64,000 nt of DNA from Patiria pectinifera (lineage: Eukaryota > Echinodermata > Asteroidea > Valvatida > Asterinidae): assembly GCA_029964075.1 (NCBI GenBank), contig CM057149.1, positions 7,636,465 to 7,700,464 on the forward strand, in the 5' to 3' direction. The notes under the pieces were generated by a model, which was not told the origin of the DNA, searched no databases, and saw nothing but the letters and a program-made list of their open reading frames with translations. Position numbers and translations under genes: made by a program. Of this stretch, positions 1 through 64,000 are shown one piece after another. The stretch's first letter is position 1; each line of letters opens with the position of its first letter.

Positions 1-969
1 GCTGAATTTCCACTGCATGTTTCCTTTAAGTTTACAAATGTTAATATTTTCACCGACTAAATGAGCTTTAAATTCACAATTACTAGAAATGATCACAATA
101 AATACCAATGTACCCTGATGACGCACAAGGATGCATTCACTTGAATCCAATTTCTAAAGGTGCATTGTGTGCAATAATCGCACGTACCATGATTGATATG
201 TACTTACCAGCCAAAAGTTTATGTCGTATTGAGCAAATAAAAGATTTTCGAACAAATTAGTAAGAATGTTTTCATTGGTAAGGGTACTGATAGAAAGAGA
301 CCATTAAATCACCACTCCTATGCTCCAATACTGTCAAGTGTATGTACATGGTTCCTTATGGTAGAAAACACAATAAAACAACAGACCCCTGGGATAATGT
401 TTTAAGATATAAAACGACACGGAGTCTGAGATTTAAATAGGAACAAAGAAAAAAGGTAGGAAACAAAGGTCTTTCCATGTGTGTCAGGCTGGGTATGTTT
501 ATGATGTAAATCAAGGACACACCTGTGGAGCGTCGTTGACTAATGGAGGACAGGAGTCAAATCGAGGACGACCTCGGGAGCTGTGGGAGCTGTTGCAAAA
601 AAAGTTAGGGTATAAACCAGAAGAGGAAGAGGAACAATCTTCGATTTAAACCATAACCAAATATGTACACCAATTATATTAGCTGTGTAGGCTTTCGAAC
701 AAAAGATGGCCATTGGTAAGATGGAATTTTGCGTCGGGGTATGGTAAATCAAATTAGGTGCTGCCCTTCACCGGCGTAAAAACTCTGTATACTCAGTGTG
801 TTATCTCTCGAGTGAAAGATGGAAGAAATCACTCTGGTTGGACTCGAACCCACCCGAGATGGCTACATAAACCAGGTAGTAGCGACATTGTGTGGACTTG
901 CCCACGTCCAAGTAAAATGAGTTTTTCAGAGGTTTTTCTGAACTAGACGAAAACAAAGGAATGTCCACA
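1..969. other. 3' flank of gene A, no gene seen
   Basis: Non-coding sequence downstream of the gene A stop. Positions 100-180 resemble 22430-22500 and 46020-46090 (shared words such as gatgcattcacttgaat), so this flank is part of the duplicated unit. Positions about 490-730 match 46790-47020 in inverted orientation, which marks a dispersed repeat. Short open frames here have no coding character. Confidence 0.5.
490..730 (+). repeat. dispersed repeat, inverted copy at 46790-47020
   Basis: The words aggacaggagtcaaat and gggagctgttgc occur here on the plus strand and again on the minus strand of 46790-47020, in the same order and at similar spacing. This is a dispersed element fragment in opposite orientations downstream of genes A and C. 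Its family is not recognised. Confidence 0.55.
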
Positions 970-3900
970 CTAGGTATGTAGCGCAAACATGCGTGTATGT
1001 GCATGTACAGCTGAAAGTGGACAATCAAAGAGATGGTTATCAGAAAGATCCAGGTCGACCAGATTTGGCATTTCACCTAGTAATGCAGAGATCTCGTCTA
1101 TGTCTGCATTACACAATGAGCACCCCCGTAATTCAAGCTTTTTTAGATGTGTCATGCATTTTAAATCAGACCATGCTCTTGAGCGAGACAGGGATACAAT
1201 CCCAGACCGATAGAGTTCAAACCAGGCGTACATGTCACTTACTGCTGCAACCATCTGTCCAAAATTTGTAGAACCTAAGTCAACCTTTTCCCGTTTTTTC
1301 TGTTGGTGAGACAAAATGTCTGCATCACTGAATGCGTACCTCGAATACAGCTTTTTCTTTGGAACCATTTGGTGAGACCATGCGCTGGTGTCAAAGCGAA
1401 ACTGATTTTCAGACAGATCCAGGTCAACCAGATTTGGCATTTCACTAAGGGATGCCGCGATTGGTTCAATGTCTTCGTAACTCAATGTGCACCGCCCTAG
1501 AACCAGCTTTTTCAATTGTTTCAGGCACTTTAGGTGAGACCATGCATCTGAGCCAGCCAGATTTTCATTTCCAGACAGATCTAGTTCAACCAGTGTGGGT
1601 ATATCACTTAGTGATGCAGTGATGGGTTCAATGTCTCCATGATTCAAACAACACTCCCCTAAGGCCAACTTTTTCAGTTGTTTCAATCTCTTTAAGTGCG
1701 ACCATGCACCCGAGCCAGCTAGGCCTTCATTTCCAGACAGCTGCAGTTCAATCAGGGTGGGTATGTCACGAAGCGATGCAGTGATGGTTTCAATGTCTGT
1801 ATCAATCAATGAGCACTCCCTTAAGGACAGCTTTTTAAGTTGTGTCAGACACTTTAAGTGCGACCATGTTCTTGTGCCAGACAGGGATACATTTCCAGAC
1901 AGATCTAGTTCAACCAAAGTTGGTATGCCACCGAGTGATGCAGTGATGTTGTCAATGTCTGCACGACTCAAACAACACCCCACTAAAACCAGCTTTTTGA
2001 GATGTTTCAAGCACCTTAAGTGAGACCATGCATCCGAGTCAGCCAGTGATGCATTAACAGATAAATCTAATTCAACCAGAGTGTCGCTAAGTGATGCAGC
2101 AATGGGTTCAAAATCTTTGTAACTCAATGAGCAACACTGTAAGACCAGCTTTTTCAATTGTTTCAGGCGCGTTAAGTGAGACCATGCTCTTGAGCCAGCC
2201 AGGGATGCGTTTTCAGACAGATCAAGTTCAATCAGAGTCGGTGTGTGACTAAGTGATTCAGCGATGTGTTTGATATCTTCACATATTAATGAGCATTTTC
2301 GTAATTCCAATTGCTTGAGATGTTTCAGTTCCTGCAATGCAGCTGACCAGGTACCTGCTTTGCCACTAAGGTCGTTAATATTGTCAATGGACACTTTGAC
2401 CAAGTCACTTCTACTTCCTACTGCTCTAACAATATTTGCCACATCAGGACCTTGAAATTTATTTGATGCGAGATGCAGCCTGATGCCAGTTCTGATTTTA
2501 CCTACTTCAAAGCATAAACCATCGGATACAAGGCAACACACGAGATTTGGCATGCATCCAACTACAGCAGCAATACACATCACGTCCTCCACTTTTAAAC
2601 CACATTCATCTAATGCCAGCATCTTCAGTTGTGTCAGCTGCTGTAACTTAGACAGTGACACACCTGAGCCAGCCAGAGATTTGTTTTCGGACAAATCCAG
2701 TTCAACGAGAGTGGATGTTCTACTCAGTGATAAAGCAATGTGTTCGATGTCTGTATAACTCAATGAACACTTCCCTAAGGCCAGCTGTTTAAGATGTTTC
2801 AGGTGCTTTAAGTGGGACCATGCATCTGAGCCAGCCAGGGATTCATTTCCAGACAGATCAAGTTCAACCAGGGTTGGTATGTTACTAAGTGATGCAGCAA
2901 CATTTGTAATATCGCCAGCTATTAATGAGCAGCTGTTTATCACCAATCGCTTGAGATGTTTCAGTTCCTGCAATGCAGGTGACCAGGTAGCTGCTTTGCC
3001 ACGAAGATCATTAGCATCTTCAATGGTCACCTCAATCAAGTCACGTCTACTTCCTATTACCCTCACAATATTTGCCACATCAGAACCTCGAAATTTTGTT
3101 GAGGAGAGATGCAGTCTTGTGCCAGTTCTGATTTCATCAACTTCAAAGCATAAACATTCCTCTGCAAGATATAACATACGGCAATAGACAAGATTTGGCA
3201 TACATCCAGCCACATCAGCAATACGTGTAACAGTCTCTACATTTAAACCACAATCATCTAGCGTCAGCATCTTGAGTTTTGTCAGCTGCTGTAACTTATA
3301 CAATGACACACTTGAGTCAGCCAGGAATACGTTTTCAGACAGATCCAGTTCAACCAGAGTGGGTGTGCTACTCAGTGATGCAGCAATGTGTTCGATGTCT
3401 GCATCCCTCAAAAAGCACCTCCCCAAGACCAGCTTTTTCAGTTGTTTCAGGCACGTTAAGTGGGACCATGCATCCGAGCCAGCCAAGGATTCATTTCCAG
3501 ACAGATTGAGTTCAACTAGGGTGGATGTGCTACTCAAAGATGAAGTGATGTGTTTAATATCTTCATCTTTTAATGAGCAGCTTTTTAACTCCAATCGCTT
3601 AAGATGTTTAAGTTCCTGCAATGCAGGTGACCAGTCAGCTGCTTTGCCACTAAGGTCATCAATATATTCAATGGTCACTTCAATCAAATCCTGTCTACTT
3701 CTTATAGCTCTTACAACTTTTGCAACATCAGGACCTTGAAATGTACTTGATGAGAGATGCAGTCTTATGCCAGTTCTGATATTATCCACTTTAAAGCTAA
3801 AACCATTCCATACATGGCAGTGCACAAGATTTGGCATACAGCCCACTACAGCAGCTATACACATCACATCTGCCACTTCTAAACCACAGTCATCTAGTGT

Positions 3901-6900
3901 CAGCATCTTGAGTTGTGTCCCTAGCTGCCGTAACTTAGAAAATGACACACTTGAGCCAGCCAGGGATTCATTTCCAGATAGATCAAGTTCAACCAGAGTG
4001 GATGTGCTACTTAGTGATGCAGCAATGCGTTCAATGTCTGCATCACCCAATAAGCACCTTCCCAAGACCAGCTTTTTCAGTTGTTTCAGGCACGTTAAGT
4101 GGGACCATGCATCCGAGCCAGCCAAGGATTCATTTCCAGACAGATCCAGTTCAACTAGGGTGGATGTGCTACTCAAAGATGCAGTAATGTGTATAAGATC
4201 TTTATCTATTAATGAGCAACTTGCTAATTCCAATTGCTTGAGATGTTTCAGTTCCTGCAATACAGCTGACCAGGTAGCTGCTTTGCCACTAAGGTCGTAA
4301 ATATTGTCAATGGACATTTCAACCAAGTCACGTCTACTTCCTATTGCTCTTACAATATTTGCCACATCAGGACATCGGAATTTACCTGAAGAGAGATGCA
4401 GTCTTATGCCAGTTTTGATTGCATCTACTTCGAAGCACAAATTATCAACTACATGGCAATACACAAGATTTGGCATACGACCAACTACAGCAGCAATACA
4501 TACCACATCGATTACTTCAAGACAACAGTCATCTAGTGTCAGCATCATAAGCTGTGTCATCTGCTGTAATTTATACAATGACACACCCGAACCAGTCAAG
4601 GGGTTTCCAGATACATCCAATTTAACCACAGTGGGCGAGCTACTCAGTGATGCAGCAATGTGTTCAATGTCTGTGCCTGTTAATAAGCAGTTTTTTAATT
4701 CTAAGTGCCCCAGACATTTCAGTTCTCGTAATGCAGGTGACCACTCAGCTGCTGAACCACCAAGTCCTTGAACGAAATCAATGACCACTTCAACTATGTC
4801 ACTCCTGCTACCCATGGCCTTTACAATATCTGCCACGTCAGAACCAGTGAACATCTGACCCAAGAGTTTAATCTTCAATCCCGTACTACATGGTGATAAT
4901 TGAAACACACCAGTGACAGTGCAGTGGACAAGCGTTGGCATACAACCAACCAAGGCAGCTACACATATTAGATCCTCTACTTTTAAATCACAGTGATTCA
5001 TGATCAGCGTCTTTAGTTGTGTCAGCTGCTGTAACTTAGACATTGACACACCTGAGCCAGCCAGGGAATTTCCAGACACATCCAAATTAACCAAAGTGGG
5101 CGTGCTACTGACTGATGCAGCTATGTGCTCAATATCTGAGCCTATTAATGAGCAGCTTTTTAACTCCAATCGCTTGAGATGTTTCAGTTCCCGCAATGCA
5201 GGTGACCAGGTCGCTGCTTTACCACCAAGGTCATGAATATTTTCAAGGGTCACATCAATCAAGTTCCGTCTACTTCCTACTGCTCGTACAATATTTGCTA
5301 CATCAGGACTTCGCAATTCACCTAATGACATATGCAGTCTTATGCCAGTTCTGACTTCAAGTACTTCAAAGTATAAACCTTTAAAATAATCAAACAAACA
5401 GAAATACACAAGATTTGGCATACATCCAACTGCAGCTGCAATAGATATAACATCATCTTCTTTTAAACCCCGGTTATTTAATGTCCGTATCTTGAGTTGT
5501 GTCAGCTGCTGTAACATACACAGAGATGATGCTGAGCCAGCCAGGGATTTAATTCCAGATAGATCTACATGTAGTGTAACCAGAGTTGATATGCCACTCA
5601 GTGATGCAGCAACGTGTTCAATATCCGTGCCTATCAATGAGCATTTTAAGGCTAATTGCTCCAGACATTTCAATTCTCTTAATGCAGGTGACCATACAGC
5701 TGCCGTACCACCGAGTCCTTGAAGATGCTCAATGACCACTTCAACTATGTCACTCCTGCGATTCACGGCTTGCAAAATATCCTTCACGTCAGTACCAGAG
5801 AGCATCTGAACCAAGAGTACCATTTTCAAACCAGAACCACATGGTAAGACTCGAAATATATTATTGACAGTGCATTGGATAAGCTTTGACATGCCAACTA
5901 ATGCAGCAATGCACTTTACATCCTCTGTGTTTGAATTAGTATAATTTAGAGATAAATGAAGTTCAGTCAATGTCTGCGTATTATAAAGAGACTCAGCAAT
6001 GAGCTCCACATCAGTGCTTGTTAGTTCACACATTTCAAAAGTCAACTTGTCTAGGTGCTTTAGTTCCTTAAACTGAGAAGTCCATAATGCTGCTGTGCCT
6101 TGTAGTCCCTCGATTTTAGACATGTACAGTGCAACCGAGTCTTTCCTGTTAACCAATGCCTTCAAGATGAGTTTCATTACGGTGCCATTTATTGATATTT
6201 CCTCTAGGTGCAGCGTAATACCATATCCTGCAACTACATTTACCCTTATACTTTTGGACTGTAGTTCAATCAAGTTTGGCATATCACTTAGTGACATAGA
6301 AATTTGCTCTGCATCACTAACCGTCAGAGAACAGTTACCTAGCCTTAATATCTGTAGACGTCTCTTATCTAACTGCGGCATCCAAGAATGCACTGACCCA
6401 CTTAAAGCTTCGTTGTCCGAAAGGTCAAGTTCAGACAACTTGTCAGCCTTGCCCAACGATGATGCAATGTGTGTCATACTGTCGGTCGTTAAAGCGCAAT
6501 TCTGCATTCTGACAACAGAAATATTAGGCATGTTGCTAATGGCCACTGCCAGATCTTTACTAAACCTTTCCAAGCTACTGTACTCGAAGTTTAATTTCTT
6601 AACTTTGTCGAGGTACCTATTGCCCGTGTTCTTCGTCTGGTTAACGACATGTTTGAGAAACCACACAAAGGAATTCCCATCATCACGGGTCTCTAGATAG
6701 TCCGGGTTTATCGTTTCAGTTATGACTGAGTGTATAATTGCCTCTGATAATATATTTTCTGCCTGACTCTCAAAGTAACAATTCAAGGCCATGTTTAATG
6801 CTGTATTTTCAGTCCCCTGGGTACAGGTAAGACTACTCTTATCATTGATCCTCTTCTCCAACATCTGCAAGACTTTAATAGTGCATGCTTCATTGTCACC

Positions 6901-8249
6901 ACAACAAAAGCGCAGCAGATAGTGAAACTTCTCCATGTCATCGAGTTTATCAAGATTCTTTTGAAATTCGTCAGCGTCTGATTTCTGTAAGCTTTGCAGG
7001 TAAACAGCAGCACAGAACTCCTGAATTGTTTTGTGGATAAACTGTATGTTGTTATGAGTGTCCAACCCTTTTAAGATCCTCTGGCTTGTAAGGATGCCAG
7101 CCTTCAAAGCTTTATCAAGCACACTCTTCTCAAACTCTCTGTCTTGAAATGAAAGCCGCTGCACTGGAGACACTAGGCCATGGAAAGCAACCTCTCCGAT
7201 TGCAACAAGGATCTCTGGTATTTCCCCCTCTGGTATACCTTTTCTTTTGAATATGTATTTTTGAGCCTCGCCATATAAGCGTGATATTGTGTTTGGCAGT
7301 GTGGAGTCTTGTCTCCATAATAAACACATTAAAAGGAGCAGCATTGGGCTACGGGCTAAATCAAAAAGGACAGCTGATGATTGAATGGTTTGAAAAAGAG
7401 TCTCGGCGTCATGGGGGCTTTTAGAAAAAAACTTTCCCAAGTAATTCTCAACATCTTCCTCAGAGAACCCCAAAACCTTTACGTGGGTGAAAGGTGTTAC
7501 AACCAGTGATTTGCTGACCAGTGTGCCAAATTGAGAGGTGCGGGTTGTTATAACCACATCAATGTCTGCTCCAACCTTTCGGTTTAGAATTTGTAGGATG
7601 GATCCAAATGATTTATTATCGAGTTTGGTGGTCATCAACTCATCAAAGCCATCCAGAAGAATTAACACCTTTTTAGGATTCTTGAAAATAAAGGTTTTCA
7701 GGTGGTTTTTATCGATAATGTTTGGATCGATTAGCTGCTCATATAGAGAATCAATGAGATCTGTAGTTTGTTCCAGTGCACTCATTCTCAGAACAAAAAC
7801 AAGCTTATATTTTGCTAAAGGGCCAGAGGAGATAGTTGCCCAGTCGTGTGCAATTTTCCCAATCAGAGTTGTTTTTCCCAGACCCGCCAACCCTTCATAA
7901 ATTATTCGATTGATAACAACACCATCTTCGTTTTTAATAAGGAAAGCACCCTCATACGTCACCTCCTCCCCATCTTCATGCCACCTCCATATCATGTCTT
8001 CCTTATTATTGACTAATCTTAACTTAGTATATATATCCATTATATGCCTCATGTCATCATCAACCCATGGAATCATTTGCACGTAACTGCCCGTGGTCTT
8101 GTATACCTTCTTAAGTGCCTCTTCACACATATCCGCTGCCGCATCTACTGCTGCATCGGTGACTGGACTGGTATCTTGAATTGTTTGTACTGCTGGGCTG
8201 CTTACCTCAGGTTTGTGTTGTAAAGGATGATGAACGGTTTCCGTGCCTC
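970..8249 (-). CDS. Gene A terminal exon: NACHT ATPase plus long LRR array
   Basis: A single 7.3-kb exon encoding about 2426 aa of an NLR-class receptor. The acceptor is tttttcaacag followed by GAGGC, phase 1. About 55 residues after the acceptor comes a conserved block (EEALKKVY, TTGSYVQMIPWVDDD). It is followed by Walker A GLAGLGKTT (about 7867-7893), Walker B VLILLDGFDE, a sensor-like VVITTRT, the LARSPMLLLLM segment, and IHKTIQEFCAAVYL typical of the NACHT helical tail. The rest is ribonuclease-inhibitor-type LRRs of 28-29 aa (for example LVELDLSGNESLAGS), grouped in larger blocks that repeat about eight times around a motif IVRAxGSRxDL...GKAATWSPAL. Oligomerisation of the NACHT and ligand sensing by the LRRs are family knowledge. 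The C-terminal tail HAHTRMFALHT departs from gene C's ending after LLSAV, so a late frameshift or unseen splice is possible. Confidence 0.93.
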
Positions 8250-11200
8250 CTGTTGAAAAATTGAATTCATAAACAATGGCTTGTGTGTGACAGTGAAAAT
8301 CTGCAAAATAAGTCAAAAGACGGGTGTTTATTTCGGGATGTTCAATTTATCACAATATGAGAGCATAAAGAATCAGAAAAATGTTCATAGCTATTAAGTC
8401 CGTCTAACATGTGACAGCCCAGCCTCCCCCTCCCAAAATATATATTGAAATCAATTAGTTTAATCCACATCTGGTTATTCTTAATATGAACTGTTAATTT
8501 ATTTTTTTTATCAATTGTGATCTTTTTAAACTATAAACTATATACGCAATGTTTAATTCTGAAAGCGGAAGTTTTCTCTAGTTCGCCAGGGCGTTTGCCG
8601 AACACTGTCATGAGAAAAACTATGAGTCCATGATGTTTCACATCGCATCATTAATTACATGTATCCAGGTTAGAATGAATAGCAGACAATTCGGAAAATT
8701 TCCATTGCATATTAACATCAACTCAAAACAAAGAAGCATGCACAGTAAATAAATCAAGGACACACAAATAGTCTTATGATTAACAAAAAATGACAGTTAG
8801 GTTACTGTATTATTTTTCACAGGACTAAGCATAAAACTAAATGCGGGAAAATCACTGCTGCACTCCAAATAGTGAGCTAAGTCTGCTTGCTTCAAATAGG
8901 CTTTGCCCTACATGATTATTTCATTTTCCCCAACAGCCCATTACTCATTAATTCATACATCAATGCAAAATGAGTGACTTAGATGTGATATACATAGGGA
9001 GCGTTATTTAGCATTGCTACATGGGGTCGCATACCTTAAATCGACACCCATAGACATCAATGATAATTACGCGCACTTCCATTCATGTTTAATACCTACA
9101 ACTCTCCAAGAGTTAAGACACCCATCAAATTAAAGGAATTAAAGTTTATTTCATCATCCTTAATTTTCTACTTAATTTTTGAGTGGTAATCCGATGACTT
9201 TAGGGAGGAAATTTCATCCAAAGATAATCACCCCTAAAAAAAGTGACCGTGGCACATCGCCATTTAAAAAAAAAACCCAAGCCTGCGCTCCATTGCATAA
9301 AAAAAAGCAATTCTAGGACCCCATTCCATGATCGAGCTCGCAGTCTTGTGCACGGCATTGACCAATATTGCCTACCGAGCTTCAATTACATTAGGGCATT
9401 CAAAATTGTGATTTTGCCCGCGTTAGCAATTTTTGGGCCTGTTTAAAGGTCTGCACCCATAGAGGAGCAAATTACAAGACTTAAATCACTATAATTAGCG
9501 CCCTCATGTTGTGTCCACCATATACTGCCATGCAACGGCATACAGTTGTACCAAAGAAAATATGTGACTCTCTAGCTTGCGGAACTGGAAATTCTTCCAT
9601 GTTAGTACTACCCTCGCCCTGCCCCTTCACCCTAAAAAATGCATTAGCACTTAATCTCAGATATCAAACTACTTTATTGTATCGAACAAGATTATATTTA
9701 CCTAGTCCCTCCAACGGCAAGTTGTAAGTGATATTAACTCCACTTGAACCAACAATAATAGGGTTCTGGCTGCCGCTGATTGTGTCGATGCTTCCTATGC
9801 TGGCTCCACCTCCTCGTGGGTAGTCTACAATCAAAAGCAAGTATTAAATTATTCTTCAACTCAATTCAATGATGGTTTATCAAAACATGTTTAAAACTGA
9901 ATTGTTCATGTGAACTTCATATCTGATAAAAAAAACAACCAACATAATATAATTACAAACAGAATATATTAAACTACAATGAACCTGTACATTAAATACT
10001 TAAAAATATGTGGGCAATTGAACAGAATCAAAACTTGAGCTATGTATGTTAAATAAACATATCATATGGCTTTTCTGCAAATTTGTATAAGTTTATACCT
10101 ATTTTGTCCATATGCAGTCATTTTATTGATGATTTTAATGTAAGAACAACTTTTCCTGACCTATTTGCTGCTTTTTGCTGCTGCACATTTTACAGGCATA
10201 CCAAAACAATCCAAGATAATGTCGATATGACGTAAGCTTCAATTTCATGTAAAACATATACGTAACTATGTATTTACATAGCCAATACATTTTTAAGAAC
10301 ATTTCTAGAGCATTTTCTAAACATTTATATTATGAACATTTAAGATAATAATAATAATAATGATAATAGTGAACATTTACACCGCGCCATATCTGTCAAT
10401 ATGACACTCCTGACGTCACATGACAAATAATGACTTCATGATGATGTCACTTGCTTAAGACCAACCAAAGCCTAGGGTCTTGGTCTGTGCCTATTTATTA
10501 TTTCACGACTAATTATTCCACTGTGCCTACTTATTATTCCACGACTAATTTCTTCATATATAGGAATTCAAAATATACACCTTTATTCTTAGATGACGAC
10601 TCGATCGTGACAAATGATGACGTCATAATGACACACAACCTAGTGTTGCCTGCAACACGTCTATGTATATTTGTTCATATCAAGTTCCAACACAATTGGA
10701 CTTACTTTCTTTAGATAAAAAAATCTTAAAATATAAACCTTTAAGATGACGTCATGTGACCATTGATGACATCATTATGACTTATCTAGTACCAAGTTAA
10801 CTTTAGGGTCTTTCGTATGACTAATTTGCTGTAATGTGAGAGGTGGAGAATAAATACTTGGTACGCACCAATTGATGACAGTTAATAAAGTCAGTTTGAT
10901 GATGGACATATTCACATTGGTTTGTGCAAGGAATGTCCATGTTGCTGCTTGGATGTTGAACATAGGATATGTGCATATATGTCTGTACAGCGAATGTCCA
11001 TATTTGTTTTAAACTCCGGGAGGAGGCATGATTGAGATGCCCCCTACCGTGAATCGCGCCGATGGATCCCATGAGAAGCTCTGCTAGGTTACGGTCTGGT
11101 GATACACGGACATTGGAAATGCCCTTACCTTTGTATGGCGAATGTTATATATCTGTATAAGATTGTACCTTTTGATCGGCTGGCCAAAGAGGCAGTGACT

Positions 11201-14200
11201 GATGCTAATACAGTTGAACTTCCTGTGTCAACTTGCTGTCTATCGCTTGCAAGTGTCTTTTCCTGTGAGTCTTCAGCTTCACTGCCAGCCATGTCTTGTC
11301 CGTCTCTCTTCCTTATTGTACCAGCAGCTGAGATACAAAAACAAAAACTTGAAACAGATCACCTGAAATAGTGGTTTGTCAAAGATGAAAGATAATATTG
11401 TTGAAGAAGCAAATTGCCATGTGTGAATCAAATCAAATGAAAATATGTTAACGATAGTATTACCGGTCTCTGACGGGGTACTAGCGACAGTACCGACTAC
11501 TGCCGATAACACCTGTTGCTTTGTCTCACCCAGGCTCTTCGTATTGGTTTCAGCTTCAGATGGTGATTTGTTGGCAGCTGTTCTTTTCCCCTTTTGTATC
11601 CTTCCAGAATTGTTGTCTTTCCTTGGCTGTTCTAATTTCTGAGTTTGTGTTTCCCCTGATGAGTGGGGAGCGGGTTCCTTAACTGCTGCTGAGGAGAGGG
11701 AAGTATTCTCTGAGCGATCTGAGTTTTCTTCCCGGCCACGGCTTGCCCTTGTTTTGGTAGCTTTTCTTTTTGCATTTTGAAGCCTTTCAGAATTGCTGTC
11801 TTTCCTTGGCTGTTCTAGTTTCTTTTTTTCTTTTTCCCCTGATGGGTTGCCAGCAGGTGCCTCAACTGCTGAGGAGATGGAAGAACCCGCTGAGTTCTTT
11901 TCACCAACAGGGCTTGTCGTTATCTTGGTAGCTTCTCTTTTTCCCTTTTGTCTCCTCCCTGAATCGTTGTCTTTTCTTGGCTGTTCTAGTTTCTGTGTTT
12001 GTGTTTCCCCTGATGAGTGACCAGCGGGTGCCTTAACTGCCGAGGAGATGGAAGAATCCTCCGAGTTATCTTCAATGCCAAGGCTTGTCCTTGTTTTGGT
12101 AGCTTTTCTTTTCCCCTTATGCCTCCTCCCTGAATCGTCTTTCCTTGGCTGTTCTGGTTTCTGTTCTTGTGTTTCCCCCGATGGTTGAACAGTGGATGCC
12201 TTAACTGCTGACGTGGTGGAAGAATCTTCTGAGTGATCAGAATGTTCTTGGCCCCCACTGTTTGTCCCTGTTTTGGTAGCTTTCCCTTTTTCATTTTGTC
12301 TCCTCTCTGAATCATTGTCTTTCCTTGGCTGTTCCAGTTTTTGTTCTAGTGATTCTACTGACGGTTGCCCACCGGGTGAATTTACTGCTGAGCATATGGA
12401 AAAGTCCTCAGAGCTATCCACAGTTACTTCACCGATACGGCTTGTCCTTCTCTTGGTAGCTTTTCTTTTTTCCTTTTGTTTCCTCGCTGAATCATTGTCT
12501 TTCCTTGGCTGTTCTAGGCTCTGTTCATGTGTTTCCCCTGATGGGTGAGAAGCAAGTGCCTTAACTTTTGAGGAGATGGAAGAATCCTCCGGGGTATCCA
12601 CATTTTCTTCACCGCCAAGGTGTTTCCCTATCATAGGAGCTTTTCGTTTTCCTTTTTGTCTTCTTCTGGAATTGTCTTTCGTTAGCTGTTCTAGTTTCTG
12701 TTCTGGTGTTTCCCCTGATGGCTTGCCAGCGGTTGCCTTATCTGCTGAGGAGATGGAAGGGTCGTCCGAGCTACCCACATCTTCTTTACCGCCAAGGTGT
12801 GTCCCTGTCTTAGAAGCTTTTCTTTTCTCCTTTTGTCTTCTCCTTGAATTGTCTTTCCTTGGCTGTTCTAGGCTCTGTTCTGGTGTTTCCCCTGATGGGA
12901 TGCCAGCGGTTGCCTTAACTGCTGAGGAGATGGAAGGGTCCTCCAAGTTATCCACATTTTCCTCACCGACAAGGTGTTTCCCTGTCATAGGAGCTTTTCG
13001 TTTTCCTTTTTGTCTTCTTCTGGAATTGTCTTTCGTTGGCTGTTCTAGTTTCTGTTCTGGTGTTTCCCCTGATGGCTTGCCAGCGGTTGCCTTATCTGCT
13101 GAGGAAATGGAAGGGTCCTCCGAGCTACCCACATCTTCTTTACCGCCAAGGTGTGTCCCTGTCTTAGAAGCTTTTCTTTTTCCCTTTTGTCTTCTCCTGG
13201 AAATGTCTTTACTTGTCTGTTCTAGTTTCTGTTCTGGTGTTTCCCCTGATGGGTTGCCAGTGGTTGCCTTATCTGCTGAAGAGATGGACAATTCCTCCAA
13301 GTTATCCACATTTTCCTCACCACCAAGGTGTTTCCCTGTCTTAGGAGCTTTTCTTTTCTCCTTTTGTCTTCTCCTTGAATTGTCTTTCCTTGGCTGTTCT
13401 AGTTTCTGTTCTGGTGTTTCCCCTGATGGGATGCCAGCGGTTGCCTTAACTGCTGAGGAGATGGAAGGGTCCTCCGAGTTATCCACATTTTCCTCACCGA
13501 CAAGGTGTTTCCCTGTTTTAGGAGCTTTTCTTTCTCCCTTTTGTCTTCTCCTGGAATTGTCTTTCGTTGGCTGTTCTAGTTTCTGTTCTTGTGTTGCCCC
13601 TGATGGGTGGGCAGTGGGTGCGTGAAGTGCTGGGGAGATGGAAGAGTCCTTCGAGTTATCCACGTTTTCTTCACCGCCACGGCTTGTCCTTCTCTTGGTG
13701 GCTTTTCTTTTTCCCTTTTGCCTCCTCGTTGAATCATTGTCAGTCCTTTCTGGTGAATCTCCTGAAGATACGGTTATAAACACATGTATCAAAATTGGCT
13801 CGCAAGAATCAGACAGTCAGATAGTTTCTCAAAGGATGACAACGCGTCACAAGTAGCTGAGTATATCATCATTACCTTGTCTACTAATAGGAGGTTGGAG
13901 AATCATTTTGTTATCTTCTCTTGGATTATTCAGTAAGAAAGACAATACAAGGTGAACTCTGACTAACCCACAAACTAGCCAACTCTTTTTGCCTACATAG
14001 GTAACTCATTACTGCTACAGAGATTACTCTTTACGCCAACAGAGGTAACTTTATACGTCTACAGAGGTGACTCTTTTTAGGTCAAAACAGTACCTGATGA
14101 CTGCTGTTCAACAACTCCACATGTGCAATAAGACACTGTACTCATAACTCTAAACATTTGACAAAAAAACGTCATCACTAGGTGAACCCTTGAACTGTGG

Positions 14201-17200
14201 AATTTGGTGAAGCACATAAACCCTGAAGGCCAGCTCATACTCTGCGAAAAAGCAAATGCAAACTTGAACATGAACTTGTGACTGCAAATTTGCAAATCTT
14301 GAACACATTTCAACTTAGCAAATGACGCAAAATTTGGTGACGCAACTAAATTCGCATCCGCACAAGCTTAATCTATGTGTATAAACTTTACCTGCTAATC
14401 TCTGTTCATCATCAGCTCCGCCCATCAACCCAGACACCAAGCGTAGCTCTATGTTGGTGTCTTGCTGAATTCCAAGTTCTTTGAGCGACATTCTACCCTT
14501 GAGCTAACATAGGGGGTTAAAAATATAGCAAAACTCTGTCAAGATATCAACTCTTTAATGATAAAATACTGGCATAAGTAAATATGTAGGATGTTGTGAT
14601 TGAATACTTACTGTAAAGAGGATTGAAAAGGAAATTGGAGAAATTTACTTGAAACAGATTTTACATAACTGTACCATACCTCATGGTTTTTCCTTGTATA
14701 TAGACGTTGTTTCTTTGGTTCAACCCCCATTTTGTCTTGTAGTAATCCTTTCAATGCTGAGATAGTAGTGGACGGATGTAGTTGTAGACATACAGGTGAT
14801 GTCAAAGAACTAATCACAAACAGCTGGATTTGGGATTCTTTTTTCTCTTCACCAGATGGTTTCTTGTCAGCAATTGTTTGTTTCCTTGTCTTCTTTCTCT
14901 CTAGATGAAAAACAACAAGCACATCGTTTTCTTTGACTTATTTGCACGACTTGGCTTCAAATGTAAATTTAATGAATAAAATATTCAACTGAACATCAAA
15001 GTTCACAAAGTTAACATTAAGTTTAGGACATAAATGAAGATCAGTATTTATGTGAATCAGAAGTGCTAATAATTGAGGTGACAGTCCTTAAACAGAATAT
15101 CAATTGATATTTCGTGAATGGGACACTTGCAATCACAAAAGGAATGGTTAAACATAATGACAATCAAACGTTTTGATTGATCACTTCCTATTTGGTTGTA
15201 AGTGTCAATGAGTACTAACAAAATAGCTTTAACACATGATTGCTGTATCAGCTGCTACATCAGACTTGAACAGATGTATAAGACACCTGCACTATTAAGC
15301 AGGAGGTCGTGGGTTCCAGTCCCACGAGTGAGCTTGTGATCTTTTATTTATTTTTTAGGGAGGAGCAGCTTTTGGACAGCATTAATTATACAATACTTAT
15401 TAAAATATAACAGTGAATGACAAAACCCATTATTGGAACAGAGAATTTACCTTTTGATTGGTTGTTTCTCTTAGCAGTGGTCTTGGCTAATGAGGAGACG
15501 GTGGAATTCCTTGAGTTGACCAACTTATTTTCAGCTTCATCACCTTTGCTTGTTTTATCGATGGATTCTTCTTTGGATGAGGATTTCTTGGCAACATGTT
15601 GACCTTTCCGCCTCTTGCCTGAATATTTCTTAGTCTTGCCTCCTCTGTGTACTATTCCTGAAGGGAAACAAACATATAAAAGTGTTGTAGCTATATTCTT
15701 CAGCTAGCGAAAAGGCATACCTGCATTCAGATCGTCTTTGATTTTGACCAAAAGCAAAACGTAAAAATGTACATCAAAATACCGAGATTTACCAGGTTTT
15801 CTTGTCAAGGTGTAAGACTCCCCCAAGGCATTTGAAGGATTTCGCTTTTCGTCATCTGAGGAAGTTTGTTTTTCAGCCGCATGAAATAAGAGTTTTTGTC
15901 TCGCCTTCCCGTGTCGTCGTCTTCTCGTCCTCTTTCTCCCTATAAAAAAGTAATGTTTATCAGCTACCGGGTTTACAATTCATGAACTGACATGCAAGGT
16001 TGCTTTGCCATTGTGCCAGCCTTACGTCCATGTAGCTATCTGACTGACTCAGACTGACTGACTCTGACCTATGAGCCAGGCATTACTAAACCATAACACC
16101 ACTGAAAGGGTTACAGCTGGCCCATTGAAAACTCTTGGAAGGGACTCTCGCAATCGTAAAATGAGTGGTTTAAACATAATGACAACCATACAGTTTGATT
16201 GATCACTTCCCATTTGGTTGTATACATCAAATTTGACCTGATGTAAGGCACCTGCACTAGAAAGCAGGAGGTCATTGGTTCGAGTCCCACCTGAGTGAGA
16301 TGGTGAATACTTATTGTTGCAAGTTCTCAAGCAGCATATAGTATGCCAGTGAATAGCAAAACCCATTATTAAATAGAGAATTTACCTTTTGATTGGTTGT
16401 TTCTCTTAGCAGTGGTCTTGGCTGATGAGGAGGCGTTGGAATCCCTTGAGTTGACCAACTTATTTTCAGCTTGATCATCTTTGCTTGTTTTATAGATGGT
16501 TTCTTCTTCGGATGAGAATTTCATGGCAATTTTTTTGCCTTTTCTTGTCTTTCGTGATTTTTTGTTGGTCTTGCCTCTACTTCGTATTTTCCCTGTGGGT
16601 AAATACAAATATAAAAGGACTGCAGCTGTTGCGTCTTCTTAAGCAAACAAAAAGGCATACCTTCATTCACAACAGCTTTGATTGTGATCCCTAAAAAGTA
16701 AGAAAGTACATCACAATACTGAGATTTACCAGGTTTTCCTGCTGAGGTGTCAGACTTCCCCAAGTCATTCAAGTGATCTTGCTTTTCATCATCTGAGGTA
16801 GTTTGTCTTTCAGCTTCATCTAATAACGGGTTTCGTCTCGCTTTCCCTTGTCGTCGTCTTCTTGTCCTCTTTCTCCCTGTAAGAAAAAAAGGTAATATTT
16901 ATCAGCAACCAAATTAACAAGTCCATTTTTATTGGTCCCAGTGCGCCAGCCTAGAGTCTTCTTAAAATGTGTACCTATCTGACTGACTGACATATCGACA
17001 CTTGTGAGCCAGGCAGTGCTACATCATTATGCTACTGAATGGGCTTAATCTGGCCCATTGTGTAGACCACAAGCATAAAAAGACTTCCGGTACATAGCTA
17101 TTATAAATCAATTGAATATAACTGTTTTCATCTTGTACCTGCTTTAAATGGCTTTTCTTTCTTTTTTCCAAAATAATACTCAAAGAGTGCAGACAAAGGA

Positions 17201-20200
17201 GTACACGCCTGAAGATTAAGCATAGATTTCAGTGTATAATCAAAATCCCAGCTAGGTTTTACCAAGTTTTGCTGCTGAAGTTGAAGAATTCCCAGAGTCA
17301 TTGGAGTGTTCTTGCTCTGCGACAGCTGAGGATGTTGGTCTAATGGTGTCATCTTTAGATGAGGAGGTGACTTGAATCATGCGAGGAGAACAAATGCTCA
17401 GGATGACACGGATTATGATCAGTGGGAGGCATAGAATCCACAGAAACAGGTCGAGTTTGGCGAAATGTGCGGCTGAGCTACCAGCAGTTGAAGAGTCATC
17501 TTGATCTAGGGTGGTTGATATTTTTCCTTCTTCACATGATGGTTCCTTTTCGACATGATATTGTCTTCGTCGTCTTCTTCTCTTCTTTCTCCCTAAAAAA
17601 TGTATATACCCTTGATCAATTTAAATAACATTTTTCTTATATTTTTTAGTAACCGACGTCCGAGAATTGGAAGTCTTTGGTGTTGTAGGATTCGAGTCCA
17701 GGACTCACACTTGGGCGCCGGGCCCATCTCGAGTTGCAATTTCAGTGGCTATGACTTGACCTGAGACATATTCACAAAAGATTTGGACTCGGACTTGACT
17801 ATCATTACTTGGATTTACTCAGTTGAACTGGAATTCTTATGTAAATTGAATAACTCGGACTGGAACCACTCGAGTCAAGACTCAGACTTTGATTCGAGTC
17901 CATGTCTTTACTAAATGAGTAGAATTGTACCTGTTGATTGGTCGTTTGTGGTTGTAGGGGAATCCCCCCAATCGTCGGTTGACCTCACTTGAAATTCCTC
18001 ATCAGAGTCACTTTGCCTAATCATGTCTTCTGTAGATGTAGATTTCTTCCCAGTTTTCTTTTGCCTCCTTTTTGTCTTCTTTCTCTCTAGAATATCACAA
18101 GGTAATGAGGCAGCAAGTTAATCAGCGCTACTAAATCATGCAAAACATGTAAGTTTATGTTTGTGAAGATATCGGTGGCTCCCTTGTACACTTTGTACGA
18201 CAGAAAGAATCCTTTTACTGCTGAAGATGGATTAACTCCCCCCTCCAGAAGATAAGGCCCCTAAATTCCCCCTTAAAAATTGTTACACCACTCTGACCCC
18301 GACCCCTGGCGACAAAGCCTGCACTTCCCTCCCCTCACCTCTATATGTAATCTCCTACCTGTTGTCTTCTGTTTGTCAGCTCCTCCCATCAACCCAGACA
18401 CTAGACGCAACTCTATGTTGGTGTCTTGCTCAATCCCATAATTCGCTAGGGAGAGGTCATCACGGAGCTGTGGACAACAAATAAAAGCTTGCTTAAGGCT
18501 TGAATTAATATATATATCACTTTCAAATTTCTATATTGCTTTTTCAACAGAAGGGAGACGTTAAATCTAAAATTGGGTATTGCATCTTTATTAGTGTCTA
18601 GACACCACAAGACAATCACAAGACCTCCAGTCTCAATTCAAGTCACAAACTATTCGAACAAATTGCAACAAAGGCATTTCTTTGCCATTGTTCGTGCCGT
18701 GTTATATTTACTTGTGGCTGGTCTTGTGCTTGGTCTACAATTGGTTTTGTGTCTAGTCATGTGATGGTCTCGACTACAACACTGATCTTCAGAGATGAAG
18801 ATCCAATCTTCCATGAACTTGGATGTAACATCAACATGAATATCATCATTATTTACCTCATGGTTTTTCCTTGTAAACAGATGTTGTTTCTCTGGTTCAA
18901 TCCCCACTTTGTCTTGTAGTAATCCTTTCAAAGCTGAGATAGTAGTGGACGGATGTAGTTGCAGACAGACTGGTGATGTCAAAGAACTATTCACAAAAAT
19001 CTGAATCTGTCGTTTCTGGCACGGTTTAGAACTATAGGTGAAGAAATAAAAAAATATGGCAAGTTTGAAAAAATTGCCTCTGAGGAAGTCCTTGCTAAGG
19101 ATGGAATATCATGTCACTCCAGTTGTTTTAAAGATTGAAAAAAAATAGTCCTGAAACCATACAATAATTATTGCTTGAAGGATTAATCCACTTAGACATG
19201 TACTGCATTGTATCACACTGTATTTATTTCCTGAAGAATCAATAAAACCATAGAGGACTTGGGCAGTTACAGGCGGTACAGAGATGGGTTAGGTATAGAG
19301 TACAGTAAATGTATAAATAAAATCTGAAATAATTTAAGCAACAGAATGAAAAGGGCAGGACCATGACTTGTGTAATTCGAAAAAATTTGAAGAGGACTAT
19401 CACATAAATTTCCTGAAACTGTTTCACAAACTTTTAAGATCTTGCATCCTTTTGATGCTCTTAAAAAACGGTCATCAAAATGAAAGTTAATTTTCACTTA
19501 CTACATTAGCAAACTTCGTTTTTCAACTTTTGATTATTTAATGGTTCTACCAAAAACTTAAATAGTGAATTATAGTTAAACCTTAATTAATCAATCCAAC
19601 TACAATTTTTCTTGCACCATTCAGCAAGCAAGCATGTGTTTAAAATGAACAAAATTCACAACCATGTTGTAAAAAAACTTTAAACAAAATGAACAAATTT
19701 CACAAGCATGATTTAAAAAAAAAACTGTTCTTAAATGTCTACTTACATGCATTCTTGATCCTCTGTGGAAGTTCTTGAAACAACAGACTTGGGAGGAATG
19801 GATTCTTGGTAGGACCTGGCAGCTAACAGTACTGATTGGAACGCCTCTTTCTTGGACTTGCGGACTTTTTTCTTTCTCGTGACCATCTTGGCCAGCGAGT
19901 GATCATTAATGTGCCGAGCAGCTCTCTTGGCATCCTCCAAGTCAGAAAGGGTCCTTAAAGGTTGCAACCAAAAATCCCCCTGGATATTGATAAAGTTATG
20001 ACAAATTTGAAATTAAAGGATACTCATAACTGTTTCATGATTTGTCAAATAAAACAGGAGGGCTTTAAGAAAATGCACCTCCATCGGAGTAATGCACTAC
20101 CACATCTAATTTTTGAGAAGGGGTATGATAGCCATGGAACAACGAATATCAAATATCTACCCTCCTCCCTCCCCTCCCCTCCCCTCGCCACACCCCATCC

Positions 20201-20522
20201 CAACCCAAACCCCAATCCACGAACAAGTTATGTCCATACAATTGCTGACATTACAATCGTTTAAAAAATAATTCAATGTGGTTATTTGAAAGGAAAAAAT
20301 TAAACAAATGTTTCCATAAATGAGGCAATTAGAACTACATTTTAACTGAAGCTTGACAAAGTAAAGTCAACAGAAGTTAGTGAATGGTGGTGGCTCAGTT
20401 GACCTATTTCAAGCGGGGAAGTATGAAGAAAAGCATTTCTGTTCGATCTTTAAATGCCAAACAGAGCACGACAAAGACCGATAGAACTTTGTTTCTTAGA
20501 AAATATCTACAATGCTTACCAT
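970..20522 (-). CDS. Gene A: Ubl / polyampholyte / RHIM-like / NACHT-LRR protein, whole predicted gene (17 exons)
   Basis: This is the predicted span from ATG to stop. Exons: 20520-20522, 19747-19979, 18857-19031, 18359-18467, 17931-18086, 17263-17592, 16730-16876, 16661-16690, 16386-16592, 15793-15939, 15451-15657, 14680-14900, 14392-14503, 11464-13761, 11169-11327, 9702-9824, 970-8249. Every junction has AG/GT ends, phases match at every join, and the sum is a multiple of three (11937 nt, about 3978 aa). From exon 4 on nearly all exons are symmetric phase 1-1, which favours shuffling and duplication. Domains in order: Lys-rich N-terminus, Ubl 1, basic/acidic exons with one hydrophobic segment, Ubl 2, tandem charged repeats, RHIM-like motif, NACHT, LRRs. 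The likely role is an innate immune receptor of the NLR class (inference). The alternative is two adjacent genes, one Ubl-type and one NLR, but no in-frame stop or terminal exon separates them. The NACHT exon of this copy has no ATG near its acceptor, so it needs an upstream exon. Confidence 0.68.
8250..9701 (-). other. Gene A last intron
   Basis: AT-rich sequence between the RHIM-like exon and the NACHT exon. It has GT/AG ends (GTAAAT at the top, tttttcaacag at the bottom). Around 8445-8470 the sequence taatccacatctgg continues uninterrupted where gene B carries a MITE, so it represents the empty site. Nothing else is recognisable. Confidence 0.6.
9702..9824 (-). CDS. Gene A exon 16: short RHIM-like / amyloid-like motif exon
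   Basis: A 123-nt phase 1-1 exon encoding 41 aa. The acceptor is gattgtag and the donor is CTAG followed by gtaaat. It begins with Gly-rich DYPRGGGASIG. Its second half, SGSQNPIIVGSSGVNITYNL, carries a hydrophobic-x-hydrophobic-Gly core (I-I-V-G, 9748-9759) flanked by Asn, Ser and Gly. That layout fits RIP homotypic interaction motifs and related amyloid signalling motifs. The homologous exons of genes B (33161-33379) and C (53186-53404) keep NP-hydrophobic-hydrophobic-hydrophobic-GSSSG. Placement directly before the NACHT exon matches the N-terminal effector position of NLRs. The gene A version has lost the N-terminal half seen in B and C. The motif assignment is inference; the exon itself is well supported by splice sites and homology. 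Confidence 0.7.
9825..11168 (-). other. Gene A intron 15, with degenerate repeats holding TGACGTCA palindromes
   Basis: AT-rich intron between exons 15 and 16. Perfect TGACGTCA palindromes lie at 10411-10418, 10618-10625 and 10747-10754, with near-matches around them, embedded in partly similar stretches (aaaatata-acctttA...gatgacg). At this place genes B and C carry a Gln-rich exon; no such coding sequence is visible here. Confidence 0.5.
11169..11327 (-). CDS. Gene A exon 15: Ser/Thr/Glu-rich linker exon
   Basis: A 159-nt phase 1-1 exon (acceptor gtatctcag, donor AAAAG followed by gtacaa) encoding about 53 aa. It starts AAGTIRKRDGQDMAGSEAED and ends VTASLASRSKG. No domain is recognised. 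The basic start followed by an acidic and Ser-rich run matches the pattern of the other linker exons. Genes B and C have a 165-nt version whose base before the donor is A, not G. Confidence 0.7.
11464..13761 (-). CDS. Gene A exon 14: about 14 tandem polyampholyte repeats
   Basis: A 2298-nt phase 1-1 exon encoding 766 aa, nearly all tandem units of about 55-58 aa. Each unit has a basic cluster (RRRQKGKRKA), a turn-like part (GGEENVD), an acidic/Ser patch (SEDPSISSAVKA) and a Pro/Gly-Glu segment (PSGETPEQKLEQPRKDN). The first units are closer to SGDSPERTDND. It begins after tatcttcag and ends ACCG before gtaata. The sequence should be disordered; the basic clusters resemble nuclear-localisation or nucleic-acid-binding patches, and the SED contexts resemble casein kinase 2 sites (both inference). 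Units near the middle are almost identical, a sign of recent unequal exchange. Gene B's version is shorter (1419 nt). Confidence 0.82.
14392..14503 (-). CDS. Gene A exon 13: second ubiquitin-like domain, C-terminal half
   Basis: A 112-nt exon, phase 0 to 1. It encodes LKGRMSLKELGIQQDTNIEL, then RLVSGLMGG, then ADDEQRLAG. This aligns with the last third of ubiquitin ([21 protein letters not shown]), including a terminal Gly-Gly. The chain continues past Gly-Gly, as in ubiquitin precursors and fusions. Confidence 0.83.
14680..14900 (-). CDS. Gene A exon 12: basic lead plus second ubiquitin-like domain, N-terminal half
   Basis: A 221-nt exon, phase 1 to 0. It opens with a basic stretch (ERKKTRKQTIADKKPSGEEK) and runs into SQIQLFVISSLTSPVCLQL, then HPSTTISALKGLLQDKMGVE, then PKKQRLYTRKNHE. 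It matches the ubiquitin fold order: beta hairpin (QIFVKTL...TLEVE), helix (SDTIENVKAKIQDKEGI) and strand (QRLIFAGK). The acceptor is catctag and the donor is GAG followed by gtatgg. The split between the two Ubl exons lies at the same point as in the first Ubl, so both came from one duplicated exon pair. Confidence 0.85.
15281..15330 (+). repeat. tRNA-like SINE-type remnant in intron
   Basis: An anticodon-like hairpin (cctgcactattaagcagg) is followed by a T-arm-like stem (cgtgggttccagtcccacg), the layout of the 3' half of a tRNA. No amino acid identity or A box is evident. Related copies lie at 16241-16295, 37961-38005 and 38921-38975. They occupy matching intron positions, so they were duplicated with the exons. 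Confidence 0.45.
15451..15657 (-). CDS. Gene A exon 11: basic/acidic linker exon (207 nt)
   Basis: A phase 1-1 exon (acceptor ccttcag, donor AAAAG followed by gtaaat). It encodes a Lys/Arg-rich start (GGKTKKYSGKRRKG), then Ser/Glu (SSSKEESIDKTSKGDEAENK), then SSLAKTTAKRNNQSKG. It is a paralogue of exon 9 (16386-16592, same length), part of a duplicated multi-exon cassette. No known domain. Confidence 0.75.
15793..15939 (-). CDS. Gene A exon 10: Arg-rich linker exon (147 nt)
   Basis: A phase 1-1 exon that starts GRKRTRRRRHGKARQKL and continues to EKQTSSDDEKRNPSNALGES, ending RKPG. It is a paralogue of exon 7 (16730-16876, same length). Between this exon and exon 11, the sequence at about 15725-15760 reads like the 30-nt micro-exon of the other cassette (KIKDDLNAG before a gtatgcc donor) but lacks the AG acceptor, so that micro-exon appears decayed. 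Confidence 0.75.
16241..16295 (+). repeat. tRNA-like SINE-type remnant in intron
   Basis: It contains cctgcactagaaagcagg and the B-box-like ggttcgagtcc. It is the cassette-duplicated counterpart of the copy at 15281-15330. Confidence 0.45.
16386..16592 (-). CDS. Gene A exon 9: basic/acidic linker exon (207 nt)
   Basis: A phase 1-1 exon with acceptor tacccacag and donor AAAAG followed by gtaaat. It opens GKIRSRGKTNKKSRKTRKGK, then KFSSEEETIYKTSKDDQAEN, and ends with the same SSSAKTTAKRNNQSKG tail as exon 11. Low complexity, probably disordered. Confidence 0.75.
16661..16690 (-). CDS. Gene A exon 8: 30-nt micro-exon
   Basis: Encodes GITIKAVVNEG across phase-1 junctions, with acceptor ttactttttag and donor GAAG followed by gtatgc. 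The exon and both splice sites are preserved exactly in gene B at 39347-39376, which supports it as real despite its size. Confidence 0.62.
16730..16876 (-). CDS. Gene A exon 7: Arg-rich linker exon (147 nt)
   Basis: A phase 1-1 exon with acceptor tttcttacag and donor CCTG followed by gtaaat. It begins GRKRTRRRRQGKARRNPL and then turns acidic (EAERQTTSDDEKQDHLND), ending SDTSAGKPG. Nearly identical in gene B (39416-39562). Confidence 0.76.
17139..17208 (-). other. Gene A candidate alternative 70-nt exon (stop-introducing)
   Basis: It has a good acceptor (taatcttcag) and donor (GCAG followed by gtacaag), both kept in gene B at 39830-39899 with the same 70-nt length. Its length is not a multiple of three. 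Joined to exon 6 in phase 1 it reads eight or nine residues to an in-frame TGA in both genes. Inclusion would therefore end the protein after the hydrophobic segment, or trigger decay of the mRNA. I leave it out of the main chain. Confidence 0.4.
17263..17592 (-). CDS. Gene A exon 6: Arg cluster plus hydrophobic, membrane-like segment
   Basis: A 330-nt phase 1-1 exon. It starts GRKKRRRRRQ, continues acidic (EKEPSCEEGKISTTLDQDDS), and then holds the only long hydrophobic run outside the NACHT-LRR exon, FLWILCLPLIIIRVILSIC (19 aa). A Ser/Asp-rich tail (SSSKDDTIRPTSSAVAEQEH) follows. The run is long enough for one membrane helix but contains an Arg (His in gene B). Membrane insertion is inference; a buried amphipathic helix is the alternative. 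The acceptor is acattttttag and the donor CTTG followed by gtaaaa. Confidence 0.75.
17640..17925. repeat. Gene A intron repeat rich in gactcgag words
   Basis: A stretch with many direct and inverted copies of acttg and actcgag (for example ttggactcggacttgac and ccactcgagtcaagactcag). It is shared with gene B at about 40330-40605, so it predates the gene duplication. The words resemble the subterminal repeats of the hAT-like element at 42872-43802, and it may be an old relic of one. Confidence 0.4.
17931..18086 (-). CDS. Gene A exon 5: basic/acidic linker exon (156 nt)
   Basis: The first symmetric phase 1-1 exon after Ubl 1. It starts ERKKTKRRQKKTGKKSTSTE and continues QSDSDEEFQVRSTDDWGDSP, ending NDQSTG. 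The acceptor is atattctag and the donor ACAG followed by gtacaa. Identical length in gene B. Confidence 0.76.
18359..18467 (-). CDS. Gene A exon 4: first ubiquitin-like domain, C-terminal half
   Basis: A 109-nt exon, phase 0 to 1. It encodes LRDDLSLANYGIEQDTNIEL, RLVSGLMGG, then ADKQKTTG. The LSLANYGIEQDT part matches ubiquitin's [10 protein letters not shown], and the domain ends in Gly-Gly like ubiquitin. The acceptor is ttgtccacag and the donor ACAG followed by gtaggag. Confidence 0.85.
18857..19031 (-). CDS. Gene A exon 3: first ubiquitin-like domain, N-terminal half
   Basis: A 175-nt exon, phase 2 to 0. It reads SKPCQKRQIQIFVNSSLTSP, then VCLQLHPSTTISALKGLLQD, then KVGIEPEKQHLFTRKNHE. 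QIQIFV, the helix TISALKGLLQDKVGIEP and HLF align with ubiquitin's MQIFV, TIENVKAKIQDKEGIPP and RLIF. Ubiquitin's Lys48 region (AGKQLEDG) is replaced by TRKNHE. The acceptor is tcacctatag and the donor GAG followed by gtaaat. Confidence 0.86.
19747..19979 (-). CDS. Gene A exon 2: Lys-rich N-terminal exon
   Basis: A 233-nt exon, phase 0 to 2, encoding GDFWLQPLRTLSDLEDAKRA and ARHINDHSLAKMVTRKKKVR followed by KSKKEAFQSVLLAARSYQES. The RKKKVRKSKK cluster resembles a nuclear localisation signal. The acceptor is tcaatatccag and the donor AT followed by gtaagt. The phase-2 end joins exon 3 exactly. No family recognised; nearly identical in gene B. Confidence 0.78.
20520..20522 (-). CDS. Gene A exon 1: start codon at an exon end
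   Basis: The ATG directly abuts its donor (ATG followed by gtaagc), so the coding part of exon 1 is one codon. Upstream context AGAAAA and, after splicing, GGG at +4 give a favourable start context. The same arrangement and flank occur in gene B (44211-44213). The 5' UTR probably extends to about 20575 but its start cannot be placed. Confidence 0.66.
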
Positions 20523-20594
20523 TTTTCTGTCTTTAAGACCAGATTCGCAACCCGATCCTGTAAATTGAAGGAAGCGTCGCAATTTTAACTGGTG

Positions 20595-20606
20595 CGGGAA
20601 TTCCCC
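20595..20606 (-). promoter_or_regulatory. Rel/NF-kB-type site upstream of gene A
   Basis: The minus strand reads GGGGAATTCCCG, containing the palindrome GGGAATTCCC, a textbook kB site. It lies about 75-85 bp upstream of the ATG and is kept in gene B at 44286-44297, next to a conserved GCGCGCGC stretch and an AGTGACGT half site (about 20640-20647). Regulation by Rel-family factors is inference. Confidence 0.6.
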
Positions 20607-20649
20607 TTTGCTTATGCGCGCGCAGTTTCACGTGATGATAACGTCACTG

Positions 20650-23600
20650 ATTATTATCATGTAGACGGTACAAAGGACGTATTAACAAGGTTAATAATTA
20701 TTCAAGGTCATGATCTTCTATGAAACATTATTTACCGAACAAACAAATGAGAAGTAAGGACTTAGGTCTGCTATAACATTCGGGAAACGTTGAGCTTATT
20801 TACAATTATTTTGCTATTGGCCCCCGTGAAGATTAAATGTACACAAAACGTGCTCCCCTAGGAATTTCAAGCTTGCAAGTCAATCGAAAAGTACGGTAGT
20901 AATTCATACTCCCAAAAATAAGGACACACAAAGACGGGCATATGCTTGAATTCCATGTCGGTCAAGATCGAGTCCTTATACTCCTTAAAAATCACCCACA
21001 ATGCCAATCTCAAGTCAAGCTGCTCAAATGACTATAACAATGCTCCTTTGTCATTGTTCATCTCCTGTTGATTCTAACATTACTTCTTGTAGTCTGGACG
21101 GCATCTTATCTTACTTCAAACCCCCTAATATTAAAGGTATTGTTACATTTGTGGAATGAACAGACTCAAACCTACACACAACGTACTTGTATTACAAAAC
21201 TTCTTTATTTCCATTGACCACAGTGATTTCACATTAATATCAGTACAAGTCAGCATGTACCAAAACCAGATACCATACTTTTAGAAATAAGGAGTCTCTA
21301 AGTCCTTTTTTATATTTTGCTCATAAAAAAAAATGATGGGATCAATAAAAGAAATTCTTTCCCACAAAATAAACAATCGACAAGAAAGGATAACACTGAT
21401 TTGATAGATCATCATGTAATTTTATGTGGACATGTTACATGTTGGTTTCCACTAAGTTCATTTGACAAACTACCAACTTCAAACAAAAACACAATGCAAA
21501 AAACACCTGTTTAAAATGTTTGTGTGGTTGTTTTTTTTTACCAAGAATAACTACATTTGCAAAGGATGCGACTAATTACTTCACAATTTGACCAATTATT
21601 TTCTTCACATGTGATTTAGTTCATGTTTTTAAAACAAATTATGCTGTCCCTGATCTTCAAACAAATTATATTTCTAATCTGTATGTTTCAATTTATTTAA
21701 TAAATATCATTTTTTTCGTCTTTTTTGACCCGGCCCTCTCAAAAACAAGGCTTTAATTTTAGGTTGCACAGTATCTCCAATGCCCAATGCCATTGTTGGG
21801 CTGAAAATAACTGAGAACAAAAAGGTAAGCACTAATGCCATTACTGAGCATTAGTGGAGGTTTTAATTTGATGTTTTATTCGAAAGTTAATAACTTAGTA
21901 TGTTAAAAAAAACACCAGTATTTAAAAAAAAACTTTGTCTTAACAGACACCATACAAAAATATAAAAAAAACAGTACATCTTCATAGCAGGGTCTTTAGA
22001 AGGTACATGTTCATGTACATGAAGGATTACGGGGGAAACAAGGCAATTATCTTATCTGTAGTTTCCTTTCCATAAGTTCCATTTAAATCAGGATATGCCT
22101 TCCTATAAAGAGAATGATATATCTCTCTCAAGAAAAAAGGTTGAAAACAAAGAAATTAAACATAGTCATTGAAAATAGTAATTGTTATCTCGTGCACATT
22201 TTCGCATTGGCATGTGCACTCATTATCAATGACGTCTGAGATAATCAATTTTAGATGAAACAATAGGTGCTGTACGAAGGTTGCATACATAAAGTAGTAC
22301 CAAAATTAAGTTTCAAATATCAACAATATATTAAATGTTCACTGCATTGTATCATTGCTTGTTAGGATTACAATGTTTAACGGTTCCGCCAACTTATTTA
22401 AAATCACAGTTAATGGTAACGTGTACCGATGAGGCACAAGGATGCATTCACTTGAATCCAATTTCTGAAGAGCTTTTTGGTGCAATAATTGCATGAACCA
22501 TTATATATTTAAGTGAGATTTGAGGCTTTGCATGGTGGAGAAACTAATGAATGAAAGATTTGCGGAAACGCCATGTGCGAATAATTTAAGTTTTTACTTT
22601 CTTAGAGTTTAGACACTCTCCGGAAGACGGTCAGAGCATACTGACCGAAACGTCGAGTTTATACCTCTGGTTCTTTTCAAAAAAATGATGACCTGGGAAA
22701 TAATATATCAAACTCATCGAACTGCATTTTGACTAACTTTACTAGGGCAAGATGTTGGGGAGGGGGAACAGTTGAATCTAAATATGTTTAAGCTCGACGT
22801 TTTCTGTTCTGGGAGAGAAACGCTTTGGAACTAATTCAATTTACTTAATCTCATGTCATTTACTATGGGGGAAATAATACAGAAACGAAACTACTGAAAT
22901 GACTTATATGCATTATTTTATTGGAGGAAATGACACATGTAGGAGGCATACAATGAACAAGTAATGCATAGTGAAACAAAAATTAATTGGCCAAATTAAT
23001 TTAATATTGTTGTTTACTTCTATTAAAAGTTACCATTCTCAACCGTCATGTCCAGATTTAGTTTGCTTTAACATTTCATGAACAGCGGATATGAAAACAA
23101 CAGATTTGCACCAAATTCATGTAAATCCAGGATTTAGAACGAAACACATAATGTTATATTAATTCAGTAACAAACCTCTTCAGTGAGTTTGTGAGGTTCT
23201 CTGTGAGGCTCCGAAAAGAACCTCACAAACTCAGAACTAGAAAAGAGATTTGTCAAATGGTAAACGCAAACTTTATCTTACTGCTATCTTCACTATGCAA
23301 ACCTTCAAATCGTATTTAGTTAGTTTCATTTTTTGTCATATATATATACAAACCAATACTTACAAAACTATAGCAATTGTTCTCCTCAATTGTTCATTCA
23401 TTCTTTTTTTAGACATAGGCATTTGCCCGTGGTCTCCTTCTCTAATAATTGTTCTCTTCTACTCCATTGAAATCCCGAAATATAAATTAAACACAATCGT
23501 CATTATTTGGATCCTAAACGTTTTTCAGGTTTTTGTTTTAAAAGTTGCAATATTTACAAAACTTACATTCACAGTCAAGGCATATTTAACCAGGTCAATT

Positions 23601-24369
23601 CACTTAAACTACAAAATAGTTTCAATTGATGAAACTCGTGGACCAATTTCATTTTGGTCCCAAGTAAGTTCAATGGAAAACTAAACAAGCCGAAAATGAG
23701 AAAACACTGTGTTAACGGCTTTTCACCAAGTACCATTATATTTCTGAAAGGATGTTACTAGTTCACAATTTAATCAATTGTCTTCTACACCTGGGTAATC
23801 TTAATAAGAGCATATTAATTATTGACAACATCTACTCTTTTATATAAATCATTTTATTTTTTTGAAGATAAGCTGGCCCTGATCTTCAATAAATTATATC
23901 CCTAATCCGTTTGTTTTAACATAAATTTGTGGTAATATTTTCTTCTATATTTTGCCATATGGACTCCTATAGAAAAAGGCTTTAAATTGGATTGCATAGC
24001 ATCTTCAATGCACAAAATATTATCGTCGGGGCGAATGAAACAAAACGAAAAGCAATAATGCTGTTACTAAACATTAGTGGAAACTTTAGATGTTTAACGT
24101 TAAAAACTTAGTATGCTACACAGAAACCAGCATTTGAAAAAAAAAATATTGGGGTGAAACTCAAAATTAAGGTTTAAAGAACACCAGTACATCTTCAAAA
24201 GCAGGGCCTTTAGAAGGTAAATCCTAAATGAATAAGAAAAACGGACAAACAATGTCTCCTTCTCCTTGAAAATCCCTTCCCCTCGTCCTTTAAGCCCCAT
24301 TATGTTAACTTAGCTCTGTTGTGCCCTCTTGTATGATAACATTTGATGTACAAATGTAGCTGCATATTA
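20650..24369. other. Intergenic region between gene A promoter and gene B 3' end
   Basis: AT-rich, with no gene I can support. Parts are duplicated: 21170-22520 resembles 44865-46130, and about 23720-24250 resembles 21540-22020. So the flank downstream of the NLR genes is itself repeated. A stem-loop with the sequence tactgaccgaaacgtcgag lies at 22616-22660. Confidence 0.5.
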
Positions 24370-24371
24370 AT

Positions 24372-24530
24372 TAACGGACTTGCACTCGGACTCGGACTGG
24401 GTCTCGGACTCGTATTTTCCGACTCAAACTCAAACTCGGAATCCGAACTTGCATTCGGACTCGTACTCGGACTCGGACTCGGACTCGGACTCGTACTCGT
24501 ACTCGAATTCGGACTCGCATGTGGTGAACT
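24372..24530. repeat. GACTCG-type hexamer microsatellite at gene B 3' end
   Basis: Imperfect repeats of ctcgga/ctcgta. On the minus strand they encode an alternating Glu-Ser/Tyr tail (EYEYESESESESEYES) that replaces LRR sequence at the end of gene B. Confidence 0.8.
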
Positions 24531-27500
24531 CGACTTCAACACTACTAAGTGATGCAGCGATGGATTCAATGTCTGCATTTCTCAATGCGCACCAGCCTAA
24601 GACCAGCTTTTTCAGTTGTTTCAGGCACTTTAGGGGAGACCATGCACCCGAGCGAGCCAGGTATGTATTTCCAGACAGATCCAGTTCAACCAGATTTGAC
24701 ATTTCACTAAGTGATGCAGCGATGAGTTCGATGTCTGCATTTTTCAATGCGCACCACCGCAATTTTAGCCTTTTCAGTTGTTTCAGGCACTTTAGGTGAG
24801 ACCATGCACCCGAGCGAGCCAGGGATGTATTTCCAGACAGATCCAGTTCAACCAGAGTTGGTATGTCACTAAATGATCCAGCGATGAGTTCAATGTCTGC
24901 ATCACTCAATGAGCACCGCTGTAAGGTCAGTTTTGTCAATTGTTTCAGGCACCTTAGGTGAGACCATGCACCCGAGCCAGCCAGGTATTGATTTCCAGAC
25001 AGATCCAGTTCAACCAGAGTTGGTATGTCACTCAGTGATGCAGCGATGGGTTCGATGTCTGCATACCTCAACGAACAATCTTTCAATTCTAGCTTTTTCA
25101 GTTGTTTCAAGCACTTTAGGTGAGACCATGCTCTTGAGCCAGCCAGGGATGTAATTCCAGACAGATCCAGTTCAACCAGAGTTGGTATGTCACTAAGTGA
25201 TGCAGTAATGGGTTTAATGTCTGCATCACTCACCCAACACTCTTTTAAGACCAGCTTTTTCAGTTGTTTCAGGCACTTTAGGTGAGACCGTGCACTTGAA
25301 CCAGCCAGGGAACTTCTAGACAGATCCAGTTCAACCAGAGTTGGTATGTCACAAAGTGATTCAGCAATGTGTTTAATATCTTCATCTATTAATGAGCAGC
25401 TGCTTATATGCAATCGCATCAGATGTTTTAGTACCTGCAATGCAGGTGACCATTCAGCTGCTTTGCCACCAAAGTTTTTAATATATTCAATTGTCACGTC
25501 AACCAAGTCACGTCTACTTCCTATTGCTCTTACAATATTTGCCACATCAGGACCTCGAAATTTACTTGACGACAGATGCAGTCGTATGCCAATACCGATT
25601 TCACACGGAACTACTTCAAACCATAATAATTCATTAAACCCATTAACATAAGTTATTAGACGGCAATACCCAAGCTTTGGCAAACAGCCAACTACAGCAG
25701 CAATACTTATCACATCCTCCACTTCTAAGCCACAGTCATCTAGTGTCAGTATCTTCAGGTGTGTCAGCTGCTTTAACTTGGACAATGACACACCTGAGCC
25801 AGCCAGGGGATTCCGAGACACATGCAAATGAACCAGTTTGGTACTCAGTGATGCAGCAATGTGTTCAATGTCTGTGCCTCTCAATGAGCAGTTTATAAAG
25901 CCTAATCGTTCCAGACATTTCAGTTTTTGTAATGCAGGTAACCATACAGCTGCTGTATCACGAAGTCCTTTAGCATCTTCAACAACCACTTGAACTATAT
26001 CATTCCGGCTACACATAGCCTTCACAATACCTGCCACATCAGAACCAGTGAACGTCTGATTTGAGAGTTCTATCTTCAAACCCGTACCACATGGTGAGAC
26101 TTTAAACACATCATCAACAGTACAATGGATAAGCCTTGGCAAGCAGTCAACTGCAGCAGCAATCCATTTCACATCTTCTACGTTCAAAAAGCAGTTTTGT
26201 AAGTGTATTTTCTTCAAATGTTTCAGTTGTCGTAATGCAGGTGACCACTCAGCTGCTGTACCGCCAAGTCCTTGAACACGATCAACGACCACTTCGTTTA
26301 TGTAACTCTTGCTATAATTTTGAGACAGGCAAAGTTCTGTCAGTGTAGGTGTATCACAAAGAGATTCAGTAATGAGCTTAATATCAACGCTTGTTAGTGT
26401 ACAACGTTCAAAAGTCAACGTGTCTAGTTGCTTTAGTTCCTTTAACTGAGAAGCCCATAATGCTGCCGTGCCTTGCAGTCCCTTAATTTCCGCCATACAC
26501 AATGCAACTAAGTCTTTTCTGTTAACCAGTGCCTTCAAGATGAGTTTTATTTCTGTACCATTTAATGAAAGATTACTTATTTGCAGCCCAATGCCACATC
26601 CGTTTGGATATATCCATAAATATTCCGACCAACTTGTTTCCATCACATTTGGCATATCACTAAGTGAAAGAGCAATTTGCCTCATGTCATCAACCGTTAG
26701 AGAACAGTCTTCTAGCTTTAATTTCCGTAGATGAGTCTTATTTAACTGCGGAAACCATGAATGCACTGAACCACTTAAATTTGAATTGCAGGAAAGGTCC
26801 AATGCAGACAACTTGTCGGTCCTTCCTAACACTGATGCAATTTCTGTCATACAGTCGGTAGTTAAATAGCAATTCCTCATTCTGACAGCAGAAACATTAG
26901 GCATGCTACTCATGGCAACTGCTAGATGTTTACTACAGCCTTCCAAACTATGGTGACTGAACTTTAATTTCTTAACTTTGTCGAGGTAAACATTACCTGT
27001 GTACTTTGTCTTGTTGGCAACATGTTTGAGAAACCATACAAAGGAATTCACATCATCACGGCTCTTGAGATAATCCGTGTTCATTGTTTCAGTTATGACT
27101 GATTGTGCGAACGCCTCTGATAGCAAATTTTCTGCCTGACTCTCAAAGTAACAATTCAAAGCCATGTTTAATGTTGTAGTTTTGATCCATGTACTCTCAT
27201 CATTGATCCTCTTTTGCAACATCTGCAAGACTTGAATAGTGCATGCTTCATTGTCACCACAACAAAAGCGTAGCAAATAGCCAAACGTCTCCGGGTCATC
27301 AAGTTTATCAAGATTCTGTTGAAATTCATCAGTGTCTGATTTCTGTAAGCTTCGTAGGTAAAAAGCAGCAGAGAACTCCTGAAATGTTTTGTGGGTAAAC
27401 TGTATGTTGTTATGAGTATCCAACCCTATTAAAAACCTCTGGCCTGTGAGGATGCCGGCCTTCACAGCTTTATCAAGCGCACTCTTCTCAAAATCTCTTT

Positions 27501-28610
27501 CTTGAAATGAAAGCCGCTGCACTGGAGATACCAGGCCATTGAAAGCAATCTCTCCGACGGCAACAAGTATCTCTGGTATTTCCTCTTTCGGTATACCTTT
27601 TCTCTTGAATATATATCGAACAGCTTCGTCATATAAGCGTGATGTTGTGTCTGGTAGTATGGAATCTTGTCTCCATAATAAACACATTAATAGAAGCAAC
27701 ATTGGGCTATGGGCTAAATCAAGGAGGACACCTAATGATTTAATGGTTTGGAAAAGGGTCTCTGCATCACAGGGGCTTTTAGAAAAAAACTTTTCCACGT
27801 AATTTTTAATATCTTGCTTGAAAAACCCTAAAACCTTTACGCGAGTGTAAGGTTTTTTAACCAGTGATTTGCTGACCAATGCGCTGATATGAGACGGGCG
27901 AGTTGTTATAACCACATCAATGTCTGCTCCAACCTTTCGATTTAGAATTTGCAGGATGGATCCGAATGATTTATTATCAAGTTCGGTAGTCGTCAACTCA
28001 TCAAAGCCATCCAAAAGAATTAGCACTTTTTTGGGATTCTTAAAAATGAAGGTTTCCAGATGATTTTTATCGATTACATTTGGATCGATGAGCTGCTCAT
28101 AAAGAGAGTCAAGGAGATCTGCAGATTGTTCCAGTGCACTCATTCTCAGAACAAAAACAAGCTTGTATTTCGCCAGAGAGCCAGATGAGCCACTTGCCCA
28201 GTCGTAAGCAATTTTCCCAATCAGAGTTGTTTTTCCTAGACCAGCCAATCCTTCATAAACTATGCGATTAATAATGTAACCTTTGTTTTCAACAAGGAAA
28301 GTATCCTCATAATTCACCTCCTTCCCATCTTTATACCACATCCCTATTGTTTCTTCTTTATCATCAGTGACCAATCTCAACTTGGTATATATATCCATTA
28401 TATCCCTCATGTCATCATCAACCCATGGAATCATTTGCACGTAACTGCCTGTGGTCTGGTACACCTTTTTAAGTGCCTCTTCACACAGATCCGCTGCCGC
28501 AGCTGCTGCTGCATCGGTGGCTGGACTGGTATCTTGACTTGTTTGAACTGATTGACTGCTTACCTCAGGTTGGATGTGCTGTACAGGGCGCTGATCATTT
28601 CCCATCTCTC
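24430..28610 (-). CDS. Gene B terminal exon: NACHT plus truncated LRR array
   Basis: A 4181-nt exon with acceptor tttttcaacag, phase 1. The sequence starts GEMGNDQRPVQHIQPEVSSQ. It has the same EEALKKVYQTTGSYVQMIPW block, Walker A GLAGLGKTT (near 28229-28255), Walker B LILLDGFDE, VVITTRP and the HKTFQEFSAAFYL tail. About four LRR blocks follow (versus eight in A). The last LRR runs directly into the microsatellite-encoded EYESESES tail and stops after GFRV, so the C-terminus is broken compared with gene C. An ATG eight bases after the acceptor could serve as an independent start, which gene A lacks. Confidence 0.92.
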
Positions 28611-31600
28611 CTGTTGAAAAAGTGAATTCACGCACAATGACTTAGTGGAATAGTTTTTTTTAATAATTTCCCAAAATATGTCAAACAGAAATATGGACCG
28701 GGGTTCACAAGATAATTAAATTTATCAAAATGGGGATCACATTAATCTGTAAACCACACACCGGCCCCTTTTGTCACACAATCCCTTTGTTCCCATCCCC
28801 CATCAGTTAGTCAAATCCAGGCGCGGTTCTAGAACCAATATTTTTTTGGGGGGGGGGGGGCTAGCACGGTGGATCAAGATTTTTTTCAGGGAGGCGTGCT
28901 GAAATGTTGACCGGTTATTTTTTCCAGACACTTAGGCCTCCGAAATACAATGGGGGGGGGGGGGGGCCCAGGCCATATTTTCAATGGGGAGCGCCAATAA
29001 AATTCCTAAAATCATTCACAATATATTAACTAATGCACCCTTGTCACGGCTATTTCTTCTTTAGGGGGAGACCGTTCGCATGTACATCACCATCATTCTT
29101 TTTGCTAATGCAATTTTTTTTACGGAATTTATTTTTGGGGGGCTAGACAAAATTTGGGGGGGCTACAGCCCCCTAGACCCCGTAGAACCGCGCCTGGTCA
29201 AATCCACATCTGATTATGCTGTATTATATGAGCTATTAATTTTGATTGTTTACATGATCTGTTTTACTGTATTTAGTTATATCCTTTTAATTTTCCACGA
29301 AACTCTTGGCAATTTAAAACAGGAATTTGCATATTTGTTGGGGAGGGGGTTCCTTGTCGAACACAAATCATTACTAAACAATTAGTCCGTGGGACGAGGC
29401 CTTTATTTTGTTCGCCACGCGGTCTGGTTCGCCGAATTTTATAAAACTTCACAGACATGTAGATTATAGTGTATCATATCGAAAAAACTTTGTTCCCCGA
29501 TCCACAGTTTGTTTGGGAATGAGAAAATCTGAGATAAAAACGCCAAAAATTCCGCATGAGAAAAAACATAAGAAACAGCGCCCCCTATTGACACAGTCAG
29601 AAACCTTTTTCTCACGCAATGGCCGTCCAACTCAGAGTTCGGGCGGTCTGACGCGAGTATTGTTCTCGCGCTCGAACGGCGGGAACACGACCCACGAACA
29701 CTGCACTCGGAACAGATCTCACACCATGCACCTATCCGTCGTTGTTTGCAAGAATGATATACCCGGTCCCGTGTCAAGAACAATTAAGACCCGCCCAACC
29801 TCGGCCAATTTGTTCTTCTTCCTATATTCAGTCAAGACGACACTTCTTTCATTCTAGAGTTTTGTTATTTCTCGTCGGAATGCAAAAATATTACCGTTAA
29901 ATACAGTTTTGTCCAACATGAAATGATCACGTTATAAATTTAAGATCGAATTTTAACATTGTTATGTATTTTAGCTGAACATCGATTTGATGGTTAAACC
30001 ACAGATCAGAATAACATTTTGTGAACTCTTATCTCAGGGTAACATGTTTTCAAGAATAATAATTATAAGTGTGTGGCATGGTGGAGCATCTGAACTTCTT
30101 AAACGTTTTTAAAAAAATGTAATGCCTGAAATTGAAAAAAAAAGTAATACAAATTTGATGCAGCTTCAAAAAAGGAAGGGGGTGGGCCGTTAGGTTATTT
30201 GTGGTTTCACGGAATGGACGGAGCTAGCAACAACAAAATAATGAATCGGTTCTTAAAACAATATTCAGAATAATTACAACGGTAAAACGGTTTCGGCTGA
30301 AATAAATTGCAGTTGTAATGCTGCCACTCACAGCTTCCAAATTATAGGGGAATATAAATTTATTTTCTCAGTCTTAAAAACGTTTGCAAACAATTTTGAT
30401 GAGACTTTTGATATGTTATACAACAATTATCTAATCGGCCTGTAATATATCCATGTGCTCATTTAGCTCGTTTGGTTAGTTGAAAATAAACGAGTAATGC
30501 TCATTCTGTACAGATTGAACAAACTTATGTAATCTAAACACCATTCTTCTTGTGTGGGTGTGGGTAACAACAGTTACTACGCACGTTTAACCCCCCCCCC
30601 CCCAAAAAAAAATATTTAGATTATATAGGTTTTCCCGGTTATTTTATAACAATTATCATTTGAATTCACCGTTTCTAATATTCATATTCGTCCATCAACA
30701 TCGATTTAGTGCACTTCCAACGTTTAATTTCGTCTTTTGTGTGACAATTAAAAATTCAGTTCAACAAATTCAAAAAAGAAGTATACTTTTTCGTACGGGG
30801 GTATCGATTTGTTCAAGTCTACGCCAAACCTTGTTATTCAGAAATTAAATTCATCTTTCTGACTGTGTCAATAGAGGGCGCTGTTTCTTATTTTTTTTCT
30901 CATGCAAAATTTTCGGCATTTTTATCCCAGATTTTCTCATTCCCAAACAAACTGTGGATCGGGGAACAGAGGTTTTTTTTCATGTGGTACATCATAATCT
31001 ACATGTCTGGAAAGTTTTATAAAATTCGGCGGACCAGATCGTGTATCTCGAAAACTAAAGCGTTTTCGGCCTCTCGTCCCTAGGACTAAATGAATTAATT
31101 GGTAAACGAATGTGTGTGGTATTTTTTTTGCAGATACATGTACAGGTATATGATCTTCGCATACATGTCGACCAAGTGCATGCCCGTTTTAACATATTTT
31201 TTTTCATATGAAGGTCGGAATGTGGAAGGACCGAAACATTTTGTAATAGACCAACAAATGTGGGAAGCCGGGCCTGGTGGAGGGCCTTTGTGTATGCACT
31301 GCTGCATTTCAGATGACTGACATAAATGTATATCGTACATTAATTCTACAGTATCCAATCTGCATCATTGAGGAACAAGCCCAACAGAGACCTGCATGGC
31401 GAAAACTGGTAGTTGACTGCTCCGCCGCCGCCCGTTTCCGGGCGAGAATCCCGGTAAAAAGGCCCCTTTTTTCGATGTTTCGAGTCATAGTTTGATAACC
31501 ATGCGGTCTTTTTCAATGGGGTTAAACGGTTCTGTACAATATAACTTTTTCTCTTTCTCATGGTATATGTTATTTTTTTTATCTTGAAAAAAATCCACGC

Positions 31601-34600
31601 ACTTTCGGCTTTGAAAATCTGAACTTTTTCTCATTTTCCTGTGTAAACGCACCGATTGAGCGCCCTCGCGTCGACTCTTTTGACTGTAACTCCTGGCTAG
31701 AGTATCGAATTGTGTGGGGGTAAACGGAATCAAATAGCTAAGCTCCTCCTCTTTCCTTACATGTTAAACTTGTTATGATTGGTTGAAAAAAAAACACCGT
31801 ACTTTTCACAAAGAAAAAAGTGGCCAATGACAACTTTCGATAGATAAGGCATCGTTCGCGACTTACATTGATGTACCATTGCTTACCACGCGTTTCATGA
31901 TCTTGGACTCTGCTCATGACCTGTTTTTCAGGACACGTTTTCTCCAATTCTACTTTAGATAAGACATTTAAAAACTATCCATTTGTTAATCAATTATCTG
32001 GCATTAAAACTGTAGTCTTTTTAGAAGTTAATTTCATTTTAAAATAATGTAATTTTGGATCTGAATACTGTTCACTTCAAGGCAGTTATAGAAATTGTAC
32101 TTGTTTATTGGGTTGTACCATTTTGTTTGTGGGGAGGATATCTATATGCATGTACACGTTAGTGTATACGTCAGATTTGTTGAAGAATGCAAAAATGAAA
32201 AAAGATGTTTATATCAAGTTTGACAAAATCGGACAAGAAGTTGTACCATTAGGCATACCTTCACATCGATATGTGCACACATCCTATATGTACATTGTCA
32301 TGTATAGGTTTGTTTTAACCATTTTATGAATGGAATGTGCCGCAACCTCGTCCCCAGTGCTTACTTTATTTCCAACCGCGTTTCCAATAGTAAACCCTGG
32401 ATAGGAAACTTTCTTCCTGTATCCTGATTGGATACCGCAATTGGCTAGTAATGGATTTTTATCGTGTACTTGGTGCTATATATTTACAACGTGCAGTACG
32501 TGTTTTCGCGATCATTCGTCCACGCCTTCTCGAAAATACTAATTTCCTTTCCAATTTGCTCATATTAATATGAAATATAATACTGCATGTTGTCTTGATA
32601 AGATCGTAACAGTTTGATTTCAAAAATCGTGTTTTCGTAACTCACGCCGTGCTCGCGCTGCTACGAATTGACTCTGTTTTTACCCCAGACACCGCATACA
32701 AAAACAAACGCTAATGTGTAACGCATATCCAGGCACCAGACTGTTCCTCATTTGCATACGTCTGCAAAAATCTTGCACATGCAAATGATCCAATACCAGG
32801 GTGAGAGAGCAGGTAGTGGTGGGCGCGTACTGCTCGACACCCTGGGGACGAGGTTGAATGTGCCGGGCCACATTTTCGGGTTGAACGCACAGCCACACAG
32901 GGCCAGCGTTAATCCGATTATGTAGCCCCGGACCTCTGAGTGGTACTCTGCGCGCCAGATTTAAACTGTAAAATTAAGTGAACAAAAGTGGGGGTAACAT
33001 ATTCATATAGCCGACCGATGATGAGGATGATTCAATCTGCAGTGTGTCGTAAAAGTAAATCAATGGCCAAAACTAGGACGGCTGTTTGTGGTGAATTTGA
33101 TTGAAGGGATGGCATCTTGAAGTTGAATCTTTAAAAACACAAGTCCTAGAACTGTTTTACCTGACGTAGCTCCCTGGTGAACTGTCACATTCTGGTTGAA
33201 TGCGTAATTGAACGTATGCCCAGACGACGATCCTAAAAACACAGGATTACAGCTGCCAGGGACATTGACGTCCCCTGTTTGTACAGTTGGTTGAATGGAA
33301 TCCGATGAATGATGAGTACACAGAGTAGATGGATTCTGCATCGCTGGCTGGACCGCTGAAGGCACTAGATCTTCAACTGCTACAATATAACAAGGAAAAA
33401 ATTGAACACGAGTCATTGAATAATTAATGAGTTAAAACTAAACTCTCACAATCTATATGTTGATTAAATTACTCATGCAATCGTCAACCTTACAACCTAG
33501 TAATGTTTATTATCACCTTGCAATTGTTCTGGAGACATATTCCCCATGTGAAGTCGATCAGGTTGAAGTTTTTCTTGGGCAGACGTCATCACCTCTTCTT
33601 GAGGGCGCTGTTCTCCTACTGTTGACTGTATATTTGGGTCGGGCCCGTAAAGATCATCATCGCGCTCCTGTCTCATTCTCTGATGTTCAGGCGATGTAGG
33701 TGTACTCTGTTGGATGTTCTGCTTGACGACTCCTGCCATTTTCTGCTCATATTGCCGAGGAATTTGTGCATGATGACTTGCTTGGTTCTGCTCAGCTCCC
33801 TGGTTCTCACATGTTGCTATCCCTTGATGAGAACTCTGCTCATGTCCGAGTTGCCCAGGTGATGCTTCTCTTACTTGATGGAAGCCCTGATCTCCGATCC
33901 CCGACTCCGGCTGAGGTCTTTCTGTCTCATAAATCCGCTCCTGCCTCACTGTTTGTTTCTCAGGTACTGTTACACAATGTTGACAGGTCTGTCCCACAAC
34001 TTCTTGTTCTTGCTTTCTGTTTTGCGGTGGTTTGTATGGGCCATCATCCTGCTTGCATTTCAGTGTTAGATGCTCAGGTGATGTCATTGTAAGTAGTTGT
34101 AAACTTCGAGTCCGCTCCGTCTGATGTATGTCTACCTCACCAACATAATCCTGTCCCTGTCTTTGGTGTTCTTTTTGTGATATTTCAACATGTCTGTCCG
34201 CTATTAGTCTGTCTGGACCAAAATCTTCCTGTGCCACTCCGGGTGTTTCGGATGATAATATGTCTTGGCGATTGTATTTTCCCTCAGTTTCCTGATCTTT
34301 TGGTCTCTGTTGTTCAAGTGAAGTTCCCTTTCCTTGTTGCAGGTTCAATTCCATGACACCTGCGAAGTGCTGATCCTCTGGCTGGAGTCTGTCAAGATCG
34401 AGGATCTGAGAATCTCCCCCATCCTTGGCTGGATTCTTCTCAGGATTTTTCCGTCTTCTCCTCCTCCTCCTCCCTGTATGTACAGAATAAACAAAATTTA
34501 TTAACACAATGAGACGAATTTGTTTTTGTTCAATGAGCAATGTATTTGACTCCACTAATCGACAAGGGCCATTATAGAATTAATAACCACGCATTGACTG

Positions 34601-37600
34601 TACTTCTCGATCGGCTCACTGATGAGGCAGTGACTGATGTTGAGACAGGGGAGCTTCCTGTGTCAATTGCAACTTGCTGTCTGCCGCTTGCAACAGTCTT
34701 TTTCTTTGATTCTTCAGCTTCACTGCCAGCAGTTTCTTGCCCATCTCTCTTTCTTATTGTCCCAGCAACTGAGGTATAGAAATATAAACCTGAAACAGAT
34801 CACTTGAAATAGTGCTTTGTTAGAGATAAGATTCAGATTCAATAAAAAATAATTTAGCTGATGCAGCAAATTGCCATTTGTGTGAGTAAATTACTGAAAA
34901 TGTGTAAAGGGAAGAGAGTGTTACCGGTCTCTGACGAGGTGCTAGTAGCAGTACCAACTACTGCTGATGAGCTAGAATCCCCTGAATCGTGTAAGATCTG
35001 TTGCTCTGTATCACATAGGCTCTCCTTATTGGTTTCTGCTCCAGATGGTGATTTAATGGCAGCTTTTCTTTTTCTCTTAGGTCTTCTGCAAGAATTATTG
35101 TCTTTCCTTGGCTGTTCTGATTTGTGTTCTTGTTTTTCCCCTGATAGGTTAGCAAGGGGTACCTTAACTGCTGAGGAGATGGAACAATCCTCCGAGTTGT
35201 CCATGCTTTCTTTGGTTTCTGCTGCAGATGGTGATTTATTGGCAGCTTTTCTTTTTCTCTTTCGTCTGCTTCCAGAATTGTCTTTCCGTGGCTGTTCTAG
35301 TTTCTGTTTTTTTGTTTCCCTTGATAGGTGGTCAGCGGGTGCCTTAACTGCTGACGAGGTGGAAGAATCATCCGAGTTGTCTGCATTTTCTTCACCGCCA
35401 AGGTTTGTTCTTGTCTCATCAGTAGCTTTTTTCTTTCTTTTCTGTATCCTTCCAGAATCATTGTCTTTCCTCATCAGCTGGCTTATTTTCCGTTTTTGAG
35501 TTCCCCCCGAAGGGTGACCAGTAGGTGCCTTAACTGCTACGGAGATGAGAGATTCCTCAGAGTTTTCTTCACCGCCAGGGCTTGTCACTGCCTTAGCTTT
35601 AGTTTTTCCCTTTTGCATCCTCCTGGAATCATTGTCTTTCCTTGGCTGTTCCATTTTTTGTTCTCGAGTTTCCTCTGATGGGTGACCAGCACGTGCCTTA
35701 ATAGCAGTTGAGGTGGAAGAATCCTCAGAGTTACCCGCGCTTTGTTCTCCGCCAACGCTTGTACTTCTGTTTGCAGCCTTTCTTTTTCTCTTTCGTCTTC
35801 TGCCCGAATTGTTGTCTTTCCATGGTTGTTTTACTTTATGTACTTGATTTTCCCCTGACAGGTTATCAGTGGGGGCATTAACTGCTGAGCAGATGAAAGA
35901 TTCCTCGGAGTTATCCAGGTTTTTTTCACCACCAAGGCTTGTCCCTGTCTTAACTTTACTTTTCCCGCTTTGTATCCTACTGGATTTGTCGTCTTTCCTT
36001 GGATGTTCTAGTTTCTGTTTTTTCGTATCCACTGATGGGTGGCCAGCACGTGCCTTAATAGAAGCTGAGGTCGAAGAATCCTCAGAGTTACCCGCGCTTT
36101 GTTCTCTGCAGAAGCTTGTCCTTCTTTTAGTAGCTTTTCTTTTCCCCTTTTGTATCCTTCTAGGAGCGTCTTGCCTTGGCTGCTCTAGTTTCTGTTTTGT
36201 TTCCCCTGATGGGTGGCCAGCGGATGCCTTAACTGCAGAGGTGTTGTTACACGTGTCTTCGCCGCCACAGCTGGCTCTACTAGCCTTTCTATTTCCCTTT
36301 TGTCTCCTCCCTGAATCTTTGCTAGTTTTTTCTGTTGAATTCCCTGATATGGCTATAAACACAAGTATATCAAATTTATCAATAAGTAGAACGTCACAAA
36401 ATGATTCTGTTATCGTGGCCTTGTCGACCAACAGGAGGTTGAAAAATCATTTCGTAATTTTTTCGTTAGTATCTTCACATCTGGAGGTAAATGGAGGTAA
36501 ATTTTGACTAAACCATCAAACTACCTTTACATTTACAGAGGTAACTCTTTTTAGGGCTAAATTGTACCTGCTGACTTCTGTTCAACAACTCCACGAATGT
36601 CTTGAAGCACTATACTCATAGCTCTAATTAAACTGTTAACACTCGACAAACAACCTGTTCATTAGCTCAACCAATTATCCCAGCTTGGGGTATCAAGGTT
36701 ACCCTTTTTAAATCTCCACATATGCAATAAGACACTATACTCATAACTCTAAACACTTGAGAAACAACCTGTTCATTAGCTCAACCCATGAACTTTGAAA
36801 CTTATGATTATTAACACATACTCCCTGAAGGCAATCTCATACTCTGTGCGAATGCAAATGCAAACTTGAACAAAAACTTGTGACATCATAAATAGTTTAC
36901 ATACTGCAAATCCGCAAGTCTTTAACAAATTTCAAATGTAGCGAATTACGCTGTGAACATTTCGTTTCGTGACGCAACTACATTTGCATCCGCACTTGGT
37001 TATAAACTTTACCTGCTGATTTCTGTTCATCATCGGCTCCGCCCATCAACCCAGACACTAAGCGTAGCTCTATGTTGGTGTCTTGCTGAATTCCAAGTTC
37101 TTTCAGGGACATTCTACCCTTGAGCTAACATGTAGGGGGTGAAAAAAAATTAAAAATCTGTCAAGAAAACAACTCTTTCATGATGAAATACTGACAAAAG
37201 TGAAGATGTAGGAAGCTGTGATTGATTACTTACTGTAAAGAGGATTGAAAATAGGGAAATTGGAGAAATTTACTTGAAACAGATTTTACAAAACTGTACC
37301 ATACCTCATGGTTTTTCCTTGTATATAGACGTTGTTTCTTTGGTTCAATCCCCAGTTTGTCTTGTAGTAATCCTTTCAATGCTGAGATAGTAGTGGACGG
37401 ATGCAGTTGCAGACATACAGGTGATCTCAAAGAACTAATCACAAACAGCTGGATTTGGGATACTTTTTTCTCTTCACCAGATGGTTTCTTGTCAGCAATT
37501 GTTTGTTTCCTTGTCTTCTTTCTCCCTAAAGGTAAAAAAAAAAAGAAGCATGTCGTTTTCTTTTACTTATTTGCACGATTTGGCTTCAAATGAAAATTTA

Positions 37601-40600
37601 TTGAATAAAATATTCAATTGACCATCAAAGTTCACAAAGTTAACCATCTGTTGAGGAAATAAATGAAGATCAGTATTTATGTGAATCAGAAGTGCTAATA
37701 ATTGAGGTGACAGTCCTTAAACAGAATATCAATTGAAATTTCGTGAATGGGACACTTGCAATCACAAAAGGAATGGTTAAACATAATGACAATCAAACAT
37801 TTTGATTGATCACTTCCTATTTGGTACGTGTCAATGGCGAGTACTAACAAAATAGTTTTAACACATGCATATTCATAGTCTTAATGGGGGAAAATCATAT
37901 AAAAAAATAGGATTGACTACTGTATCAGCTGCTACATCAGATTTGAACAGATGTATAAGACACCTGCACTATTAAGCTGGAGGTCGTGGGTTCCAGTCCC
38001 ACGACTGACCTTGTAAACTTTGTTTGTTTGGTTTTTTTTTAGGGGGGAGCAGCTTTTGGACAGAATTAAGTATACAATACTTGTGAAAATATATCAGTTA
38101 ATGGCAAATTCCATAATTGGAACAGAGAATTTACCTTTTGATTGGTTGTTTCTCTTAGCAGTGGTCTTGGCTGATGAGGAGACGGTGGAATTCCTTGAGT
38201 TGACCAACTTATCTTCAGCTTGATCACCTTTACTTGTTTTATCGATGGCTTCTTCTTTTGATGAGGATTCCTTGGCAACATTTCGTCCTTTCCTTCTCTT
38301 GCCTGAATTGTTTTTAGTCTTGCCTCTTCTGTGTACTTTCCCTGCAGGTAAACAAACATATAAAAGGGCTGTAGCTATATTCTTCAGCAAGCGAAAAGGC
38401 ATACCTGCATTCACATCGTCTTTGATTTCGACAAAAAGCTAAACTTTAAAATCTACATCAAAATACCGAGATTTACCGGGTTTTCTTGTCAAGGTGTAAG
38501 ACTCCCCAAAGGCATTCGAAGGATCTCGCTTTTCGTCATCTGAGGAAGTGTGTTTTTCAGCCTCATGAAATAAGACTTTTTGTCTCGCCTTCCCCTGTCG
38601 TCTTCTTCTCGTCCTCTTTCTCCCTATAAAAAAAAGTAATGTTCATCAGCTACCGGGTTTACAAATCATGAACTGACATGCAAAGTTGCTTTGCCATTGT
38701 GCCAGCCTTTCGTCCATGTAGCTATCTGACTGACTCAGAATGACTGACTCTGACTTATGAGCCAGGCATTACTAAACCATAACGCCAATGAAAGGGCTAC
38801 AGCTGGCCCATTGAAAATTCTTGGAAGGGACTCTCGCAATCGTAAAATGAGTGGTTTAAACATAATGACAACCATACAGTTTGATTAATCACTTCCCATT
38901 TGGTTGTATACATCAGATTTGAACTGATGTAAGGCACCTGCACTAGAAAGCAGGATGTCATTGGTTCGAGTCCCACCTGAGTGAGATGGTGAATACTTAT
39001 TGTTGCAAGTTCTCAAACAGCATATAGTATGCCAGTGAATAGCAAAACCCATTATTAAATAGAGAATTTACCTTTTGATTGGTTGTTTCTCTTAGCAGTT
39101 GTCTTGGCTGATGAGGAAGCGGTGGAATCCTTTGAGTTGACCAACTTATCTTCATCTTGATCACCTTTGCTTGTTTTATCGATGGCTTCTTCTTCGGATG
39201 AGGATTTCATGGCAACTGTTTTGTCTTTTCTTGTCTTTCCTGATTTTTTCTTGGTCTTGCCTCTACTTCGTATTTTCCCTGTGAGTGAACACAAATATAA
39301 AAGGACTGCAGCTGTTGTGTCTTTTTAAGCAAACAAAAAGGCATACCTTCATTCACAACAGCTTTGATTGTGATCCCTAAAAAGTAAGAAAGTACATCAC
39401 AATACTGAGATTTACCAGGTTTTCCTGCTGAGGTGTCAGACTTCCCCAAGTCATTCAAGTGATCTTGCTTTTCATCATCTGAGGTAGTTTGTCTTTCAGC
39501 TTCATCTAATAACGGGTTTCGTCTCGCTTTCCCTTGTCGTCGTCTTCTTGTCCTCTTTCTCCCTGTAAGAAAAAAAAGTAATATTTATCAGCAACCAAAT
39601 TAACAAGTCCATTTTTATTGGTCCCAGTGCGCCAGCCTATAGTCTTCTTAAAACGTGTACCTATCTGACTGACTGAGAGATCGACACTTGTGAGCCAGGC
39701 AGTGCTACATCATTATGCTACTGAATGGGCTAAATCGGGCCCATTGTGTATACCACATGCATAAAAAGACTTCAAGTACATAGCTATTATAAATCAGTTC
39801 TGTTGAATATAACTGTTTTCATCTTGTACCTGCTTTAATTGGCTTGTCTTTTTTTTTCTCAAAATAATGCTCAAAGAGTGCAGACAAAGGAGTGCACGTC
39901 TGAAGATTAAGCAAAGATTTCAGTGTATAATCAAAATCCTAGCTAGGATTTTACCAGGTTTTACTGCTGAAGTTGAAGAATTCCCAGAGTCATTGGAATG
40001 TTCTTGCTCTGCGACAGCTGAGGATGCTGGTCTATTGGTGTCATCTTTAGATGAGGAGGTGACTTGAATCATGCGAGGAGAACAAATGCTCAGGATGACA
40101 TGGATTGTGATCAGTGGGAGGCATAGAATCCACAGAAACAAGTCGAGTTTGTCGAAATTTGTGGCTGAGCCACCTGCAATTGAAGAGTCATCTTGATCTA
40201 AGGTGGTTGATATTTTTCCTTCTTCACATGATGGTTCCTTTTCGACATGATTTTGTCTTCGTCGCCTTCTTCTCTTCTTTCTCCCTAAAAATTGTGTATA
40301 CCATTGATCAATTTAAATAACTTTTTTCTTATATTTTTTAGTAACCGACGTCCGAGAATTGGAAGTCTTTGGTGTTGTAGGATTCGAGTCCATGACTTAC
40401 ACTTGGGCCCATCTCGAGTTGCAATTTCAGTGGCTATGACTTGACTTGAGACATATCCACAAAAGATTTGGACTCGGACTTGACTATCATTACTTGGATT
40501 TACTCAATTGAACTCGAATTCTTATGTGAATTGAATAATCGGACTGGAACCACTCGAGTCAAACCTCAGACTTTGATTCGAGTCCAATGTCAGTACAATA

Positions 40601-43600
40601 CTGGTACCAAATGAGTAGAATTCTACCTGTTGATTGGTCGCTTGTGGTTGTAGGGGAATCCCTCGAATCGTCGGTTGACCTCACTTGAAATTCCTCATCA
40701 GAGTCACTTTGCCTAATCATTTTCTCTGTAGATGTAGATTTCTTCCCAGATTTCTTTTGCCTTCCTTTTGTCTTCTTTCTCTCTAGAATATCACAACGTC
40801 ATGAGGCAGCAAGTTAATCAGCGCTACTAAATCATGCATAACATGTAAGTTTATGTTTGTGAAGATATCGGTGGCTCCCTTGTACACTTTGTACAACAGA
40901 AAGGATCATTTTACTGTTGAAGATGTATTAACTGCCCCCTCCGGAAGATGAGGCCCCTAAATTCTCCCTTAAAAATGGTTACACCACTCTGCCCCAACCC
41001 CTGGCGACAAAGCCTGCACTTCCCTCCCCTCACCTCTATATGTAAACTCCTACCTGCTGTTTTCTGTTTGTCATCTCCTCCCATCAAGCCAGACACTAGA
41101 CGCAACTCTATGTTGGTGTCTTGCTCAATCCCATAATTCGCTAGGGAGAGGTCATCACGGAGCTGTGGACAACAAATAAAAACTTGCTTAAGGCTTCAAT
41201 TAATATATGTATCACTTGAAACAAATTTCTATGCCTTTTTAACAGAAGGGAGACATAAAAATGTGAAATTGGGTATTGCATCTTTATCAGTGTCTAGACC
41301 ACACAAGACAATCACAAGACCTCCAGTCTCAATTCAAGTCACAAACTATTCCAATGATTTGCAACGGCATTTCTTTATTATTGTTCGTGCCGTGTTACTT
41401 GTGGCGGGTCTTGTGCTTGGTCTGCAATTGGTTTTGTGGCTGGTCTTGTGACGGTGTCGACTACAACACCGATCTTCACAGGTGAAGATCTAATCGTCCA
41501 TGAACTTCGATGTTACATTAACATGAATATCATCATTATTTACCTCATGAATATGCAAGAAATATATTACAAAAATGAATATGCATTTGTGATTGATAAC
41601 ATAATGTAAAGAGGATTGAAAATAGAAAAATTGGAGAAATTTACTTGAAACATATTTTACAACTCTGTGCCATACCTCATGGTTTTTCCTTGTAAACAGA
41701 TGTTGTTTCTTTGGTTCAATGTCCACTTTGTCTTGTAGTAATCCTTTCAATGCTGAGATAGTAGTGGACGGATGTAGTTGCAGACAGACTGGTGATGTCA
41801 AAGAACTATTCACAAACAGCTGAATCTGTCGTTTCTGGCACGGTTTGGAACTATAGGGGAAGAAATTAAAAATATGGCAAGTTTGAAAACAAATTGCCTC
41901 TGAGGAAGTCCTTGCTAAGGATGGAATATCAGGTCACTCCAGTTGTTTTTAATATTGAAAAAATAGTCCTGAAACCATAGAATAATTATTGCTTTAAGGA
42001 TTAATGCACTCACACATGTACTGCATTGTATCACAATGTATTTTTTCCTGAAGAATCAATAAAACCATAGAGGACTTGGGCAGTTACAGGCGGTACAGAG
42101 ACGGAATAAGTATAGAGTACAGTAAAGGTATGAATAAAATCTGAAAAAAAATTAAGCAACAGAATGAAAAGGGCAAGGGCTTCACAAACTTTAAGATCTT
42201 GCATTCGTTTGATGCTCTTAAAAAAGGTCATCAAAATGAAAGTTAATTTTCACTTAATACATAAGCAAACTTCGTTTTTCAACTTTTAAATATTAAATGG
42301 TTCTATCAAAAATTTAAATAATGAAATATAATTAAACCTTAATTAAAAAATCCAAGTACAATTTTTCTTGCACCATCCAGCAAGCAAGCATGTGTTGAAC
42401 AAAAAAGAACAAAATTCACAGCCATGTTGTAATTTTTTTTTAAACAAAATGAACCAATTTCACAAGCATGATTTTAATAAATGTTTTTTAATTTCTTCTT
42501 TACCTGCATTCTTGATCCTCTGTGGAAGTTCTCGAAACAACAGACTTGGGTGAAATGGATTCTTGGCAAGACCTGGCAGCTAACAGTACTGATTGGAACG
42601 CCTCTTTCTTGGACTTACGGACTTTCTTCTTTCTCGTGACCATCTTGGCCAGCGAGTGATCATTAATGTGCCGAGCAGCTCTCTTGGCATCCTCCAAGTC
42701 AGAAAGGCTCCTCAAAGGTTGCAACAAAAAATCCCCCTGGATATTGATCAAGTTATTACAGATTTGAAATTGAAGGATACTAATAATTGTTTCATGATTT
42801 GTCAAATAAAACAGGGGGCTTTAAGAAAATGCACCTCCATCGGAGTAATGCACTACCACATCTAATCTTTGCAGAGGTGGCAGCAAGTCATTTTTTGCAA
42901 GTCCAAGTCAAGTCACAAGTCATTGTTTGCAAGTCCAAGTCAAGTCACAAGTCATAAGGTCCAGTCACAAGTCAAGTCACAAGTCATTAGGTCCAGTCAC
43001 AAGTCAAGTCACAAGTTATTTGGTCTAAACACAAGTCAAGTCACAAGTATCTTTGTCCAAGCACACGTCAAGTTGCACATTATTTTGTCCAGCTGTAATA
43101 AGCTAAAAGAATTAACCTGGCGTGAACTTACGAGTTATTTGGAACATGCCTCCTTAATTCCCCTTTTTCAATGTGTTGCAATTACTATTCTTGTAGTTTA
43201 TCACATATCTGTCGGATATTAGCCCTTTGTATACTTTAATAAATTTACTTTACATTGTACAAATAAATGTTGAGATGACCGTGAAAAAAAGACTTCTTTA
43301 CTCGATTACATGTAGTATACTAACACTTTATTGTTTAATTTTCATGTATACTAAACACCTACCAATGGGTTAGGCTATCCGGTATTTTACATGCAATTGA
43401 CAAAGGCCTGCTTTCTGTTCATGAAAGGTTCCTTTCAAAGTTTATTCAACCAATACATTAAGCAAGAGAAAATTGGCCATTGAAAACTGTAGTTTGTTGT
43501 GACAGTCTTATTGAAAACTTTTGAAACTAGTGGGAACTATTCATTTTACTGGATTCAGTCACTGAGGTCTATTTTCTGGAATGAAAAAGCTAATTAAAAG

Positions 43601-44213
43601 TATAATAGCTTAATTAAAGTGTATTGGGTCGCTCGAGTAGCGTCTGACTTGGATTGGTAACAAGTCATTTTTTGCAATCCCAAGTCAAGTCACAAGTCAT
43701 TGTTTGCAAGTCCAAGTCAAGTCACAAGTCAAAGCTGGTATTTACAAGTCAAGTCACAAGTCACAAAATTAGCGACTCGAGTCCGACTCGAGTCCAACTC
43801 TGAATCTTTGAGAAGGGGTATGATAGCCATGGAACAACGAATATCAAATATCTACCCTCCTCCCTTCCCTCCCTCGCCACGCCCCACCCCAACCCCAACC
43901 CGAGTCCACGAACAAGTTATGGCCTTACAATTGCTGACAATACAATCGTTGAAAAAAATAATTCCATGTGGTTATTTGAAAGGAAAAAATTAAACAAATG
44001 TTTCTATAAATGAAGCAAATAGAACTACATTTTAACTGTAGCCTTGACAAAGTAAAGTCAACAGACGTTAGTGAATAGTGATGGCTCAGTTGAGCTATTT
44101 CAAGCGGGGAAGTATGAAGAAAAGTATTTCTGTTCGATCTTTAAATACCATATAGAGCACGACAAAGACCGATAGTACTTTATTTCTTAGAAAATATCCA
44201 CAATGCTTACCAT
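24430..44213 (-). CDS. Gene B: paralogue of gene A, whole predicted gene (18 exons)
   Basis: Exons: 44211-44213, 42504-42736, 41676-41850, 41054-41162, 40627-40782, 39955-40284, 39416-39562, 39347-39376, 39072-39278, 38477-38623, 38135-38341, 37305-37525, 37013-37124, 34925-36343, 34604-34768, 33517-34473, 33161-33379, 24430-28610. All joins are phase-compatible and total 9018 nt (about 3005 aa). Exons 2-13 have exactly the lengths of gene A. It differs by a shorter charged-repeat exon, an additional Gln-rich exon, a longer RHIM-like exon and a shorter LRR array ending in a microsatellite. Role as for gene A (inferred NLR-type receptor). Introns carry four transposon-like insertions not shared with A or C. 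Confidence 0.68.
28818..29196. mobile_element. hAT-type MITE in gene B intron
   Basis: The termini are a perfect inverted repeat, CAGGCGCGGTTCTA at the left and its complement at the right. Both sides are flanked by the 8-bp direct repeat gtcaaatc. An 8-bp target duplication and a CAGG-type terminus are typical of hAT elements. The 379-bp body is poly-G rich and has no transposase. The matching place in gene A (about 8450) is empty. Confidence 0.85.
29382..31089. mobile_element. 1.7-kb element with long terminal inverted repeats in gene B intron
   Basis: The ends share TTAGTCC-GGGACGAG-GGCC. Arms of about 220 bp (29382-29610 and 30845-31089) are inverted copies, including the word gattttctcattcccaaac. 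Gene C's intron runs straight across the insertion point near 52680. The target duplication is ambiguous (possibly AAT). No transposase frame is visible, so it is non-autonomous. Confidence 0.7.
31365..33032. mobile_element. 1.67-kb insertion with 9-bp flanking repeat in gene B intron
   Basis: Flanked by caatctgca on both sides (31356-31364 and 33033-33041). Gene C reads through the equivalent point near 53050-53070 without it. I see no clear terminal inverted repeat and no recognisable protein. A 9-bp duplication would suit a Mutator-like element, but the class is not established. Confidence 0.6.
33161..33379 (-). CDS. Gene B exon 17: RHIM-like / amyloid-like motif exon (219 nt)
   Basis: A phase 1-1 exon of 73 aa with acceptor atattgtag and donor TCAG followed by gtaaaa. 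The N-terminal half (AVEDLVPSAVQPAMQNPSTL) is absent in gene A. The C-terminal half reads VPGSCNPVFLGSSSGHTFNY followed by AFNQNVTVHQGATSG. The V-F-L-G core is at 33231-33242. Alternating beta-prone residues and Asn/Gln/Ser/Gly flanks fit an amyloid-forming interaction motif (inference). Confidence 0.72.
33517..34473 (-). CDS. Gene B exon 16: Gln-rich exon
   Basis: A 957-nt phase 1-1 exon of 319 aa. It starts GRRRRRRRKNPEKNPAKDGG, then has degenerate repeats of roughly 25-40 aa rich in Gln, Glu and His built around motifs such as LTMTSPEHLTLK, TSPEHQRMRQE and ASPGQLGHEQSS. It contains a CQHC segment. The acceptor is tgtacatacag and the donor CAAG followed by gtgata. Probably disordered; no known domain. 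Conserved in gene C, not seen in gene A. Confidence 0.78.
34604..34768 (-). CDS. Gene B exon 15: Ser/Thr-rich linker exon
   Basis: A 165-nt phase 1-1 exon with acceptor tacctcag, starting TIRKRDGQETAGSEAEESKK, homologous to gene A exon 15. The last exon base is A (AGAA followed by gtacag), not the consensus G; this weakens the donor and changes the junction codon. Confidence 0.68.
34925..36343 (-). CDS. Gene B exon 14: charged tandem-repeat exon
   Basis: A 1419-nt phase 1-1 exon of 473 aa. It carries about nine degenerate units with the same plan as gene A: a basic cluster (RRKRKRKAA, RIQKGKRKATK), GGEE, a SEDSSTSSAVKA patch, and PSGETKKQKLEQPRKD. The units are more divergent from one another than in gene A. 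The acceptor is ccatatcag and the donor ACCG followed by gtaaca. Confidence 0.82.
37013..37124 (-). CDS. Gene B exon 13: second Ubl, C-terminal half
   Basis: Encodes LKGRMSLKELGIQQDTNIEL then RLVSGLMGG and ADDEQKSAG, 112 nt, phase 0 to 1. The Gly-Gly end and the residues before it are identical to gene A. Confidence 0.83.
37305..37525 (-). CDS. Gene B exon 12: basic lead plus second Ubl, N-terminal half
   Basis: 221 nt, phase 1 to 0, with acceptor acctttag and donor GAG followed by gtatgg. It reads RKKTRKQTIADKKPSGEEKK, then SQIQLFVISSLRSPVCLQL and LKGLLQDKLGIEPKKQRLY. The fold assignment is as for gene A. Confidence 0.84.
37961..38005 (+). repeat. tRNA-like SINE-type remnant in intron
   Basis: Counterpart of 15281-15330 in gene A, with the same T-arm-like cgtgggttccagtcccacg. 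Confidence 0.42.
38135..38341 (-). CDS. Gene B exon 11: basic/acidic linker exon (207 nt)
   Basis: Starts GKVHRRGKTKNNSGKRRKGR, then SSSKEEAIDKTSKGDQAEDK, ending KRNNQSKG. Phase 1-1. A relic of the 30-nt micro-exon (VEIKDDVNAG before gtatgcc) lies upstream near 38405-38435 without a usable acceptor. Confidence 0.75.
38477..38623 (-). CDS. Gene B exon 10: Arg-rich linker exon (147 nt)
   Basis: Phase 1-1, starting GRKRTRRRQGKARQKVL and ending SYTLTRKPG. Close match to gene A exon 10, with one Arg codon fewer in the cluster offset elsewhere so that the length stays at 147. Confidence 0.72.
38921..38975 (+). repeat. tRNA-like SINE-type remnant in intron
   Basis: Counterpart of 16241-16295 in gene A (ggttcgagtcccacctgag). 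Confidence 0.42.
39072..39278 (-). CDS. Gene B exon 9: basic/acidic linker exon (207 nt)
   Basis: Starts GKIRSRGKTKKKSGKTRKDK, then SSSEEEAIDKTSKGDQDEDK, ending AKRNNQSKG. Phase 1-1, with acceptor gttcactcacag. Confidence 0.75.
39347..39376 (-). CDS. Gene B exon 8: 30-nt micro-exon
   Basis: Encodes GITIKAVVNEG, identical to gene A, with acceptor ttactttttag and donor GAAG followed by gtatgc. Confidence 0.62.
39416..39562 (-). CDS. Gene B exon 7: Arg-rich linker exon (147 nt)
   Basis: Starts GRKRTRRRRQGKARRNPL and ends SDTSAGKPG. The sequence is almost unchanged from gene A exon 7. Confidence 0.76.
39830..39899 (-). other. Gene B candidate alternative 70-nt exon (stop-introducing)
   Basis: Counterpart of 17139-17208, with the same length and splice sites. 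In phase 1 it reads DVHSFVCTL and then TGA, the same stop position as in gene A. Confidence 0.4.
39955..40284 (-). CDS. Gene B exon 6: Arg cluster plus hydrophobic segment
   Basis: 330 nt, phase 1-1. GRKKRRRRRQNHVEKEPSC leads to the hydrophobic run FLWILCLPLITIHVILSIC and then a Ser/Asp tail ending STSAVKPG. The hydrophobic run is kept although the central residues differ from gene A (T and H for I and R). Confidence 0.75.
40330..40605. repeat. Gene B intron repeat rich in gactcgag words
   Basis: Counterpart of 17640-17925 in gene A. Confidence 0.4.
40627..40782 (-). CDS. Gene B exon 5: basic/acidic linker exon (156 nt)
   Basis: Starts ERKKTKGRQKKSGKKSTSTE and continues RQSDSDEEFQVRSTDDSRDS. 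Phase 1-1. Confidence 0.76.
41054..41162 (-). CDS. Gene B exon 4: first Ubl, C-terminal half
   Basis: 109 nt, phase 0 to 1, encoding LRDDLSLANYGIEQDTNIEL, RLVSGLMGG, then DDKQKTAG. Asp follows Gly-Gly where gene A has Ala. Confidence 0.85.
41676..41850 (-). CDS. Gene B exon 3: first Ubl, N-terminal half
   Basis: 175 nt, phase 2 to 0. It reads SKPCQKRQIQLFVNSSLTSP and LKGLLQDKVDIEPKKQHLF. The donor is GAG followed by gtatgg. A second gtaaataatg donor-like site lies about 135 bp downstream, at the place where gene A's donor sequence is found; a small deletion in A seems to have joined the two. Confidence 0.85.
42504..42736 (-). CDS. Gene B exon 2: Lys-rich N-terminal exon
   Basis: 233 nt, phase 0 to 2, encoding GDFLLQPLRSLSDLEDAKRA through RKKKVRKSKKEAFQSVLLAA. 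The donor is CAG followed by gtaaag. Differs from gene A at only a few residues. Confidence 0.78.
42872..43802. mobile_element. Non-autonomous hAT-like element in gene B intron 1
   Basis: A 931-bp insertion flanked by the 8-bp direct repeat aatctttg (42864-42871 and 43803-43810). Gene A has a single aatttttg at the matching spot near 20110 and lacks the insert. The ends CAGAGGTGG and CAGAGTTGG (as complement) form a short inverted repeat. Both subterminal regions are packed with aagtcaagtcacaagtc words, a common hAT feature. There is no transposase. The intron-length difference between A and B (934 bp) fits the insert. Confidence 0.85.
44211..44213 (-). CDS. Gene B exon 1: start codon at an exon end
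   Basis: ATG abutting gtaagc, as in gene A, with the conserved preceding sequence (aagacagaaaa). Confidence 0.66.
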
Positions 44214-44285
44214 TTTTCTGTCTTTACGACCAGATTTGTTACCCGATCCTGTAAATTGAAGGAAGCGTCGCAATTTTAGCAGCTG

Positions 44286-44297
44286 CGGGAATTCCCC
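44286..44297 (-). promoter_or_regulatory. Rel/NF-kB-type site upstream of gene B
   Basis: GGGGAATTCCCG on the minus strand, about 75 bp upstream of the ATG. It is conserved in sequence and spacing with gene A. A TGACGTC motif (44329-44336 region) and GCGCGCGC lie just upstream. Confidence 0.6.
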
Positions 44298-44344
44298 TTT
44301 GCTTATGCGCGCGCAGTGTCGCGTGACGACGACGTCACTGATTA

Positions 44345-47300
44345 ATATCGCGTAGACAGTACAAAGGGTGCATTAGCAAGGTTAATAATTAGTCAAGATC
44401 ATGTCCTCTATGAAACGTTATTTACCGGACAAACCCGAATGAGAGGTAAAGACTTCAAGTCTGTTTTTACAGTCAAAATACGTCACATTTACAGACATTT
44501 TGTGAATGTAATCCCTTGAATTTAAATTTACACAAAACGTGCGCCCCTTGGAATTTCCAGCTGGCAAGTCAATCGAAATATAATTTTGGTAATAATTCGT
44601 ACTCCCATGAATAAAATGACACACACAAAACGGGCATACGTTGGAATTTCTAGTCGGTCAAGATCGCGTCGCTACTCCTTAGAAGTTAATCACGATGCCA
44701 ATCTCAAGTCCAGCTATTCCAATGACTGTAACAACACTCCTTATTCAACATACATCTCCTGCCTTTTAATTCTGACATTCCTTTTGATTGTCTCGACTAT
44801 ATCTTATCTTACTTTAAATCACTTTTTCAATCTAAAGGCATTGTTACATTTATGGAAATATCAGCTAAGCACAACGTACTTGTATTACCAAAATTCTTTA
44901 TTTCCACTGACCGAAGTGATTTGATATTTAATAGCAGTACAAGTAAGCATGTACAAAAACAATAATACACAGTTCAGATACCATACTTTTATAAATGAGG
45001 AGTGTTATATTTTTTCTTATAAAAAATGATGGAATCAGTTCAAAATAAATTAAATAAATCTTTCCCACAAAATTGGATAACACTGATTTGATAATCATTA
45101 TGTAATTTTATGTTGACCTGTTACAGGTTGGTTTCCACTAAGTTCATTTGACAAACTATGCAAAAAAAGAACCTGTTGAAAAAGACTTATTTTTACCAGG
45201 AATAATTATATTTCGCAAAGGATGCGAGTTTATAGTTCACAATTTGACCATCTTCTTCACATGTGTACTTGCTCTGAACACATAAACAAATCTTAATCAT
45301 TGACATTAGCTGCTCTGATATGATTCAGTTCATCTTTTTTTTTAACATATGCTGTTTCTGATCTTCAACAAATTAAATTTCTAATCTGTATGTTTAAATT
45401 TGGAAACATGTATCATTATTGTTGTGGAAACAGGGCTTTAAGTTTGGGTTACCCATTATTGATCCGAAAAAAATTAAGAAAATAAAAAGATAAACAATAA
45501 CGTTATAACTATAGCATTAAAGTGGATTTTTAATTTGATATTTTTTCGGAAGTTAATAACAGATCATGCTACAAAAATAAACCAGTATTTGTCGTAAAAC
45601 TTTAAACAAGCACTATAACAAACAAGGAACTTGTAGGAATGCGAAAAAAACCAGGCAATTATTTTTGCATAAGTTTCTTTTCCATAAGTTCTACTGATAT
45701 CAGAAAATGCCTTCCAATGAAGAGAGTGTTATCCGTCTCTCAAGAAAAAAAGGTTGAGAACGAGTTAATTAAACATAGTAATTGAAAATAGTAATTGATG
45801 CCTCGTGTACATATTCGCATGTGTATTCATTTTCAATTAAGTCCGAGATAATCATCTTAGATAACACACTGCTTTACGAAGATTGTATGAAATAGTGCCA
45901 AAATTAATTTTCAAATATCAACAATATATTAAATGGTTACTGAATTTTATCATTGCTTGTTAAGATTACAATGTTGAACATTTCAACCGACTTATTTAAA
46001 ATCACAGTTAATAGCAATGTTTTCTGATGAGGTACAATGATGCATTCACTTGAATTCCATTTTGAAGATTTTGTTGGTGCCATATAATAGCATGAACCGT
46101 TATATATATTTCAACTGACCACAGAGACATTTCTGGCATTTTGAGCAATCTAAGCAAATTAGTAAGAATGGTTTCGATTGATAAGGCTCAAAGAAAGGAC
46201 CGATAACAAGGGTAAGCCCATCACCATTATACAATCAAGTGCAAAAGGTGTTTACCATTTCAACACTACAACCTAGTCAATATTACATTCCCATGGTGCT
46301 TCCAACATGCTACTCATATTCCACAACGTATGGATCATCCACTCACATACACCTCTCTGACCATGCTGTCAATGCAAACAAATACGACTTTTTTTCCCAA
46401 GGACTATGCCAGTTTGGAACAGGCTTCCACCATCTACCGTTCGACACATATCCCCATCTGTGTTTACACCCTGAGGACGGACACACAAAGGGAGAACACC
46501 ATATTCTTTAATTGTTATTATTGAGAGTCCATCTTTTGTTGAAACGGGAAAGACAATGCCTTGTACGTATGGGAGGTCCTCCTAAAAAAGTTAAGAGTAC
46601 AATCAAAAGAGGGACAATAGGGGGTCCATGATCGAAGGTGTTTACAGACTTCTGTGGGTGGGCGGGCCGTCAACTAGTTATGGGGATGTTTTTCATTGTT
46701 TGGGTAATTAGGAGCGAGTTGTGAGGACTTAATTCTTCCGTCCCTATAGCGTCTTTGGTCCCCATAGTACCATGGGACAACTCAGGTGTAGTCCCTACAG
46801 TTACAGAACAAAAATGGATGTTTATGTAAATCGAGGATTTCCTATTCTTCCTTATCATCGAACTTGTTTTCATACCTCAGCTCTTTTTTTTTGGCAACAG
46901 CTCCCATTGGTTTTGTACACGTTTTCTAATCGAGGTCGAGTTCTATTTGACTCCTGTCCTCAATTACGTAAGGATGTTTCACGTGTGTGTCCTCGATTTA
47001 CACTATTACAAACTGTGTGGTCATGAGTCGGTCACCTGTGGGCGTTTTCCCATGAAGCAGGCTAGCCAAAGCCTCATCGGGAATAATTATTTAAGCACCT
47101 CAAGCAAAGACAGCTCACGCGGCTTGCTTATGTACAATGCCTAGCCAAACTAAAACAAAGGAGAACAACTGGCTTTCTACAGGTAAAAATAGACATGAAA
47201 AGGATAATTATACAGTGCTCGCCCTACCTGAATTTTTACAATTTAAAAAGATTGTACGGATATGCTCAAGTTAAAAACATTAGTATTTTAACAGCTGGGA

Positions 47301-47435
47301 TGAAAAACAATGGAACAGTTACGAATATTGACAAGGGTAGGTTGCATGTAGAAGAACTGGCAATCGAGTTAGCTTAATGCGAATACAAAATTACAGTTGA
47401 GAAAGTAAGGTACTAATGGTTGTAAATTAGCATTT
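44345..47435. other. Intergenic region between gene B promoter and gene C 3' end
   Basis: AT-rich; large parts are diverged copies of 20650-22520. The inverted counterpart of the repeat at 490-730 lies at 46790-47020. No supported gene. Confidence 0.5.
46790..47020 (-). repeat. dispersed repeat, inverted copy of 490-730
   Basis: On the minus strand it shares gtaaatcgaggacacac, aggacaggagtcaaat and gggagctgttgcc in the same order as 490-730. Confidence 0.5.
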
Positions 47436-50400
47436 TCACTGCTGATGGAAATTGTCTACTTTGATGTCCAGATTTGGTCTCCTTAAAGCAGCTACAGCTG
47501 AAAGAAGGCCACCAAAGAGAGAGTTACCAGACAGATCAAGTTCTACCAGATTTGGCATTTCACTAAGTGCCTTGATGTGTTCAATGTCCGCATAACGCAA
47601 TGAGCCCTGTGACCTCCCTGTGACCAGCCTTTTTAGTTGTTTCAGGCGCCTTAAGTGAGTCAATGCAATTGAGTTAAACCAGGAATGATTTCCAGATAGA
47701 TCCAGTTCAACCAGAGTCGGTATGCCACTAAGTGATGCAGCAATGAGTTCAATGTCTTTATTTCTCAAGGAGTACCTCCGTAAGACCAGCTTGTGCAGTT
47801 GTTTGAGGCACTTTAAGTGAGACCATGCACTTGAGACAGCCGGAGATCTGTTTCCAGACAGATCCAGTTCAACCAGAGTGGGTATGTCACTAAGTGATGA
47901 AGTAATTTGCTCCATGTCCACGTTTTCTAACGAACATGAGCACACACTCAGCTTCCTCAATTCTTGCAGGCACTGTAAATGACACCAGGCACCGGACCCA
48001 GCAAGGAGTTCATTTCCAGACAGGTTAAGTTCAACCACATTCCGAGTTTCACTCAGTGATTCAGCAATGTGCTTAATATCTTCACCGTTTAATGAGCAAC
48101 AGCTTAGGTCCAATTTTTTAAGATGCTTCAAGCACTTTAAATAAGACCAAGTTGCTGATCCAGCAAATTCTACATTGGAAGAAAGATCTAATTCAACCAA
48201 AGAGGGCATTTCACTCAGTGATGCAGAAATATCTTCAATGTCGTCGTTTCCTAATGAGCAGGCCTGTAAGACCAATTTCTTAAGACGCTTCATACATTTT
48301 AGTATATTCCATGCATGTGAGCCAGACACAAATGAATTTCCACACAGATCCAATTCAACTAATGTGGGTGTGCCACTCGGAGATGCAGATGCGCTGTGCA
48401 TTTCTTTCCAAAACGAAGAGCATGATCTTAACACCAATGTCTGAAGTTTTACACAAAGTTGTAGAAAGGCCAACTGTGGGCAAACCAATTGCTTATTTTC
48501 AGACAGATCCAAATCAACCAAAGTGGGCATATCATGCACTGATGCAGCTATGTGTTCCATGTCTTTTCTTGTCAATGAGCATGACCTTATGACCAGCTTG
48601 TTAAGTTGTCTCAGATGCTGTAAGTGAGACCACAATGCACATGAGCCAGACAGGGATACATTGTCAGATAGATCCAGTTCAACAAGAGTGGGTGCTACAA
48701 GGTGTTCAATGTCTGTGCTCTTCAATGAGCAGTTTTGTAATTCTAATCGCTTGAGACGTTTCAGTTCCTGCAATGCCGGTAACCATTCAGCTGCTGTTCT
48801 ACTGAGCGTGGAGATATCTGTCAAGATCACTCCAACCAAGTCAACCCTCGGTCTCATGTTCTTCAAAATATCTGATAAAGCAGAACCATCACACCTACAC
48901 CTGGAGAGTTTCATCATTATGCCACTATTGATTATACTTACCTCGAATGTATCCCTTTTGTAAAGTGTATCCCAAGCACGACAATGCACAAGATTTGCCA
49001 TACAGCCAACTGATGCAGAAAGGCATTTGACTCCTTCTATGTCTTCACAATCTGTTGTAAACCTCTTCATGTTTTTAAAGTTCTGTAAAGAAGACCCGGC
49101 AACTGAGCCACCCGCATTCTCAGACAGATCCAATTCAACCAGAGTGGGTATGTTACTCAGTGATGCAAATATGTGCTCAATATCTGCGGGAACTAATGAG
49201 CAGTTTCGTAAATATAATCGCTTAAGATGTTTAAGTTCCTGCAATGCAGGCGACCATTCAGCTGCTGTGCCACTAAGGCCAACAATAGATACAATGGTCA
49301 CTTCAACTAAGTGACTGTTACTTCCTATTTCCCGCAGAATGTTTGCCACATCAGGACCTCGGAATTTAATTTCATATTCGTAGAGACACAGGCTTAAACC
49401 AGTTACGAGTTTAACTACTTCAAACTGTAAAAGATCAAATGCATGGCAATACACGAGATTTGGCATACACCCAACTAGGACAGCAATACACATCACATCC
49501 TCTACTTCTAAACCACACTGAACTAATATCAGCTCCTTAAGTTGTGTCAGCTGCTGTAACTTGGACAATGACACAGCCGAGCCAGCCAGGGGATTCCAAG
49601 ACACATCCAATTTAACCAGAGTGGATGTGTTACTCAGTGATGCAGCAATGTGTTCAATGTCGCTGCCTCTCAATGAACAGTTTTTTAAGTCTAATTGCTC
49701 CAGAAGTTTCACTTCTTGTAATGCAGGTGACCATACACCTGCTGTACCATCAAGTCCTTCAACATGAATGCCTACTTGAACTATGTCACTCCTGCTACTC
49801 ATTGCCTTTACAATATCTGCCACGTCAGTACCAGTGAACGTCTGACTCAAGAGTTCTATCTTTAAACCATGACCACATGTTGAAACTAGAAACATATCAT
49901 TGACTTTACAGTGGACAGGCTTTGGCAAACAGCCAATAAATGCATCAATGCACTTTTCATCATCTGTTTCTGAATTAGTATAGTTTTCATATGGATGAAG
50001 TTTTGTCAGTGAAGGTGTATCATAAAGTGATGCAGCAATAAGCTTAATATCAGTGTTTGTCAGCGTACAATCTTCAAAAGTCAACTTTTCTAGGTGCTTT
50101 AGTTCCTTCAACTGAAAGGTCCATAGTGTTGTTGTGTTTTGCAGTCCATGAATTGCAGCCATGCACAATGCAACTAAGTCTTTTCTGTTAACCAGTGCCT
50201 TCAAGATACACTTCATTAATGTACCATTTAATGAAAGATTCCTTAGGTGCAGCATAATACCACATCCTTCTGGATGTATAGAAATACTTCCCAAATCACT
50301 CAGTTCCATCAAATTTGGCATTTCACCAAGTGACAGAGCAATTTGATTCACGTCAACATCCGTCAGAGAACAGCCTTCGAGCTTCAATATCCGTAGATGT

Positions 50401-52022
50401 GTCTTATTTATATGTGGAATCCATGAATGCAGTGATCCACTTAAAGCTTTATTGTCCGAAAGGTCCAATACAGACAACCTGTCTGTCTTACGCAACACCG
50501 ATGCAATGTCTATCATACTCTCGGTAGTTAAAGAGCATTCCTTCATTCTAACAACAGAAATATTAGGCATGTTACTCATTGCCACTGCCAGATCTTTACT
50601 ACACCTTTCCAAGCTATGGTGATTGAAGTTTAATTCCCTAACTTTGTCAAGGTATATATTGCCTGTGTTCTTTATAGCAACATGTTTGAGAAACCATACA
50701 AAGGAATTCACATTATCACGGCTCTTGAGATAATCCGTGTATATTGTTTCAGTTATAACTGACTGTGTGAATGTCTCTGATAGCAGATGTTCTGCCTGAC
50801 TCTCAAAGTAACAATTCAAGCCCATGTTCAATGCTGTAGTTTTCATCAATATACTCTTGGCATTGATCCTCTTTTGCAACATCTGCAAGACCTGAAAAGT
50901 GCATGCTTCATTGTCACCGCAACAAAAGCGCAGCAGATAGTGAAACTTCTCCATGTTATCGAGTTTATCAAGATTCTTTTGAAATTCGTCAGCGTCTGAT
51001 TTCTGTAAGCTTTGTAAGTACAAAGCAGCAGAGTACTCCTGAAGTGTTTTGTGGATAAACTGTATGTTGTTATGAGTGTCCAACCCTTTTAAGATCCTCT
51101 GGCTTGTAAGGATGCCAGCCTTCAAAGCTTTATCAAGCACACTCTTCTCAAGCTCTCTGTCTTGAAATGAAAGCCGCTGCACAGGAGACACTAGGCCATG
51201 GAAAGCAACCTTTCCGATTGCAACAAGGATCTCTGGTATTTCCTCCTCCGGTATACCTTTTCTTTTGAATATATATTTGTGAGCCTCGCCATATAAGCGT
51301 GATATTGTATTTGGTAGTATAGAATCTTGTCTCCATAATAAACACATTAATAGAAGCAGCATTGGGCTATGGGCTAAATCAAGAAGGACACCTGATGATT
51401 TAATGGCTTGGAAAATCGTGGGATCGGCATCGTGAGGGTTTTCAGGAAAAAACTTCCCCAAGTAATTTTCAACATCTTTCTCCAAAAAACCCAAAACCTT
51501 TACATGGGTGAAAGGTTTTCCAACCAGTGATCTGCTGACCAATGTGCCAAAATGAGAGGTGCGGGTTGTTATAACCACATCAATGTCTGCTCCAACCTTT
51601 CGGTTTAGAATTTGCAGGATGGATCCGAATGATTTATTATCAAGTGTGGTGGTCATCAGCTCATCAAAGCCATCCAGAAGAATTAACACCTTTTCAGGAT
51701 TCTTGAAAATAAAGGATTTTAGGTGGTTTTTGTCGATAACGTTAGGATCGATGAGCTGCTCATATAGAGAGTCAATCAGATCTGCAGTTTCTTCCAGTGC
51801 ACTCATTCTCAGAACAAAAACAAGCTTGTATTTTGCTAGAGGGCCAGATGAGCCTGTTGCCCAGTCGTAAGCGATTTTCCCAATCAGGGTTGTTTTTCCC
51901 AGACCAGCCAATCCCTCATAAATTATTCGATTGATAACTAAACCTTCTTCGTTTTGAACAAGGAAAGCCTCCTGATATGTCACCTCCTTACCCCTTTCTT
52001 TATTCAGCCTCTGTCCTGATTG

Positions 52023-52056
<34 letters not shown>

Positions 52057-52321
52057 CGTTCCTCATTATCATCATCACTAACTAATCGTAAATTTGTGTA
52101 AATTTTCATGATATGCCTCATGTCATCATCAACCCAAGGAATCATTTGCACGTAACTGCCTGTGGTCTGGTACACCTTCTTAAGTGCCTCTTCACACAGA
52201 TCCGCTGCCGCATCTGCTGCTCCATCGGTGGCTGGACTGGTATCTTGACTTGTTTGTACTGATGGGTTGCTTACCTCAGGTTGGATGTGCTGTACAGGGC
52301 GCTGATCATTTCCCATTGCTC
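47436..52321 (-). CDS. Gene C terminal exon: NACHT plus LRR array
   Basis: A 4886-nt exon with acceptor actttttcag, phase 1, starting GAMGNDQRPVQHIQPEVSNP. It has Walker A GLAGLGKTT (near 51893-51919), Walker B LILLDGFDE, VVITTRT and IHKTLQEYSAALYL. About four LRR blocks follow, then single RI-type LRRs ending NLVELDLSGNSLFGG and a short tail LRRPNLDIKVDNFHQQ. A run of eleven Asp codons lies in the linker before the P-loop and is absent in A and B. The array has diverged from A and B more than they have from each other. Confidence 0.93.
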
Positions 52322-54795
52322 CTGAAAAAGTGAATTCACGCACAACTTTTTGGAGTAGTTTTTTTTTAAATTCCCGAAATATGTCAAACAGAAATATGGA
52401 CAAGGGTTCACAAGATAATGAAATTTATCAAAATAGGGATCACGTTAATCTGTAAACCACAAACCAGCCTCTTTTGTTACACCAGCCCCTTGCCCACCCC
52501 CCCCCCTGATTATGCTGTATATTATGAGTTATTAATTATGATTGTATACATCGTCTGTTGTATTTTATTTAGTTATATCCTTTGACATTTCTGCAAAACT
52601 CTCTTTGCAATTTAAAACAAGAGTTTGCATTTTTGGTGGTGGTTGGGGGTTCCTTGGCGCACACATATCATAAACCTAAACAATAAATCAATTGGTAAAT
52701 GAATGTGTGTTGTAATTAATTGCAGATATATGATTTTCGCCATGTTCGTTTTAAAAATCAAAGTTTTAAATTGCCAAGAAAGTTTCGTGGAAAAGACAAA
52801 GGATATAACCAAATAAATTAAAACAGGCCATGTATACAATCACAATTAATAGCTCATAATATACAGCATGATCAGCTGTGGACTTGACTAAATTAAAGGG
52901 TTTTTTTTCTCATCTGAAGGTCGGAATGTGTAAGGACCGAGACATTTTGTAATAGATCAGAAAAGCCAGGCCTGGTGAAGGCCTGTGTGCTTATACATTT
53001 CAGATTCAGTAGCATTTCAAATGACTGACATACACGTACATAATCTGCAGTATCCAATCTGTGTGTCGTAAAACTAAAAGTAAACCCAATTCCCAAAACT
53101 AGGACTGCTGTTTGTCGTAAATTTAATGAAGGGATGGCGTCTTGAATTTGAATCTTTAAAGACACAATTACTAAAACTATTTTACCTGACGTAGCTCCCT
53201 GATGAACTGTCACATTCTGGTTGAATTCGTAATGGAATATATGCCCAGATGACGATCCTAGAAACAAAGGATTACAGCTGCCAGGGACATTGACAACCCC
53301 TGTTTGTACAGTTGGTTGAATGGAATCAGATGAATGATGAGTACACAGAGTAGATGGATGCTGCATCGCTGGCTGAACCGCTGAAGGTACTAGATCTCGA
53401 ACTGCTATAAAGGAAGGAAAAGGTTGACCATGAGTTATTGAAAATAAATGAATCATCACATTTTAAAACCTAACCTCTCACAATCTATTTGTTGAGTAAA
53501 TTACTCATGCAATCAATAACCTTGTATAGATGTTTAATATTCACCTTGCAATTGTTCTGGAGACAATTTCTCATTGTGAAGTCGATCAGGTTGAGGTTTT
53601 CCTTGTGCTGATATCATCACCTCTTCTTGAAGGGGCTGTTCTCCTACTGTTGACTGTATCTTTGGATCAGGACTGTAAAGATCATCATCGTGCTCGTGTC
53701 TCATTCTGTGATGCTCAGGCGACGTACTTTGTTGGATGTTCTGTTTGCTGACTCCTACTACTTTCTGCTCATCTTGCCGAGGAATTTGTGCATGATGACT
53801 TGCTTGCTTCTGCTCAGCTCCCCGGTTCTCACGTGCTGCTATCCCTTGATTAGAACTCTGCTCATGTCCGAGTTGCCCAGGTGATGCTTCTCTTACTTGA
53901 TGGAAGCCCTGATCTCCGATCCCCGACTCCGGCCTTTCTGTCTCATTAATCTGCTCCTGCCTTACTGTTTGTTTCTCAGGTACTGTTACACAATGTTGAC
54001 AGGTCTGTCCCACAACTTCTTGTTCTTGCTTTCTGTTTTGCAGTGGTTTGTATGGGCCATCATCCTGCTTGCATTTCAGTTTTGGATGCTCAGGTGATGT
54101 CATTGTAAGTAGTTGTAAACTTCGAGTCCGCTCCGTCTGATGTATGTCTAACTCACCAACATAATCCTGTCCCTGTCCTTGGTTTTCTTGTTGTGATATT
54201 TCAACATGTCTGTCCGCTTTAAGTCTGTCTGGACCAAAATCTTCCTGTCCCACTACGGGTGTTTCGGATGATAATATGTCTTGGCGATTGTATTTTCCCT
54301 CAGTTTTCTGATCTTTTGGTCTCTGTTGTTCAAGTGCAGTTCCCTTTCCTTGTTGCAGGTTCAATCTCATGACACCTGCTAAGTGCTGATCCTCTGGCTG
54401 GAGTCTGTCAAGATCGAGGATCTGAGAATCTCCCCCATCCTTGGCTGGATTCTTCTCAGGATTTTTCCGTCTTCTCCTCCTCCTCCTCCCTGTATGTTAA
54501 GAATAAACAATATTGATTTACACAATGAGACGAATTTGTTTTTGTTCAATGAGCAATGTATTTGACTCCACTAATCGACAAGGGCCATTATAGAATTAAT
54601 AACCATGAATAAATATGAATTAGACTGTACTTCTCGATCGGCTCACTGATGAGGCAGTGACTGATGTTGAGACGGGGGAGCTTCCTGTGTCAATTGCAAC
54701 TGGCTGTCTGCCGCTTGCAACAGTCTTTTTCTTTGATTCTTCAGCTTCACTGCCAGCCGTTTCTTGCCCGTCTCTCTTTCTTATTGTTCCAGCAA
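47436..54795 (-). CDS. Gene C: paralogue of genes A and B, 5' part missing in an assembly gap
   Basis: Visible exons: 54631-54795, 53545-54489, 53186-53404 and 47436-52321, all phase-compatible. They correspond to gene B exons 15-18. The charged-repeat exon would begin at about 54930 and falls in the 500-N gap. Sequence upstream of the gap shows none of the earlier exons, so they are in the missing sequence, misplaced or deleted. The downstream exons are intact, and the LRR end is the most complete of the three copies. Confidence 0.68.
52018..52060. repeat. (ATC)n microsatellite coding for poly-Asp
   Basis: A run of atc/cat triplets. Read on the minus strand it gives an Asp run between the N-terminal block and the P-loop of gene C. 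Confidence 0.85.
52505..52870. repeat. Inverted duplication in gene C last intron
   Basis: About 120 bp (52505-52625) recurs as an inverted copy at 52750-52870 (words ctgtatattatgag and ggttatatcctttg). Gene B has only one arm (29210-29330), so the second arm was added in gene C. Confidence 0.65.
53186..53404 (-). CDS. Gene C exon: RHIM-like / amyloid-like motif exon
   Basis: 219 nt, phase 1-1, starting AVRDLVPSAVQPAMQHPSTL and containing VPGSCNPLFLGSSSGHIFHY. The L-F-L-G core is at 53256-53267. The core keeps hydrophobic-x-hydrophobic-Gly although the first position changed relative to A and B. Confidence 0.72.
53545..54489 (-). CDS. Gene C exon: Gln-rich exon
   Basis: 945 nt, phase 1-1, 315 aa, close to gene B exon 16 with a few small in-frame deletions. 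It starts GRRRRRRKNPEKNPAKDGG and ends LSPEQLQG before gtgaat. Confidence 0.78.
54631..54795 (-). CDS. Gene C exon: Ser/Thr-rich linker exon
   Basis: 165 nt, counterpart of 34604-34768, starting TIRKRDGQETAGSEAEESKK. Same non-consensus A before the donor as in gene B. Confidence 0.68.
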
Positions 54796-54928
54796 CTGAG
54801 GTATGGAAATAAAAACCTGAAACAGATCACTTGAAATAGTGCTTTGTTAGAGATAAGATTCAGATTCAATAAAAGATAATTTAGCTGACGCAGCAAATTG
54901 CCATTTGTGTAATTACTGAAAATGTGTT

Positions 54929-55428
54929 NNNNNNNNNNNNNNNNNNNNNNNNNNNNNNNNNNNNNNNNNNNNNNNNNNNNNNNNNNNNNNNNNNNNNNNN
55001 NNNNNNNNNNNNNNNNNNNNNNNNNNNNNNNNNNNNNNNNNNNNNNNNNNNNNNNNNNNNNNNNNNNNNNNNNNNNNNNNNNNNNNNNNNNNNNNNNNNN
55101 NNNNNNNNNNNNNNNNNNNNNNNNNNNNNNNNNNNNNNNNNNNNNNNNNNNNNNNNNNNNNNNNNNNNNNNNNNNNNNNNNNNNNNNNNNNNNNNNNNNN
55201 NNNNNNNNNNNNNNNNNNNNNNNNNNNNNNNNNNNNNNNNNNNNNNNNNNNNNNNNNNNNNNNNNNNNNNNNNNNNNNNNNNNNNNNNNNNNNNNNNNNN
55301 NNNNNNNNNNNNNNNNNNNNNNNNNNNNNNNNNNNNNNNNNNNNNNNNNNNNNNNNNNNNNNNNNNNNNNNNNNNNNNNNNNNNNNNNNNNNNNNNNNNN
55401 NNNNNNNNNNNNNNNNNNNNNNNNNNNN
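54929..55428. other. Assembly gap of 500 Ns
   Basis: Exactly 500 Ns, a conventional size for a gap of unknown length. Homology to gene B breaks off here. Confidence 0.99.
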
Positions 55429-56827
55429 CCAGAGCTGGAGGGTGTCACTAAGGCTACAGCTTTGTGAAGCTTGAGGTCATTTCGAGGTATTTTTTTGTTC
55501 CCTGTCTATATGTAGGTGAGTACTTGTCGACAGTTTCTTGTCGTTAAGCGTTCCACGGAAGACGTCTCTTTAGATTGTTTCTTTACAGTAGTTGAGGTCA
55601 TGTTGGAATACACAAAGTACACAGCACCAGTGATGGTGAAATACATGCGCGCATGTGCAAAAATCTTCTTTCCTGGAAGCTTTCTCTATACATTTGTATA
55701 CAATTATGGAATATGGGATCTTAGTCAAGATGAGGAGCTTATGATCAAAATAGGGGTAAAGGTGGGATTTAGTTATTTAATTAGACGTGTACAAGGACAA
55801 TGCAGTTGATTGATCAGATTTCAAAATGAATGAGATCTCCCAATGATTCGATATTAGTGTCTCCATTTGGGATGGCATTAGAAATTTTGAAAAACAGACA
55901 ACAGTTCAATTTCAAAATATTGGTTCTTCGATGAATCGCATATGAGATACTGCAGCTCAAAAGATGGCCAATTATTAATTGATCTGGATATGGATGATTG
56001 GTATACATAATTAAGGGCCAAATAGTGACTTTTTGTTTTTACATCCTTCATATTTTGACCTGGGATGGAATTTTACTTGTGCGGTGGAAATTTTTACATC
56101 GAGATCGGTTTAAAGTCGAGAACAAAGTCAAGTACATATTCAACAGTGCAATGCTAGATATCTTTCAAGAGGACTCATTTATAGAAGGGCATTTGAACAA
56201 GAAACAGTTGCTCTCTAGAAAGATAAAATCAGATCTTTGCTACATGTATTGATAAATCCATCTAGGACAAGGTATTATGATCAACTGGCAAGCTGATATA
56301 GATCTTATTATGTACATGTGAGTTAGGCTTGGGTGACCAAAATTTTTGAGCAAAAAACCCCAAAAATCGAAATGTTTAAATCTACATATGAACTGTCAAG
56401 TGAATCACTTTTAGGCCAGAAAAAAATAATTGTTGTGTTGCTCTCACATGAAAATATCTGGAGGGTCGGTTGATCACTTTTTTTTGGGGGGGGGGGAATA
56501 CATATATTTAGTTCACATATAGGCCGACCCTTTCTTCCATTCCATTCCGTTAGGCCCCCCAAAAAGTCTTCGGTTTCTGGTATGGAGCTTGCCCCAAAAG
56601 TGGTGTGGCGACAGGTCATTTTTTTTTTTACTTGTTTTTTGCTTCAAATGTCGGCTGATGACTGTAAGTGGTGCCCGACTAAATTTAGTGCAAAATGTAT
56701 GGGAACCCAGAGAGGCCACACAAAACTTATACTCGATCGTAACCCCATCTAAAAACACGTTAAAATTGTGCAGCAGCAGGATTCCAGTCAAACCAGGCTA
56801 AATATGAGTGGAAGCCGTCATGGCTCA
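55429..56827. other. Flank between gap and MFS gene, no gene seen
   Basis: AT-rich sequence with short frames only. It does not match the region upstream of the corresponding exon in genes A or B. Confidence 0.5.
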
Positions 56828-57036
56828 TCATGTTTCCTTCTTGGCTTCCGGGGTTGCCGTGGTGATGGGAATCTTCTCCAATGGGATCTGTTCGGGGGAG
56901 CCGACGACCAGGTAGGCCTTCTGGGTGTCGGCCAGGCTGGTGAAGTACTTGGAGTGGTCGGCCATGGGGCCCTGGGACCTGCTGGTGATGCAGCAGGCAC
57001 GGCACCACATGAAGGCATTCTGGGCCTGCACAACGG
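56828..57036 (-). CDS. Probable last exon of the MFS gene: cytosolic tail
   Basis: A GC-rich frame after a strong acceptor (tttttttttgctcag), phase 1. It encodes AVVQAQNAFMWCRACCITSR and SQGPMADHSKYFTSLADTQK and ends ATPEAKKET before TGA. It follows in phase from exon 59491-59608 and shares its C-ending codon bias. I do not recognise the tail sequence. It could instead be the end of a different gene whose other exons lie elsewhere. Confidence 0.5.
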
Positions 57037-60000
57037 CTGAGCAAAAAAAACAAACAAACAAATGTGAAATATGATTCTCAGTTTTGTAGGCCGGTCTATC
57101 AAAAGTCCTGTAACAAGTAAATCACAACTCCTTTAAAAAAAAACAGTCACAATTAATCCACAAGTCCATTACGAGTCTGATCACAAGTAAATCACAAGCT
57201 CTTTCACAAGTCCAGTCACAAGTACATCGGATGAACAATAACTGCAAGGAATGTGCAGTTCATTTCTATAGCTTAAGACTCGACTTGAGACTGGATTACT
57301 GTACTTGTGATGGACTTGTGTCAGACTTGCGATGGACTTGTGAGGACTTGTGATCGACTTGCGATGAACTTGTGTCGGACTTGCGATGAACTTGTGATGG
57401 ACTTGTTATGGACTTGTGATGGACTTGTTATGGACTTGTGATGGACTTGTGATGGACTTTTGATAGGCTGGACTTGTGTTGAATTTGCAATGGACTTTTC
57501 AGGTTTTGCAATGGATTTTGTAAGGACTTGTGATCGACGTGTGTGAAACTTGCGATGGACTTGCAATGGATTTGTGATGGACTTGTGATGAACTCGACCT
57601 ACGTACAAACACCGATGATCTGCCATTCACGTTTTTAATGCACTGTGTAGATACCACTGCAAATTTGATAGTGTTTTTGTTTCAATATCGTCAACTACAT
57701 GTACACTTGTATTTCTGATTGTGTGGCGGATCTTTGTGCATATAGGATCAAATCCTGCTGTACCAAAAATTAAAAAAAGAAAAAAAATCATTTCACGACA
57801 ATCACAGTGATAACAGGGTGTTTCAGAATGATTTGGACCCAATTTAACAATTTGTTTGGTGGCAAATGGAGTGTACCGAGAAAAAAACTGAATGTTTCAT
57901 ATGAATTGGTTATTACCTTGTCTTCCACAGGAATTTTGAATTTTTCAAATTAGTGGCTGTGGTGAGGAGTTATGCCATTTTCATTGAAGTGGCTCATTTT
58001 CCAGTCTGCACACGGAATTGGTTTTGCCTTTTTTAAATGTGTCAATAACTTCAAGTGAGTCAGTCACCATGACTAGGTTTTTATTTGTTATTACACTGCT
58101 TCACATGAGTATGCGATTTCAATCAAGTTGTGGAACCATGGAACCGTGGTCAGAGTGTTTTAGCGTGAGTTCTTTGCTAGTGCTTTTCTTCAAAATGGTA
58201 CAATGGATATACATGAAACTTTCACCAAATATGTCCAAAATACCAGCCTATAACATATCTCATTTGCTTGTTTTGATAATTGTTACACATTTTTTCTTTA
58301 ATTTGGGTCCAGATCATTCTTGTCGGTTCTCAAGCAGCCAAACAGAGGTGTTTTTAAAATCGCTGCAATCAGAGTATTCACCAAACTTATACTGATAAAT
58401 CCCAACCCCCATAAAAAAAATGGACTTGTATATAAATCATGCCATCTTGCACGTTCCCACTGACGTGTGCATGTATGAATAATTCACACAAAATCTTCTT
58501 TACTCTTCTTCTAGTTTCTCTTTCTCAAAAAACAACAACCAAAAACGTAAAAACCCTGCAGCACTGAAGCCAATGTCATTGTGTTTACGACAGTGCAGTC
58601 CATCATCTCCGTAATCTGCACCAAAGCACAGCTTACAGAATAAACCTCGGACCTTGGGGAGTTTTCCCTTGACGAGGCATCACTCAGGCTCGGCTGCGTC
58701 TTAGAGAAGACGTTTGGACTTCTCCCAGCCATTCGCCTCCCTCTCGTGAGAAGGTTAATCCCGGCTTTGCAAGCTGTCCCCGGGAAGTACCCTTTTCTCA
58801 TTAGTCCAGCTTTCCGCTTGCTTAATCCCCACTCCTCATCCCCAAATTAGCCAGAGGATTTTTGCTCCTAAAAGCTTGTTTTTTATATTTATGGTCCATG
58901 CCATTTGCAAACCACAAACAGTATTTTTTTTTTAAAGAAATCCCAAAACAAAACAAGAGTCGATGGTATGTGTAATATAAAAGGCACAAGTGCAATTTTG
59001 GACTGCCTTTATTACAACACAAACCAAAAAAACCATGAACTTACAACTCTGAAAACAAGTTCTCGAGTTAAATTTGAATAAAATCTGGACATTGACTTAA
59101 TCCAATGCTTTGCACGTTTTAACTTTGCATTCTCCCGACCAAAGAGACTGATTCGGGGCAAGCCTTATGCTAGCGACCCCAACTCCGGCATAGTCTGGTG
59201 TCTTTGTGCCATTCTCACCCATTGTGAACAATGTATTGGTGCTGAGCGTCTCTTAAGTAACTATGCAAGAGCTTGCCCCGAATCATGTGATATAGCAACA
59301 GTGTCTTTGGTCTGGAGAATTCAAAGTTAAAATGTGCCAAGTATTCTGAGCAAGTCAGTGGACCAGATGTATTTTAATGTAAATCACAAAGGTTATAGAT
59401 TACTTGCAAAAGTTGACAAAAATTGACAAATTGTACCAAAACACAAATTCCTTTGGGGGGGGGGGGGAAATAAACACCAACTTTTCTCACCGGGTGCCGT
59501 CTTTGGAAAATGACCGACGATTATCAGAACTATGAGAACAATGATGCCAACCACACTAACAGCTTGACAGAATATAAGGAAGATGTAGGGCTGGATGGGG
59601 AAGAAGACCTAGCAAGAAGAAAAAGTCAAGAAAACCAAATCAAATTAACACGCATTTTATGCAAATTTATGCATATTGGTAGTCGAAATAAAGATGAAAT
59701 CAACAAAATGATAAGGTTGACAGAGTATAAGAAGATAAATAGCTGAGTGAGGAGAAAAAACCTGCCAAAAATCCAAAGGATTAAAATCAAGAAGTTTAAT
59801 TTATGCAAATATATGCACATATATGTTGTCAAACAGAAGCATACTAATGACACAAACAACCTGAAATAATATAAGACATATTGCAAGGAAACCTGCTGAG
59901 AAAATAATTCAAGAAAAAAACCCAAAAGTAGTTCAGTTTAAAAAAAAATGCATTTTTTTGGGGGGGGGGGCTGTGGTGGGGTAAATTTCACTGAAGTTAG

Positions 60001-61975
60001 CTGAACTCGGGTATAATCGTTTCACAAAGTGAAACGATTAAAATGGGACTAGTATTTTTATGAGCCTTTCATCTACATGTTTCATTTGAAGAAAAACTTG
60101 TAAATTTATTTAGGCTAACTTGTACAATTGAATTCATATCATGCTCAGTGATGCAGCGCTCTCTGAACTCTAACTTAGGGACTTCATAATTTATCATGTC
60201 TTTCCAAACGTCAATGCCCACACTAGTTGCTAACGACATGTTTCGCACTTCCATCCTGAACCTTAAATTCTGAGCCCGGTGAAACAGTTTTGAACCAGGT
60301 TACACAAACACAGCGCAGTTAATAAACGGCAAAATCCCCTGCAGCACGCGCTTCGGCGCGTGATGGATTTGATGTTACCGTCGGCGGGACTTGGCGTGGG
60401 TTCTGATTGCGATTATAACTTACCCTGCCTACGATGACGGGAAACGCCATTTCTCCTGTGGCAGCGCCTATCACTACACAGCTGGTCACAAACCCTACAG
60501 AAGGAACAACAAACACTCCTCTTCAGCCACATGCCATTGGAATGACATTTACAATGTAAAGCTAGTTCTGGAGCACATAAAATTCTAGTCAATTTATTCA
60601 AGTATGGCTATTCACTTTGTGCATCTGGTCTACACAATGGGCTGGATAATATTAACCCATTCATTTATGTTAGGGTGTAATCCTATACAAGGTGGATAAA
60701 AAAACACCAAAACCAAGATATTATTGCTAATTGGAACAGAAGTAAGGCACATGTGAATCAAAGGGAGATATCCTCTGTTAGGGTTGAATCTCCTCTTTAA
60801 AATGACACCCTGATCATGTCCTTACATTCACGGTTGACTGAGCAGTGCCCAATATTATGAAAGGGTCTATTTAGAGAGTTGCGCCACTTTTCAAGGTGAA
60901 ATCTCTTTTTTCCCCACCTGCCTTGATTGGCAACCATAGCCTTTCACTCTGTGACAACTGACACAACAAAAACCACAATTGAAAAGCGGCACAAGCCTCT
61001 AAATAGACCCTTTCATGAAATTGGTCACTGCTCAGTCAATCGTGAATGTAATGACATGATCAGGGTGTCATTTTAAAGAGGAGATTCAACCCTAACAGAG
61101 GATATCTCCCTTTGTGCCCTACTTCTGTTCCAATTAGCAATAATATCTCAGGTTTTTTATCCACCCTGTATAACAGCATGATCGGGCTCTCTTCTGCAGT
61201 CTACAACCAATGTAAGTCACAAGTGACAGTCAGTCAATCAGTCGGGGAGTCGGAGGGGGAGTTGGGGGTCGGGAGTCAGTCAGTCAGTAAGAGAGGTGCA
61301 AAGAGGACTCAGCTAGCCCTGTGGGACAGGCATACACAAATCTTCATGTTTTCAGTCAAGTTTTTGATTCGTCAGAGATTGTTAATGTAAGAAACAAAAA
61401 CTTAATGTCACTCTGTGTGTTTTACTCAACAGGTTCTACAGAAAGGGGAAAATAAATAGAGTGATTTATAACATTTTCTGTTTTGGTGGAATTTTGATGT
61501 GTGTTCTTAAACTTGAAAATTCTACATTGAAATGATAACTTTTTCAAGTAAACCTTATGGTTTTTGATATCTTGGTTCATGGATAACTAGATATGTCACT
61601 ATAGAAAGTTTGACATGTGAGCAATTTTTTCAATTTTTTTTTTCTGGACCAAAATTGTTAAAATATTAATACAAATGTTACAAAGAAAGAACCAGCCTTT
61701 AAATGCTGCTACTCAATGCTGGGTCATGGGTGCCATAATCAAAATGACAATGGCCAAGTAGCAATTTTTATCTTTTATTTGTTGTTATTTCTTATATTTT
61801 CTTTTGTTGTTGTTGTTGGTTTATTACCTGTCATGTGGATGTACTGCTCAGCCAGTGCTATGACCGTAGGGTAGACGCTACTGAGCGACAACCCAAACAC
61901 ACCCGACGTTATGAAGACAACCACGTAGTTGTCTCGCATACACACCAATAGCGTCAGAGCCCCAAAACATCCCAT
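56828..61975 (-). CDS. MFS transporter gene, 3' part (MFSD4/Naglt1-like)
   Basis: Exons 61828-61975, 60424-60494, 59491-59608 and probably 56828-57036 join in phase (0 to 1, 1 to 0, 0 to 1, 1 to stop). They encode the last transmembrane helices of a major facilitator: GVFGLSLSSVYPTVIALAEQ, then VVIGAATGEMAFPVIVGR, then YIFLIFCQAVSVVGIIVLIV followed by LIIVGHFPKTAP, and a cytosolic tail. The GAATGEMAFPVIVG motif resembles the VVGAxLGEMxIPxxxG of MFSD4-type (sodium-dependent glucose transporter 1) proteins, which would make it a plasma-membrane solute carrier. The substrate cannot be told. Earlier exons lie beyond or are not recognised. Codons are more C-ending than in the NLR genes. Confidence 0.6.
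57100..57610. repeat. Foldback array of acttgtgatgg words
   Basis: The left half (57100-57230) carries cacaagtcc and cacaagtaaatc words. The right half (57300-57600) carries many tandem gatggacttgtg units in inverted sense. It is a foldback or satellite-like element related in word content to hAT subterminal repeats. Confidence 0.6.
57814..58320. mobile_element. MITE with gaatgatttggaccca ends
   Basis: The left end, cagggtgtttcagaatgatttggaccca, is matched by an inverted gggtccagatcattcttg at the right. The CAGGGTG start suits mariner-like elements. The right end seems worn, and no coding sequence is present. Confidence 0.5.
58511..58773 (-). CDS. Possible alternative terminal exon of the MFS gene
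   Basis: A phase-1 frame after a weak acceptor (ccggggacag) encoding INLLTRGRRMAGRSPNVFSK and TQPSLSDASSRENSPRSEVY before a stop at 58511. The Ser-rich basic tail would suit a cytosolic C-terminus. The acceptor lacks a pyrimidine tract, so I rate it below the exon at 56828-57036. Confidence 0.22.
59065..59385. mobile_element. Foldback MITE in MFS intron
   Basis: Arms of roughly 80 bp: ttttaactttgcattctcccgaccaaagag at the left (shared word gaccaaaga) and its inverted version at the right (tctttggtctggagaattcaaagttaaaa). No coding sequence. Confidence 0.65.
59491..59608 (-). CDS. MFS gene exon: last transmembrane helices
   Basis: 118 nt, phase 0 to 1, with acceptor cttcttgctag and donor CCCG followed by gtgaga. 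It encodes VFFPIQPYIFLIFCQAVSVV and GIIVLIVLIIVGHFPKTAP: a loop, a long hydrophobic helix and a basic cytosolic edge. Confidence 0.65.
60424..60494 (-). CDS. MFS gene exon: conserved GEMxxP helix
   Basis: 71 nt, phase 1 to 0, encoding GFVTSCVVIGAATGEMAFPV then IVGR. The acceptor is ttccttctgtag and the donor AGG followed by gtaagt. Confidence 0.68.
60686..61170. mobile_element. Palindromic MITE in MFS intron
   Basis: About 485 bp. Ends TACA-GGTGGATAAAAAA are flanked by TA on both sides. Arms of about 200 bp are inverted copies of each other (for example tgaccctgatcatg / catgatcagggtgtca and gagatatcctctgttagggttgaatc with its complement). The TA flanks and layout suit a Tc1/mariner-type MITE. 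Confidence 0.8.
61828..61975 (-). CDS. MFS gene exon: paired transmembrane helices
   Basis: 148 nt, phase 0 to 1, with acceptor ggttgcag and donor ACAG followed by gtaata. It encodes MGCFGALTLLVCMRDNYVVV, FITSGVFGLSLSSVYPTVIA and LAEQYIHMTG. The GLSLSSVYP turn is typical of the second half of MFS proteins. Confidence 0.66.
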
Positions 61976-62063
61976 CTGCAACCATACAAAAAAATGACAA
62001 ATTCACGGAACTATTTGTAGATTTTTTTGGGGCAGTTTGAGACCTCCTTTACACTACTGAAGT

Positions 62064-62446
62064 CAGGGTTCGACTGAAGCCCGCTAGCCAAATGCTAGTC
62101 AAAACAGCATCGGGCTAGTCAAACTATTTTTAAGTAGCCCGGCTGGCGAGTCAAAAATTATAGGTCTCCGGGAAAGATGAAAGGACAGGAAGAATAATAA
62201 TTAAATTCAGAAAGCAAACCTGTATAAATTTTATAAACTGTTTAGGGTTAAATTATTAGATCTGTTTATTAAAAACACCGACAACATTGCCTCAGGATAC
62301 ATATTTTACACGTATGCACATTGTTGTCTATGAGATGCTCTATAAATGAAAAACATGTGGGCTAGTGAAAATGCCTGCGGGCTTGTTAAGAGTCTGTTTC
62401 AGTAGCCCAGCTGGCTAGTGAACTAAAAAGTTAGGGTTGAACCCTG
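62064..62446. mobile_element. hAT-like MITE
   Basis: The left end CAGGGTTCGAC and right end (as complement) CAGGGTTCAACC form an inverted repeat, and inner segments ggctagtcaaa and gctagtgaac are similar. The flanks ctgaagt and ctaaagg are only roughly alike, so the target duplication is eroded. No coding sequence. Confidence 0.6.
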
Positions 62447-64000
62447 CTAAAGGCTTTTACTGGTTTATTTAGGGACAAAAAATGAAAGACAAGGACTCGA
62501 AATTCTTTTTGTACGGGAATCAGGGAGAGGGGCAAATGTTTGAAGTTGGAATTTGTAAGTTTTTTTTTTAAACATTGCAGAATTAGTGGGAGGGGGCATA
62601 CACAAATCCTACAATTTTCTAAATATTCATTACATTACATTAGGTTGTTATTTTTATGCATATGATGTATTTAATGTTCGATAGGAAAACTATCTACGAA
62701 CAAAAGTTCAAAAACAAGGTGTAAATTTTGAAACTTTTCTTTTCAGGAAATAGTACACACTTTGTTGACTTAAGACCTGTCAACCCATTTTGGTTGAGAT
62801 CGCGCTGTGCAGTGTTGTGCAATTTAGAATCCTTCTCCAAGTTAGTATTTTTGGATTTTGAACACATTACTTTTAAAAGAAAAATATAACAAGTACATGG
62901 ACAAATACACATAGCTACTTAGACTTGTAATTTCCGCAATGTTTTCACAGGGTCTGGAAATAAATTATTCTCTAAATCGCAGCTCGGCTTCAAATCTAGC
63001 CACCGGGGAAGCCAAGAAAAACAGATTTGCCGGGTACTTATCAAGATTTGAGAGACACGAGGCTTTATTCGGACAGCTCTATAGCGACAGGGAGCTAATG
63101 CTGATTCCCTTAAGGGGGAAGCTTATTGGCTAACGGGAGGTGAAATTGAAACGTTCTGCTGTAGAATGTCAACACGTGTGGGAAGAAGTAGGAAGCTTAT
63201 ACAAGGAGAAATGGGAGCATGCTTTTGGAAAAACACTTCCATTATTTGCAGAAAAATAATTTGTGACTACAACAGGTTTTTGTAATGATAGGTTAAGCAG
63301 TTTGCGTCGGATGATGTATAAATTGCACAACCGTATTTTGCGGCATTCGGAACGGATGACAGATACATGTAAACACGCAGGGAGCGAGGCCGGAAATATC
63401 CGTCAGCGACCTGTGTTTGCAGTGAGCGAGGCCGGAAATATGAGTGTGCTGAGCATGAGGTCAAGTGAAAAGTAAACCCGCGCCTCGTTCCATTCTTGTC
63501 AAAATAATCCCGGCGTGAAGTGGTTAAGAGAGAAAATTTGGTGTAGTTGTAATGCATGTAATGCATATACATGTCGTCGGGTGCACCATGAAGTGACGTA
63601 TCGTCTCTTGGACTTGATACGTCACATGATACGTCACTTTGCTGTGCGACCGAGGATGTATTTGCAAAATGCTTCTAACAGAAAATGACTGTCCTCTTGA
63701 GAATTGGGACACTGTTAAAACATGTAAGAAATTAACAATTCAAGAGCATTTTTGACAACAATCTTTTAAAAAGAACCCACAGTCTGGTAAAAATTTACAT
63801 GCACAAATACTGGACCGGTTCACACTTTTGCTGCAAACGGGAAAGCGACTTTGTGTACGCATATACTCAATATGAAATTTCACAAAAGGTGAACACATTT
63901 CAACTCGTGACAATTTTAAAGCATTAACCTTTTCCATGAAGTCAAATTTGCATGCATATTCATGTGAAGCATGAAATCATGTCTTGTGAACGGGGGCTCC
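62447..64000. other. Right flank, no gene seen
   Basis: AT-rich with short frames only. Two copies of gcgaggccggaaatat lie at 63385-63440, and several gatacgtcac words at 63594-63640. I do not see the upstream MFS exons here. Confidence 0.45.

Follow-up and report, generated by a model that had tools for sequence, protein, structure and literature searches.

We suggest that each of the three units (A, B and C) in the window, by which we mean the whole 64,000-nucleotide stretch of Patiria pectinifera DNA analysed here, is probably one gene of a starfish-expanded class of Ubl-headed NLRs, predicted to run from an N-terminal module through one or more Ubl domains, a charged part and a short beta-type motif to NACHT and LRR. 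This reading rests on open frames, on conserved Ubl, NACHT and linker exons, and on independently predicted proteins that hold these parts in the same order. The head of an NLR decides its signalling mode, and most of the heads known from animals belong to the Death fold. If our reading is true, Ubl heads, some of them beside Death domains, would couple the oligomerisation of an NLR directly to ubiquitin signalling within a single polypeptide.

Gene A, as rebuilt from the sequence, runs on the minus strand from 20522 to 970 and has 16 exons, 11,907 nt (a multiple of three) and 3,968 amino acids, with a single, terminal stop. The coding part of exon 1 is a lone ATG (20520..20522; ATG/GTAAGC), kept in B at 44211-44213 within a 301-base stretch that is 90.7% identical between the two genes. 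Exon 2 (19747..19979; dN/dS 0.18 for A/B) encodes the N-terminal module, MGDFWLQPL... MVTRKKKVRKSKK, and is matched by the annotated protein P0001, whose N-terminus, MGDFWLQPL..., is the one predicted from a one-codon first exon; this feature of the preliminary description was thereby borne out. Exons 3 (18857..19031) and 4 (18359..18467) hold the two halves of Ubl 1 (together PF00240, E 3.3e-9, 36.8 bits; curated cut-off 25.4), with an LMGG tail in exon 4 whose GG aligns with the C-terminal GG of ubiquitin. The charged exon 5 (17931..18086) is open, in phase 1-1, with both junctions matched, and exon 6 (17263..17592) combines charged sequence with a hydrophobic stretch, LFLWILCLPLIIIRVILSI (19-residue hydropathy 2.71). 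Exons 7-10 (15451..16876; singly 16876-16730, 16592-16386, 15939-15793 and 15657-15451) are also charged and form two similar pairs, with cross-matches 7/9 and 8/10 and matched junctions. Ubl 2, again with an LMGG tail, spans exons 11 and 12 (14392..14900; singly 14900-14680 and 14503-14392; PF00240 E 4.9e-7, 29.9 bits). It is followed by a polyampholyte repeat exon of about 765 amino acids (exon 13, 11464..13761; K+R 20%, D+E 16%), for which a Pfam scan gave no match at E <= 1, by a linker (exon 14, 11169..11327; dN/dS 0.26 for A/B and 0.29 for A/C), by a short motif exon, GASIGSIDTISGSQNPIIVGSSGVNITYN (exon 15, 9702..9824), and by the NACHT-LRR exon (exon 16, 970..8249), with NACHT (PF05729) at 80.7 bits and E 1.4e-22 and LRR families above their cut-offs.

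Gene B lies on the same strand from 44213 to 24430 and was rebuilt as 17 exons, 8,988 nt and 2,995 amino acids, with AG/GT at 16/16 introns, matching phases and a single stop at the end. Its exons are 44213-44211, 42736-42504, 41850-41676, 41162-41054, 40782-40627 and 40284-39955 (exons 1-6), 39562-39416, 39278-39072, 38623-38477, 38341-38135, 37525-37305 and 37124-37013 (7-12), and 36343-34925, 34768-34604, 34473-33517, 33379-33161 and 28610-24430 (13-17). The protein has two ubiquitin stretches at its N-terminal side (PF00240, 49.2 bits across both; cut-off 25.4) and NACHT (87.4 bits, E 1.3e-24; cut-off 26.7, which also applies to A) and LRR at its C-terminal side. LRR PF12799 scores 76.6 bits in A and 42.1 in B (cut-off 27), so that, judged by sequence, both genes are NLRs with NACHT and an LRR C-terminal of it. 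The motif exons of A and B differ in type: exon 16 of B (33161..33379) carries a second type, DVNVPGSCNPVFLGSSSGHTFNY, with a dN/dS of 0.35 for B/C, and B and C have an extra charged exon of about 950 nt. Unit C (47436..54800, minus strand) comprises a linker (54793-54632), the charged exon (54489-53545), a motif exon (53404-53186) and a NACHT-LRR ORF ending at 47436. No Ubl exon stands upstream of it in the assembly, and its 5' part is lost at a gap of 500 N (54929-55428) that breaks the unit; we therefore do not use C as evidence for an NLR without Ubl. Beyond the gap, 55431-64000 had no blastn match to the rest of the window (E 1e-10) and no tblastn match to six Patiria miniata proteins (E 1e-3).

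The preliminary description had proposed a phase-perfect exon chain in both genes. The joined frame is indeed open in A and B, each with its sole stop at the end and none between the Ubl part and the NACHT exon, but the totals given then (11,937 and 9,018 nt) exceed ours by 30 nt in each gene, which suggests that one further 30-nt exon had been used. Phase agreement was rejected as proof of the chain, since 11 of the 15 introns of A are in phase 1 and most exons would join in frame by default. Stronger evidence comes from annotated P. miniata proteins, in which all 16 junctions of B are matched (best match at least 79% over the junction's window) and 13 of the 15 in A (at least 71%), these matches being spread over several proteins and not all in one. 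Matches reach only 39% (linker/motif) and 36% (motif/NACHT) for the two junctions that flank the motif exon of A. The 2,046-nt chain of exons 1-12 is open in both genes; in a neutral simulation it remained so in 5.7%, 1.05% and 0.2% of cases at 3%, 5% and 7% change. Values of dN/dS are 0.13-0.38 for exons 2, 3, 4 and 12, the linker (A/B and A/C) and NACHT, and 0.90, 0.95, 1.77 and 0.92 for exons 5, 6 and 8 and the B/C charged exon, in a set that leaves out exon 13; much of the charged part thus looks unconstrained. Simulated openness, dN/dS and the junction matches all exceed chance where phase compatibility alone would be insufficient, and we take the chain from Ubl to NACHT to be real in A and B.

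That several charged exons, and the A-type motif exons described below, have dN/dS values close to or exceeding 1 is what would be expected if the array were a graveyard of partly dead NLR duplicates and the joined chain were not made as protein. The break in unit C and the apparent loss, by eye, of the canonical P-loop in P0036 point the same way. We nevertheless regard this as very improbable, because A and B run for 11.9 and 9.0 kb without an internal stop, NACHT has a dN/dS near 0.3, and only one of 124 genome matches to the motif exon contains a stop, against 19-51% expected in a neutral simulation at 5-20% change.

It is also conceivable, although unlikely, that each unit consists of two neighbouring genes or main transcripts which predictors have fused, one for the Ubl and polyampholyte parts and one for an NLR that begins in the linker, charged, motif or NACHT exon. 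In A the intron between the repeat exon and the linker exon measures just 136 nt (11328-11463), leaving little room for a gene end and a promoter. The in-frame ATG of the A linker is replaced by ACT in B and by ACG in C; we rejected it as the general start of a separate NLR, given its absence from those copies and the conserved frame upstream of it. As the preliminary description had noted, the NACHT exon of A has no ATG of its own near the acceptor. One lies in frame just inside this exon in B and C, as separate NLR genes would need, but in neither A nor P0002, so that no commonly placed start is left for a separate NLR. In gene B, charged exon 15 and the motif exon hold in-frame ATGs, so that translation could begin beyond the linker in this gene. 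Shorter transcripts or split genes are likewise possible in view of the 11 of 35 Ubl-bearing starfish models that lack NACHT and are not named SAMD9-like (P0001, P0013, P0021, P0022, P0026, P0030, P0031, P0033, P0035, P0037 and P0040), three of which (P0001, P0021 and P0031) are labelled isoform X2, and NACHT occurs without Ubl in P0004, P0015, P0019 and P0020. P0021 nonetheless continues into sequence from the start of the NACHT exon, and fused models occur in four species and two divergent families. Gene models in the array are unreliable in any case: P0001 and P0004 of P. miniata meet within one exon of gene B, and P0017 is two units strung together, for which reason we rejected it as a full-length orthologue of A.

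The reading of each unit as one gene is supported by the search of relatives for Ubl, NACHT and LRR that the preliminary description had called for. Ubl and NACHT stand in one predicted polypeptide in 20 of the 35 Ubl-bearing starfish proteins, from P. miniata, Acanthaster planci, Asterias rubens and A. amurensis; a named LRR family is also listed in 15 of these 20, and Death in eight, while the Ubl of P0018 is merely a 23-residue tail. Among the matches listed, in open-licence papers, we found no published description of such starfish proteins. A profile search in which 7,985 candidates were scored gave at least 18 proteins; P0023, P0024 and P0025 are not named as starfish. Genome-wide, Ubl lies upstream of NACHT on the same strand in 14 pairs within 7 kb, with none downstream and none on the opposite strand, and the corresponding numbers within 15 kb are 23, 12 and 0; these counts cover 103 of 150 Ubl rows, use a 7-kb cut picked after the distances had been seen, and concern related genes, not independent events.

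Echinoderms have NLRs with the domain order DEATH-NACHT-LRR, and the present genes resemble these in their NACHT-LRR core and lineage expansion. In the four C17 relatives inspected in this genome, whose NACHT is about 50% identical to that of A, Ubl and Death-type exons stand 5' of NACHT, and two of the Death domains were scored (E 1.2e-12 and 4e-13). Genes A and B differ from the DEATH-NACHT-LRR type in that each has a pair of Ubl domains as well as charged repeats and a motif exon, and no Death domain was found in residues 1-1622 of B, in exon 13 of A or in the Ubl exons of A. PMC3308324 describes how NACHT and DEATH-like domains have expanded in the sea urchin.

The short motif exon is widespread. 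The A-type has 124 matches in the genome and lies 1.2-8.2 kb upstream of NACHT on the same strand in 21 of 101 NACHT hits, with two downstream near 9.8 kb and none on the opposite strand; by these sequence matches, such exons stand before many NLRs genome-wide. The A- and B-type motifs align over 14 columns in hhalign (probability 56%, E 1.1e-4). A-type exons have a dN/dS of 0.94 over 153 pairs, calculated from 18 of 19 copies (one was left out as not bounded), and two of the 18 (111 and 114 nt) may be mis-bounded; their length is uninformative, since a multiple of three was required in selection.

We consider it quite improbable that this exon is a true RHIM and that the receptors are animal amyloid NLRs templating like fungal NWD2 or PNT1. 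A glycine-rich motif of alternating hydrophobic residues, NPxxxG...V.I.Y, does lie between head and NACHT in many genes. However, neither Pfam nor PDB profile searches support the identity. None of the 27 motif peptides (0/18 and 0/9) matched Pfam-A at E <= 10, with the RHIM model (PF12721, which we take to be its accession) included, in a scan that had no positive control and whose filters drop most matches above about 0.1 for so short a motif. Profile searches against the PDB gave 4 and 7 listed sequences, none of them a RHIM or RIPK-type RHIM chain; designed beta-trefoils and serralysin repeats are among them, with weak E-values. A dN/dS of 0.94 for the A type also speaks against such a role. 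Of the architecture first proposed, we retain a single gene that combines a pair of Ubl domains, charged repeats and a short motif exon with NACHT-LRR, and drop the RHIM label. PMC7889193 does not settle whether animals have signalling amyloids other than RHIM. The general layout that it describes, with a short motif N-terminal of the nucleotide-binding domain, is shared by fungal and bacterial amyloid NLRs (PP, HET-s and BASS motifs); the motif exon here differs in having no demonstrated sequence match to a known amyloid motif.

The Ubl domain itself has a feature that appears to be new in this setting, a ubiquitin-like LxGG tail. The tail is found in 38 of 48 starfish Ubl domains, and at least one Ubl per protein has it in 35/35. 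This count used a search HMM whose seed sequences carry GG, and it refers to a tail that lies inside the protein instead of forming a free C-terminus. All 10 Ubl domains without it are the first of two. In an AF2 model of Asterias P0014, the Ubl region has strands at 63-69, 76-80, 104-108 and 129-135 and a helix at 86-97, with block pLDDT of 68-85 over residues 61-130 and a whole-model mean of 63.9. The model as a whole best matches NLRC4 (Foldseek E 4.7e-25), with low TM-scores of 0.19-0.42 by query length among the 50 matches listed, and so would resemble mammalian NLRs such as NLRC4 and NLRP3. The heads of mammalian NLRs are mostly CARD or PYD and not Ubl.

By analogy with other NLRs, NACHT would oligomerise and would so gather many Ubl domains as a signalling head. 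It is plausible, although we lean somewhat against it, that the Ubl head docks ubiquitin-binding adaptors non-covalently. We give less credence to a cut after the conserved LxGG tail that would release a Ubl-ended fragment. More doubtful still is the suggestion that starfish NLR and SAMD9-like receptors carry their own modifier, a NACHT-proximal Ubl with a functional LxGG whose head is freed by a cut after GG; activation or a pathogen protease would trigger the cut, and the freed Ubl-ended head would be conjugated to targets or would nucleate a ubiquitin-type signalling platform. Ubiquitin and its processed fusions (RPS27A and others) share the family sequence and a C-terminal GG at the ubiquitin position, whereas here the Ubl lies within a long receptor and cleavage is putative only. 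The kept LxGG tail makes it possible to test clearly whether a releasable modifier can be part of a receptor, and both Patiria and Asterias are used as laboratory animals.

The SAMD9-like starfish proteins P0006, P0008, P0009 and P0012 also carry a Ubl with an LxGG tail, and by eye their N-termini resemble the N-terminal module of exon 2 of gene A. This similar Ubl head likewise appears to be new, and it suggests that the module was swapped between immune NTPases. The precomputed Pfam lists of the four proteins differ from those of the NLRs in having no NACHT, and a scan of P0006 gave weak nSTAND and TPR matches in its place.

Gene A (20522 to 970, minus strand) was rebuilt from 16 exons into 11,907 nt (3,968 amino acids) and gene B (44213 to 24430, minus strand) from 17 exons into 8,988 nt (2,995 amino acids), in each case with a sole stop that is terminal. 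The preliminary description had joined 17 phase-matched exons from two ubiquitin-like (Ubl) domains to a NACHT-LRR exon; both chains are indeed open to the terminal stop, and the totals first given are 30 nt longer in each, through one more exon. A and B both start with a one-codon first exon, ATG followed directly by GTAAGC, that is conserved between them, and the N-terminus of the Patiria miniata protein P0001, MGDFWLQPL, agrees with its splicing. The plans of the units differ, with an additional charged exon in B (957 nt) and in the partial unit C (47436-54800, minus strand; 945 nt), and the short motif exon of B and C is unlike that of A. The last intron of B (28611-33160) is about 4.5 kb long, versus 1.45 kb in A, possibly through a mobile-element insertion. 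Unit C is interrupted by a 500-N gap at 54929-55428, and the 8.5 kb past it (55431-64000) did not match the other units under the search thresholds applied, which would reflect either an assembly break or a rearrangement.

The nearest annotated proteins are from the starfish P. miniata, gene B sharing 87.0% identity with P0004 (1,674 columns) and 92.8% with P0022 (822 columns). When windows of up to 28 residues across each exon junction were compared with six P. miniata proteins, 16 of 16 junctions of B were matched (best 79-100%) and 13 of 15 of A (best 71-100%); the two A junctions flanking the motif exon were unmatched in those six proteins (39% and 36%). Given these matches, the join from Ubl to NACHT in one gene is well supported at the sequence level for B-type units, while that of A rests on splice sites and phase. 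Counting against the one-gene reading are P0001 and P0004, separate models that meet inside a single exon of B, and P0017, in which two units are strung together. Since the split falls within one exon and the fusion spans two units, we consider that the array misleads gene predictors.

Three protein searches directed at the Ubl part were pooled into 43 distinct proteins, counts that, for this reason, give no share of Ubl-less NLRs. The Ubl model matched 36, of which 35 are named as starfish; the other, P0025, is listed without a name and carries kinase and ubiquitin families. NACHT accompanies Ubl in 20 of the 35 (precomputed Pfam column; P. miniata 8, Acanthaster planci 6, Asterias rubens 3 and A. 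amurensis 3), with a named LRR family in 15 of these 20 and a Death domain in 8, so the proposed joining of Ubl to NACHT recurs in predicted proteins of four starfish species. Four of the remaining starfish Ubl proteins are SAMD9-like and 11 have neither NACHT nor a SAMD9-like name; Ubl is absent from four starfish NACHT models that were also recovered (P0004, P0015, P0019 and P0020).

Phase matching alone is unimpressive because 11 of the 15 introns of A share phase 1, and the coding evidence for the chains is the comparison of sequence between units. In the A/B comparison, dN/dS was 0.18 in exon 2, 0.38 and 0.29 in Ubl 1, 0.58 and 0.13 in Ubl 2, 0.26 in the linker and 0.29 in NACHT; between B and C, the linker gave 0.08 and the motif exon 0.35. 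The charged exons 5, 6 and 8 gave 0.90, 0.95 and 1.77, and the B/C charged exon 0.92; exons 9 and 10 gave 0.57 and 0.45, exon 7 had no difference, and exon 13 was left out. In a neutral simulation, exons 1-12 (2,046 nt) stayed open in 5.7%, 1.05% and 0.2% of cases after 3%, 5% and 7% change.

The order of the domains, which the sequence shows for these units, was also examined across the genome (613.5 Mb, 1,020 contigs), in which the window occupies 7636465-7700464 of contig C21. NACHT matches were scored for 101 of 439 candidates, and 103 of 150 Ubl rows were used after second-half exon rows and polyubiquitin-array repeats had been omitted. Within 7 kb of NACHT on the same strand, a limit picked once the distances had been seen, 14 Ubl matches lie upstream and none downstream; within 15 kb there are 23 upstream and 12 downstream, the latter all at least 8.3 kb away. 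None was on the opposite strand at either limit. The 15-kb set covers 15 of the 101 NACHT matches, and these counts are not independent because the genes are related. Relatives on contig C17, with NACHT about 50% identical to that of A, likewise have Ubl exons 5' of NACHT, and frame-by-frame reading of four C17 loci (L029, L030, L031 and L035) placed Death-type exons among the Ubl exons; two Death domains of L031, when tested, gave E-values of 1.2e-12 and 4e-13. No Death domain was found in residues 1-1,622 of B or in exon 13 of A. In another C17 unit, L034, the N-terminal part of NACHT is covered by two overlapping tblastn pieces, possibly a frameshift.

The motif exon had been called RHIM-like, a label that found no backing: no Pfam-A model matched any of 18 + 9 motif peptides, and PDB profile searches returned 4 and 7 sequences with weak E-values and no RHIM protein, both sets of searches being run without a positive control. 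We describe it as a short beta-type motif rather than as a RHIM. Exon 15 of A has 124 genome matches, 123 of them stop-free, whereas under simulated neutral drift of 5-20%, 19-51% of copies acquired a stop; yet dN/dS among A-type copies was 0.94 (153 pairs). For 21 of the 101 NACHT matches, an A-type motif was located on the same strand 1.2-8.2 kb upstream, with two downstream near 9.8 kb and none on the opposite strand. Aligned with hhalign, the A and B types share 14 columns (GSxNPxxxG; probability 56%, E 1.1e-4). Picked by eye, the B type also occurs in Acanthaster P0005, with looser counterparts in Asterias P0007 and P0014. The A-type copies, at least 124 on contigs such as C10, C11, C16, C17 and C22, many of them 5' of NACHT exons, resemble one another together with their flanks, and at two C22 loci a long ORF that, judged by eye, contains a P-loop-like stretch adjoins the motif.

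Both Ubl domains of A exceed the PF00240 cut-off of 25.4 bits (36.8 and 29.9), as do those of B, and in the phmmer alignment the LMGG tail has its GG opposite the C-terminal GG of ubiquitin. LxGG is present in 38 of 48 starfish Ubl domains and at least once in all 35 proteins, although GG-bearing sequences served as seed for the HMM and the proteins are related; each of the 10 exceptions is the first of two Ubls, the second retaining LxGG. Among genomic second-half Ubl exons (L009-L040), 29 of 35 carry it. By analogy with other NLRs, oligomerisation of NACHT would cluster the heads, and a clustered Ubl head might dock ubiquitin-binding partners, a step that we propose tentatively. Alternatively, the head could be cut after LxGG, which we hold to be less likely than not but rank as a serious mechanism because processed ubiquitin fusions retain such a tail.

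Between Ubl 1 and Ubl 2, exon 6 of A (17263-17592) encodes a strongly hydrophobic stretch of 19 residues (hydropathy 2.71) with a counterpart in B (39955-40284; 2.51), a possible membrane segment; another such stretch follows the Ubl of Asterias P0014 (2.04), and none of at least 1.6 was found upstream of NACHT in P0005, P0007, P0010, P0011 or P0016. The repeat exon of A is 20% K+R and 16% D+E. An AF2 model of P0014, of modest quality (mean pLDDT 63.9, pTM 0.46, 7 sequences), has a Ubl with beta-beta-alpha-beta-beta order, and its top structural match is NLRC4, with low TM-scores.

We found no description of Ubl-NACHT-LRR among the best-ranked matches in the open-licence literature, a scope that excludes subscription papers and bioRxiv. 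Unusual NACHT partners reported elsewhere include Ig, TM and glycosyltransferase domains (PMC13133943), and the main text of that paper does not contain 'ubiquitin'. The starfish NLR head is real and, as far as the literature could be searched, undescribed; it is best seen as a new head on an NLR core of known kind. A candidate region between the Ubl/Death part and the remainder of P0036, P0031 and P0012, seen by eye, is one that we take to resemble TRADD-N. Starfishes are reported to have large TRADD-N expansions as well as TRADD-N fused to polyubiquitin, in a paper whose TRADD-N passages do not name Ubl-NLRs (PMC8195603). The SAMD9-like proteins P0006, P0008, P0009 and P0012 of Patiria and Acanthaster have the LxGG-tailed Ubl in common with the NLRs and also, as judged by eye, their N-terminal module, and because both parts are shared, the head may have been swapped between immune NTPases.
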